Part shown: piece after piece, positions 1 to 64,000 of the stretch | Layout: every line of letters starts with the position of its first letter | Position numbering within the stretch: position 1 is the first letter of the stretch | Assembly: GCF_000699445.3 (NCBI RefSeq) | Contig: NC_067198.1 | Coordinates: 38,477,523 to 38,541,522 of the forward strand | DNA from: Schistosoma haematobium | Lineage: Eukaryota; Platyhelminthes; Trematoda; Strigeidida; Schistosomatidae | Length of the DNA: 64,000 nt | Direction: 5' to 3' | Position numbers and translations under genes: made by a program | Notes under the pieces: model-generated | Seen by the model: the letters and a program-made list of their open reading frames with translations, nothing else | What the model was told of the DNA's origin: nothing | Databases searched by the model: none

Positions 1-339
1 TAAAGATGTTAGTATGGGTATAATTCAAAATTAAGCCAACTTTGAAAAGATAACTCAGATACTTGTTATAATCTATCACCTGTTCCCAATTCACATTTGT
101 GCTATCATCAAACTATAGTGATAGCTGCGTTGCTTCATTAAAACAAGAATAAGGGACTGGATCTATTGAGAAATGGCCTAGTTTATGGTACTGGCTATAA
201 CGTCTATTTTATTCCAGACGTACCCCTATAATCTGAAATGCATTTCTTCCTGATATTATACACACCCTACGTTTTGATCGTTCAAATGGTTCAAATAGTT
301 GTGGACGTTATAGAAGAAGCTTTCTCTTAACGGGTTTCC
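1..339. other. AT-rich stretch, no gene seen
   Basis: No supported ORF or RNA. It may include the 3' untranslated end of the adjacent minus-strand CR1-like relic, but no clear element boundary or target-site duplication is visible. Confidence 0.4.
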
Positions 340-2720
340 GTGCCTAGTAGCAGTGGTTCACCAGTACCTCCAGGCAGGAACGTAAGGATATTATCGAGAA
401 CAGAGGAAAAAGAAATTGGTAAATTATAGTAAGACATTATCCATAGTCCTTAAGAATAGACCAAGTTTCCCCTTAAAGGACTCCTGGGAAGTCGCTTGGA
501 CTAGCTCAGCCAGTAGCGAATTCCAGCGTTTGACAACTCTTAAGGAGTAGAAGTTGTGTCTACAGTTCGTTCTGTAGTGTCAGGTCCCTATTTTCCGGGT
601 GTTACCCATTTAGGTTTGTGTTGGAGCTAAACTTGAGTATGTGTTTAAGGGGATGTCCAGAAGTGTCAAGGATACTGTAAACCACTAGAAAGTCACCTCT
701 AAGACTCCTATAATCTAATGGATAAAGGTTTAGTGACTTGAGGGCACTTCATAAGGCTTGAATTTGAGTCTCCGAACTGATTTCGTGGCTCGCCGTTGGA
801 TACGCTCCAGAGTGTCTTTATCCTTTTCGAGTGGTGGAGGAAATACTATGTTTCCGTACTCTAAATGGGGACGAATGAAACTGTTTTTCAAATTTGGATA
901 TTTCTAGAGGGGAGTCGCCTAAGTTGTAGTTGTAGTCTGCAACATGTCTCAGACGGACTACTTTACACTTCGAAGTATTAAAAGTAAGTCCGTTGTCATC
1001 TGCCCAACTTTGAGGTCGAGTCAGACCACCCTAAAGTGCCAGTATATCCTCCCGGTTGCGTACCTGTTATGGCAGATCGTTTACATAAATCAAGAAAAGA
1101 AGGATTCCTGGTACTGAACCCTGGGGAATGCCACTAGGACATTCCGAAGCCTGAGAGAATGTGAACTTAACCCTGACCTTAAAATGTTGATTGTTTAGAT
1201 ATGAATTAAGCCAGTCAATTGGGAAGTGATTTGATAGCCAATTGTTTGGGCTTATTGACAAGACATATATGGTTAGCCCTATCAAAAGGTTTTGAGAAGT
1301 CAAGGTAAATGACATCCACCTTTCCCTTGCGATCAAAGATGGTTGTCCATCTGTCCACTGCAGTCAGCAGGTTGGTTATACAAGAATGACCCTTCCGGAA
1401 ACCATGTTGTCGAGGTGAAAAGAAGTTTAAGGATAAAAAAGTCGTGTATACCATCGCATATCAGGGACTCCATAATTTTGAAGGTATAGAGAAAAGGGCC
1501 AATGGTCGGTAGCTTGAAGGTTCGCTGAGTCGACCTTCTTTGAAAATAGGTGTGATGTGGGCCGGCGTCCGAATTTCCGGTAGTTGGCCTCGGCTTAGAG
1601 AGTGTGAGGACATCACGCTAAGCGGTGTACCGGGATGGAAGGTGCTTCCCTCAATACAGCAGAATGAACTATATCCGTGCCAAGAGAAGTGTCTTTTCTT
1701 AGGTGCTGCAGTTTCTGGAACACCAAGTCAGCGCTCAGATTCACTTCGGAAAGTCCTATGCAGTTGCATATGAAGCCTTCATCAATACAGTTAATTTGGG
1801 TCGGCTGAAATGTCAGAGTATGGATCAGCCAAAAGGTTAACGGCGTCACCGTTTTTATTGGTCAGCCATTAGGACCTAGCAAATGGGAAACCCCAATTTT
1901 GGGTTATCGAAGAGAGGCTGTATAACGGAGTAAGCCTTTCGGATTAAGGGCAAATTTATTGGTGAGTTTCATCTGGTACTTAAGCCTATCCCCTCTTACT
2001 GCCTTTGCGCATATGTCCCTTATATGTTTGTACTGCCCGTACGCGCCGTTGTTATCAGTTCGTTTGAAATCCGTCCAACAGTGCCTTTTGCGACTTAGCA
2101 AACGAAGAGTGTGGTTCTTGATGATTGTAGATTGCTTGTAGATCCCGAGGACGGTTTGAGGAGCAGACTGCTTTGTAGCACATAGGAGCATGTGCATTAA
2201 GAAATCCCAATGAGCATCCACATCAATCCACCTGTTGTAGATTGCCCTGTAAAGCTAGCACATTCAACCACTTGAAATTCCAGTACCGGTTGTTGGTGGG
2301 ACGTCTTGACTCGATTTTGCTGATAAGGCTGGAGGCTATGACGGCGTGATCGCTCCTCCCGAGGGGGGGGGTCAAGGATCGAGAGGGTGTCAGCTAGGAA
2401 CTCTTAGTTTGTAACTACTCAGTCTAAGCGCAGTGGCGTCCGACTCTTTCTCCAACAAGCTGCCGACTTCACATTTCCCAACAATCCCAAATCCTCAATG
2501 AGGTTGAAGAACCGAGCTTCAGTAGAGTTTTCACCCTCAATATACGTATGTCCCTTGGAATTGACTTAAGAAGGATTGAAGTCTCCTGGAATCAAGATAT
2601 GAGTAAATCCGAGGCGCGTAGAGCGAGATAATTCTTCCAGCATGCGATTGTCGTACTCGATGTCAGCTATGGGCTTCCAATAGATGACTCGTTTGATCTG
2701 GTTCCTGCAAACTGACTAGG
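340..2720 (-). pseudogene. CR1-like non-LTR retrotransposon relic A
   Basis: Decayed pol of a CR1/Jockey-type LINE on the minus strand, endonuclease to reverse transcriptase. Endonuclease trace at about 2572-2599 reads ILIPGDFNPS, the GDFN motif of APE-type endonucleases. RT traces: QHGFRKGHSC then VDVIYLDFSKPFD (frame at 1215-1454), and GIPQGS...LFLIYVNDLP (frame at 1067-1336, where the usual proline-rich GVPQGSVLGP is altered). WADDNGLTFNTSKCKV follows near 961-1015, and NSLLAELVQA in the C-terminal part near 500-530. Frames change repeatedly and stops are frequent, so it encodes no protein. It is related to relic B (9290-12235) but on the opposite strand. Assignment to CR1 rather than another Jockey-superfamily clade is from motif style only. 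Confidence 0.8.
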
Positions 2721-3329
2721 AATAAACGTGTTGGTTGGAGGACTTGTCGTTTCTCTAATGAAAATGTTAATTTGTCGTAATTAACGGTGGCGAGTAATAC
2801 ATTTATGCCGAAAAGAAAGAAGACAAAATACTCCATCAATCACTCACATTGCGCGCTATTAAAAAAGACAGTGTTGTTTTTCGTCTGAGTATATTTTATC
2901 GTGTTAATAATCTCACTATGCATCAAGACTACTGTTTTTGCTTAAAGTGAATGTATTTCGGGTAGAGTGGTCTCCAAGACTATCACTTTTTTCTAGAGAA
3001 GTTTACCATATGTACTTGTGAGTACAGATGCAAAAAAGAGCACCTTTTTTTACTCGTTGAGTATATCTTTTGGTATTGTTTGCATTCTAAGATGTTAAGG
3101 CCTACTAAAGTCGGATGTTTTATTGTTGTTATGTATAGTAATATAAAAACCTCTGTTTTGCTGTGTTTATTGCCTATTACCCACCAGGCCTTGAAAGACA
3201 CATTCTAGAGGTTAGTTTTCTCTGTTTTTCTTCCCATGAGATTGCAAAACAATTTTATGGCTCAAGTAAAATATCGTTATATATCGTTAAAAAGAAAGAT
3301 CGAGATAATATAAAATGTCGAGTAGTGCC
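2721..3329. other. Spacer beside Gypsy 3' end, no gene seen
   Basis: Lies between the CR1-like relic and the 3' end of the minus-strand Gypsy pol. A 3' LTR would be expected here, but I find no stretch matching the putative 5' LTR sequence that begins near 7203. No supported ORF. Confidence 0.4.
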
Positions 3330-6200
3330 TTACGTGCAGTAGTCGTTTAAATGTTCTGGAAATCTTACTCTTCTTCCGGAACGCGTCGTTTTAGGTTTAT
3401 TTTCAGATACATTCGAAGTATCATCGCTAGTGTTGGTTGTCGTTGAGAAATTATGAATGGAGTCGTAACGTTCGATTGTACTGAAGGAAAATCGACGTGG
3501 ATAGGATTTCCTTCTAAATACGCTGCTTTTAAGCAATCGATGCTGATGCTATCGTTTGTTCCGTTCTTGTCGACTATATAGTACTTAGATTCACGTTGAA
3601 GAACTTTGAAGGGTCCTTTGTATGCTGATTCGAATGGTCGTCGATGCGAGTCTCGACGAACGAAAACGTGTGTACTATATCGTAAGTCAGGTTGGACGAA
3701 AACATCAGTTGATTGAGGTCGAGTGGAAGCAGGTTTAACTGAACGCATTGCGTTTGTAAGCCTGTTCGTGTAGGAGGTTAGATCCATGTTCACTGAAGAG
3801 GACGAAGGATCCACGAATTCTCCTGGAAGTCGAAGTGTCGTTCAATAAACGAGTTGAGCCGCAGTGTATCCAATGTCAGCTTTCACTGCATTGCGGATAC
3901 CTAGTAAGACGAGTGGAAGAGCGTCCGTCCACTGTGAAACGTTTGCAGCTGATAGTGAAGCTTTTAGTTGTCGGTGAAAGCGTTCTACCAACCCGTTTGC
4001 TTGTGGGTGGTAGGCGGTCGTTCGAAAGAGAGTGATTCCTAGAAGTGTGGTCAGACGACGGAAAAGTTCAGACTCAAACTGACGTCCGCGGTCTGTGGTG
4101 ATGGTTGAAGGGCAGCCAAAGTTTGCTACCCATCGTTCGACGAAGGTGCGGGCCACTGTTTCAGCAGTGATGTCCTTAATAGGTACTGCTTCTGGCCATC
4201 GCGTGAAACGGTCTACGCAGGTTAAGAGATAAGAGTATCCATTTGAATCTGGTAAATGTCCTACCAAATCCAGATGAACATGGTCGAAACGAGCATCGGG
4301 AGTCTTAAATGAGCCTAGGGGACATTTATTGTGTCTGATAACCTTAGATTTTTGGCAGCTTACACAGGAGCGTGCCCACTCCCTCACGTCTTTATTCATT
4401 CCAGGCCAGCAAAACCTTTCTGCTATAAGCTTGATGGTTGCACGAACACCTGGATGAGAAAGTTTGTGCAATGTATTGAAGACATTGCGTCGATAATGTT
4501 TCGGCACGATTGGGCGATCCCTACCTGTAGATGTGTCACAAAGTAAGGTTTCCTTACCTGTTCCCATCTGTTTGATGCGTAGTTTAAGGGTTGTGGACGA
4601 TAACTCGTGCTGAAGATCAGTGTCTTCTTTTTGAAGCTCGGCGAGTTTAAGAAGGTCGATTCCTTGGAAACTGTTCAAGGAAGTTATGCGAGATAAGGCG
4701 TCTGCAACTACATTGTTTGCTCCAGAGATGTGTTGAATGTCTGAAGTAAACTGCGAAATGTAGTCCAGTTGTCGAGACTCATGGGGAGAGTACTTGTCTG
4801 AAGGAGAGCTTAACGAGAAAGTGAGCGGTTTATGATCCGTGAAAAGAGTGAATTCACGGCCTTCGATATAGTGTTGGAAATGCCGTACAGCACAATACAT
4901 AGCTAGGAGTTCCCTAACGAATGTGCTGTACCTCGATTCAGTGTCTAGCAACCTTCTAGAGAAAAATGCCAAGGGTTACCAGGAGTTGTTAACCCATTGT
5001 TGTAAGACGCCACCGATTGCCGAGTCCGATGCGTCTACTGCGATACTAATGGGTGCTTCGGTGTCCTGATGTGCGAGCATTGTTGCTTTAGCGATCAGTT
5101 CCTTAACTGTGGAGAATGCTTTTCGTGCGGTGTCGTCCAAATTAATGGATTTCGCATTTCCACGAAGTTGGTCGGTTAGCGGTTTCATGAGTAATGCGCA
5201 TTTCGGTATGAAACGTCTATAGAAACTTACGAGGCCGTTAAACGTGCGTAATTGCTTGACGGTGGTCGGTTCTGGGTAATCCAGAATGGCCGCCACTTTG
5301 GTTCTAAGGGGTCGGATACCTTGAGCATCGATAATGTGTCCTAGGAAGTCTAGCGAGTCGGTTCTGAATTGGCTTTGATTGTACGCTTTAACCAAGTCGA
5401 TTTTCGAAAAGACAGTTGTACCTTTCAAGGTAGCTGTCAAATCGTGAATGTGAGGCAACGGGTAACGATCGGGAATGGTTTTCGCGTTCAATCGCCGATA
5501 GTCACCAGTTGGACGCCAATCGTTGCTGTCCTTTTTAGGGACCATGTGCAACGGAGATGCATATGGGCTACTTGACGGTCGTATGATTCCTAAGTCTATC
5601 ATATGGTCGAACTCGTTTTTCGCTAACCTTAGCTTTTCGGGAGCTAGTCGTCGTGCTTTAGAAAATACAGGTGGTCCTGTAGTCGTGATGTGATGTGTAA
5701 CGTTGCTGGTTACACACGGTAATCTCGGTTGCGTTTGTTGTATCCCAGGATACTTATCGAGAAGTGGCTGATAGAGTGGGTCTATCATATGTTTAATTGT
5801 GACTGGGGATACTCTACAACCAGTAAAAGAAGTTACGCAAACGGATAAATTAGTGTTTCCGTCTACTAGCCTCCGTTTGCGCGTGTCGATGACCAGGTTA
5901 TGGTGTTGTAGAAGATCCATACCAATGATTGGCATAGAAACATCTGCAACAACGAAAATCCAGTGAATGGGTTTGCGTAAACCCACATTAAGGTAAACGT
6001 ACCTTTTGCTATACGTAGCGATCGGCTTTCCGTTTGCCACCTGTAAGTTTAGGGTCGATTCGTGAAGCCGATCGTTAGGATTTGCTGGGAGAACGCTAAC
6101 TTCTGCGCTAGTGTCGACGAGGTAGCGAACTCTCGTTGTCACATCTGAGACGTATAACAGACGGCTATGTTCGCCGGCTACGGTTGCCGTTAACGCGTGC
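3330..6200 (-). pseudogene. Gypsy-like pol, broken (PR, RT, RNase H, integrase)
   Basis: Minus-strand pol of a CsRn1/Boudicca-like Gypsy element. Domains in order: protease ([15 protein letters not shown], with Ser where DTGAE is usual); RT start ([37 protein letters not shown]); RNase H (TDHKPLTF); integrase HHCC finger (H..H..C..C around 4370-4430); DDE core with [16 protein letters not shown] and [13 protein letters not shown]; and a C-terminal region. Defects seen: an in-frame deletion at about 5370-5382 removes the RT palm including the YxDD box; a TAA at 4976-4978 precedes RNase H; a TGA at 3842-3844 follows the integrase core; and the last ~60 codons move to another frame near 3450-3540. 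No active RT is possible. Confidence 0.9.
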
Positions 6201-7023
6201 CGGCCTGGAAGTTTCCCGAATTGTTTTTCGAATCAGTCGGTTTCGTGTTGGGAAAATTGCAGGGTTTTCTGCAATTTCTGGAAAACTTTCCATACTGCTT
6301 ATGATACCAGCACCAGTCGGGGTTATCTGTCTCTCGTGGTCTAGAGACAGATCGCTTACGTGAAATGCTTCTACGTAAGGTGCGCGATCTCTTACGGTCG
6401 GTACGAAGACTAAGATAACGCGTGAGTGTGTGACATAACTCGGTTATATCATTCTGAGTCGTTTGAGGTTTTTCTTTGACTGAAAATACCTCGGTAGTAG
6501 AAGGTTTCGTAATTTCTAAAATGCGGTCGGCAGATGCAGCTAGTTCGTCTAAGGCGTTGTTCTGAAACGAGACCAGAACTGCTTGCACCTGTTGGGGAAG
6601 TTTTGACAAGAAGAGTTGTTTGAATAGACCTTCGTCGAAAGTTCTTGGGCCTATTACCTCTCTCATCCGTTGCAACATGTCCGTCGCAGAACCGTGTTGC
6701 AGGTCGATGTTATTGAAGAGTTGATCTAACCTTTGTCGATCGGTTAGGTCTCCTCGTTTTAGAATCGAGCGTTTTAAGATTTCGTAAGGTTCGGAAACAT
6801 CACTAGTAAACATACTAGGTGTTACGTACCTGTTGAATTCGCGCGGTAGTGCCTTGACCACTGCGAGGAATTGTGCACGTGTGTCGATCACGCCGTGCTC
6901 GTGGGAGTCGGCTTCTGCGTAGCAGAACCAGGCTTCGATGTTGTCGGGCCAGAAAGGCATCAATTGAAACGAAGGCGGGGACAAAGTCTTAAGCTTGAGT
7001 ACTTTAGGTGTCTGTTCAGTCAT
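6190..7023 (-). pseudogene. Gypsy-like gag (capsid/nucleocapsid)
   Basis: ORF on the minus strand starting with the methionine at 7023 (MTEQTPKVL...), about 277 codons, open to 6190. It resembles gag of CsRn1/Boudicca-like Gypsy elements: a capsid-like helical region and a C-terminal Cys-His box, CWYHKQYGKFSRNCRKPC, arranged C-x2-H-x9-C-x3-C instead of the retroviral CCHC knuckle. A basic Arg/Ser-rich tract precedes the box. The pol frame overlaps its 3' end in another frame, as expected if pol is made by frameshifting. The ORF is intact, but its pol partner is broken, so it is listed with the dead element. Confidence 0.8.
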
Positions 7024-7182
7024 GATGAAGTATGAAGTACGATAATGAACGATGGGAAAAAATATATATATCCAAGAAAAAACACGAAAAAAATCACAAT
7101 GTTTAAAAAAAATTAAAAAATAAGGCAATGATATATGAAAATCCCAAAAAGGAACAGACTCACAGTTGCAATTAGGTGTACC

Positions 7183-7202
7183 AGATCACGTCGGGCTCAC
7201 CA
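7183..7202 (-). promoter_or_regulatory. Gypsy primer-binding site, tRNA-Trp type
   Basis: The plus strand here reads AGATCACGTCGGGCTCACCA, nearly the 3' end of metazoan tRNA-Trp including CCA (about two mismatches by my recollection of the Drosophila tRNA). On the minus strand this is a TGG-starting primer-binding site upstream of gag. tRNA-Trp priming is reported for CsRn1-type Gypsy elements, which fits the gag motif. Confidence 0.65.
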
Positions 7203-7690
7203 ATGATGATGTCACAGATATTCAGTGTTTGACAACGCTTCTACCAGTAACACCTTCTAATATATTTCGTTCCCACCCAGAGAAATCAAAAGACAGAGTC
7301 GAGGAGATCGGAAGAGTATATTTGGCGGTGACCAATATATCGGAATTCTCTGATCTAATCTGGCTAGAGATTGCGGTTGATGTTGAGCACGGCGTTACCA
7401 CACGTGATCTGGTGCGGATGCCTGACCGAGCGCCTTCAGCTAGATGAGTCCACTAAAACATATGGTCAGCATCCAATGTCGAAAACTTAGAGCTATTTAT
7501 TTTGGGGATTTATTTACTGCTACACTATTTACAGGTCTATGATGGGATTAAATTTGACAGCTGCAATGAGTGGTATGACACTGTGTGCACCGGACTCACA
7601 TCGGATGCATAAAGGGTGCTTCGAGCCACTTTCACGTTAGGTGAGCAGGACATTTTGTTTAATTACGGCTCCTCATGGTTTAGTGGGATG
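7203..7690 (-). repeat. Putative 5' LTR of the Gypsy element
   Basis: Sequence immediately upstream of the primer-binding site in element orientation; the minus strand ends ...CATCA at the junction, consistent with an LTR ending in CA. The outer boundary is uncertain and no matching 3' LTR was found in the window. Confidence 0.35.
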
Positions 7691-9289
7691 TCACGAGCCT
7701 AAAATATTAATGCTGATTTATCATGCAGAATATTTCTTTAAATCGTGTTACGAACGTTGAATTGGTTTCACTTCCTACCCAGTAATCCTATTACAAGCAA
7801 ATCAGACAATTCGCCAATATATGAAGCCTACTCAAGACCCTATGATACTTTAAAAAAAAATAATGCAAAAAACTGAAAAGCGCTCCAAAAGCTTCGATAA
7901 AGAAAGGAAGATAGCCAATTGTATATCACGATACTGTTCTTAGCACTATATTTTATAACCACACATAATCCCATACTCTCAGTTCCTTTCCGAATCGCCC
8001 GCATTTGTCAGTTGTATGTTCACTCATACCTTGTTTACAGTTATTTTCTTTAACCTAATAAAATGCTCTTGATTAACAAGTACCTTAATAGAAGAAAATT
8101 AGACTGAGTAATCATACCTTAAACATTCCTTCATGAATATTGACTACTCTGCCTCTCGTGCTTTCTTTTACTTGCTCCCTCTTTCAGCCCCCTTGAGATA
8201 TGGAACGGGTGACTTCATCCCGCAACATCCTTAAAGCCTTAGATATTCCAAAGGGACATAAGGTTGCGATTTCTAGAAGCTCCCACCTTCAGTGGACCTG
8301 TAGTGGCATTGGACCATAACCACACAATCTTCAAAGCTGAACACGAGACTACTCAGAAAATAGATATTCAATATTTAACGCGTAGAAATACCTAACAATG
8401 GAGAAGGCGCGAACAAGGAATTGAATGGACTGGAGTTGATCGAGTGGCATGGCTCGGCCATGCAGGCGTGGTCTCTGCTGAATGTAACCTTATATCTTCT
8501 ATTCATATTAAATATATTGTTCTTTCTCTAGCTTAACCTTGTCCTACATCATGTATTGGTAATTGATACGATACAGTGAGTTGGTGTAGTCGATGGTGTG
8601 ACTTCCACGTAAGATCTTATATATTAGGCAGTTATATCATGACAAATCTACAAATTTAGGATTAGGTCTATTATTACAGCAGTACTAATATCATAGCAGA
8701 CCATAATTCTACAGACCTATCCTTGACTATCAGTTGCGCATTCGCAACGCAACTTTCATGAAGCGCGCTAACTGTGATACTTACTAAAACCATCTACATT
8801 CATATCTTATAAATTATCAACCCAGCTGAGTAATTTACTACAGTGGATATTGTATCATTTGTAACAGTTTGATCTTGCCTGTAAACTGGCATGCCTCATA
8901 TAACAAACTTATTTGAGAATAAATTATTATTATTATAACTCCATTTTCGAGGAAATAGCGAGCGTTGTCATGAGCCCAGCTCTGGATTTGAATGAGATAA
9001 TCAGTATGGACCTCATTAGATAGCAAGCACACCTATGCAGGCATTGTTGCAAGGAAAAAGAAGCACACTGAGGCGAAACAGATTTTAGACTGCACTAGGG
9101 CATGTGGATCTACGGTTTCAGTTCCAAATTAACATATCAACCCAAAAATAATATGAGGGAGCAAAGTATGGGTGGTGTAGAGGATGTAATCAAAAGACAA
9201 AATAAGGAAAATTATTGGCTTACAGTCAACGCAGAAGAAGAAAAGTAAGAAAAAATAGTGAGACCTCTGCGTTAGCACCCGTAAGCTTT
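7691..9289. other. AT-rich intergenic DNA with one repeat copy
   Basis: No gene seen. The part at about 8505-8720 resembles 13305-13500 (shared ATTAAATATATTGTTCT, a segment ending GGGATTAGGT or similar, and ACCATAATTCTACAGA), so it is a copy of a dispersed repeat. A GC-richer tract at 8180-8480 may also be repeat-derived. Confidence 0.45.
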
Positions 9290-12235
9290 ATATAATAGGA
9301 CAAAAATTAGATTCTGAAAGTTCTCAGAAAAGCCTCCTTTTAAATGTTAGCCTTGCTTCGGCTGAAGAAGAGAACCTACTACTGGAAAACTCACGCAAAC
9401 TGATTGAATCTAAAACGTACTTCTTTGAGGATCTCAGCCTATTTGACCGTATTAAGAGACTGTCAGTAGAAAAAACGATTCCCTAAACTTTCTAGGTGAC
9501 AAGTAAAAATGTTTCATAGAAATCGATGTGTGCTGTACAAATGCTCGCAACCTAGTAGGTAAAATGGTTTAGCTTAAGACAATGGTGGATATAGAAAATC
9601 GGTATGTCATTGCTACCTCAGAAACATGGCTCACGTCAGAAGTGTTTGATTATGAAATTCACTTGATTGGTTTTTTATCCAGTAGTGCTGGTGGACTAAA
9701 CCGTAGGGGAGGTGGGATTATCCTTTAATCGAAAATTGCCTTAACCGTATTAGCTGTCGAGAAAATGGCACATGATTCAGGGACATGTGAAAAGGTGTGT
9801 TTCAGGCTGAAATGTAAACGGTAAGATAATGAATCAGTTGTTATATCCCGCAGTCCAGAATATGTAGTAGATGACTTCCTTTTAAGCAAACCTAGGTCCT
9901 AGCGTAATAGGGGTAGACGCCTTATGGTAGGCGACTTTAATGCACCGTATATAAACTGGGTAAACTTAGAAGTAGGGTCATCAACAACCTCATTTGTTTG
10001 CAAGTTGTTAAAAAGCACTATTGCATTCACTTTACTCCAACACATTGGAGATCCCACCAAATATGATTTACGCAGCTCCTCGTCTCTCTTGGACTTAGTC
10101 TTCACACGCGGTGGTGACGTCGGTCAAATGACTTTTCTCCCACCTTTAAAGAGAAGTGACCATGCAGTCATCTTACTCAAATTCATGGTTGATATGGCCT
10201 GTCAATCAGTTGCACCGCTCCGTCCTAACATATAGAAGGCATACATGGAGGCAATCAACTCTGCAGCATCTACTGAAACTGGGATATTGACTAAAAGGCA
10301 TCAGTCCGAGAGGCACTAACTCATTTCAGGCAGTCATACAATTTGGTAACTCAAACATATACGCCCTGGACAGTCCCAAAGAAAATAAATCACAACCATC
10401 CCTGGATAGACCGAGATAATCAACGTTTACTGAGAAAAACAAGAAATGTTGGGATGTTGCATTAGCCTCGGCACATAAAGTAAAATGGAACGCTACAGGT
10501 CAGTAAGAAACACGCGCATAATTAAAATCCGGGAATCTCAGAGAAAATCTGAAATGCAGTTGTCACAATCTGCACTCAAGCAACCTAAGAGACTATTCTC
10601 AAACATTAACTACAGAACAAGAATGCAGTATTGGATTGCCAACCTAGTTAAAGAGGAGAGTAGATCTGAAATGATAGAGGAAAGTCAGGAAAAATAGGAA
10701 GCTATTGCGAACTATTTCGAGATAGTTTTCAATCAGGAGACTCTTGTGGACGAAGAACTAGACACGAATACAAAGTCACCGTGGACTTAGGGCTCTTGGC
10801 AATTTAGACACGGGAAAGACAACGGGACCGATTAAAGTTTACCCCAAAACCCTGAGACAAATTGCACGATAAATTGGAGCCTCAATAACTGTGACATCCA
10901 ATATGTCACTTGACTAATGTGTGTTATCTATGGAATTGAAGGACGCAATAGTCACCGTGATACATAAAACAGCACTATGACAATTTTCATGAAACTACAA
11001 ACCTGTCACCCTCAGCAGTGTTGTGGTTAAAAGACCGGAAAAAAAATAGTCAAATAGATCATAACGACAACTTGTTAAACAGAGAACAGCATGGTTTCAG
11101 AAAGGGTTTATCTTGCACAATAAACTTTCTCATAGCAAGGAAGCAATGGAATAATGCTCCAGACAATGGAAAATCGGTGGGTGTTGTGTACATAGACTTC
11201 AGGAAAGTATATGATGTGTCAACATACAGACTGCTGTTGAAGTTAGAAAATCTAGGCATTGCTGGATCTTTCTTAAAACGTCTGAAAGATTTCTTGGCAG
11301 GTCGTAGACAGAAAGTAAGAATAAATTCCAAGTGCTCCAGCTGGAGACTAGTCTTAGGAGAGTATCTCAAGGTTCTGTCCTAAGTCCTTTACATTTGACA
11401 CTGTATGTAAATGATCTCCCACGTATAGTACATTCAGCAATGTTATTATACGCTATGTAAAAATCTGGCGAAAAATAAAAAGAGACGCAGGTGCATGAGC
11501 ACTTCAGGTAGACTTAAATAATGTGATAAACTGATCTAAAGAGTGGCTGATGCCTTTCAACGCGGCAAAGTGTGTCTACATGCACCTTGGGGATGCAAAG
11601 GTAAATAGTTGCAGCATAGAGGAAATGCCTGTACCCATGTTCCGCTTTCACAAGGATCTGGGGGTGACGGTAAGTCATGATCGTATGACCACGGACAACT
11701 GACCGGAGGATACAGTTAAGGGATTTTGAACCGTATATGTTTTAAGACGGATATTTACCAAGTTGGATACTACTATGTTCACTACAGTGTTCACAAGCTT
11801 AGTGAAAACTAAGCTTGAAAACTGTGTTCAGGATGCAAGCCCCTGTTTCAAAGTGACTCCGATATCCTGGAAAAATTACAAAAGGTAGCTACCTGTGCAG
11901 TTCCACAACTTCGGTGTCTACCATAGAATGGGTGGCTTGAAAAGCTAGTCCTCTTTACTCTGTCCTATTTCAGATTGAGAGGTGATCGAGTTTCTATATA
12001 TAGAATGATTTGAAATGATTTTAGACCTAATATATCTCCCCTTTTTCTTCCCGCTAGATCGAGACGTCTCTGAGAGCATAACAGGCGAGCAGGAACTCCA
12101 TAAACGAACAGGTTTTCACAGCAAGTCATCAATTCTTGGGACCTGTTAACGAAGCAGTGGTGTCCACACCTTCAATTGACTCATTCTGATGAAGACTAGA
12201 CACTCACAGAAGCATACGAGAAAATGAATAACATA
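9290..12235 (+). pseudogene. CR1-like non-LTR retrotransposon relic B
   Basis: Decayed LINE pol on the plus strand. Endonuclease traces run from about 9540 and include MVGDFNAPYINW at 9924 and a DLVFTRG motif followed by SDHAV (about 10090-10170), the C-terminal signature of APE endonucleases. RT traces: EQHGFRKGLSC and VGVVYIDFRKVYDV at 11080-11215, then a displaced LYVNDLP near 11400. The C-terminal region continues to about 12190 (VVNSWDLL-like trace). Multiple stops and frame changes. It directly abuts the minus-strand RTE relic at about 12250. Confidence 0.8.
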
Positions 12236-13304
12236 GACCGTGGGCCTACTGTCCTTACTACACAAATCTGAATCTGAGTCTCGTCCTATATGGTCTGTTC
12301 AACGTAATCATAAATTTTTGCACGACTTCAATAATAAGGAAATGCAAAGCATGTGAAATATCTTGGGTCAAGATTTTGTTGCAGCACACGGCTTCTAGAA
12401 TGAGGTTGTACTGAAGATTCGGACTTTGATGTCGTCTGACGGTTGTTTGAAGTTCCATATATTCTTCAATAGTGGGATCACTGCTCTTGCTTTGTCAAAA
12501 AGTACATTCAAACTTGCATCAGATTCCCTTATGTTTCGCTAATGGTCCCCAAAAATGTCAACGTTTCCATATCTTTAAGCGCTACTCCGTTTAGTGTAGT
12601 TAGGTTGGTGCTCTCTATGTTGTGTTTTGGAATTTTCGTTTTTCCCCTGTATATGTTGAGTCTACTACTGTAAAGGCTGTCTCTACACTGGCTGTCTTCA
12701 CTTGAATTTGCTGATGTGTATGGGTTGGAAGGGCTAGGTCACCTGCAAAATCCAGATCGTCTAGTTGCATCTAAGCTGTTTTCTGTATACTGTGACTTTC
12801 CTGAGATGTGGAGGCCTTCATAAACCAAGCATACACGGGAAGAAAGAGGAATTCCTGGTTCGATCGATAGTTCACTGCTCCCTGATTGGCGGTATCGTTG
12901 CGTTATACAATAAACAGGGCACACTGTTTCACAAGTTATAGCAAATCTAGTGTCGAAGAATATTTTATACGGTTCTCCTATCTGCCCAGCCAAATGCCTT
13001 CTCTTAGTCAAGGAAGCTGATATTTAGTCATGGGTTGCGATTTTTCGAATGTTTAACAGTGATTGTTCTTTTGATTACCTCTGGCGCGCGACAACCTCAC
13101 TCAATTCCGTATCCAACCAACGTCACATTGATTCTGCTGGGAGAGTAGTGTAGTGTGGTTGGTTCCTAGCCACATGATTTTGCAGCCAAGCATATAATAA
13201 CTGAAAAGATTTAGAAATGACATGCAGCGCAAACGGAAATTCAAAAAGGATTAATGCGGGGAAATTTAATCCAATCAACCGTTGGACATAGCCTATACCT
13301 TTCC

Positions 13305-13500
13305 ACATTAAATATATTGTTCTATCCACAGTCAAAATGTGTTCTTTCTTAGTGCTAAACATCATATTGCTGAGTGTCACGATGCGACGACTAAGAATAG
13401 ACAGTGATAGGACTTCTACACAAAATCTTATAGATCAAGTAGTCACACAGTGAAAAATCTACAATATTGGGATTAGGTAGACCATAATTCTACAGATGTG
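13305..13500. repeat. Dispersed repeat inside RTE relic C
   Basis: Similar by eye to 8505-8720 over roughly 200 bases (ATTAAATATATTGTTCT; AATCTACAATATTGGGATTAGGT versus AATCTACAAATTTAGGATTAGGT; ACCATAATTCTACAGA). It sits in the gap between two parts of the RTE relic, so it inserted there later. Confidence 0.5.
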
Positions 13501-13964
13501 TAGTGTCACAATTTGGCCTATGCTTGACTGATACTCACAGAATCCATTCTGTCGATCTCGAAGCTGAGTGTCTACTGAATCTTTCAGCCAGCTCAACAAG
13601 GCTGTTGAAAACTCCTGATACCAAGTGTAGTGTGACGCCTGTACATATCTTAAACTTCCTGTGATCTCTGTTATTCGGTACCTTTATAAGCTATCATTCT
13701 TTCTAGTTAACCAGCACTTGTTCTACCCCCCAAATTCTTTTGAATAGGATGTGTAGCATCATCGTAGTTATATACATGTCTGACTTCAGTGATTCATCTG
13801 GCATGCTCTCTGGTCCTGCTGCTTTCCCACACCTGATTTCTTCGATGGCTATACCGATCTCTTCGACTGCTGTTGAGCTGACATGTATTGCAAGGTTTGT
13901 GTTTGCTATTTAGATGTCATGTCGGTTCAGTAGGGCCGGTCTCATCAAGAGTTTTTCGTGTCTA

Positions 13965-14235
13965 TAGGTAACCCTCGTGCTATTGATAGAAGAAACCAGA
14001 CAAGTAGTGAATAGGTCTTTATTTCGATCTTAGCGCAGTCACAGTGGAGCGTGGGATTATCTGTTCAGACAAACAAAGGCTCTCAACATTCAATATAAGA
14101 TAATAAGGGATATAACGCTTATACAAAACAAGGAAGTGAATGAATACTTGAACAATACTGTTTTGGCATATGCTTGGTTGTTTGAGGTCAACTCTTAACC
14201 AACCAACCTAAGCTGTTACAAGTCCATCAAAATGC
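13965..14235. repeat. Unclassified insertion in RTE relic C
   Basis: A stretch with no RTE similarity splits the relic between its GPES-like and linker regions. Its last part (AACTCTTAACCAACCAACCT) recurs almost exactly at 60041-60060, so it belongs to a dispersed repeat. Family unknown. Confidence 0.4.
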
Positions 14236-15530
14236 TCCTCTTTACTTGAATTACAAAAATTGACTTGCCCTTCTTGTCCTTTACCAGTCTCTCTGATTTA
14301 CATTATTCCCTGCTAGTTTCCTCGTCGTGTCATATAGTTGTCTCATAGTTCCTTCTTTTACAGCTTTTTCCGCTATCGTTTCTAGCTTTTTCACGTATTT
14401 CTGCTTGTCGGTTCTAATGCTATTCTTCACTTGTTTGTTTGCTTCTGTGTAGTCAGCGTGTGCCTTGACATTCTCTGTTCTTGCTCGGCTGTTGTTAATT
14501 GCTATACTTTCGATCGTCCTTTCTTGAATCTTTTCTAGGGTTTCGATAGAGATCTATTCCTTATGATGATGTCTTTGCGGTCAACAACTTTCTGACACGT
14601 TGAAGCTAGTGCTTCCTTGATCATTTTCCGATTGTCCTCCATAGTAATTTCTACTTCTTTGAGCAGATCTTGTAAGGTTTAGAACCTGTTGTAGAGAGGT
14701 ATCATGAATCCGTTTAGTTTGTTAGTATCTCGTAAGAAGGCTGTATTGAACCTATTTAGTGTTGTTTTCCCAGTTGTTCAAGGCTTCTTTATCTTTGGTT
14801 TCATCTTGACCACAACCAGATGTTGATCCGAAGCTATGTCAGCTCCTCTCCTGATTCTTACATCTATTGTTCTCTTGAACTTCTTAGTGATGGAAATATG
14901 ATCTATCAGGTTCTTCGTGGTGTCATCCGGTGAGACCCATATAGCATTTTGTATGAGTCTGTGGGGGAATATTGTGCCACATATAACAAATTTGTTGAAT
15001 ACAAATAAATTTGCAAACCTCTCAACATTCTCGTTCCTTTTTGAACAGCATCTGTGCAACTTCCTGTGTGTGAAACACTTTCTACATCATGACCAGAGTA
15101 CAACAGCACTTTCCTTAAATTTAATCTCTTCTGCCCAGCTTGAGTCTAATGGGTCTCACTTATTCGGAGAACCGCTAAGTTGTGTCTTATCATTTTCACA
15201 GCTATTTAATTGGTCCTCATAATCTGTCACATTATGTGAACATTTCATGAAATCATATAAACTTTTTTTCTGATTGTCAGAAGAGGCATCGATCTAGTGA
15301 ATCTTGGCTTTCACCCTTAGGCATCTCAATTCTTCAAAATAAAGACAGCTCAACTCCCAGGAAAGATGTGAATGGTTTAAATCGTTTGTTTCTAGTTAGC
15401 GTCTTTAAACAAGACTTTTTCCTATGAGAGTGGGCTACCGACACCATGCTCAACCATTTTCATTCATCCAGCCTTGGGACAGGCTGTAATCCTAGAAGGG
15501 CTACAGGCGGAGTTAGTTATTTGAAGCATC

Positions 15531-16018
15531 ACTAATTGAAATTGTCGTGGTTGAATGTGTCATAACGAAACATATCAGTTTGTTAAAATTTATTAGACGT
15601 TTATGAGTACCGAAAATATTGGACGTTTTGCTAAAATGTATTGCTAATTACGAAATGAACATAATATGAACATATGACTAACTGACACTAAGAGTCAATG
15701 ACTTTGGTCTGATCTACTATTTCTGAATAACAGATTTGCCTTGTATCCATTATTAAATGTGAATTCTACGTTATCCGTACAGTAAATTAGTGGATTAGTG
15801 TAAAGATCAGCTGTGTCGAATGACGGCAAAAATTAAAAAAGAATATCAAATGGAAGTTATTACATACAGATTTTGTTACGCGTATGACGATGTACATCAA
15901 AATGGCTTTATATTTTTTTCGAACAAGCACATATTAGTAAATCGGATTAGAATGAAATAATTATCAGTCACATGAAGGTTCTACGTACTTTTACATATCT
16001 GCTTCCAAGAATGTTGAG
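15531..16018. other. Upstream region of micro-exon gene A
   Basis: AT-rich, no ORF supported. Holds whatever distal promoter elements gene A uses; none is recognisable beyond the TATA box. Confidence 0.4.
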
Positions 16019-16026
16019 TATATAAG
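16019..16026 (+). promoter_or_regulatory. TATA box of micro-exon gene A
   Basis: TATATAAG, starting 48 nt before the gene A start codon. Gene B has TATATAAA 47 nt before its start codon, so spacing is conserved. The implied cap site lies about 25-30 nt downstream, giving a very short 5' leader. Confidence 0.65.
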
Positions 16027-16066
16027 TTAAAGAACAGAAAGTTTAGTACATCGTCTGTGTAACACA

Positions 16067-16136
16067 ATGAAATCATCTGGCACAATGTGTTTGGCAATCT
16101 TCTATCTTATGAATTTGCTTGCCATATTTTCTGACG
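16067..16136 (+). CDS. Gene A exon 1 (signal peptide)
   Basis: 70 bp from ATG to a gtgagtcg donor. Encodes MKSSGTMCLA through LLAIFSD, a hydrophobic signal peptide, and leaves one base (G) for a phase-1 junction. Gene B exon 1 has the same length, phase and opening residues, which supports the start. Confidence 0.8.
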
Positions 16137-19100
16137 GTGAGTCGAAAAGATGTTATAGTTATAATATTATAGTGACATTTAAAAATGTTACTCTGTTCTA
16201 TATTAGTTTTACCATAGTACCACTAAACTCGTAAAGAGTTTATGTAACGCGAAATTGTACTAATATCGATCAGTCAAAATCAAATTCCAGGTCAGGTGAA
16301 AGATGAATTTCAGGCGGCTAGTTTCACCAACGTTTTCTTCCACTTCTCATTTATATACGGTGATGCTTTTCCCTTGTAATTACCAGTGCAATTTGCTTAC
16401 ATATTTTTCGAAACAATATTTTCAATCATGTCAAGTTATTACATTTCACGTTTGGAAATGTAGACAAAACCTTTCTGTAATAGTACGATATTATGGGAAG
16501 AGTAATTTATGATTTTGCTGAAGGTTAAAAGTCACTAAAAAGACATAGAGCACATCAGTAATAGGTTATTGAGAAGAGTCAATTAACGTTAGTCAAAGTT
16601 TAATTGAGAAAACCATTTATGTTGTGTTGTTTAATGATAAACTCTTGGATTTTACGAAAAATACCAAGCCATTTCTTTTTATGCTTCAAACGTAATGGGA
16701 CTTTCGAAGTTCAGGAATAGATGTACTTTGCAGGATCCAAGTCTGTAGATAGTATCAGTTAATATTATTCGACAAGTTGAATGCACGTTTTAAGCGGTAT
16801 CTAATACATCGACTATTCTTTCATCATATTCACACATGAAAGCAACGAGCATAAATTCTAAGAAGATAATAATAACAATTTTAATTCCTGTCTGAAATGA
16901 ATAATTTGAATAAACGCACCAAAATAAATGAAGCGCAACTTCAGCTCAAAATCTGATTGTTTTGAGAATGTCCATGAATATCGTTTATTGAAAAGTACCT
17001 GATATTTGAAAACTACAAGCGCATTAAACCCTTCACGAGTCATTATAATAAATATATAGTATGAACTCATTCAAATGAACTCATTTAAATTACTAGGTGC
17101 TGAATGGGGTGAGTCAGTTTACAGTTGTTCTAGTTGCGATCGCATATGAACACCACACAGCCTCATCTCTTATGCTGATTATTTGATATCTTTATCGAAT
17201 AACATTTGCTTGTCTCAGATACATAAAACGCTAATGCGAACTATAACCCGAATGTCCATCATTTAATGCTTAAATGTTGTTGATCAGAACTAAATAAAAC
17301 CTAATCTGTTTCTTATAACGAGATGTTATCAGTTTGATTGAGTATGAGAGTTTTTAAAATTTAAATTATTTTTATGTAATATAAGAAGTAAAAACTAAGC
17401 TACGTTATATTGGCAATGTGCTTTTGCCAGTACTATTTGAATTCCTCTTTATGGGATATCAGCATATTCTACTCATTTCCTGTCAATCACCCGACACATT
17501 TCATAGAATAGAGACTGATTTCACATTATGAGATGGAATCGAAGTCAAACTGTTTTCTATTGATAGAAATCTATAATTAAAAATTCATTAATCAAAATAC
17601 ATCAACGTCTTCATTGAACGTTTTTTTTTAAGTTATCACATGTAACAGTAAGCTGAAACATTTTGAAATGATTTTCATTATTTTACTTTGAATTATTTAC
17701 ATTTAAAAGGTGAAGTTTGAATATGAGATACAATAAGCTTCTGGTAAATGCTTTGAGCTAAGAGAAATAAAACGTGCTGAAAAATATATGACCTTAATGT
17801 TTCGTTCATTTGGTGTTGTTTTACTTGTATATTACTGGCTGACGAGTCCCATATAGGACGAAACGAGCGTCCTAGATTCCACTGCTAGCCACTATTCATC
17901 TTTGTTTAATGTTTAGTATAAATGTATTTTAATTATTTTTGTTAAGTGTGTAGTTGTGATTTATTAAGACTAAACAATGATGTGAATGTTATATGAAGGT
18001 TTATATATGATGTAGAACTTCATTAAGACAGTAAGTATTTCATGCCACACTACTGACACATTTATTTGTTTTGATTCACTATAGCTGTCCTGTGCTGACC
18101 ACTTAGAATATATGAATAAGTCGTTATATTCTGATATAATTGGTAACATGAAACATTGCGAATCCATAAATTATCATGTTTTCAATGATAAATCACATTG
18201 TTAATTTGAAGTGTGAATTACATATTTGTGTCTGACAGGAACAACGTGTTGTGGTATGTGTAATTTATACTACTTTTAATTTTTTAAGTATGTAAACATT
18301 AAACTGATTGTTTAATGAGTGTTTTTGAAGTGTTAACTATTTCTGGGCTGTGGTAATCTACGAAAATACACGTCTTAGAATGGAAATGAATAAAAATGGG
18401 AACAACAAACTGATGCAAGAGTTTGAGTGCAATCAAATTTAAGTCTATTTCAGTTCTAATAGTATCAGAACTTAAATAATATGAATTTATGTTCATCTCA
18501 ATACAATCACTTATTGTGAAAATGTATTATGCTATTTCAGAGGTGTATTTTACTAGTCATACATAATATACGAATAAGTTTATCTAGATTATATCGAATG
18601 TTTAATTTTATGACTCTGAAAAGGATATAAAAACAGTATGTTTGCTTGGGTTACATCATCAAACCAGAACGAATAAACCATTTGTTAGGTATATGACACC
18701 CTTATTTTAAGCTAAATATACCATAGTCAGTAATCAATATGCAAATATTCCTATTTGGCAACCACTACAATTTCATATGACAGAACAACATGTGTATACC
18801 GGTAACTAAATTCAAGAGATAATTCTCGACTTTTTCATTGTAAACCGAAGCTAGAATTGTATAAAAATGTTCGGTGTTCAATGAATATCACTAATTTCAA
18901 TACAGTTTCACAATTCTGGAAGTTGACTTGTGTTAGAAATGTAGATAAGTGGATATTAGCTCAGTCTTCCAGAGATTCAGTGCTAGCTGCGAGTTTCTAT
19001 CTGATTGAGGCTGGTAAATGTACACATCCGAGATATTCTATTCAGTGACTCGACAACTTGCAAATACCTCTAGATTTTCAATAGTGTTAATTAACTTTGT

Positions 19101-22100
19101 AAACGTATCGTTTCTATCATAGTGTATTCATTCAAATTCACCTAGCTACTCAGATCATGCTATTCAGTTGAATAAGATACTTCAGTATTTACAAGGCTGT
19201 ACAACCTATTTCTTATATCAAGAAAAGTTTCCCAATATTTTATTTGGTTGCATCAAAATGAGTGATTATTAGAAAATAGAGGAAATAAATATCGATGATG
19301 TACAACAATTGCTTATGAGAAAAAATATACTAATCATCAGGATGACAAACAGATCATTAACTTCATCATAGATGTGTAGTGACTCACATTTATCACGAGA
19401 ACACGACTGGTTTAATAAAAACAATTATTATTATAACCAACTGTACCAGTGCTTGTTTTAATGTGCTTTTGTTTGACTGTGCTAATGACAGCTATATTGT
19501 ACTTCCATTCTTCTTCTTACATTTTGATTGTGACTTCGCGCGAATTCGGCTACGTTCTGTAACCAAGCTTGTATCCTGGCACGATCTCGGTATCCTTTCG
19601 ATACCACGAGATTGCCAGCAAATATATCTCGACTTGGTCCATTAACTGCCTTCTGGTATTTGGCTTCTCGGGGATTTTATGGGTTTCTTTGGTTACGTTC
19701 AACCTACGCCTTCTGATCTACTTGGCACGTGTTTCTTGGTAGCGGTGTTCATAGTTAATCACGACTCGACGCCACGCTACAGATGGATATATTATTAAGT
19801 ACTACTAAAAATAAAACAATGAGTAGGTTATTTTACTGAATATTAATGAGTAATTATGAAAGCTAGCCATAATACTAAGTTATTCTACAAAGACCAACTC
19901 TCAAACATTTTAAAGACTAGAGGAATCTAACCATTGATAATGAATTTCTTTTCTCTGTTTTATAATTAATCACCATACATTTTCATGAATATAATATTCA
20001 TTACTTTACCACTTCTATAATAGACGAAGATGGAAACTGTAAGTAATCAGTAGTTACATTATTGTGCATAGTAATTTATTACAGCGTAACTCAACTGATT
20101 AGAGTTATAATTTACAATGATATTACTGTTGACTGTTTGTTTGATTATTAATGTAGCTAAGATATGTTGTGGTACGTCAATTACATTTTTATATACATTA
20201 AGAATTTATTTGTGATTAACTAACAAGTTGACTTCTTTATGACAAATCACTGTTCATTTTGTCCGGTCAAATAGATGTAGTGACTACAAAAGTAAAATAC
20301 GTCTTTAACAAAGCTGATGAATGAATCCTCTAGTCTAAGATAAACAAGTTATAAGTAAATGTCCTCTCTATTCTATCTTAGTCGGGAATAAATAAGATAA
20401 GATTGTTGGGATTTACACCACTATGATACATCAACTTACTATTCTATTATAAAGTTGGTAAAGATTAATTTACGAAATATATCAGTATTCACATTCCAAT
20501 AACGTGATGCTAAATGACATTTACCATTGAAAAAAAGCCCATAATTTAAAATCATTTATTTTAGAATTAATTATCGTTTTGGTTCCATCTTATTCAATGA
20601 CTTCAGGATCTTCAGTTATTTACCTGGAGTTTCAATGAAGCTAGATATATGTATTTGTCTGACGTTGTATGCTATCTGGTTATACACATGATTTGGTTTC
20701 TGTAAACGAAAATACATTAAAAACACACAAGACTGTACGAACGTGATTAATTTGATGATTATTGTTTTGTGGATGAACTTTTTTATGGTGATTTTCACTT
20801 ACGTTTTTTCTTCTTTAGTCGGTAATGATTGTAAGGGTAAGTTGTATCCAAGTTTCACGCAAACAGATACCTATCTTGCTTTCTAAATGAATTTAAGCCA
20901 TTTTAGAATGATTGAACCATAATTTATATTAGTGTTTTGCTTTTATTTATTCTTTATCAATCATGCTAGTACGAATCGGACAGAACTGTTCTTTATTATT
21001 ATAAATTGATTTGTAGTGGATGGTCTTATGTCGAGCCCACATAACTTATAATAGCCTTCTGACAAGCCAGTTTACTCATTCTACTTAAGCTACATTTTGA
21101 CCTTGTTAATTAACTGCTTATCAACCTTAAATGTTTTTGTATGAGCGTATGTGTATGCACTTCTTATCCTATTCATTATATGTCTGTAACTTGTTTTTGT
21201 GTGACTATAAATATTGACTCACGCTTAATTCAACCGAGTTAGCTCACACGCCTTCTCCACTGCATGTCTTTTCGTCTTACTTCGCTCTCTGTTCTTCGCC
21301 TCATTCGCTGCGATTCTCTGATTGTGTGTTCAAATCAACGAGTGTACAAAGTATACATATTCAAACATCCATTCTCATATTCGACTCATTCAATTACGTT
21401 ATTCACTAACGCGGATTAAGTCGATAACTATATATGAGGATTGACGATATGTAATATTATCGATAACAATCATTCATACGATCACATTGAAGTCAGATAT
21501 CTAATCAATAGATTATCACAGGCAATTTATTAAGTACCACCACTTGATTGTCAATATATTTTCCGTGTACAGCTTTATTAAGCGGAATTGAATCAAACTT
21601 CAACTAATGTAATAACATTAGAAAACTTTCAGTTTTTGTTATGAAGTATCAATTTGAATCTTAGTGATAAATTAATATTTACTTGTTTACATAATTCGAC
21701 ATTTTAGATGTCAGAAGTAAGCTTGGCATTATGAAATAAAATAAATTGATATCAGCTACGTGTTTGTTTGCCTTTGAATTCCAAACAAGCCATTTTTAAT
21801 CAACAATCAATATTGCATTATGGAGATATTTCCTGCCAAATACTAAACTTGATTCAAGGATTTTGTACTGTATTGGATTAATAATGTTAGGCTACTATCA
21901 GGTTTATCACGAAATAACTAGAAACATTCAGTATCATTGGTGTATTGATAAGATATTTCAGACTAAGTCATAACATACGCTTAACTGTGTAGAATGTCTA
22001 CTGATTACCTGTACAAGTACTACTGAGACTGTTGCAAATTATATTAAATATGATCATTATAAAACTTAATTGATAAATGTGTGTTTAAATTCAACTTATA

Positions 22101-25100
22101 TCTATCTACTTCTAACAATCTGTTTATTTATTTGTATTATCATCTCAGAACCAAGACGTATGTTCGGTACTCTGTTTACAAATTATTTTCTTAAAAGATG
22201 TTTCAAATACTTTCAGTGATTTCAAATATGTCGCTCTTATCCTTTATTTCTTGTTTAGTTTTAAACTTTTTTGTTGTTGTTGAAAGAAACCTTAATTTTT
22301 ATAATTATATTATTTAAACACATAAACATTGGTACAAGGAGGCAGCAAATAGATATGCACCATATAAACCATCCAATTTGTGTAAGAGCTAGGATACTGG
22401 CGGGGTACCCAAACCGAAGCAGGTCGTTTTTTTCAGGGGACCATACCCGGAGCATTTGACCTGAACGTCTGATCCACAAGGCAGTGGAGCAACGCAAGGA
22501 GATGCAGTCCCATGGTAGCCGGTAACCAACAATTGGTTCATAAGCCATTTTTCCTTCAGGGTCCTGGAGCCCATGTGCACCATTGGTTTGGAATCAAGGT
22601 TTTTCAACTCCCCTAGTTAACCCTCCGTGTCCACCAACCCGGTTAAACAACCAAAAATTCGCTTTTCGTACTCTCAATTTCATAAACAACACTCCCGCCA
22701 CGAGAAGACAGTGAGTAGGACTTCCCTGGTAGTGGTTGTATTCACGTGGTCATGTGAGAGCATTTCAAGGAGGAGAGCTGACTCTTCCCACTTTCGGTCA
22801 TATCAGGGCATTTGGGGCATTTGATTACGAATAAGTATCTAATAAAATACATTGCATTTTTTATATGTTTCTAATAAACTTTTAGTTATTCCAGTAAATA
22901 GAGTTTTCATGTTTTACTTCAATCTTCGACTCTAACCATATAGGCTCTGGAGAAGATTATCTCGATTTATGTAAGAACATATTACTTTTCCTTTCATATA
23001 TTTTAGTCAATAAGTTTGGTTGTTTTTATTTTTCAGAAATTAAGTGTCAGTATAAGTAAAAACTGGAGTTTAGGACAAAGTATTTGAAAGGAAACGATCT
23101 TTGGAAGTAAAATTACTCTTACATTACTGAAAATTTGTTGATAAACAAGTCAATTTAAGATGGAAAATAGATAGACATATTTGGAAGTTTAGGTGATTAG
23201 TTGATCGATTATTCGTGGATGAAAGCGCATTCAGATTGTCGTTTAAATGAAATTCAGTGGTAATTGCTTCACTGAATCGGACGTGAGTGAGGTCATTTGC
23301 AGCTGGTTTTATGACTTCGTTCTCATTTATTTGATAAATAACGTGAAAATTTATTACAAAATTTCAAGTATAAAGTTTTTAAAAAAATATTTCGATGAAT
23401 TATGGATTGCATGATATGTAGTTATTCGGTAGCATTTGTTTTAGAGGTCGTACTATTTTATAAGTACCCATCAAATTTGTTGATCACGTTGTAAGATAGT
23501 CACCAGTGAATGTGAATTTTCTATATTGAGATGTTTAGAGAGTACAGTTAGTTCGTAACAATCAGATGTCTCAATCTAAATCAATTTATGATAGTGATTT
23601 CTACTTTGCTCAAAATATTTGGCATGCTTCGTAAAGAAAATGTGCACAGGAAATGACAAAGTGAGTATTCACAATGGGAATCTTTATTATTCTAAAAAGT
23701 GAGTATCGCTTAGATTTCCTTCAAGCACCTGATATCTACTAATGTGTCAAAATGCATAAACTAGCAGTCACTTGTGCTAGGTTTGAAGCTATCATGAGTT
23801 CACTTAATCTGCGAACGAGAACAAAGACTCAATGACCAAAGACCAGTAAACTAGCTATTGATGTGTCCCAGCCCCGCTAACTAGAGGGAATGGGAAAGTA
23901 TATTCTGCAAACAGTGAGAAACGAGCGATCCACAAACACAATTCAAATGTATATATATCAATTATATGTATATAATCGATATTACCATGGAAGTATTTCC
24001 AAACATTTAATTGATGAGTTAGTCAATCGACTGCCATAAAAATATTTAAATTTAATCGATAAGAATAGTTTAGTTAATTAACAATTATACGGTAAAATAT
24101 ACGTATAGTATTGGTCCACAAATGGATCCCAAAAATTACCACTCATTATTCTTATCGGGGCATAACAACTTGATCTATAAAATTTGATCAGAGATTATAA
24201 CAAGACGACATGAAATTAGCTAATACTGGGTAATTAACTAGCATGAAGTTGTGATCAGCAGTCATTTTACACTGGATCAAGGTTTCATGCTATTCGGCTC
24301 GTAACCAAAACTTACCTGTATTATCTAGTCAAATGATATACACTGAATAATTCGATCTCAAGTACCCTCATTCATATCACATATTTATTCTTGACATCTT
24401 AAAACAGACCGGAGAAAACTTGGGATGGGTAAGTCTTATGCCATATAACTCTATTCATATAATGTATATTTAAAAATATGATTTCACAAGTACAAATTAA
24501 TATAATTTATATTGAATTCGTTCCGTATTTTAAAACTCCGTGATCTCTTCAAATTCATGAATAACATTTACCGTACAAAGGTAACATTTAGTAAACGACA
24601 TCATCTAGTTAACTTCAGAGAGCGAATACAGAATATATGCTCTAGGGGTGGTACCATATACTAAAAATGGTTAGATTGTTCATCATGTTATTTTGCAAGA
24701 CTAATATCTGTAAAATTTGGTGTTGATCTCTTGTTTTATCCTTCACTGATTAATAGTTATTTAGTATTGTCAGTAGATAAAACAATAGTAAACAAAATAC
24801 ATACTAGACTTAATGACATTAAAAGTATTTACTACCATAAATCAACGTTCCATTCTTCTATACTAAAATACGTCAGACTTACTTGTAATGATAGGTAGAG
24901 TTAATTCAAACATCACAAAGGTTTCTTGACTGTATGGAATAAATCACAAGTATTTCTGAGTGACTTATTCGTGAATAATATCTCGACTACCGTTTCTGTG
25001 TTTGGTGAATAACAGGTATTTCATTAGTGAAGATTAAATAATATTGAGATGATTAATATTAAACCAACTATAGTTTGTTTATACCTTGCCTAAAATATTT

Positions 25101-25919
25101 GAAGTTTCCATTTTAACTTTAGTGTATAAGGCTCTTATTATCAGGCTCAAGTTTACAAGACGCTGACTTTCAAAAATGTTTGCTATTTCAGCTCACAAAC
25201 TTGGAGAGTTTTGTAAGTTGCTTTCAGAAACATTTTAACACTTTTGTAGTGTTTTTCAATTTGTTTCCATTACAATATGAAATGGATAGATATTAGTTCA
25301 AGTGTGTCTACATATATCGTACGTTGTTATGCAACTTTAAATTTGAACCACTCTTAAACTAATGATCTTCACTAAACCTCAATTTTCATACAATTCGTTT
25401 GTCTAACTATACATGAGGATCTGAAATAAACAGATTATTCATGCATTTCGTAATTCAGCCTTCTGCATTCTCGTTATAAAAAAGAGTTATTCACTGAATT
25501 TTTCAAAATTCTGCAACGAATAAAAGTAGATCACTTGATTAGAATATGCTTCTATTTCTTAAAGGTACATTTGAATCTTCATCAAAAGTGGACACTCTTT
25601 GACATGATTAGTTTGATTTCGTTGCGTTCTTTCATTTGATTTAGATCGACAAACATACACAATTACTCAAATCTGCATCTTTATCAAGATCTAGATAATA
25701 GTTATTCTATTTTCAGTTTATCACGGGTTCATCACATATAAAACGGTTTGTTTTCTTTCAGTAAAAAAACTAAATGTAAGTTTTATCAGGTTTAATTTAA
25801 AATGAACGAGTATTTCTCAAATAGGCTGAAGCAACGTTTTCATCTATGAGATAAAACTGTAATCTGTATTCTTGCAAGAATATCCTTTTTGTGTATAGGA
25901 GAACCGTGTTGAACATTAA
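16067..25919 (+). CDS. Micro-exon gene A, small secreted Cys-rich protein
   Basis: Reconstructed gene of 13 coding exons: 16067-16136, 17097-17108, 18239-18253, 20024-20038, 20157-20171, 20819-20836, 21708-21716, 22149-22157, 22944-22970, 24408-24428, 25192-25212, 25762-25775, 25899-25919. Lengths are 70, 12, 15, 15, 15, 18, 9, 9, 27, 21, 21, 14 and 21 bp, total 267 bp: 88 codons and TAA. Every exon has AG before and GT after (mostly gtaag, gtgag or gtatg). Exons 2-11 are multiples of three in phase 1, and the joined frame is open throughout. Product: signal peptide (MKSSG...LLAIFSD), then a short mature chain with five Cys (modules GTTCC, SKICC, VGNDCK) and a basic/acidic tail. This is the architecture of schistosome MEGs, whose products are secreted by host-facing stages and vary by exon skipping. 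The exact MEG family is not recognised; function unknown. Paralogous to gene B. Confidence 0.75.
17097..17108 (+). CDS. Gene A exon 2 (12 bp)
   Basis: tactag | GTGCTGAATGGG | gtgagtcag; reads GAEW in phase 1. Nearly the same as gene B exon 2 (GTGATGGTTGGG, gtgagtc), strong support that both are real. Confidence 0.7.
17835..17895 (+). ncRNA. Hammerhead ribozyme, Sm-alpha type, core intact
   Basis: In gene A intron 2. Core CTGACGAG (17839-17846), stem II GTCC...GGAC around an ATAT loop, GAAAC, then the GTC cleavage triplet at 17869-17871. Stem I can pair CTGG with CTAG, allowing one G-U. Downstream ATTCCACTGCTAGCCACT matches the schistosome Sm-alpha consensus. Core position 7 is C instead of U, a tolerated position. 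The only copy here with all core bases in place. Predicted to self-cleave after 17871 if transcribed on the plus strand. Confidence 0.85.
18239..18253 (+). CDS. Gene A exon 3 (15 bp)
   Basis: gtctgacag | GAACAACGTGTTGTG | gtatgtg; reads GTTCC. Paired cysteines resemble exon 5 and gene B exon 47266-47280. Confidence 0.7.
19410..19795 (+). repeat. Dispersed repeat in gene A intron 3
   Basis: Matches the reverse complement of about 58500-58905 by eye: an ATT-rich end, a segment with ACGATCTCGGTAT and ATACCACGAGAT, and GACTCGACGCCACGCTACA at the far end. The ATT-repeat end suggests the 3' end of a retroposon. Family not recognised. Confidence 0.6.
20024..20038 (+). CDS. Gene A exon 4 (15 bp)
   Basis: ttctataatag | ACGAAGATGGAAACT | gtaagtaatc; reads DEDGN. 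Very close (118 bp) to exon 5. Confidence 0.6.
20157..20171 (+). CDS. Gene A exon 5 (15 bp)
   Basis: ttaatgtag | CTAAGATATGTTGTG | gtacgtc; reads SKICC after exon 4 (AKICC if exon 4 is skipped). Resembles gene B KFRCC exon. Confidence 0.65.
20819..20836 (+). CDS. Gene A exon 6 (18 bp)
   Basis: tttcttctttag | TCGGTAATGATTGTAAGG | gtaagttg; reads VGNDCK. Strong pyrimidine tract and donor. Confidence 0.75.
21110..21420 (+). repeat. Possible solo LTR in gene A intron 6
   Basis: Locally different composition, with a TATA-like TATAAATATTG at about 21210 followed by a pyrimidine-rich CTTCTCC/TTCGCT tract, reminiscent of an LTR promoter. No coding part of an LTR element flanks it. Boundaries not determined. 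Confidence 0.25.
21708..21716 (+). CDS. Gene A exon 7 (9 bp)
   Basis: cgacattttag | ATGTCAGAA | gtaagcttgg; reads DVR in phase 1. Gene B has a comparable 9-bp exon reading VIR (41199-41207). Confidence 0.6.
22149..22157 (+). CDS. Gene A exon 8 (9 bp)
   Basis: tattatcatctcag | AACCAAGAC | gtatgttcgg; reads KPR after exon 7 or EPR if exon 7 is skipped. Good pyrimidine tract. Confidence 0.6.
22262..22830 (-). repeat. Retroposon fragment in gene A intron 8
   Basis: A GC-richer block with open but unrelated reading frames on both strands. In minus orientation it ends CTTGTACCAATGTTTATGTG, then AT-rich sequence and CAACAACAACAA, like the 3' end of the insertion at 38089-38524 (CTTGTACCAATATTTATATG then AAT repeats). 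Probably the 3' end of a non-LTR element or a SINE using it. Confidence 0.55.
22944..22970 (+). CDS. Gene A exon 9 (27 bp)
   Basis: accatatag acceptor, exon begins GCTCTGGAGAA and ends CTCGATTTAT, then gtaagaac. Reads RSGEDYLDL in phase 1. The longest internal exon. Confidence 0.65.
24408..24428 (+). CDS. Gene A exon 10 (21 bp)
   Basis: cttaaaacag acceptor, exon begins ACCGGAGAAAA and ends GGGATGG, then gtaagtc. Reads YRRKLGM. Shares the KLG core with exon 11, so the two may be duplicates. Confidence 0.65.
25192..25212 (+). CDS. Gene A exon 11 (21 bp)
   Basis: tttgctatttcag acceptor, exon begins CTCACAAACTT and ends GAGAGTTTT, then gtaagttg. Reads AHKLGEF. Strong splice sites. Confidence 0.7.
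25762..25775 (+). CDS. Gene A exon 12 (14 bp)
   Basis: tttctttcag | TAAAAAAACTAAAT | gtaagttt. The only internal exon not a multiple of three; reads LKKLN and moves the junction from phase 1 to phase 0, which the last exon then matches. A miscounted A in the homopolymer would change this. Confidence 0.6.
25899..25919 (+). CDS. Gene A terminal exon
   Basis: ttttgtgtatag acceptor, then in phase 0 ENRVEH and TAA (25917-25919). An ATTAAA overlaps the stop at 25914-25919; another at 26235-26240 could be the poly(A) signal. Confidence 0.55.
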   Translation, partial: ENRVEH

Positions 25920-26234
25920 AAATGAAGAAATTAATCAGAAACATTTTCGTTTTGATTCGAGTGTTGGCAACCAAATATCAAAAATGATTGTTAAGCAAAC
26001 TTTACTGATGTCAGATTCATGTGGTAAATGATTCTTATAATTTGTGGTTGGTCACATAGATATCGTAAACGATTAATGGTCAATTTATACATTTTCTTTT
26101 GCTTTATATTTCGATATCGGAAGTATTTTAAGTCAGACTAGATGGTACATAATTTAAAACTATTGACTAATTTAACATCGCAATGGTGTTAAAAATGTTC
26201 ACTTTGTGTTCTTGTATTTCAATAAGCGTTATTC

Positions 26235-26240
26235 ATTAAA
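26235..26240 (+). terminator. Candidate poly(A) signal of gene A
   Basis: ATTAAA about 315 bases after the stop codon. Chosen by position only. Confidence 0.25.
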
Positions 26241-26364
26241 TGAAATATTGAATATAATTAATCACATGATTCTTCGCTCGGACATTCAATGTCAGTACAC
26301 AGTCAACCATGAACCCATGTGTAAAATTATTTAACCAGAACTTACAACGGATACCTGAATTAAG

Positions 26365-26450
26365 GAAAGATGGATAGTGGTTAGCATTGGATACAAAATG
26401 CGCTTGTTGTCATTTTTGGGACTCATCAGTTTGATGTACCTGCATCCCAG
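26365..26450 (-). repeat. Degenerate hammerhead repeat (left arm)
   Basis: Minus strand carries CTGATGAGTCCC, but the GGACGAAAC part is altered (ATGACAACAAG), so self-cleavage is unlikely. It forms an inverted repeat with the plus-strand copy at 26575-26770. Confidence 0.7.
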
Positions 26451-26574
26451 AGTTGATGTTCACTGTGGGACTCTAATCCAGTACCGTTTGCTTCAAACGA
26501 CATCCCATTATCCACTTAGCTACTGAGACCTGATACGGCACTGGGTTCGAGTCTCGGCGTGAACATCAACTACG
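26451..26574 (+). repeat. Centre of inverted Sm-alpha pair, B-box-like
   Basis: Contains GGTTCGAGTCT (about 26543-26553), one or two bases from the pol III B-box consensus; Sm-alpha repeats are described as SINE-like. Flanked by inverted arms around TACCTGCATCCC and GGGACGCAGGTA. Confidence 0.5.
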
Positions 26575-26770
26575 GGACGCAGGTAAATCCAGCTGACGAG
26601 TCCCAAATAGAACGAAGTGCGCATCAAACTGGTTTCCACTGCTAGACACTATCCATCTTTGCTTAAAAAGCTTGTGACTTGAGGCTATGTCGAGGCAATG
26701 CTCAAAGGATGCACATATGTCAAGATGAGAGTGATCAATTACAGTCCTAAATAAAAAGCAAAACAACACC
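26575..26770 (+). repeat. Degenerate hammerhead repeat (right arm)
   Basis: CTGACGAGTCCC at 26593, but stem II GGAC is GAAC and GAAA is GAAG, and the cleavage triplet is ATC. The Sm-alpha tail TTCCACTGCTAGACACT... and AAAAAGCTTGTGACTT follow. Probably inactive. Confidence 0.75.
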
Positions 26771-27384
26771 AAGTGGATACCTGAATTGATAATATATCAC
26801 TCTTCAGAAAATTAACTTTCATTAGGATTTATTGAAAATGATAACATTGACAAAAGACAAGCGTTGGTTCTGTTCAATATTATTTTCTAATACATCCCTT
26901 ATTTTGATTTGAATGTGCGCTTTAGATTCACTTAATACTCACTACTTGTTCATACACTATTTATTCATGGTTTGTCAATGAATATTTGTGTTATTTGTTG
27001 TTGTCTTTTATTGAAACAATATAGAGTCATTGAAGATAATTTGATCAACATGCAGTAAAATTATTGAGATATGCGAAATTGCCTGATTTCTAAAGTGATC
27101 TTCAAATTTCTTAATGCTAACGAATAATTGTGTTTGTAATTGATTTGTATTTTATCGATAAACTAAACTTAATTCATTAATTTATTTTGTCTTATTTCTC
27201 AACTATAAAAAGTAAACATACTGGACTATAGAATATTGATAGGTATTATGAGATCTAATTCATCAACCATGTCGAAGCAGTCAAAATGATAACTGTTGTG
27301 TGACGTTATACAATGTCTATAAAGGTAATTGGTCTGGTTCAAATGAAGTGAACAAATAAGCATTTTTAATTTTACTTGGTAATA

Positions 27385-27675
27385 TTAAAATATTGCGGTG
27401 TGTGCTACTGATGTCGATGGATATAAGTAGTATGTATCATCAACCAAAAGTGAAATGTCTGGTGGCAGAAGGTTAAGAAGATTGAAGAAAAGAGAATGAG
27501 AACAGAGCATCATTGGTGTGTAAATGAAGGAACAGTAAGGTCTGAGACGATTGATTGATATTTTGCAAATGAATTATTTATTGTATGATTCTCAGACTTT
27601 ACCAAGATATTCTGGGAGGTTGTATTAGAATACGTTTGGTTGTCCCCGCTTGTGTTCTCCTTCGCTACTGTATTA
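27385..27675. repeat. Dispersed repeat, copy 1
   Basis: Resembles 49127-49445 over its whole length: GGTGTGTGCTACT at the left end, GATATAAGTAGTAT, TTGATATTTTGCAAAT in the middle, and GATTGTCCCCACTCGTGTTCT-like sequence (TGGTTGTCCCCGCTTGTGTTCT here) at the right. No coding capacity seen. Likely a SINE or LTR fragment. Confidence 0.6.
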
Positions 27676-28377
27676 TTAAAAAGTTTTCAAACCAATTGCA
27701 CGATTAGTTTACTCAGTTACTGTGGAGACTAGCCTTCTGTCGTATTCGACATCCCATTCAAATAAATAGTAGTTTCTAAAAGTTATGAATGAATAACTCT
27801 TATGAAACGTTAATGGTACAGACTAACAACATTTGTATTAATTAATAGTAATATTAATTGACTCATGGATAATTTTTTGTGATCAGAATTATAGCGAACA
27901 AAAGGCCAGAATTGTATACAGTAATCGTGAACATCCATTGCTCAGTACTGATTTATATTGAGAAACGGATGATATTACTCAACCATGAGGCTTCAGTATA
28001 ACAAAGCATATTAACTCATTGAAAATACACATGTTAACTACAAATATTTTAATATTAAATATTTAAGTATTGTAGGATGGTTAACGTAAACTTAGTGAAA
28101 TTATCGTCCTCCTTCGTCTCGCTCCAATTTCATCGTATCATGCTAAAGAATTGTATATCACGTCTGGTCACGTAACTGTTCGTCATTAACACAAATGTTC
28201 GTGATATAATTAAGGTGAACGACAAGATCTAAATATTTATATTTGGTAACAAACGGTCATACATCTTTTGTATGCAGATTATTCTTATTTGTCCACATAC
28301 ATACTGTTGATCATACATCCTATAACCATTTTATGATCTCAGTTGCATTGTGTAGTTATGTTTACTTAACTCTAAAT

Positions 28378-28980
28378 CTAGAATTGTTGATGAGCGTCAA
28401 GTTCTCGTTGTTGGGATGATTGTCGGCCTGTTAACCATATAGTTGTTCCAAGTTCTGTCGTTTTATTACTTAAACAGAGTGCATTATTAAGCATAACAAT
28501 GAGCAGACTATGATTACTTGAGAAGTAGTCCACTACACTGCATGTTCCCTTCTGACTACATCTATTTTGGGTGCCTAGTTCAAGTGGCAATACTTCCGGG
28601 TTTGAAAAATGGCTAGAAGAGCATTTATATGTTTCCTGTGGTGAAGACAGGACTAGTTGATTGCACTTTTCATGAGTGTCACAAGTGCGGTCGCGGTTAC
28701 CTGATTTCTTTACCACGTTTGTTCATGTATTATCCAGTTCATTTGATTTGGGAGGCTGAATTGTCTACACTTCTGTGGCACTGATAGTTTGTGCTGTTCT
28801 TGGCATAGGGGTTCGGACGTTCCGCACAGAACCAGATATAAATTATGGTGCTCATTCACCTCAGAATAGCTAAACGGAATATTGCCACAACTATTGACGA
28901 TGTACAGATGTGTTGTTTTGAGAGCGTGAAGGTGTCTCTTAAGCGGCTTCAGTTTGCTCTTCAAGTACATGGTCATTTCT
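28378..28980 (-). other. Unclassified coding-like stretch
   Basis: Two adjoining minus-strand frames of 112 and 88 codons in otherwise stop-rich DNA. No domain recognised. Could be decayed transposon sequence linked to the Gypsy relic beginning near 29430, or chance. Confidence 0.2.
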
Positions 28981-29429
28981 AATTGGTACCAATTTTGAGT
29001 GATTCCGTATTAGATTTCTAAAGTAAAGACTTCATGCTATTACTCAGTCAAGATTTGTTAACACAAGGTTTTATGTAATCAGGTCCGTATCTTTTACTAT
29101 AATTTAAGCTATGTGTTGGCCCTTTTGTGTTGGTAATGCACATGTATTTGCATAGGATGTCTAGCAACGAAGAGTTTCTTTCCACTATTCGATTCGAAGA
29201 ATGTCAGATCTCATGCAGTTAGTTCCCTTTATTTAATGTCAGATCTGCAGACATTTTAAACTTTGTTTGTGTCAGCGGTCTTCTCACTAGAGTGGTGGTT
29301 ACTATCTACTATGTCCTGATTGCTTGCTATTTGCCATGATGGAGTGGCACTAGTACTTGTTTTGTTGATGCTAAGCAAGCTCAGATCAGATGATGCGACA
29401 TCATTAGTATTTGAAGATGTTCAGTTCGG

Positions 29430-30629
29430 TAGCGCAAAAGTGACATGTGATATGTCGACAGGCCGACCGCGACCATTCAACCCGAAACTATTGTGACAGA
29501 AGGTATTTAAAAGTATGCACAACATATCACATCTGGGAATAAAAGCCATGGTGAAGCTAATCAGCCAACACTTCTTATGAACAAACATGAATCGCGATGT
29601 GCGTAATTGAACACAGGCATACATGAAGTGTCAAAAAGTCAAATTACATCGTAATACTAGCTCCGCAACGGGTTCATTCACTCATCCAGATACTGGATTC
29701 GAACATAAGCACATCGAACTCGTTGGATCACTGCCGTTTTCGAATGAGCACAACTATATTTTTACATGTATCGATAGACTTACACGATGGTCTGTAGCGG
29801 TACCGATAAAAGACATCTCAGCCGAGTCTGTATCGAAAGCTCAGTCGGAAATTGGATTTCTTACTATGGCGTACGAGCGATTATCACAACCGATCGAGGA
29901 GCTCATTTTGAAAGTCGACTCTTCCAGTAGCTTAAACGTATTCGCACGACATCCTATCATCCAATGTCAAGCGAAATTGTTAAACACCTGCATAGACAGT
30001 TAAAAGCACGTCTTACGTCTGTGATTGTTAACAATAATAATAAGCTAATAAACTCCCTGTAGTCTTGTTGGGTTTAAGAACAACAATCAAACAGGATATG
30101 AGATGTCCAACAGAGTTGGTATATAGAACTACTCTACGTTTACCCGGAGAATTTCCTGCTTCAGCTAAAAGTGTGCCGACTGATGTAGCCAACTACGTGC
30201 AACGTCTGAAGAAGCACATAAATGGTCTAAAAATAATACTACCCCAGACTACAACAACGACGAGTGTTCATGCCGCAGGAACTACATAATAGCACTCAAG
30301 TATTCATTAGAAGAGAAAACGTACAATCAGCTTTGCAGTCAAATTACGATGGTCCGTTCAAAGTGATTGCGAGGATGAATAAGACAGTTACTGTAGAAGA
30401 AGTTGGAAAGACGGGTGTAATCAGCATCGATCGAGTGAAACCACCTTTCATAGATAGCCATTTTCAATCGACAAGTACAGACTTCTCGAAGGCGATCACA
30501 CCAACGAAACATGAGTCTCAAGAATCAACGACGCTAACGAAGCTTGAAGAGGAGACTCCGGTAACAACGATATTTGGCCGCAACACTATATCGCTACAAT
30601 TTTATATTGATAATTTTCCACTATTTTGA
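29430..30629 (+). pseudogene. Gypsy-like pol relic (integrase end)
   Basis: 5'-truncated pol fragment of the same broad family as the minus-strand element at 3330-7202. From 29430: STGRPRPFNPK, a broken HHCC finger (HNISHLGIKA, CxxC as CMKCQK variant MKCQK), then FEHKHIELVGSLPF (the first catalytic Asp replaced by Glu), CIDRLTRWSVAVPIKDISAES. The DDE region is then scrambled, followed by LGLRTTIKQDMRCPTELVYRTTLRLPGEF and a C-terminal domain (TQVFIRRENVQ, YDGPFKVI) in other frames. Several stops and frame changes; dead. Confidence 0.85.
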
Positions 30630-31290
30630 ATATTGTCGATAATTCTTCCCCGTCATTGTGTACTCGTGGATTAGTAAGCTTATGTTATACTTGGCATATC
30701 TTATGAACCCTTACACCAATGTGTATAATTTTTTCGAAATCATACCATATTCCTTTTATTTTTTACCACTATTTTATATATAACCTCACGGATACACAGC
30801 ACACACTAACTTCATTCTAATTTGTATAAGCCAATTTCTTCAAGCGAACGTAACTATTCTATTCAGTGTAACATTCTTTGTGCAAACACATACATTTTTT
30901 CATATATCATTGTTTGTGGGGTAGGTGTTATTATAGCAACTATATTACAAACAATTTCGATTATGGTTAATTTTGATTGAGCGCTTTTTATTAACTTACT
31001 TAACAATGTTATTTGAACAATAACAATTCGCATATTTCTTTGTACTGATCATATGATAGACTCACTCGATGATTCATCCTCCTCCCCATATATGTATGTA
31101 CTCAAGTCCTATAATTAGTCCTCGCTTTGCCTTGCTGCGCCCTTATGTGATTTCACTATAAATTCGCCTATGTAATTGCTCCCATATACTTATTCGCCTC
31201 TCCGCCTCAAATACGCACGATATGCTTATAGCTTTGTGATCTGACTAAACTGCAAGTGGAACTATTACTGTTACTACCATTGTAGTTAAA
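30630..31290 (+). repeat. Downstream part of Gypsy relic, possible 3' LTR
   Basis: AT-rich sequence following pol. About 31070-31280 has a locally CT-rich region with TATAAATTCGCC, LTR-promoter-like. No second LTR is available to define ends. Confidence 0.3.
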
Positions 31291-32637
31291 AAACATCTTG
31301 CTGAACGAAAACGTTTGTTCCAAAACAGAACAAAAGTTCTCATGAATTTCAATGAGTTATATTTCAGCAGTTACTCGGTCAATAGAAAAATATCCATTTG
31401 AACATATCTCAGTCAACTGTTACGATGATAAGCTTTTGTGAACTTTGCATAATGTGATAAATAATAAATGTTTCATTTAAAATCATCATGCAAATTTTTT
31501 GCTTCTTTATGACTTTTTTCCAGAAGATGCTAGTGAATGGGAGAAAAAGATTTGTTTAATTGGCTGTTTCAGAAATGTATAAGATGAATAACAACAATTT
31601 AACTTGTATTTATCACGAGATCTTGCATGTATGACATGGTAAATGATAATCTGTCATGATTCAGCATTCGAAAAATTCAAATGAATTATATTAAAGAAAT
31701 ATCTATCACCTGAATTCACACTAGAATCTACGAACTGGAATGTAAGGATGTTCTTTAACGATATGAACGACTTCTACATAATCTCAGAGATTCAGTCATG
31801 CACATACTTTAGTCTGTGAAACCCATGGGTGATGATCTATTTAAAAGCACCAATGATTATGTTAGTATGACCATATACATAGGCTTGCTGATGAGTTTTC
31901 CTCTAAAGTCATTTCATTGATTGACAAATTGAAAATTATTTGTCGAATGATCGAATAATTCTGTAAACCTGATATCAATATGTCAATGGAGAAATGGGTT
32001 CACTTTATGTATGTATGCTCCACAAACATTATTCTGAGGATATAGGTTAAGAAGTGGTAAAGCTTACTAGTAGTTCCATATTCTAAAAAGATTAAGATGA
32101 AAAATGACCTTTTAATTTACACAGTACTATTAATAACTGGATTTTTGTTGATCATAACGTGTTTGTGTTACGAGTGAATTACACTCATGGTAACAGAATG
32201 TAAAACCAGTTAGTAAAATTGGTCATTTACAGATTAAAAGATTACAGGAGGCTTATCAATAAATATACATATTAACTATTGATTCGAGTCTTTTCACGCA
32301 TTCCAGTTGTTTGTTGAGCTACGTAATTAAATTAACTTCAGACGCATCATTTCAAAAAGTTTAAATCGAGTGAAGAGAACTTACTTTTAAATTTGTTACC
32401 TTGGTAAGATTTTAATGAATTATGAATAGTTAGTATGAAGTTTACCTAAGCGAAATGGTTTAATCTTACTAAAGACAGATAACCATCTGTATTTCGCGAA
32501 GAATGTATGTTAAGAATGGTGAAAATTTCGTTTTATTTTTCATCTCAATAAAAACACCTAGTTATTATGTACTTTATGGTTTAAATTGTTTTTTTTCTGA
32601 TTGACATTGTTTAACAAAGTTGTTTTCTACGGGTTAG
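31291..32637. other. AT-rich intergenic DNA, nothing seen
   Basis: No ORF, RNA or recognisable repeat supported. Confidence 0.4.
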
Positions 32638-33280
32638 TGGTACTGACGCTATTTCCAACCCTCCTATTTTATTTGAACTTGAGATTGACAGTAACCCTAG
32701 ATGGGCTACAGAAGAAAAAAAGCTAGTAGTGAAATATTGTGAACAAGAGCATGCGGTTAAAGTAAAATAAGCCAGGTTGATCACTGAGATTGAAGATCAG
32801 TGAAATAGATGAGAAGAGCCTTTTGAACAATTATTGGATAGACCAGCTATTTTAAACTCATCAAACGTCGAAGCAGCACCTACAGACAATTCTATAGATG
32901 TCACCTATTCGGCGAACGAAGAAATCAACACGGCCATCAGACAACATACTACATATTCTATTCAAGATAATGAGAGAGGAAGTACAAGTGCTGATACACT
33001 GGAAATAAGATACTTCGTCAAGATACTAAGGAAGGATTTCAACAAGTGTGAGAGCTACAGAGCCATCCCACTGATATAAGTACCATGAAGATTTTTTAAC
33101 GGAGATTTACTGAATCCAATGAAAGATTCAGTAAACTGAAAGCTTCGGGATCAAATGAATGAATAACGGATGTGAAGAACTGGAAACGATAGCCCAGGAC
33201 AGAGCTAGACGGAGAATCCTGGTATTGGGTCTGTGTTGCTATACGAAAGGTAACAGGAGAATGTATGTAAGTATATAAAT
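32638..33280 (+). pseudogene. Condensed RTE-like relic D
   Basis: Short remnant of the family at 42005-46292. At 32834-33079: NSSNVEAAPTDNSIDV, then a KCESYRAIPL trace (copy H has [13 protein letters not shown] and [10 protein letters not shown]). It then jumps to the extreme 3' end at about 33185-33270 (GCCCAGGACAGAG, GTAACAGGAGAATG, GTAAGTA). RT palm and most of the endonuclease are absent. Confidence 0.75.
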
Positions 33281-34859
33281 GTGCAATATTTTCGGAGTAC
33301 TAATATTAAGATATTTTTCCATCAATATTCCTAATGGTGAACGAAATGAATGATGTCCATGCAGTCGACACAATCATCTAAACTACAACCGACAATAACG
33401 ATATAAATATATACGTAGTTCTTAATAATACATCAGAATGTGGTGAGTTTTATTAGAATAAGAATAGTTTGAATAATCTTACAGGTCGAATTGATTAGGC
33501 CAACTATAATAGGAAAAGTCAAGGGAAAAAGGCTAATATAGATAAGTAGAATTCATTCTTAATGATGAATAAACACGACTAAAGGAATCTTAAGAATTAT
33601 AGAACATAGTATTACTAACTTACACAAGACACATAAACGTAAACATATACACGCTTTTCAACCATATGAGTACTTAAACCATCTAATTGACTCTATTCTA
33701 GTCACAAATTACTGAGTCAGTGAATTGAAGATCGATCACAGACAGTAAAAGCTAACTCATGAGCTAACAATATCATGGTTTAAATGAGTATTACTTATTA
33801 TGTGCAAAGGACTTCTGAATGAAATTACTCATAAAATGCGTGATAAAAATTAAATTAAAAATATATTTGAGTTTCCAAACCATTTTTTATCGACTTTGTT
33901 CTTAAACAGATAGTGTTTTTGAGAGTCAAACTACTTCATTTAGTTCTTTTCTAGGTAGCTGTGGTGTGTTGAATGTACGCTGATACTAATTATCATTTAC
34001 TTCTTGAAATGTTCTTAAATGTGTGTTTGTACATTACGTGACAGGAACGACAGTCAATTTAAATTTGTTATTGAATTGGCTTAATCACCAAACTTCTTTC
34101 TCAACGATCTGTATTGGATAGATTTACAAATATATTTAAATATCATCATACCCATCATTCTAATCTTGGGACCTGTGTAGAAAATATATAAGCGTAAAAT
34201 GTGAAGCTTATATACTTGTTCATATTAAACAACAATGAACAAATAAACACATGCTAAATGATATGTGTTATACACAAATTGTGATATCCTCCTATATTTT
34301 CCTATTCAAATATTACTATCAAATTTGTTTACTAAGTTTCTCGGTATCCGTTTTTTCATACACATAGTTCGCTTAGTCATTTTGAAAAGAGCAAGAACAA
34401 AGATTCTAGCAGAATAACATGAATTCATTTTATTTCGTAGGTTCTCGTCAGCTGCTTACAACCTATGGTATTTAAAAAGATAATAATTACATAATGGGTT
34501 TAAATTACTGACATGAGATGGTTTATATTGAAGAATTATTCGTAAAGTATGTCATGGGTGTAAATGAAATTAATAGGCTGAATATTGTAAATATTTACCT
34601 TATGTGAAAGAATATCCTACCACATTAATTGTGACAACAGTTCAAAAGTGGGTTAGAAACAATTGATTACATAATGAATAAACATTGATAGGAATACAGT
34701 GAGTAGAGTTCAGTTGAAAGATTATTCATTTGAAAGATAGTTGAAAAATAAAATCAATAATGTAATAAATAAATTAAAAATTTTAAGGTGCAACGAAAGA
34801 ATATTTGTCACCAAGGCAGGGAAAGATTAACAACCATATCCTTTTGAACACATAAATCA
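33281..34859. other. AT-rich intergenic DNA, nothing seen
   Basis: No supported ORF or RNA. One micro-exon-like candidate on the minus strand near 33620 was rejected for its poor acceptor. Confidence 0.4.
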
Positions 34860-36330
34860 GGTTTTTGGCGCCTGATAGCAACTGCTTCAGCAAACTTCAA
34901 AAGACTGGAGTTTGGCTGCGTACTAATCACCTTGAATGATTGTAGGGTATCAACCTGATGTCCTGTGTCAAGGAGATGTTTCGTGGTTGCACTATTTGGA
35001 GTCTTTCATTCTCTTGTTCTGAGGCTTTTTGGAACATGTTCAAAAAATTTGAGATATGCCCTCCTTTCTGTTCGGCCAATGTAGCTGCTTTGACAGGTAT
35101 ATGTAAATTTTTAAATACAATTAGCGATAACATGAAAAGGATGCTTATCGACCTTTGATTGGGTTATTGAACATGTTGTTTTGTACAGAATTTGAAGTTC
35201 AAGAAGTGGTATATTGGTGAACAAGGATGTGGCATCAATAGAAACCATGGACTTATCGGCAACATTCGTATGATTTAGTCTATCAGCAAACTGGAATGAA
35301 TCTTTTAATGTATATGTTTCTAATCTCCGACGAATTGGTTCTAGTTTTACTGCTAACCAGCGTGCAACTTTATGGTACTGTGAGTTGATCATTGATAGGA
35401 TAGGTCTAAGGGGAACGTCATGTTTGTGAACTTTTAGTAAACCATACATATGAGGTAGACGTGAACCGCGTGGTCTTAGATCGTTGTAAGTAGAATTATC
35501 AAGCATTTTCTTTTTTAGGAGTTCTTTAAGCATGCCTGTGATCCGTTAATCTGTTGAATCAGTCAAATCTTTTTTTTTGGATTTATCTACCGTGATCGTC
35601 TAGGATTGACTTCATCTTAGTGACATAATCAGCTGTATTCATTAGGACGACACCTGAACCCTTATCCGGTTGTAAAATCATCACCTCATTATTTTGCTTG
35701 ATGTTTCTTAGGGCTATTAGATGTTCTTTGGATAGAATATTCGACTTTGGTGTCGATGACATGAAGTATTGGTTGGCAATATCAACTAACTTTGATTTGA
35801 ACCATCCTTTCTTTTCCTCATTCATTGGCTGCAAATCTTTTAATTGGTCAAACATATTTTCGAATTGACCTTCTGTATCAATCCTGTAAGTATTTGGTTT
35901 TGGTATATGATATTTGAGTCCCAGTGATAAGGCTTCTGTTTCTATACTATTAAGTTTCGTATTTGATAAGTTATAGATAAACTTCGAAGGGTTTTCCGGG
36001 AACGCTTAAACATAGTTGTTCTCTTACCAGAGTTTCCGATAGAGATTTATGGAAATCCTTGCAAACCTTGATTTGAAGAGCACGAATAAAGTTCATGAAT
36101 TTTATTCGACATACGATGTTTATATCATTAACGGCTTTAACAAAAGCACCGGCTTCAGTCCTTAGTCGTGTAATGAGTAATTTTGTCCATTCAATATGAG
36201 ATTTGGTAATGAGTCTTAGGTTTTTAAGCGATGGTGGAAACTTAAATGAACGTAAAGATTTTACAAACTGACGTGGGAAACAGCCCGACGCGAGACATTC
36301 TCCATAAAACTTGACCCGTTTTTCTCACGT
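34860..36330 (-). pseudogene. Penelope-like retroelement relic
   Basis: Minus strand. N-terminal part near 35583-35855: LQPDKGSGVVLMNTADY, the Penelope pre-RT motif. RT part near 35111-35533: LPHMYGLLKVHKHDVPLRPILS and KSMVSIDATSLFTNIPL (motif A Asp present). The ORF then passes into a linker and, after one TAA, into SSYIGRTERRAYL at about 35060-35095, a GIY-YIG endonuclease motif. RT motifs B-D, including the catalytic YxDD, are missing. Penelope RT plus GIY-YIG order is diagnostic. Dead copy. Confidence 0.85.
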
Positions 36331-37626
36331 GCTTTAATCAGGGTGATTAGCTTTTTTCCAACCATATCAATAGAACATATATAACGTATTCAATTACTGA
36401 GAGTTCTTATCAAGTTTTTTAGTTCTGTAGGTGTAAAAACTAAGCAAAGTGATGTACTGTCTTGTCCAAGTACTTTATTTGTTTAATTCCCTACTTAATA
36501 ATCTGTCATATCCTTTTGTTATTTCTAGTGCGTATTTCGTTTTTCTAAGTGAGTCAAACATATATTCTACAGTCTCCAAGAGTGGAACAGTTGTGAGTAT
36601 CGATGATACTTTGTTCATTCCTTAGTAATTGCAATTTTGATCTCGTAAACAAATAAGAAGGAATCCCAAACGCTACCCATTACAAGTCGTTTGTGGAGTG
36701 ATCTCAATATAGTTACCGATCACTTTGCTTTAGTATGATATGTTGAGTAATTCGTATCTAAATTTAACCTTAATAGAATACCCAGTATGTGTGCCCTCGT
36801 TATTCCATACAATTTTGGCAGATGAGTTCATGCTGACTCAATCATTTCGTATAAACTTGAAAAATACATTTTAATAGCTTCGCTGTGCTTCTTTGTAGGA
36901 ACGCTTCTGTAGTTACATTTATTGTTCGTGAACTGGTAAAAGAGTCTAGAAGATTTGATTTTCTGTGTTCTGGTTTTTGATCAGAATGTACACCTAGATC
37001 TTGTGTCAGACTATATATACGTAACCAAAGAATTTCACTTCTAAGGATAAAATATCTAGTTTTTCCTTGATGGATTATTAACACACGTTTCCCTATTTGC
37101 AGAATATTTGATTTTAAACTGTTGATTGTCCATCCCTTTAAGTTACCAAGTGAGTTGTTTCCTTCCTATCTGTTCTGTTAATTTCATAACATGTTTCATA
37201 AATGGGGTTCTTGGATCACTCATCAGGTCTTTTTCATTATATTTCTCTGAAGATCATCCATCATTATCTATTTTATATGGTAATGCTAAGCGTCGATTTC
37301 GTTGAAAACACAGAGTTTCAGTGTCTTTCTAGTTGGGAATACCGTTTTCTTTCTTAACGATGTACAGTATAATTTGGATAGTGACCTGATTCGATGTGCC
37401 TATTTAAAATTTATACAGCAGTTTTCATCTTCGTGAACGTAAAGCACTATGTTCACAGTTGAGTATGTGTATGTTTAATTGTGTAAATTCCCTCAATTAA
37501 TTTAATTAACAGACAGTGTCATTCGAACGGTAATGCTTTTGAATTGAGCGCCTTCAACGTAATGGGTTGTTCACAAAATATGAGTTGTATAAAGAAACCC
37601 AAAACATGAAAACACTAATACACAAA
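36331..37626. other. Region beyond gene B 3' end, unclassified
   Basis: An 80-codon minus-strand frame at 36842-37084 (MLIIHQGKTRYFILRS...) looks slightly coding-like but matches nothing I recognise; possibly transposon remnant. ATTAAA on the minus strand near 37499-37504 could serve as gene B poly(A) signal. Confidence 0.25.
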
Positions 37627-37637
37627 TTAAATTACTT
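37627..37637 (-). CDS. Gene B tentative terminal exon
   Basis: gggtggttttag | AAGTAATTTAA; reads KVI and TAA in frame. Good acceptor, but the intron would be only 73 bp and the coding part is tiny, so the real end may lie elsewhere. Confidence 0.3.
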
Positions 37638-40600
37638 CTAAAACCACCCAGTTTCGACTGACGATATTACTTGTGATTAAATACAGTGATAAACGACCGA
37701 GAATACTTACTGTAATAGGTTCCTTCATCTATTTATTAGTAAATAAAATTAACACCATATGAGCTGTCCAACTACATCGGAATAATTGAACAAATATGCG
37801 TATAACAGTTACACTGTATATATAAATGAGACAGACATTGCAAGAAAAAATTTAGGCTTGGTAGCCAAAAGCCCTAAATTACATAGATACATTCAAAATG
37901 ACGGTCTCGAAGGGAAATTTAACTTTGATTAAGTGATACCACAAACTACTTAGATCTTGTAAATTCAACAGACTTTTTGCCTTTATACTAATTTATGAAA
38001 ATATCATGAAATTCCCAATAGGATTAAACCATCTCAATCTCAACTGCGTATTTTTAGTAAACACTGCATGTACAGTTATTCAGCACTCTGGTTGGAAAAA
38101 GCGGAGAGGTGGTCAGTGTATGACATGGTGTCGTGGGATGAAAGAAAGCTGCAAAGGACTGGCTTCTGTTGGACCTTCACGACTCCCTGGTTGGGATCCG
38201 AGTGATGGTGCGACACACTGGCTAGAGACGTTATCAGATATGGTTCAGAATAGAAGCCAGTGGCGATCTTGCTGTAACCTTCTTTTACTTTCTTCATAAA
38301 AAGTGTTTGTGTCTTCCTTATCTGAAAGATTTCTTCTGATTGTGCCTTTCCGTTCCCCCATTTTTACCATTATTAATATTACACCACCTTACATCAACCT
38401 CTTTGTTATTATTCTCTCTTTTTTTTCCTTCCCCTTAAATTCTCATTGTTTTGTGTGGCGCATATATATTTGGCGCATTCTTGTACCAATATTTATATGT
38501 TCAAAGAAATAAATAATAATAATAATTCAGCACTCCTCATACAAAAGCAATTTGAATTAGCGTTCAAATTTATGTGTTTATGTTCATTTAATCATCGTAG
38601 ATTTGAAAGAAGTCTTCTTCGTAACATTTTAGTTAGACTCATTAAGTGACTCCTCTTTTTCATGATGTTACGAGAAAAAGCCTATCTATGATATGACAGG
38701 GTATTAACCATGGAAACGAAGAGTTCTATGAAATATAAAGTAGGAAGAATTTAATTTTGTGATGACTCAACTAAAGATATTACATCTATGTAAAATCAGC
38801 TTACTTCCTGTATAGAATGAGCCTAAATAGAATCAATAATTAAAAATTAATGAAAATAATAAGTATTGATGACATGAGAAAACTTTTTTTGTGTAAATAA
38901 AAAAAAGAATAAAACAAATGTTATATCTTCATTGTTCTGACACGCTCAGTATATATTACTCTACTCTGCTAATGTTTCTCCTCACTGTTGAAATATGTTT
39001 TCATGAAACCATTGATTTTAAGCGTATCGTATATGCAGTAACAATCTGTCGTTTTATACTTGTTTCAAATTCTTTTTCTGTGAAACATTACTCATAAATA
39101 GTCTATGCTGCTCTACTGTGTATTAATATAAACCAATCAGTCGATAAATAGACAAATAAATACTATTACTAATTATAATCGAAATACTCTCCCAGATACC
39201 AACGTCCATTACAGTTTTTCATTCTGTATTTTCAATCTGTGCTCTTCTACAGACGCAACAGTTCATCCTGAATTTATCAATCCGAAGAACTATGGCTATG
39301 ACGATTACTTATTTAAACGGTTGTTGCTTAAAGGATGTCTTTTCTTACTCTAGGACAATATATGTAGTACACAATGACAACATTCAATAATATAGTCTGT
39401 TACATTGAGATCGGTGAAACGGAATTATGTTGTTAGATTGCACAATCTTGTAGGTTGTGCTTTTTCGTAGAGTTACATTACCCTTGAGGAATAAACAAAT
39501 GGTAAAATTATATATCGATTTCTAGACAGTTGGATGTGAAATCATGCGCTAAGGAATGGATATCTGTAAGCCTTTCAGAAACTCTTATTACTCACAAAAT
39601 CATTTCAAGCCTTAAAATGGAAATGAGTGTCAAGTAATGGACTTGGAATCTAATGACTCAGTGATATGCTGAATGAAAAATCTCCTGATTGAGGATTATA
39701 ACAAAGAGATATTTTATCTGAGTTATTAATAGTTTTCTTGTAATACGAAACGTAATAGTAATGAAAACTTAACTTGGTAAAGATGATCTAATCCACTGTT
39801 CACTATAAGAAATGATATGCTGTCATTTCAAACGACAAAAGAAGTTTTGGCCAAGACTGAATTTCTCGCGTACTTTCTATAGAAAAGTTAGAAATTTGGG
39901 AACATTTTGGTGGTTGACAAAATTTCCTGGAACAAGCAGTTCTGCACAAAATACATCAAGGATGGGTATAACCTGTCCAGCCACTCAAAAGTTATTTATT
40001 ACGCTGAACAAATAAATGGATATGATCACCATACAATAATAGACTCCGTTGGTAATTTTATGATTAATATAACATATAAGTAAACTTTTTGTAAAATGTT
40101 GCCAGACAGGCCACAACCACGTTGAATTTTCAGACTAGATTGACTAATAAATATTACTATATCACAAAATGTTGATGAAAATCACGTTGCCTAAAACCAT
40201 AAAAATCGAGTGCTGGAAACATCTCACTGACAAATATAAAACTATCGATATCGATTAGAAAGTAGGCACATCAGAGTTTCTAAAACGTTTTCTCAAACAT
40301 ACTTATGAAAGATCCCCCTGAAAGTAGAAAAAAAAATATAATGAAATTAGCCCAGATATTTCATACCTAACGGTAAAAGTAGTTATAATCATAGTTCATT
40401 CAATTGAAGTACGGTAAATGACACTCAATGAACTTTATAAACGCACCATTGTAACCTAATAATTTGAAAAGAAAAACGAATAAACTTTAAATAAATATGG
40501 CGAAAATTCTCATTTTCACATTTTGTGTGATAACATCATTTTAGATTAATTGAAGCCAGCTAAGATATAATGAATATCGAACGAATTTCGTCATCAGCCA

Positions 40601-43600
40601 TACAAGTGAAATGAAAAGCGAACCGAATATGTTCACCATTTCAAAGAAGGTACCAACCAGAAACTTATAATTGCTAAATGACACTACCAAGAAAACGGTA
40701 ACTCGAAGGATAAGAAATGGGATGTGGAAAATGCTTACTATGATCAACCGAAATGGTGTTTTCTGCAATCTCTCTGTAATGAGAATCACCAATATGAACG
40801 GACTAGTTGAATCTGCTTCATCCATTCATATTCATCGAAGTGGCAGTTGTATAAAGCGTACATATTCGCAAGTCCCTCATCGTATTGTGGAGCACCATTC
40901 ATGGTCGTCCAGAGAAAAAGAGGTGAGAGTAATTAGGAGTTCTATTCTCAGTCACTTAGTGGGCATAGAATATCAAGTTGAGTTGAATAAGCTTTTAAAG
41001 TATGCCCCCTAAATTCTATCAAATTCACCTCGTGGTGTACGACTTCATCTTTTTAAATTGCTGAAGCTATGCAAATCGTTATTGATTGACCTATCTTTTC
41101 CATTAGTATAAAAATTGTACAATCACTCTCTACCTAAGTAACAGTCGTAAGTAAATAACTCTCCCTACCTGAGCTATCGGTATAGGAGTGAGTCTTACAT
41201 CTGATGACTGAATATTATTTCATTGTCACTGTGACGTGACATAATTATTACGTTACGCAACTACACGAAATATATCATTTCATAGTTATAAATCATGTAG
41301 TGTCATGACGAAAAAGTGAAAAGAAATCTCTTCTCTCTGTTCGTTCTTCTTACTAAATATATGTAATTTTGTTTAACTTCTTCAAATTACTGAAATCTGT
41401 ACATCCAATTTATTTTACTGGTCGATTCGTCCTAATTACTAAATTGAATGAATAAAGTACACTGTTCATCAAATGATGCAGATTTTCTGGTTCATTCAAT
41501 GTATTTTCAGCGTAAAGGTGAGATTGAAATTTTTATTTTATTTGATAAACTGACTGGAAAACTGTTTTCAGAGGATGATGCTTTATGTGTTTAAACTACT
41601 TTTAATACTGTTAATTCATATTGATAAGTAACTGTCAATAAATAAAAGAGTATCCCATACGACACTCAAATGAACTCACCAAAACAATGATTAGCTATTA
41701 GAAATTAAACGTAACTACCATTGAAGTTCATTGTTATACGGTTTATTAATTTACACTCAGTTAAATAATTATGAATAAACAAGTAAAACATGTCAGACCA
41801 GTAATAATTACTTACCACCGTCATCTGATATCAAAAAAGTAAAATAATTTTTACTGAACATTGTTTGATAGAAGTAACCAAAGATTATTTAAAATACTGA
41901 TTTTGAAGTTCACTATATTACTGTATAAAACCTTGATAACCTGGACAGAGTGGTCCTATGAAGTAAATGTACGGTCAAGATATTTCATTAACAGTACGAG
42001 CTGGTAACTCCGCTATTTGTATTGACATAACTCCGCCTGGATTCCCTCCGGGGGCTACTGCCGGTCCCAAGCCCGGATAAAGGAGGAGGGTTGGGCATGG
42101 GGTTAGCGTCCCCATCCCGTAGAAAACTAACTCGCTAAAAAAACGCTAACCAGAAAAAATTATTCAAACCTTCTAAACTCTGCCCTGAGAGTCAGAAGGT
42201 CTTCATTTAGAAGAATTATGACGCCTCATGATGAAAGCCGAATTCCTTCGGAAGTTACGAGGCCGATGCTCCTTCTGACAACCAGAGCAACCATTTATTT
42301 AGGTACATAGAATGTTCGTACAATGTGGGACACCGGGAGAGCCTTCCAAAGCGCTGCAGAAATTAGAAGATACAACCTAGAGGTACTTGGGATCAGCGAA
42401 ACACATTGGACACAAGTTGGACAACAACGACTAACTACAGGAGAGCTCCTGTTATACTCCGGACATGAAGAAGAAAATGCTCCACATACACAAGGAGTTG
42501 CATTGATGCTGTCCAAACAAGCGCAAAATGCGCTTATAGGATGGGAATCTCATGGACCAAGGATCATCAAAGCCTCGTTCAAAACAAAAAAATAGAGTAT
42601 TTCAATGAACATCATCCAGTGCTATGCGCCTACCGACGACTACAATGAAGACACCAAAGATCAATTCTACAATAGCCTGCAGTCAATCATCGAGAAGTGC
42701 CCAACAAAGGACCTGACCATTCTGATGGGAGATTTCAATGCTAAGGTTGGAACGGACAACACTGGATATGAAGAAATCATGGGACGACACGGACTGTCAG
42801 AAAGGAATGAAAATGGTGAGAGATTTGCAAACCTATGTGCCTTCAATAAACTGGTCATAGGTGGCACCATATTCCCACATAAACGCATACACAAAACCAC
42901 ATGGACTTCACCGGATCACACCACGCAAAACCAAATCGACCATATTTGCATCAACAAAACGTTCAGGAGGACTATAGAGGACGTGAAAACCAAGAGAGGA
43001 GCTGATATAGCACCAGATCATCACTTGCTGGTCGCCAAGATGAAATTGAAACTCAAGAAGCACTGGACAACAAGGCGGACAATATCACAAAAGTTCAATA
43101 TGGCCTTTCTTCAGGATACTAACAAACTCAACAAATTCAAGATAGTCCTCAGCAACAAGTTCCAGGCCTTTCATGATCTACTCAATGGAGAAGGAACTAC
43201 TGTGGAGAGCAATTGGAAGGAGATCGAAGAGGCAATCACTTCAACATGTCATGAGGTCCTGGGTCACAAGAAGCACCATCACAAGGAATGGATCACTGTT
43301 GATACACTGGATAAGATTCAAGAAAGGAGGAACAAGAAGGCAGCAATCAATACCAGTCGAACAAGAGCAGAAAAAGCCAAGGCACAAGCTGAATACACAG
43401 AAGTAAACAAACAAGTGAAGAGGAGCATCAGAACCGACAAACGTAAATATGTGGAAGATTTAGCAACGACGGCGGAAAAGGCTGCAACAGAAGGAAACAT
43501 GAGACAACTGTATGACACAACAAAGAAACTCTCTGGAAATCGCCGCAAACCAGAACAACCAGTGAAAAGCAAGGAAGGCAAGGTAATCACCAACATTGAA

Positions 43601-46600
43601 GAGCAACAAAACAGGTGGGTAGAACACTTCAAAGAACTCTTGAATCGACTAGCTCCACTGAACCCACCCAACATCGAAGCAGCACCCACGGACCTCACAA
43701 TCAATGTTGGCCCACCAACAATTGAAGAAATCAGCATGGCCATCAGACAAATCAAGAGTGGCAAAGCAGCAGGACCGGATAACATCCCAGCAGAGGCACT
43801 AAAAGCAGACGTAGTGGCAACTGCAAGGATACTCCACATTCTTTTCAGTAAGATTTGGGATGAGGAACAAGTACCAACAGACTGGAAAGAAGGATTCCTG
43901 ATCAAAATACCGAAGAAAGGCGATCTCAGCAAATGTTATAACTACAGGGGCATCACTCTTCACTCAATACCGGGAAATGCAGAGTCTTCTGACCACTCTA
44001 GGCAACAATGCAAGCATGTTCGGCGTGCGATTCTCCCCCTCGAAATGCAAAATGTTGCTTCAGGATTGGGTTGCATTGACATCCGAACTAATGATAGGGA
44101 GTAAAGTAATTGAGCGTGTCGATCGCTTCACTTATCTTGGAAGTCTCATCAGCCCTTGTGGTCTGGTGTGCGACGAAATCTCAGCACGGATACAGAAGGC
44201 TCGACTAGCTTTTACCAACTTGCGTCATTTATGGCGTAGGCGAGATATCCGTCTATCAACCAAAGGAAGTGTTTACTGCGCAGTAGTTCGTTCCGTCCTG
44301 CTTTATAGCAGTGAAACATGGCCGGTAAGAGTAGAGGATATCCGTAGGTTACTAGTATTTGATCATAGGTGTCTTCGAAACATTGCTCGTATATCCTGGG
44401 ACCATCGAGTAAGTAACTCAGTTGTTAGGAAACGGGTACTAGGTAAGGATGGCAAATCAATTGATGACGTAGTGAAACTTCATCAGTTGAGATGTCTGGG
44501 ACGCGTGGTACGTATGCCCAACGACCGACTGCCTCTATGTGCGATGTTCAGTGGTATAGGAGTAGGTTAGAAGAAAGCTAGGGGCGGCCAGACCAAAACA
44601 TGGCACAAGTCCATGAAGTCACTGACAAGTGGTCTGAGTCATTTTGGTAAGTGTAGACTACCTGGTTGGGGACCGCGAGATGATAGCAACCGATGGTTAG
44701 AGACCCTGAATGATATGGCTCAAAATCGTTTGCAATGGCGCAGGTGCATCCACTCTTTGTGTTCTCCCAAATTTTGCTCTCCTTATTCCTCCTTGTCTCT
44801 TTTTTTCTCCTCTCAAATTTATTTCACTGTATTATACTCTTTAAATAACATCTCCAAACACTAATTGTCCTGATTACTGCTTATACTCTTGCTACCTCTA
44901 CCACTACGGGATTTGAATCGACCACTGCATCTGTGTGCTAATGTGGTGTGGCAACTCGAACTGATGTACGTACGTACGAAGTTCTACGATGTTACTGACT
45001 GACTGTAAATACCGGGAAAAGTCTTCAACAGCGTATTGTTAAACAGGATGAAGGACTGCGTAGACGCCCAACTTCGAGACCAACAGACTGGATTCCGTAA
45101 GGATAGATCTTGTACAGACCAAATCGCAACTCTACGGATCATTGTGGAACAATCAATTGAATGGAATTCATCACTCTACATCAACTTCATTGACTACGAA
45201 AAGGCATTTGATAGCGTGGACAGAACAACACTATGGAAACTTCTTCGACACTACGGCGTGCCTCAGAAGATAGTCAATATCATACAGAACTCATATGATG
45301 GATTACACTGCAAAATCGTGCATGGAGGACAGTTGACAAAGTCGTTCGAAGTGAAGACCGGTGTTAGGCAAGGTTGCTTACTCTCACCCTTTCTCATTCT
45401 CCTGGTGATCGACTGGATCATGAAGACGTCAACGTCTGAAGGGAAGCACGGGATACAATGGACATCTAGGATGCAGTTGGATGATCTAGACTTCGCCGAC
45501 GATCTGGCCCTTCTATCCCAAACGCAACAACAAATGCAGGAGAAGACGAACAGTGTGGCAGCAGCCTCAGCAGCAATAGGTCTCGATATACACAAAGGGA
45601 AAAGCAGGATTCTCCGATACAACACAGAATGCACCAATCCAATCACAATTGACGGAGAAGATTTGGAAGATGTAAAAACCTTTACGTATTTGGGCAGCAT
45701 CATTGATGAACAGGGTGGATCTGATGCAGATGTGAAGGCGCGGATCGGCAAAGCAAGAGCAGCATATTTACAACTGAGGAACATCTGGAACTCAAAGCAA
45801 CTGTCAACCAACACCAAGGTCAGGATTTTCAATACAAATGTCAAGACAGTCCTACTGTATGGGGCAGAAACCTGGAGAACTACAAAAGCCATCATCCAGA
45901 AAATACAGGTGTTTATTAACAATTGTCTAGGCGAAATACTTCAGACCCATTGGCCGGACATTATTAGCAACAACGTACTGTGGGAGAGAACAAACCAGAT
46001 CCCAGTGGAGGAAGAAATCAGGAAGAAGCGCTGGAAGTGGATAGGACACACATTGAGGAAAGCACCCAACTGCGTCACAAGACAAGCCCTCACATGGAAT
46101 CCTGAAGGCCAAAGGAAAAGAGGAAGACCAAAGAACACATTACGCCGAGAAATGGAGATAGACATGAGAAGAATGAACAAGAATTGGATGGAACTAGAAA
46201 AGAAGGCCCAGGACAGAGTGGGTTGGAGAATGCTGGTCAGCGGCCTATGCTCCATTGGGAGTAACAGGCGTAAGTAAGTAAGTAAGTAAGTATGAGCCGT
46301 TGAAACAGGATTCTCTAATGTGACTATAAGTGTACTTCGATTAATGCGAGAAGGTTGTCCTGAATTTTATCAATATGAGGATTTATGAAGATTGTGGAGA
46401 TCGACTCGTGATTTCAACTGTCGAAATTCCTGTAAGTTCTTATGCTGAACTCCGTTATTGTTCAGAAACATGCCTCTTGTGGTTTTGCACATCTTGTACA
46501 TTAAACAAAAGAAGGGGTCCTTGTTCATTTTATAATTATTAGAACACGGGTATTGGGGAAACGTTAATGAAAATTGTCACAATGACTGTAGCACATGCAT

Positions 46601-49600
46601 TGAATCCGGATATAATATAAAACATTGAATATCGAGTTAGAATCATATTTGTAAAGGACAGGAAGCAGATACATTTGAGTTAATTGTTTGGGTTGACGAA
46701 ATTCCTAATGATTATCTTCTGACTGGTTCTGCTTTGTACAGACCTCCAGAAGAGTAAATAATGTAGTTCTCTTGTTGTAAAAGTTAGCTTTAATTGTGCT
46801 TCGAAAATGTGGTGCACTATTAGAGCATGAGTAAATTCATCATATTAACTTAGCGGTTCATTGTCTTCCCAATATTGATAAATTTTCACTATGGCTATTT
46901 GGAAGAAAACCATGGGACAGTTTGTTGGAAACGACGAGCAGAACTACCACAAGAACATGTAATTCAGTTTTAGAAACACGAGTGTGACATAATTTCGTGA
47001 GAGTATTCTGTAGATTTATCGATTTTACATTGTCCTTCAGCCGATTATTTCTACGGATGAAGTTACAGCGGATAGGGAAGAAATATTTACACTGATGCTA
47101 ACACTAATGAAATATATTCTTAAGAAAACTTATCTCATGAAGGTCACTACATACTGTTCTTGTAAAATACGATAAAACCCTTTTTTGAACTTTGTGCCTT
47201 GATATATGACTAGACTGTTTTTTATCTTAAGAATTATAAACTTCATACATAAAGAAGAAACATACCGCAACATCTGAACTCTGTAAAGTATGAATTGTGA
47301 AGATTAATCGTCATTTAAAACGCTCACATTTATATTGGAAAATATTACACTTATATAGCTTATTAACAATAGATCGAATTTTGATAGCAGTGGAGTTCAA
47401 AATACTCGTTTTCTCACGCTTACAATTCGTCAGCTCAGTGTTCATGCATCTCATTTTTGGTGTTTTTATTGGATTTGAATTCATCACGTATCGCTTCAAA
47501 CGACAACGCGTTATCAACAACAATTATGTGATGCAGAAATATCCATCAGATAAGCGCTAAATAGCACGTGTCCCGTGTCCTTGATTCTAGAATTTTCCAC
47601 ATGACATCTATTTAACATAAACGTGTATTTAGATGCAGCCTACGTTGGATGCACATGAAAATATCACGAATGAGTTAATTCAAAACTTTACGAGTAAAAT
47701 TAAAATATATTTATTTGTTAAGTGCAAACAAAAATGAGATTAACGACAACAGTGAGATTTCATATGATTACTTACTTCTTTCACTAACTGAAATGTTTCA
47801 AATTAAGCCGTTCATCGACGTTTGTTAAATATGGGTATTATCATTGCACAAAACACAAATTGAATGTGACAAAAGAATTCTGAGCTACATATGCTATCAG
47901 CTTTTCTATCGTATTAAATGTATTTGTTGCTACACTGTTATTGTTTTTCCGCATTGTTACACGTGTTCTTTGTAGAACAGGCAGTTCCTTTATTTGCGGA
48001 TATCAAACACCCATGTTAATAGACACAGTGCATCAACGTGTAGGCAAATACAATCCTTCATCTCATTAGATTACTGAACCAGACATCAAGACAAATGATA
48101 GATTACATATGATTCTAGTTGTGATCAGATAATTAATTGATTAGATACAATCTCAAATAGATAATATCTGCTCTAAACCTGTGTTTCAACTTACCATTAC
48201 ATCTGAGATCTGTTGAAAGAAAGTGTAGCGTTGACAAAAACAACATAAGTTTGACGTGTTCACAAAAACATAAGTCACTTAAAATTGTCTCAAACTTCAT
48301 TATTTCTTTATCACCCGTATGATTACACTTTGTTTACATTCCCGTGTTTTCAAGTTGATCTTCCCAACCTTCTAGCGCCAGCCACTCCACTTCTGGTTGA
48401 TTTTACATACTACTCATATTCGTCTATATAAGTGGCATATACCACACCATGATCAATCATATCACAATATCACTGTTCTGAAAGCCAGAATGAGGCAACA
48501 TCAACTAAGAAGATTCAGAAATGTTTATCATAATAACAATTTAAAGAGTTCTTGTGAAGAAAAGCGGTATAATTAATTCACTTATCCCAATTTCACCACG
48601 AAACAAGCTGAATTATTCAGTGGATTACAATGTGCAGTAATGTGAAAAGATCAAGAACCCTCCTTCCTAAACCACAGTTATATCGTTGTGAAATTCCATT
48701 TTCAACTCACTCAAATCGTGTTCCTTATTCAGTGAACAACAGATGGATTTTGGACGTGGTGACCTGAACTGGATATTCATTCCTTGTTGCTTACCCAGTA
48801 AACCAATGCTAATAATTAATGGTTCACATTCGAACTATCCTATATTTTCTAGGGAACTAAATGATTGAATCGATAAAAACGAACTTTTGTAATCCCAGTT
48901 GCAGAAATTAAGAATATTTCTTAGTCTGTGAAAAAGTGACAGTAACGACGTTTCTGTTCTTTGCTTTGACTATCGGTAAATTAACTCAGATATTTAGTTT
49001 ACTCAGATTGAAAAATAATATAATGACAGACATTTACAAATGAAACACAAACTATCACTTACAAAACACTGAGTTAGATGAAACAGATATGTATAGTTAA
49101 ATTAGGTACAACGATAGAATGTTTGGTAATGTGGTGTGTGCTACTTATATTGATATAAGTAGTATATGTCGCGAGTTAAAACGTAATATCTGGCAGCAGA
49201 AGATGAGGTGAAGATCAAGAAAGAAAGAGCGAGAGCACAATGGAATTTGTAAGAAAACGCATGTACAATGGAATGGGAGACAATGGCTCGGTGTTTGCAA
49301 CGGAAACAGTCCAGGTTGATATGATGCATTGATATTTTGCAAATTGATGATTGACTTTATGGTATTCAGATTTATTGAGATAGTCTGTAATTTTCGTGGC
49401 AAATACATTCGATTGTCCCCACTCGTGTTCTGTTCACTACAGTAATACTGACATACATAGAACTAAAATAAATACTGCTGTAATAAATGGAATAATTATT
49501 CAAGAAAAGTAATTGGGAGAATTCTCAAATCGTTTCTAATTTATTGTAAGCAAATTGAAGCGTTAATGTCTAGATTAGTAGTAAAAACTAAAAACCGTTT

Positions 49601-52600
49601 TATTTTCACCATGATTCATGGTGTAATATGTTAAGTGTATGCAGCCTACATCTGTGTAAAGTTAATGAAGTATCTGTCTTCCAGGAATAGGATAAATCTC
49701 TTAGGGTTTCTCTATTTCATTATAGCTGAGATCTTTTTTCCATATAGGAAAATAGTGAATTGTCAAGGTTAAAGTAATTGTCGTTTACGCACGAATATTC
49801 TGGGTAAAACAAGTAAAGCTATATAATCTCTTTTGTAATCGATTAACAAATTCGTTCTTTTTTAAAATTAGAGATTAGTTATACCATTGTTGTTTAAAAG
49901 TATTATGGAAATGCACTTGAGTTAACTTAAAAGATTAATTTGACTACATTGTGACATTTGGCGCATACGATAAGAAAACAGAAATTATAACTTACAATTA
50001 CTAAAGTCTAATTTAAGGAAGTGTTTGGGAAAATTCATCCATTTGAATGTTCATCAGGTCTTATCTTTGATTAAAAAAACTGACGATAACTAAATTCCTT
50101 CAGAAATAAAGAAAAATTACCTAGTTCCTTACCTTGTAGGGGTAGGCAAACAGTCTTCGAAGATACGATAGTCTAGCATAAACTCCAACTTCATTTGGTA
50201 CTCACCAAAATGTTTCTTCATCTACGTTTATTAGGGGATACATGAGACCTTCTCTACAATCTTTAAAATCTCATGAAGTCCTCAGAAAAAATTCTTTATG
50301 AACATTGAATTTAGTGGAGATAATACTTCAGAAATTTTGAATAAAATCGACAGACGGCATCTTTGAGAAAGTTTTTCATAGCTCTAAGCTTTTCATCCCA
50401 TTTTCAGTGATCTTCGACACACTAAAGATGAACACCTGTATCAGATAAAATCAACGTGCCTTTACATGTTTTATTGCTCTTGTCTAATAGATTACATTAC
50501 TCACACATACTTCAGTATTTAAACATCTCGATAACCCTCGTCATCTTGCATCCTCAGATAAATAATTTCAAATTATGTGTACTGTCAAACGGTTTGGTTC
50601 GAAAAAAACACATTAATTACTTGAATGGATTCAGGATCTGTTTATGATTTGTTAAACATTAATCGAAGCGTTTATAACTACGTCAACAGTATTAACTAGT
50701 CAACTTTCTGATTTGCACAACGAGTCCGAGTAAAAAGGCAAGTTTTACAATATCCATTGGTTACGTTAAAATTCATTTATTTCAGTTTAGCTAAATGTCG
50801 TACATTATTTTATTTTGATCATGGTAAATTTTTACCCACACAATTTAGGAAACAATCTTTCCGATTCATTTATCGAATAATTATAAGCAGTGATATTTTG
50901 ATAAGAATTACATTATTTAGTAAGATAGAAATATACTTTACCAAACGTTAATTCATTTGCATGAAATTTTTGTTACAAAAAGAATATATTTGATTTTCGT
51001 CATAAAAAAAGTCCTGGGTTCAAATGTTGCGAAGCGGAATCGTTCATGAGCACTACCGAAGAGTCCCACAATATGACGAAACGGCTGTCCAGTGCTTCCA
51101 GGTTTTCAATGGTGGTCTAGATTCAATGGACTCATGATGTCAACTATTAAAATTACAAAATTGTCCAAAAAAATACTTTCTGATAAAAAAAGTAGTTGAT
51201 TGTTAAATGTATTTTCGACTGACTTATATCCAAATGTAACTGAATTTAGATAGTTAAATTCAAGTAGCTACAAAAACAGAAAATAGTTAGCTTACCCCAT
51301 GGATAATCTGGTTAATGAAAAAAATTTAGCTAAAGATATTTTACGCCCCATCACAAAATCTTACTGATGCAAGCGAAACGTAAACAATGAAATGGTGATA
51401 AATCATAAAATCATTTAGTTATTCAACACATACTGAATAGATTTCTCGATTCGCTTCTAATTTAATCGACACAAATTATAGCGTTTCGATTTAAATTAAT
51501 GGTAAGAAATGAATGTTACTCTGATTCTCACCATGTTACAAGCTGAATCATGCAAATGTTCACCATGTATAACAGCAAGATTGGAATAAATTTTCCACTG
51601 TTGAATATATCAATGATTCTGTTAAATACTCTCCATTTTTAATTCATCCACATACCGTTTTCCTTATTCGGTGAGCAACAAACTGATGTTACACCTGATG
51701 CAATGTACTGGATAAATAATCTGTGTGTTCAAATCATGGATAAAACTCAATAAGTTACCATTTCGAAACAACAAAACAAAGTGTGCTTTATGAAGAGAAA
51801 TGAATCTGTATACTTGTAAATTTTGCTAGCTATCACATATGGTTGTCTACTTCGGATCTACGGATGAGTAAACACAATTGTTTATTTGCTCAAATTATAC
51901 CCACCCTTCATGAATTCAAGTGATTTTCTGCAACTCATAGTTTAGTCTTTTCAGATGCCTTTAAACAAATTTCATAAGATGAATAACTTACTTTTTGGTA
52001 ATCCTGAATAAAGGGAATGTATTTAGTTTAATTTCGTTATATACTGACCGGTACAAATCAGTCACTCATCCCATTTTTACCATGAAACAAGCTGAATTAT
52101 TCAGTAGATTACAATGTGCAATAATGTGAAAAAGTCAAGAATCCACATTCTTAAACTACAATTATACGGCTAAGAATTTCCATTTCCGACTCATCCAAAT
52201 TGTGTTCCGTATCCGGTGAACAACAGATGGATGTTGGACATTGTGAAATGTATATACAAATTGAACTGGATATTCATTCCTTGTTATTCACTTAATATAC
52301 CAATGCTAATAATTAATGGTTCAGATTTGAACTAAATAATATTTTCGTAGGAACAAAATAGTTCGTTTATGATACATAAATCTATTCAATCACGTATGAA
52401 GATTTTACAAACAACCGTTAGTTTATCTAATATTGCACAATCAATATAACATATCTGTTCACTATCCTTAGGAAATCTTAAGATTAACATAACTGAACAA
52501 TCTCAATTTATTATAGTGATAAATGTCCTAAATTAAAACCCAATAAATAACTTACTAGTTTTTTGACCTATTAACATAGAAATTGTTTGGTATGTTCGTT

Positions 52601-55600
52601 AACAAAAAAGTTTAGTGTATTTCGACATTTGGCATGAATGAACAACAACATTGTATAGAAAACAACTATATATTTAATTGAATATTCAACACCTGATTAT
52701 TATTTACCATAAACTGGAAAAGTGTATTAGTTGTTTTTAAATCATTGAAAAGAAATTGAAGGGATTCAATTTGAATCAGTGGTACAATCTTGTTACTGTC
52801 CGGCGAGACTGTAATTTATGGACGAACCAATCACGTATAAGATAACAGGTCTCGAATTTTGGCGCAAAATTCACCCACCTATTTGGATAAATGGAGTTTT
52901 GGCTTTATTGCTGATGTCCATTCTTGATGAAAACCATAAATCTAATTTCTAACCCTAACCTTCAACTGTAAATCATAATTCTAATTCCTCACATAGGTTT
53001 TGCCACTCATTTGGTCCTGGTTATGAAGTGGACACTCACACGGTAAATGATCGTCTATAAATTATAGTCACAATAATAAGCCTTATTAAATTGATGATTC
53101 TGTTAAGTTTTTGTCGTGCTAATTTGGCTAATACTGTTCATTTGTCAATAAACCAAAAGTGAGGTGTTGAACGTGATGGGTCGAATTATATACACCATAT
53201 GAGGACGTAATCCATGTGATTCAATTTTTAACTAGACTCAAACAAATAAATATAAATGTACTCAGAAACATATTTTTCAGAACTAACAGATAATTCAGTA
53301 TTCATAGACGCTTAGCTATATAGTCTTAGTTATTCATTAGCCTGTTTAAGGTCAGAAATGATTACTTGTAAAAAATTTAATTTATCGACTATAATTAAAG
53401 TGTCTTAATGTCAACAAAACAGATAAGGTTGATAGCAATCAGGTGAACTGTTTAGAAATAAAATACATGGGATATGACTTACTTCCTCCAGTATCTGTTT
53501 TTTTAAGGATAATCATTTGGAACGTCGTCACTTATTTTTGTAAATTTTGACGTTAAACAAGGAAAACTGGAAAACTATCACAATGAAATAACCTAATCAA
53601 AATTCAAAGCCCCATAGTAATATACATAACCTTGATCAATTCAAAATTTGACACAAGTTGAACCACAACCATTATAGTTAAGGGCAATAACTTGTCACTG
53701 TTTCAGTTCGCACAGTAAAGCATGGCGAAATGAGAAATTTTTTTGAAGTGCAACATTGTGAAAAGAATAAGAGAATCCATCCTCTAAGACTATAATGATA
53801 CTACTGGGATATCGCTATTTTCAATTCCCTAGAATTTCTTTATTATTCAATAAACAATAAATGTATGGACTACCTCCTTAGTGTTCACCTGATTGTCCTT
53901 TCGTAAACAGGTTTTATATTCATATATAAAATCAAGTTAACTATTATGTATTACTGCATATCTACAAATGAATCACGTATTATTGACTTACTGGTACCGG
54001 CATCTGATAAAACCAAAATATTGGGCTTTATTGATTAGCTACGAGTTTTTTGAATATAACTTGTACTAAAGAAACATGATGGTATCAAGACGAAAATTTG
54101 TTGTCTCATTTACTGTTTCCACGTATTTTGTTAAGTCAATGGAATTGTAAATCCTATACGATTGTGTAGAATGGAATCATTTTCAAACTAAACTTAACCA
54201 TGGTTCCTAACATAATTAATGGATTTGTAATATTATGAGCTCAAAATAATCAGCTCTATGAAGCATTTCAAAACCTTTTAGAGTTCACTACCTTCAAATA
54301 AAGAAAGTATATCTAACTATGATTTGAACACCACTAAGCCAGAAAAACTAATCTAACTTTTGTAAAATCATAACAATATAAGCAAGTGTATTGTAGGGAC
54401 TATGAGGATCCGACTCTTTTGGATCGCGATTATGCATAATTCATTTGATAAAAACTATTTCAACTATTTCAAGGTTTTTTTAAGTAAAGATGGGTAGTGG
54501 CTAGCAGTGGAATCCAGGATGCGCGTTTCGTCCTATATGAGACTTGTCAGCTGGATGTACCTTTATTCAAATAGGACTAAACGCCCGTCTTGGATTCCAC
54601 TGCTAGCCACTATAAATCTTTGCTTAAAAAGCTTGTGACTTAAGGCTTTATCAAGGCAATCCGCTTAGGATGCACATATGCCAAGTGAGTCTTAAATAAC
54701 AATGGGAACATACAAGTAAAATAACACTAAATGAATTTTATTCAAATGTTTATATTAAAAATGAATAGATAGTTTAATGTTCTATAACTATAGTACACTT
54801 ATATTAATAACATTTGATTAACTTACAAATAGGATCTGTAACCATTAGATGGATCACACAGAATACAACTAAACAATCTGTAGTAGATAATTTCATATTG
54901 TTATTTTGATGATTTAGTAAACAGATTATTCTTTCATATATTTATGCTTAATATATGATAGAAAATATAACATTCACATGACAACTAAATGTATAGTTTT
55001 ATTAATCATAAGTGATTTATGTTTATTACTATAATAACTTCATGTCTCTTATCCAATACACACTCACATTCATGTGAATGTTTATCTACTCTGCTGTCAG
55101 GAAACACTTCTATTCGACATTTCATGAGTATATTCCACGTTCATGAACGATAAATATTAATCCAGGTAATTTTTTTCTAATGGGGTTTTGTTCTCTGAGC
55201 TAGATGGTTTGATCGTGAAGCTTTTATCGTTCTTCTAAAAGACATCATCAGCACAAACTTCAGATAGAACTGAAGTGTTCGACTTTCTCCATATGCGTTT
55301 CACAGCTTGTTCTGTACACCTCGATGTTGATTGGTTGTTATTGACCTTAAATTTGTCATTGTTTACTTCTTTGTTTTGGTTGTGTCTCCATTGGTTTGAT
55401 TTTTGTTCCTATATTTGTGCATGATTTTCCTGATTGGTTGATAAATTGGGAAATAAATTGGAAAATCATTTTCAGTCATAGTCAGTCAGCAGAAAACCTC
55501 TTTAAGCGAATTCGTATGGTTCATCTTGAATTTAAGGCGTTAAACATTTTGAAATACAAACAAAACGCTTGCTGAATAACGCACAAACCGCCACAATAGT

Positions 55601-58600
55601 GCGTACGCAGCATTATTGAAATGTATGGTATTTGACAAGAACTCGATAATGTCAACAAGTACGTACTCGAATAATTCGTAATTCGAATGTGTAATGTTGA
55701 GTTCATTATGTAAATATTTCTGTTTGAAAAGCAGACAAATATGTTCATTTCAGTGGTAATATACACAACAAACGTGGATGGTATAACGTCTGATTTTACT
55801 GATTGGTAAAACTCAATAATTAAGTGATTCATAATCTATATAAAATTTTACAGTCTCAAATGAAATCACGATCTATGTGAGTTGAACTGTGATCATTCAG
55901 ACACATTTCCATTATAATTCATCAATGAGATGGTTGTCAAGTAGAAAAACAAACAGGTTACTTGTACTTCTCATTACTTTCTGTAGATCAACTAAACTCA
56001 TGGCGTTGTTGTCTGATGAAACTCTTTATTTTTTAGATGGCCTCAAGATCAATTAAACATGAAATATTGTTTTGAAAATAATGAGGTGTTTGAAAAGCTT
56101 TGTAAAATCCCAGAGGTTCAAGTCTGATTGATAAGTTTTTTGACGTTTGCTCAGATATCTCACACGATTCATTGAGAAACATGAGAAGTAAATGCTTCTT
56201 TTTCAAGTTCATTTGCTACTGGATTTAACATCTACTACTCACACACCTGACATGTCAAACTTATACTATTGCTTATCCTAAGTGAATTCACTGTTTATAT
56301 TTCGATTTAGAATGTAGATCATTTTATTTCTTTTGAATCACCGCTGCATGTGATCACTATTTTAAAGTACATTTAGATGTATGTAATCCTATCAATTTGT
56401 CTTAACGTGTTTCTGTCGATGAAGTGGTATGACCTAAGTTTCTTCTTCATGATGCCATACATAAACATCTTTTAGAGAATGTGTCACTAGTCAAGAGATT
56501 GATAGAACTAATTTGTAATTTATGATGAGGGATTTAAATATCACCAGAATGTAGAGAACAGCTTTTTGCATAACCTGTCATCTCTCACAAAGAATACTTG
56601 TTGAACATGCAAACGACCTCACTGTATGTATGATGGTTTCAACCTCTATATCCCATCGATATGACTGAGATCTTGTCTCGGATGGAACGGCGGTCTGTTG
56701 TTAATCCGAAAACGACAAACTGTTAAATTTGACCTAAGACATGAATTGCCCAGTTATTGAATGAAGTTTACCGTCTGACATACTACATATAGAGGCTGTA
56801 CACTTTCGGCATTAATCGACAGTTAATCCAACGATCTGTCGATTCTTTCAGATCATCTATTATTCTCTACTGTTCTCCATTATACTTTCCCATGCTTTTG
56901 ACAAGATACTTCACTGTATTGAAGAGAGTGCTGAAGGCAGTTAGTAGGGTGTGTGGTGAATCTCTCTTGGTCATTATTAGTACATCTGTGGAAAGACATC
57001 TATAATCTCACACATTAATGACAGGTGTTACCTGATCAGATATTAAACATCAATTTCATTTGCCACTTTCTCCTTGTATATCTTCTGGTATAACGAGACG
57101 GCAATACATAGAAATCCATGCACACACGTAAAATTATAAAAGCCAACTATTACCTCATCTAGCAGATATACCACGTGACAAACAGGTTGCTAGAGCTGAC
57201 GTAGTCGAAAACATATATTCTAAACTTGTTTCTAATTCAAATGTTGTTTAGATTCAAATCTTCCTTAAGAAGAAACATTTCGTTTATTCTATCCAGGTAG
57301 TTTATCTACTAAATTTATGCATGTATTCAGTTATTAGTTTCTCTCACTCCGTTCTCTCTTAGTAAAAGAAGCTTGCTGAAATAACTTGTGCTCAGGATTC
57401 TACATTATGCCGAAAACAAAATATTGAATAAAGTCATTAATAATATGATAAACATTTTTAACGTGGCACACGCTGTGTTTGTGTATGTGAGAGAAGTAAA
57501 CGTTAGATTACTAAAATAACGAATGATTGATATATGAGAACACGTTTACGGATCAATTTTAAAAATTGGATCACATCTACAACACTGATGAAATGACTCA
57601 CCCCAACCATCACCTGTTAATGAAAATGCATTGAATTGTATGAGTCCGATCAATAATTTTACAAAAGGGCTAGTGCAGTGACGGATGAATTCTTTATTTC
57701 ACACCGACCAGTACTTCCTACCAATTGCAGCCTACGATCATCTCCAAATTCAATAAGATTGCCAAATCCTGTTAAACTGAATGTTACGAGTTTAATGAAA
57801 TAATTTCTATCTAGTGGTGCATTGAAATCACCAATTGGTCTAATTTCATGTTTTTGATTTATTTAATAATTATCACACTATTACATGCTGTCATGATTTC
57901 GATATTAGTCCTCTTGATCATTTAATGACCTAAGATTATGTGGAAATACTATTCTCATCATCACTTGTATATATACAAATGTATGTGAAGGAATAACCGT
58001 GTAAAAACATATTAGTTGCGTCTCTTCAAAACAAACGCGTGATGTATTAGTTTGATTTTTTCCGGCATTGAACATTGTAATCGGGTGTAATACCGAAATT
58101 CGAAGAGACGTGATAATTCGGACAAACTACTGATCATATCTTCGTATTCATTAGTTGAAATTGAAAGTGGTTATTCTGTCATTCAAAAAATTTATCACTA
58201 GTCTGTGTTGATTTGCTACATTATTGACTAGACTGAATCCGCAGATTATCCAACACATAATATTTTGTAATGTGGGAAAGATGAATGCAGTAATATCCGT
58301 TTCATCTATTCTGGGTGTGATCAACTCTCTAAGTCTAAATGAACTTTTGTCATGCTGGCACACATCATAATCTCGAATAATCATTTTACTGTCGAAATAT
58401 TACCAACGAGGGGATTTAAACAGTTACAAATCAAATTCAAATGTATAAACACTTCACATTATCAATAACTATAAAAGACGACTATTACGATCGGCAGCTA
58501 GTGGTCGGCTGTTTTCGCTGTTATGAAATGTTTAATCACTGTCTCAGCCAATCGGCGATCGAAACTATGGCTATTGATTTTCTGTGCTTGAAATTGTAGT

Positions 58601-59157
58601 GTGGTGTCGAGTCGCGGTTGACTATGTTCACCACCACATGAATCCTACGTGCCAGTTAACCGATAAGATCTCTCGTAGGTCTAGTATCAGAAGGCACTTG
58701 ATGTTTGTAGTTGAGATGAATTTGTTGGCGATCTCGTGGTATCGACGGAATACCGAGATCGTACCAGGTTACAAGTGTCGTTACTGAGCGTAACCGAGCT
58801 CGTTCAAGGTCACAATCAACGGAAGAATGTATGTATATTTTGGTACAGTTTAACAAACAAGTACAGTAAAACAATCCCTGGTACAATTGGTCATAATAAT
58901 AATAATAATTGTTTCCATTACACCAGTTGCGTTCTCTTGATAAAAGTAGGTCACTACAAGATCATGTGCGTTATAAAATGCGCATATGTTTTCAGTAAAT
59001 CAGTCTTTTCTCGGCAAAATGTAGAGATTAACCTGATCGTTTTAATTATTAGTTTATTATTCTCATCATAATCACTCATAAACTCACAGTTTGAAAATGC
59101 CACAAGAAGTTGTATTATGATGAACAGTGCCAAACTGAATCCACCAAATGACTTCAT
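37627..59157 (-). CDS. Micro-exon gene B, small secreted Cys-rich protein
   Basis: Reconstructed minus-strand gene. Core exons in transcript order: 59157-59088 (70 bp), 57613-57602 (12), 54835-54827 (9), 54003-53992 (12), 53494-53483 (12), 52567-52556 (12), 52003-51992 (12), 51307-51296 (12), 50132-50121 (12), 50007-49996 (12), 49068-49063 (6), 48209-48195 (15), 47787-47776 (12), 47280-47266 (15), 41824-41816 (9), 41694-41680 (15), 41207-41199 (9), 37728-37711 (18), and a tentative last exon from 37637 with TAA at 37629-37627. All internal exons are multiples of three, all junctions phase 1, and the joined frame has no stop (about 94 codons). Product: signal peptide (MKSFG...LLVAFSN) and a mature chain of tetrapeptide-like modules with five Cys. 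MEG architecture; family and function not recognised. Paralogous to gene A. The 3' end is the least certain part. Confidence 0.7.
37711..37728 (-). CDS. Gene B exon 18 (18 bp)
   Basis: aataaatag | ATGAAGGAACCTATTACA | gtaagtattc; reads YEGTYY. Excellent donor. Confidence 0.55.
38089..38524 (+). mobile_element. 436-bp 5'-truncated LINE fragment with TSD
   Basis: Begins GGTTGGAAAAAGCGGAGAGG..., encodes [18 protein letters not shown] and [11 protein letters not shown] (the same C-terminal family as the nested element at 43978-45007), and ends in an AAT repeat. Flanked by ATTCAGCACTC at 38078-38088 and 38525-38535, an 11-bp target-site duplication. Confidence 0.85.
40560..41012 (+). other. Unclassified coding-like stretch in gene B intron
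   Basis: Plus-strand frame open for 113 codons from 40671, preceded by about 37 more open codons across one stop. Polar, no domain recognised. May be a TE remnant or chance. Confidence 0.2.
41199..41207 (-). CDS. Gene B exon 17 (9 bp)
   Basis: ataatattcag | TCATCAGAT | gtaagactc; reads VIR, compare DVR in gene A exon 7. Confidence 0.5.
41680..41694 (-). CDS. Gene B exon 16 (15 bp)
   Basis: atttctaatag | CTAATCATTGTTTTG | gtgagttc; reads ANHCF, a Cys module like VGNDCK of gene A. Confidence 0.6.
41816..41824 (-). CDS. Gene B exon 15 (9 bp)
   Basis: tttgatatcag | ATGACGGTG | gtaagtaatt; reads DDG. First exon after the intron that carries element H. Confidence 0.6.
43978..45007 (+). mobile_element. 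Nested 5'-truncated RT element inside H
   Basis: About 1030 bp inserted into the RT frame of element H, flanked by a 12-bp duplication AATACCGGGAAA (43966-43977 and 45008-45019). Encodes an RT C-terminal part from a related but different LINE ([53 protein letters not shown]), then after one TAG (near 44568) [10 protein letters not shown]...[18 protein letters not shown]. 3' end ACTGACTGACTG. Removing the insert plus one repeat (1042 bp) restores the frame of H. Confidence 0.9.
46264..46292 (+). repeat. TAAG microsatellite at RTE 3' end
   Basis: About five GTAA units (GTAAGTAAGTAAGTAAGTA), typical terminal repeat of RTE-clade elements. Confidence 0.8.
47266..47280 (-). CDS. Gene B exon 14 (15 bp)
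   Basis: catactttacag | AGTTCAGATGTTGCG | gtatgtttc; reads KFRCC. Counterpart of gene A exons reading GTTCC and SKICC. Confidence 0.65.
47776..47787 (-). CDS. Gene B exon 13 (12 bp)
   Basis: gaaacatttcag | TTAGTGAAAGAA | gtaagtaat; reads VSER. Confidence 0.7.
48195..48209 (-). CDS. Gene B exon 12 (15 bp)
   Basis: ctttctttcaacag | ATCTCAGATGTAATG | gtaagttg; reads YLRCN. Excellent splice sites. A nested acceptor would give an 8-bp, out-of-frame exon. Confidence 0.7.
48581..48850. repeat. Intron-block copy a in gene B
   Basis: Best preserved partner of 52062-52350; lies in the intron between the 6-bp and 15-bp exons. Confidence 0.8.
49063..49068 (-). CDS. Gene B exon 11 (6 bp)
   Basis: catctaactcag | TGTTTT | gtaagtgat; reads LF in frame. 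Strong sites on both sides; among the smallest exons proposed here. Confidence 0.5.
49127..49445. repeat. Dispersed repeat, copy 2
   Basis: Partner of 27385-27675 in the same orientation, here in a gene B intron. Confidence 0.6.
49457..49462 (-). CDS. Gene B candidate exon (6 bp), uncertain
   Basis: tatttattttag | TTCTAT | gtatgtcag; would read FL in frame. Sits beside the repeat at 49127-49445, so may be chance. Confidence 0.3.
49996..50007 (-). CDS. Gene B exon 10 (12 bp)
   Basis: ccttaaattag | ACTTTAGTAATT | gtaagttat; reads DFSN. Confidence 0.6.
50121..50132 (-). CDS. Gene B exon 9 (12 bp)
   Basis: cctacccctacaag | GTAAGGAACTAG | gtaattttt; reads GKEL. Strong pyrimidine tract. An overlapping 22-bp alternative ending at the internal gtaagg donor would break frame. 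Confidence 0.55.
   Translation of the reverse strand, partial: VRN
51011..51143 (+). repeat. Hammerhead-like diverged repeat
   Basis: CGAAGAGTCCCACAATATGACGAAACGG..TGTCCAG keeps the stem II / GAAAC / GTC spacing of a hammerhead, but CTGATGA is replaced by CGAAGA. A tail (GCTTCCAGGTTTTCAATGG) differs from Sm-alpha. Probably an inactive relative. Confidence 0.45.
51296..51307 (-). CDS. Gene B exon 8 (12 bp)
   Basis: cattaaccag | ATTATCCATGGG | gtaagcta; reads NYPW. Ends in TGGG like exon 2. Confidence 0.65.
51520..51740. repeat. Intron-block copy c in gene B
   Basis: Diverged copy: CCATGTTACAAGCTGAAT and TCCTTATTCGGTGAGCAACA correspond to positions in copies a and b. Confidence 0.55.
51992..52003 (-). 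CDS. Gene B exon 7 (12 bp)
   Basis: cctttattcag | GATTACCAAAAA | gtaagttatt; reads RLPK. Good acceptor and donor. Confidence 0.7.
52062..52350. repeat. Intron-block copy b in gene B
   Basis: Near-colinear with 48581-48850: GAAACAAGCTGAATTATTCA, ATTACAATGTGCA.TAATGTG, GTGAACAACAGATGGAT, AACTGGATATTCATTCCTTG, CAATGCTAATAATTAATGGT. Lies in the intron before exon 51992-52003. Confidence 0.8.
52556..52567 (-). CDS. Gene B exon 6 (12 bp)
   Basis: tatgttaatag | GTCAAAAAACTA | gtaagttat; reads SQKT. Confidence 0.65.
52708..52713 (-). CDS. Gene B candidate exon (6 bp), uncertain
   Basis: acttttccag | TTTATG | gtaaataat; would add two codons in frame. Good acceptor, weaker donor. Confidence 0.3.
53483..53494 (-). 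CDS. Gene B exon 5 (12 bp)
   Basis: ccttaaaaaaacag | ATACTGGAGGAA | gtaagtcat; reads NTGG. Confidence 0.7.
53690..53900. repeat. Intron-block copy d in gene B
   Basis: Diverged member of the block shared with 52062-52350, 51520-51740 and 48581-48850 (AATCCATCCTCTAAGACTA; TTTATTATTCAATAAACAAT). Confidence 0.5.
53992..54003 (-). CDS. Gene B exon 4 (12 bp)
   Basis: ggttttatcag | ATGCCGGTACCA | gtaagtcaat; reads YAGT after exon 3. Confidence 0.7.
54487..54560 (-). repeat. Degenerate hammerhead repeat, minus copy
   Basis: Minus strand: CTGACAAG (core G8 changed to A), stem II GTC...GGAC, intact GAAAC, ATC cleavage triplet, then CTGGATTCCACTGCTAGCCACT. Nearly complete but with a damaged core. 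Inverted partner of 54565-54690. Confidence 0.8.
54565..54690 (+). repeat. Truncated hammerhead repeat, plus copy
   Basis: Starts CAAATAGGACTAAAC (GAAAC mutated; CTGATGAG missing), then GTC, TTGGATTCCACTGCTAGCCACT and the Sm-alpha tail with AAAAAGCTTGTGACTT. Inactive. Confidence 0.75.
54827..54835 (-). CDS. Gene B exon 3 (9 bp)
   Basis: aatggttacag | ATCCTATTT | gtaagttaatc; reads DPI in phase 1. Confidence 0.6.
55068..55085 (-). CDS. Gene B candidate exon (18 bp), uncertain
   Basis: cagagtag | ATAAACATTCACATGAAT | gtgagtgtg; open in phase 1 (xKHSHE), weak acceptor. Not included in the core chain. Confidence 0.25.
56784..56795 (-). CDS. Gene B candidate exon (12 bp), uncertain
   Basis: agtgtacag | CCTCTATATGTA | gtatgtcag; would read ASIC in frame. 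Good donor, poor pyrimidine tract. Not included in the core chain. Confidence 0.3.
57602..57613 (-). CDS. Gene B exon 2 (12 bp)
   Basis: ttcattaacag | GTGATGGTTGGG | gtgagtcat; reads CDGW in phase 1. Homologue of gene A exon 2. Confidence 0.75.
58500..58905 (-). repeat. Dispersed repeat in gene B intron 1
   Basis: Inverted relative of 19410-19795; an AAT-repeat end at 58892-58906 corresponds to the ATT-rich end of the other copy. Confidence 0.6.
59088..59157 (-). CDS. Gene B exon 1 (signal peptide)
   Basis: 70 bp: [10 protein letters not shown] through LLVAFSN, then one base left before gtgagttt. Same length, phase and opening residues as gene A exon 1. An upstream in-frame ATG exists, but the leader to the TATA box is so short that this ATG is the better start. 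Confidence 0.8.
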
Positions 59158-59196
59158 GCTGCAGTGTCGATGACTCCTAATCTCTTCGTTAAACCA

Positions 59197-59204
59197 TTTA
59201 TATA
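59197..59204 (-). promoter_or_regulatory. TATA box of micro-exon gene B
   Basis: TATATAAA on the minus strand, starting 47 nt before the start codon; gene A has the same arrangement at 48 nt. Confidence 0.65.
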
Positions 59205-62200
59205 CCTTGTGTTCGCTAAGATGAATTTGACAGGACATATGATATTCATGTGACTGATACTCATATCATGTTAATCAGATTTGTGAGTTCGTGCTTTTTC
59301 GAACGACTAATTATCAGCTTTCACTGAAAACTTCACGAGTAAAACGCATGTTTTGTAAAAAGAAGTACATAGCTGTTATAATTAAAATGATTTCACTTTT
59401 TTGGTTCACCAGGCTTTTCTAGTCTACTTCAGTGTAATAATCACAATCCATATTTTCAAAGGGAACATCACTTTCAAAAGACAAATCTACTTTATAAACT
59501 TGTTATAGATAGAAATACTTTGTAGCTAGCAGTGCTGATTGGCAGAGAACTATTTCCACAAAACTCTAGGCTTGATACAATACAATGCCATACACATATC
59601 TTCACTGCACTGTTTGACACATTCCAACCAAAATATTTAGTCATTTATCATAATAGTTACAATAAAATGGCTACTTAGTTTGAATGGTGTTTAAATATGA
59701 ATTTTCTCTTGCTCATTCAGTCTAAATATTATTCAGAATCTTATCTACAGTTTAAACTAAGGAAGTATGCTTCCACTGTAATATTAATAATGTAACTATT
59801 CGGATTGCTGAAAGGTTTTCTGTACATGTGAATCTTAAACAGACCTATCGTTTTATTGTTATTATACCCTTATCATAACGAAAAATCATCCGCTAACATG
59901 TTGTGAGTCGTTTGAAACTTCAACACTTTCATAAGGTCAAGTAATTTTAGAAGGAATAATCATTTTGTTCCCTATAAAAGCGTGAAGTTCATTGAGCGAA
60001 TACTCCAAATGTGTTGACATTATCAAGATGTTTCAGGCCAACTCTTAACCAACCAACCTATGTTGTTAGATAAGTTTTCTCCTAGAATTGACTTCCATAG
60101 AAATGTCGTTTCGATCAATTTATCGAATAGTAACATATCAATTCGGTTTCCTTAGCCTCAAGTAGAGTTACAAACTTGTTCGATGTTTGACTTTCAATAG
60201 ACCACGACCAACACTGATTCGACATTCGGAGATACTCCATAGATGTCATTTACTTTACCACCTTGTTTTCATATCTCGTAGCTCTCTCAACTTGCATATC
60301 AGTGCATGAATAATGAATACATAAATAATGAAACAATGGTTTCTTAACACTTTCACATGGTGTTCAGTCCAAATAAACAAAGTCAAGATAGAAAAAGTAA
60401 CTCGTTATGTTCAATTATTGATCAACTGGTCCCATTTGAGTTCTAGTCATGTATTAGGCAATGATATATTTTGATTAATAAATCAATAAACCTTTAAAAG
60501 CAATTGGTTCCCCTTCAATAGCTTAGAAATTTGAAAGTAACGAGATTTGAACAAAGAATGAAATTTTTTGTATTTCACCATGATTTCTGATATGATTTTG
60601 GGCATGGAAACACAATCGATGGATTAAAGATTTTTTGATTATAAATTCATAAACAATAAAAATAAAAATGATAATTAAAATAACCCATAGTGTCATTAAA
60701 TAAGAGAAAAGCGAATTCGACGAAGAAAATTCTCTTTTCGACGAAATCATCTAATTAAGCTGTACATTCATAGTTATAGTTATATGGAAAATGTATGTAT
60801 ATGGGACAATATAAAAAATTGCATCACAAAACTGGATTTGACAATAAATAACAAATGAGGTTACTTACTCATCAAGGGATAAAGAAGAAAAGAATTTATG
60901 AGTCAGATAAGTGTTCAGTTGACAGATATGAAGATGAAGAAGACAGGAAAAAATACCGAAACATACCAATAAAGGTAATCAGGGTCAAAGACAGCTGAGG
61001 AAATGGACGAATTATTTCTTCACACAAAGTTTCGGCTCATGTTCGTGGATTGCCAATGCCACAGTAGTGTATAAAAAATTGATTCGAATTGCCCTAGATC
61101 CAATCCATTTAACTTCATAAAAATGAGTTCCACATAAAACAAGGACAATTGAATTAACTGCTGAAATATTTTTATGAAATTTTTATAAAATCTCCATTAA
61201 CAAAAAATTATTAATTCAGGTGATCTAAAAGCGATAAATTTATCAAAATGTTTAAGAAAAATTGATCACAAGATAAGATTTTGTCATTTTACAAGCTACA
61301 AGTTATCCAGGTTACGTTATAACGAGATTCAGCATACGTTCATATGCATTAATTCATTAAACGACAACAATTTAATGCAACACTGGTCGGTGAAAAATGA
61401 TATTCGGCCTTCATTATTACGGTTTGATTATTTTCAAATTTTAAGTATACAGTATTCATGTTGCGATAAAATATTCTTTCTTTCAAGTGGTAAGTATGAT
61501 GATTAATTTGGTAAGCGTTGATGGAATTTTTCAACCTGATTCATCCACTAACAATTTAATAATCCCAAAGTGTGATGGGATTATACTTCGTTCCACAAAT
61601 CATAGTGATTAGCTGTTTGTAGTTGAAAAATCCACTTCTTTTTCCAAACTACATGATATCACTTACTTGTCATTACAGTCATGCAGTTGGTGATAGACGA
61701 ATTGCTGCAAAGCTCAGCATTTTCTGTCATTCAGCCAATTCAATCAATATTATATTCATGTAATAAATTGTACGTATTTATGGTGTACTTAGATTAGACT
61801 TGACTCTATGGGATGCATGCATTAAATATTATGCGAGCTGGTACACTATTATTTACACTATTAGTTATCTCATTAACAACATTTGAAAGTGTGAAGAAAA
61901 TCTGAACATCGAGCTAATAACTACTCAGAATCCGATAGTATTATTCGTTGTAGAATATTAAGGACAAACATAAAAATAAGCGATATGTTCAGTGTATGTA
62001 GTCCCCACATTCATTCGCAATCTTAACCGATGATTTCTGTAGAGGCCTATCACCTAATCTAATTTCCAAAGAAAAATAATAGGTAAAGAATCATTGACCA
62101 CCTGATTCCTCAATTAAAGAATCTAATATTTAGTGAAGTAAAGACAACATAACTTTGAGGAAAGTAAAATACTACACCGATCAAAACAATCAAGAAAATA

Positions 62201-63180
62201 CATTTTGACAGCTGTCAAAGTTTACCAAATCTAATAGTAGCTATTAACGTGATGGTTATTCACGTTACATTATAATTCACTTGAATTTTCTGCAAAAAAT
62301 CGTTTTCAGGACCATGAGTTAAAGAGGTGATCATAAATAACATTGTGTATTTTACAGAGAGTGATGTATGTTTGACTCATGCAATTACTTCTTTATGGTT
62401 TGTTGTGAGTAGCTGACACATTATTGACAAACCTTTTATTATTTATATTCTATCACATTTCATTATGCCTACTACATAACCTGATCACATCATTTGAAGA
62501 GTTATGTTGGAGTGCTTAGTAACGTTTGATCGGTTGATGAAATAATGACTCAGGAATTATGGAAGGAATGTGACGTACTCAATCAAACATCACGAGACTC
62601 ACTACTGAAGTTTGAAACTAAACACAGAGAATTGTTAATGATTCTACTAAGGAAAATGTTAGCAGAATGATTGACGTAGAGTTATGTTTAACAAAACTTA
62701 TCAACAACAGCTGTTTAATACTGACAATTTTGAAATTCATGAGGCATTTGCCATGTACAAGATCACTTACGCAAATGTATTTTAAAACTTGTACAAATGT
62801 ACAGGAATGATCATTCACAGACAACAAGAAATTACTTCAAATAGATGTGGCAAAATCAGAAAACCAGGTTATGTTTGCACAGTGATTTCGTTTTTATGTA
62901 GATGGCATTCTACTTTGTTATACTCATTCATACTGGTTGACAATATTGATAGATATGTTGTACAATACCACTGTGACAAAAGAGTGTGGCTGCTGATCAC
63001 TTGAATGTTTCGGAGTAGTCTGGTCAGTTCGAAGACCATTAGATTGCATGATAACTGAGGGAAACGAACCTTGACGGACCAACCAACAAGAAACAAACTC
63101 ATTCATTCACAAATCTGACGTTAAGATTGAATAATCAAAAGCCTGCAAATAAGTAGTACATTTATCGTTTGATCCAATAT
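59205..63180. other. AT-rich DNA, no gene seen
   Basis: Upstream of gene B. No supported ORF, RNA or clear transposon. One short repeat match at 60030-60070 (shared with 14185-14235). Confidence 0.4.
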
Positions 63181-63239
63181 ATTGTGTTGTGTTTATATCT
63201 GTTATTACAACACAATTCAAATTCATACTGATTACTACG

Positions 63240-63850
63240 AACTACAATTATTGTTTGAGTCTGGCCCAAGTTCTAGGATTATTGGAATTCTTAGTGCTTT
63301 GTTCAACCAAATAAACGGATTCCAAACCGATTATTTTGACGTAACCCCGTTCAAAAACCGTGAAGGAACGCAGTTCAGTAGGTTAGTTTGTGCTCTGGAT
63401 CAGAATGTCAGCGATTCCATACTACAGCGTGAAATACAAATTTCTAAATGCAATTTCGGCGGACAGGTGCGCATACAATCTATAGACCGGTCATAAACGT
63501 CGTGGACAAATGTGGGATCAAGAATCAGGTAAAAGGGAGATACAGTCAAAATGAAGAGGCTGATGATGACGGTTTAAGATCAACAATAAACAATGAAGAC
63601 CTATATTAACTGGAAAATCTGTGAGTCATGCGTAGCGTGATTTGAATACTTCACTTTCACGCGAAGTTTGTGATTATGATGCTGTTCAAAAGAGCAAGGA
63701 AAGCTTCACGACCAAACTACTCATCTGAGAACGAAACTCCACAGAAACAACTTCGTGAACACCTGAATAACAGCATAAATGATCTTGAACTAGACAGACA
63801 GCCTATCCAAATGCTTACGCGTGCGTTTCAGAAAGCTGAAGGCTCCTGAT
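63240..63850 (+). pseudogene. Decayed coding-like stretch, unclassified
   Basis: Several consecutive plus-strand open segments with coding-like composition: FESGPSSRIIGIL and FSRLVCALDQNVSDS (frame to 63496), then INVVDKCGIKNQVKGRYSQN in another frame (63490-63610), then a 57-codon ORF at 63676-63849 (MMLFKRARKASRPNYSS...). Frame changes suggest a relic of a gene or of a retroelement ORF1. No domain recognised. Confidence 0.3.
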
Positions 63851-64000
63851 TGACTTATAATGTTAACAACGATTGTTGTGAAGCTGTCACGGGAAACCAC
63901 TATGTCTTTTAATTATTAGGACTTGATATCTATCCACTTCAAATCTAGAAATGGTGCAAACTCTGGCATCACTGGCAATCAGTTACTCATTACTAGTACA

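What the first reader, a model, noticed from the sequence alone, without database searches (positions are those of the whole stretch)
16019..59204. Two convergent paralogous micro-exon genes
Gene A (+) and gene B (-) share a TATATAA box 47-48 nt before ATG, a 70-bp exon 1 starting MKS(S/F)G, a gtgagt donor, a nearly identical 12-bp exon 2 (GTGCTGAATGGG / GTGATGGTTGGG followed by gtgagtc) and later Cys modules (GTTCC/SKICC versus KFRCC; VGNDCK versus ANHCF; DVR versus VIR). Both mature products have five Cys. MEGs are established in schistosomes; this tail-to-tail pair and its exon maps come from reading the sequence.
Basis: partly seen in the sequence, partly recalled or inferred. Interest (0 to 1): 0.92.

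Follow-up and report, generated by a model that had tools for sequence, protein, structure and literature searches.

The report
Schistosome micro-exon gene cluster
This stretch of a blood-fluke chromosome holds part of a cluster of micro-exon genes, which build small, probably secreted proteins from many tiny exons; the kind is known, but one gene here appears unannotated and the proposed second gene looks like a decayed remnant next to a different, annotated gene.

Summary
But two genes were merged. The Cys modules credited to B belong to a third gene, C (-, 54896-31507): an annotated protein matches it at 118 of 118 residues over 21 exons, 19 of them 6-21 bp. "VIR" lies beyond C's stop. B is best read as a decayed relative of gene E. 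A has no annotated protein that I found, but a splice model trained on C gives 7 of 7 in-frame candidates in A against 8 of 32 in controls, and paralogs D and E hold homologous cassettes. A, B and C are three of eight leader exons in a 190-kb cluster. The kind, micro-exon genes, is known; the cluster map, A and the decayed B are what is new here. No transcripts were seen.

The parts
15918..16025 (+). Promoter of gene A: block shared with B (15918-15976), TATATAA at 16019
   Evidence: blastn A/B 78% over 59 bp, E 1e-6; TATA
16067..16136 (+). Gene A exon 1, 70 bp, hydrophobic leader, phase 1
   Evidence: identical in the copy A'
17097..17108 (+). Gene A exon 2, 12 bp (AEW)
   Evidence: homologous to B exon 2 (39) and E exon 2 (27); C-trained score 14.6
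17633..17647 (+).
   Evidence: C-trained scan; E has an ITCN exon in the same order, pair score 18, though E's RN exon scores 20 with it; identical in A'
18239..18253 (+). Gene A micro-exon, 15 bp (TTCC)
   Evidence: E TYCC 23, D TVCC 22; one synonymous change in A'; C-trained score only 11.4
20024..20038 (+). Gene A micro-exon, 15 bp (EDGN)
   Evidence: C-trained score 15.1; identical in A'; no D or E match of 15 or more
20157..20171 (+). Gene A micro-exon, 15 bp (KICC)
   Evidence: weak splice score 7.0 but D HPLCC score 31; identical in A'
20819..20836 (+). Gene A micro-exon, 18 bp (GNDCK)
   Evidence: score 18.5; E KGGCD score 15; identical in A'
21708..21716 (+). Gene A micro-exon, 9 bp (VR)
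   Evidence: score 15.0; identical in A'; no D or E match of 15 or more
22149..22157 (+). Gene A micro-exon, 9 bp (PR)
   Evidence: D PS score 23, E RN score 19, but E TYCC also 19; identical in A'
22944..23059 (+). Unresolved 3' end of gene A: possible 27-bp exon 22944-22970 and possible last exon 23037-23059
   Evidence: 24/27 and 18/23 identical in A', where the stop is not shared
59157..59204 (-). B promoter and 5' leader region, TATATAA at 59204
59088..59157 (-). B exon 1, 70 bp
57602..57613 (-). B exon 2, 12 bp (DGW)
   Evidence: E exon 2 score 59
56342..56356 (-). B counterpart of E's ITCN exon, 13/15 identical, weak donor
   Evidence: score 56, 0 of 295 random segments reach it; not found by the splice scan
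54940..54981 (-). C promoter region: TCATGTGA element and TATA-like box
54827..54896 (-). Gene C exon 1, 70 bp, leader
   Evidence: P0121 mapped 118/118
53992..54003 (-). C micro-exon 12 bp (AGT)
53483..53494 (-). C micro-exon 12 bp (TGG)
52556..52567 (-). C micro-exon 12 bp (QKT)
51992..52003 (-). C micro-exon 12 bp (LPK), used in S. intercalatum P0123, skipped in P0121
51296..51307 (-). C micro-exon 12 bp (YPW)
49996..50007 (-). C micro-exon 12 bp (FSN)
49063..49068 (-). C micro-exon 6 bp (LF)
48195..48209 (-). C micro-exon 15 bp (LRCN)
47776..47787 (-). C micro-exon 12 bp (SER)
47266..47280 (-).
   Evidence: E TYCC score 42
41816..41824 (-). C micro-exon 9 bp (DG)
41680..41694 (-).
40447..40455 (-). 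C micro-exon 9 bp (YN)
40303..40317 (-). C micro-exon 15 bp (GSFI)
38805..38822 (-). C micro-exon 18 bp (SFYTG)
37711..37728 (-). C micro-exon 18 bp (EGTYY)
34152..34172 (-). C micro-exon 21 bp (PKIRMM)
33483..33503 (-). C micro-exon 21 bp (GLINST)
32385..32399 (-). C micro-exon 15 bp (NKFK)
32068..32082 (-). C micro-exon 15 bp (YGTT)
31507..31529 (-). C last coding exon, 23 bp, TAA

Best explanation
The window holds the left part of a cluster of micro-exon genes on an S. haematobium chromosome. Gene C is a micro-exon gene of 21 or more exons, and gene A is a shorter paralog, without a found annotation, that faces it tail to tail. Both have a TATA-type promoter of shared descent, open with a 70-bp leader exon for secretion, and continue as strings of 6-21 bp exons that begin and end in the same phase, so any of them can be skipped without breaking frame and the number of Cys cassettes can vary. 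B is a decayed relative of gene E: its promoter, exon 1 and exon 2 look intact, a third exon has a weak donor, and no later exons are recognisable before C's promoter. Shown: DNA anatomy, the match of C to a public protein, paralogy, segmental duplication. Inferred: secretion, alternative splicing, any host-facing role.
For: P0121 (S. haematobium, unnamed protein product) maps at 118/118 residues plus stop to 21 exons on the minus strand. Of the four other proteins threaded on C's 22 exons, P0123 (103 of 107) and P0124 (74 of 77 after trimming both ends) fit well with other exon subsets; P0122 (72 of 114) and P0125 (57 of 78) fit too poorly for their exon use to count. Mature Cys number 2 to 5 in the 7 relatives. 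P0124 carries the leader of the copy C'. A: C-trained splice model 7/7, 11/12 and 13/18 in frame at three thresholds versus 8/32, 18/60 and 31/107 in controls, p 4e-4, 1e-4 and 8e-4. Of 13 A features checked in A', exon 1 and eight micro-exons (17097, 17633, 18239, 20024, 20157, 20819, 21708, 22149) keep length, AG (the micro-exons) and GT, with one synonymous change. Exon homology of A with D and E. B: exon 2 scores 59 with E; ITCN counterpart at 56356 and E-like DNA at 55868-55822; one in-frame candidate in 4.2 kb.
Against: No RNA data were seen, nor the evidence behind the annotation of P0121. A's 3' end is unresolved and differs in A'; of the 13 A features, 18784 was not found in A', 18624, 22944 and 23037 changed. 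No annotated protein for A or B was found. Direct A-C collinearity of cassettes is not significant (p = 0.17-0.21), nor is C-D (p = 0.11); some off-order pairs score as high as the ordered ones (A ITCN with E RN 20, with E ITCN 18). E's in-frame share is no better than on its antisense strand (9/22 against 6/12). C and C' exons are no better conserved than their flanks (both 97.0%). Six published S. mansoni MEG motifs were absent from all 7 relatives. The model of P0121 has pLDDT 45, uninformative.
Confidence: 0.88

Rival explanations
1. B is not a dead remnant but an alternative 5' end of C: transcripts start at B, use B exons 1-2 and run into C's cassettes, either skipping C exon 1 or entering it at an internal acceptor (54835) that would give a 9-bp in-frame exon.
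For: B's promoter and exons 1-2 look intact, on the same strand, 4.3 kb upstream; all phases fit; the internal acceptor/donor pair scores 14.4, within the range of C's exons (10.2-21.2 leave-one-out).
Against: No protein with B's leader among the 7 hits, although B's leader was in the query; B's exon 3 counterpart has a weak donor.
Confidence: 0.15
2. One reading: A and B are two complete convergent paralogs, B running from 59204 to VIR at 26354.
For: Shared promoter, exon 1 and exon 2.
Against: C's promoter, exon 1 and stop (31507) lie inside B's supposed span and account for its Cys exons; VIR is beyond the stop.
Confidence: 0.03
3. A is also a decayed copy, its exons kept only because the duplication giving A' is recent.
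For: A and A' are nearly identical in flanks too (1054 of 1079 around exon 1 and the eight kept micro-exons), so conservation between them is weak evidence; unresolved 3' end.
Against: C-trained scan; D and E keep matching cassettes (scores of 15 or more) for six of the eight at greater divergence.
Confidence: 0.15

Closest known systems
Schistosome micro-exon genes (MEGs), as reviewed for S. mansoni (PMC10526429; section 5 part 1 and section 19 read)
   Same: Many symmetric micro-exons, long introns, leader at the N terminus, clusters on some chromosomes, retroelements close by
   Different: None of six published S. mansoni motifs found in 7 relatives; S. mansoni family number not determined
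Tandem MEG family on Chr6 of the tapeworm Hymenolepis microstoma (PMC7653826; section 9 and passages read)
   Same: Ten MEGs in one region share an N-terminal motif and are read as one expanded family
   Different: Here the copies lie in both orientations with large direct and inverted duplications; other species, other motif

Membership tests
Micro-exon gene (structural definition, PMC7653826): gene C | At least 7 exons, at least half micro-exons (<70 nt, divisible by 3), a run of at least 4 | tested here: met
   21 exons in the P0121 mapping, 19 consecutive internal exons of 6-21 bp, all divisible by 3
Micro-exon gene (structural definition): gene A | Same | tested here: inconclusive
   Predicted model only: exon 1, eight internal micro-exons divisible by 3, unresolved last exon; no transcript
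Micro-exon gene (structural definition): B | Same | tested here: not met
   Two usable exons plus one with a weak donor before C's promoter
Micro-exon gene | Signal peptide in the long 5' exon | tested here: inconclusive
   Hydrophobic core (best 12-residue mean 2.3-3.0, Kyte-Doolittle) in exon 1 of A, B, C; no signal-peptide predictor available
Micro-exon gene | Protein variation by micro-exon skipping | tested here: inconclusive
   P0121, P0123 and P0124 use different exon subsets, but they are different species or copies; no reads
S. mansoni MEG clades of PMC10526429 | Published linear motifs | tested here: not met
   0 of 6 motifs, written as strict patterns, in 7 relatives
S. mansoni MEG families (numbered) | Orthology to a numbered MEG | not tested

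The most novel reading that the evidence does not exclude
The cluster shares parts between genes: B's surviving promoter and leader act as an alternative 5' end for C's cassettes, so one set of micro-exons can be given two different leaders, while the 12-bp exon 2 has been multiplied inside C. For the second part: of 45 pairs of 12-bp (one 6-bp) exons tested, QKT scores 32 with E's exon 2, YPW 23 with E's and 24 with B's, LPK 18 with E's, against a 99.9% null of 19.5; but QKT, LPK and YPW do not reach 15 with each other.
Probability: 0.15. Interest if true: 0.55.

Novelty: new member of a known kind. Interest (0 to 1): 0.4.

Why it matters
MEGs are hard to annotate because exons of a few bases escape gene finders. 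A splice model trained on one gene with an annotated protein picked out the exon string of a paralog for which no annotation was found, and the cluster shows how such genes may grow: a conserved promoter-leader module, homologous Cys cassettes gained and lost, and segmental duplications in a parasite of people. It gives exact exon maps to test with long-read cDNA.

Tried and rejected
Rejected: B as a full gene; VIR as an exon; a specific shared E-box: TCAYRTGA occurs 10 times in the window against 8.5 expected, so the shared element rests on its position only; DNA homology of the last exons of A and C (score 23 against a null mean of 28); direct A-C cassette collinearity. The fold of P0121 was too poor to search. 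Pfam found nothing above its cut-offs in the 7 relatives, and a PDB sequence search with P0121 found nothing.

Corrected: and, for one exon, one search used exon starts off by one or two bases; searches use the right ones. My early coordinate for C exon 1 (54897) was one base off. The threshold-12 control count (8 of 34) was mis-added by me; one search replaces it, with one candidate per acceptor. Early splice scans used hand-set weights, chosen after I had seen the sequence; at thresholds 4.5, 5.5 and 6.5 the in-frame counts were 30/49, 21/29 and 16/17 on sense strands against 12/36, 9/23 and 4/13 elsewhere. Matched-null p values are per pair and not corrected. For one search, two of the nine E candidates listed (38594598 and 38573119) were left out by me; all eight D candidates were used; pairs at 19.5 or more were A-E 3 of 56, A-D 3 of 64, D-E 3 of 56, C-E 5 of 140, C-D 3 of 160 and B-E 1 of 7.
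Full report
Identity of the window. The window lies at C4:38,477,523-38,541,522 of an assembly of 400,267,458 bp in 163 contigs, on a contig of 48,328,128 bp. The S. haematobium Shae.V3 paper reports 163 scaffolds, 400,271,889 bp (some 4 kb more) and an N50 of 48,328,128 (PMC8846543, section 6 read). A retroelement ORF in the window has Schistosoma proteins as its ten best hits, the first at 93% identity (120 of 3515 hits listed), and four type I hammerhead motifs are present.

A and B have TATATAA at 16019 and 59204, 70-bp first exons in phase 1 with gtgagt donors, and 12-bp second exons followed by gtgagtc. A third such unit, C, lies at 54896 on the minus strand. In the scan only these three combine ATG, 70 bp, hydrophobic leader, donor and a TATA box 44-48 nt upstream; simulated sequence gives 0.025 per strand. 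Local alignments over promoter and exon 1 reach z = 22.6 (A-B), 9.9 (A-C) and 2.4 (B-C).

Gene C. A search with the three leaders and micro-exon pieces found 7 annotated Schistosoma proteins at E <= 10 among 8 candidates, all 7 with C's type of leader. P0121 of S. haematobium maps to the minus strand at 118 of 118 residues plus the stop, in 21 exons from 54896 to 31507: a 70-bp exon, 19 internal exons of 6-21 bp and a 23-bp last coding exon, all junctions in phase 1. P0123 of S. intercalatum fits at 103 of 107, uses the extra exon 52003 and skips 51307, 50007, 49068 and 48209. P0124 of S. haematobium fits at 74 of 77 once its first 15 residues and its tail are trimmed; its leader equals that of C', the duplicated copy of C. 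P0122 and P0125 fit at 72 of 114 and 57 of 78 in a threading without gaps, too poor to read exon use. P0126 and P0127 were not threaded. Thus KFRCC and ANHCF belong to C. VIR at 26354 is 5 kb beyond C's stop.

Gene A. A splice model trained only on 20 C exons was applied to A. With one candidate per acceptor, the in-frame, open candidates were 7 of 7, 11 of 12 and 13 of 18 at thresholds 12, 10.5 and 9; in 90.6 kb of control sequence they were 8 of 32, 18 of 60 and 31 of 107; Fisher p = 4e-4, 1e-4 and 8e-4. One of the seven at threshold 12 (23037, 9 bp) lies inside the possible last exon. The exons TTCC and KICC score low (11.4 and 7.0), but homology to D and E supports TTCC, and homology to D supports KICC. 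Of 13 features checked in the inverted copy A', exon 1, exon 2 and 17633 are identical, TTCC has one synonymous change, and EDGN, KICC, GNDCK, VR and PR are identical. Candidate 18784 was not found in A', 18624 has two changes, 22944 three, and the supposed last exon five with the stop not shared, so these are not claimed. No annotated protein of A was found, within limits: shared five-residue words and protein length bounds.

B. Between B's exon 1 and C the C-trained scan gives one in-frame candidate, exon 2 itself (1 of 2, 1 of 2 and 1 of 3 candidates). B's exon 2 matches that of gene E strongly (59), and a counterpart of E's next exon lies at 56356-56342, 13 of 15 identical, with a donor too weak for the scan. 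E-like DNA is seen again at 55868-55822 (47 bp, 78.7%, E 5e-6). A counterpart of E's TYCC exon could not be shown (26 of 295 random segments score as well). B is best read as a decayed relative of E.

The cluster. In 253 kb including the window (a 699-base gap) I found eight leader exons: A (+38,493,589), C (-38,532,418), B (-38,536,679), D (-38,569,100), E (-38,600,957, 67 bp), F (+38,606,923), A' (-38,640,513) and C' (-38,683,282). The scan listed 10 candidates, 3 of them not of this family; the tail scan listed 2, one not of it. A's region is repeated in inverted orientation at 93-97% over 38,491,037-38,500,420 (with small gaps) and at 85.5% over the next 0.7 kb, which holds A's unresolved 3' end; C's body is repeated in direct orientation at 94-96%. 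E carries DGW, ITCN, TYCC, KGGCD, RN and further candidates, D a comparable array; in F the three candidates listed are copies of two of C's 3' exons and of the VIR-like site (listing at 12.5 or more). At threshold 12 the in-frame shares were D 10/21, E 9/22, F 3/7, A' 7/7 and C' 23/35, against 2/8, 6/12 and 2/6 on the antisense of D, E and F and 4/15 and 5/20 far left, so for E the share alone proves nothing. Exon-anchored alignments with flanks give collinear matches for A-E (p = 0.0135), A-D (0.0115), D-E (0.0095) and C-E (0.003), but not C-D (0.11) or A-C (0.17-0.21). Best pairs: D TVCC-E TYCC 49, C FRCC-E TYCC 42, C QKT-E DGW 32, A KICC-D HPLCC 31, A AEW-E DGW 27, against a 99.9% matched-null point of 19.5. 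A few off-order pairs are high too, such as A ITCN-E RN at 20 and A PR-E TYCC at 19.

How it works. Inferred from MEG biology: the leader directs secretion, and phase-1 exons of 3n bp can be skipped freely, so one gene yields proteins with different numbers of Cys cassettes. The 7 annotated relatives carry 2 to 5 mature Cys. PMC4671649 (section 20 and passages read) describes new MEGs with the signal peptide mostly in the long 5' exon and 26 of 33 micro-exons of MEGs 26-32 symmetrical. PMC4350168 (section 9 and passages read) reports MEG clusters in tandem and higher dN/dS in the mature part than in the signal peptide. C and C' exons are no better conserved than their flanks (358/369 and 2541/2620), which fits fast change but is no proof of it. 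Tissue and function here are unknown.

Standing. The kind is known. The listings of searches and the passages that I read show no description of this cluster; most of those papers I did not open, and the library holds open-licence papers only. DeMarco et al. 2010 is not held.

Noticed in passing
17834-17877 (+) and 54556-54512 (-): Type I hammerhead ribozyme motifs in sense orientation inside introns of genes A and C; by recalled core rules the A copy has an intact CUGA.GA and GAAA core and the C copy differs in CUGA.GA. Intronic hammerheads are known from S. mansoni mucin genes (PMC2576457, passages seen).
   Followed up: partly
26587-26634 (+), 51050-51095 (+): Two further hammerhead motifs.
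   Followed up: no
42605-46277 (+): Non-LTR retroelement ORFs (RT and DUF6451 above Pfam cut-off, endonuclease just below) in the intron of C between micro-exons 47280 and 41824, antisense to C; an Rfam mir-3492 match (44201-44124, -) lies inside it.
   Followed up: partly
3842-6142 (-), 29623-30629 (+), 35111-35533 (-): LTR-type pol ORFs (RNase H and integrase above Pfam cut-off, RT and protease below); ORFs that look integrase-like by eye only; a weak RT match, E 0.03.
   Followed up: partly
26354 and 26782 (-): AATTCAGGTATCC occurs on both sides of a hammerhead-bearing repeat, like a target-site duplication; the VIR exon of the finding sits on one of them.
   Followed up: partly
P0126, P0127 (S. 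haematobium, contig of 50,965,827 bp): Two more annotated proteins with a C-like leader; theirs is not among the eight leaders found in the 253 kb, so the family probably extends further.
   Followed up: no
C4:38,606,923 (+) to about 38,627,000: Leader F followed 20 kb on by copies of C's 3' micro-exons (NKFK, YGTT) from an inverted duplication; no middle exons seen.
   Followed up: partly
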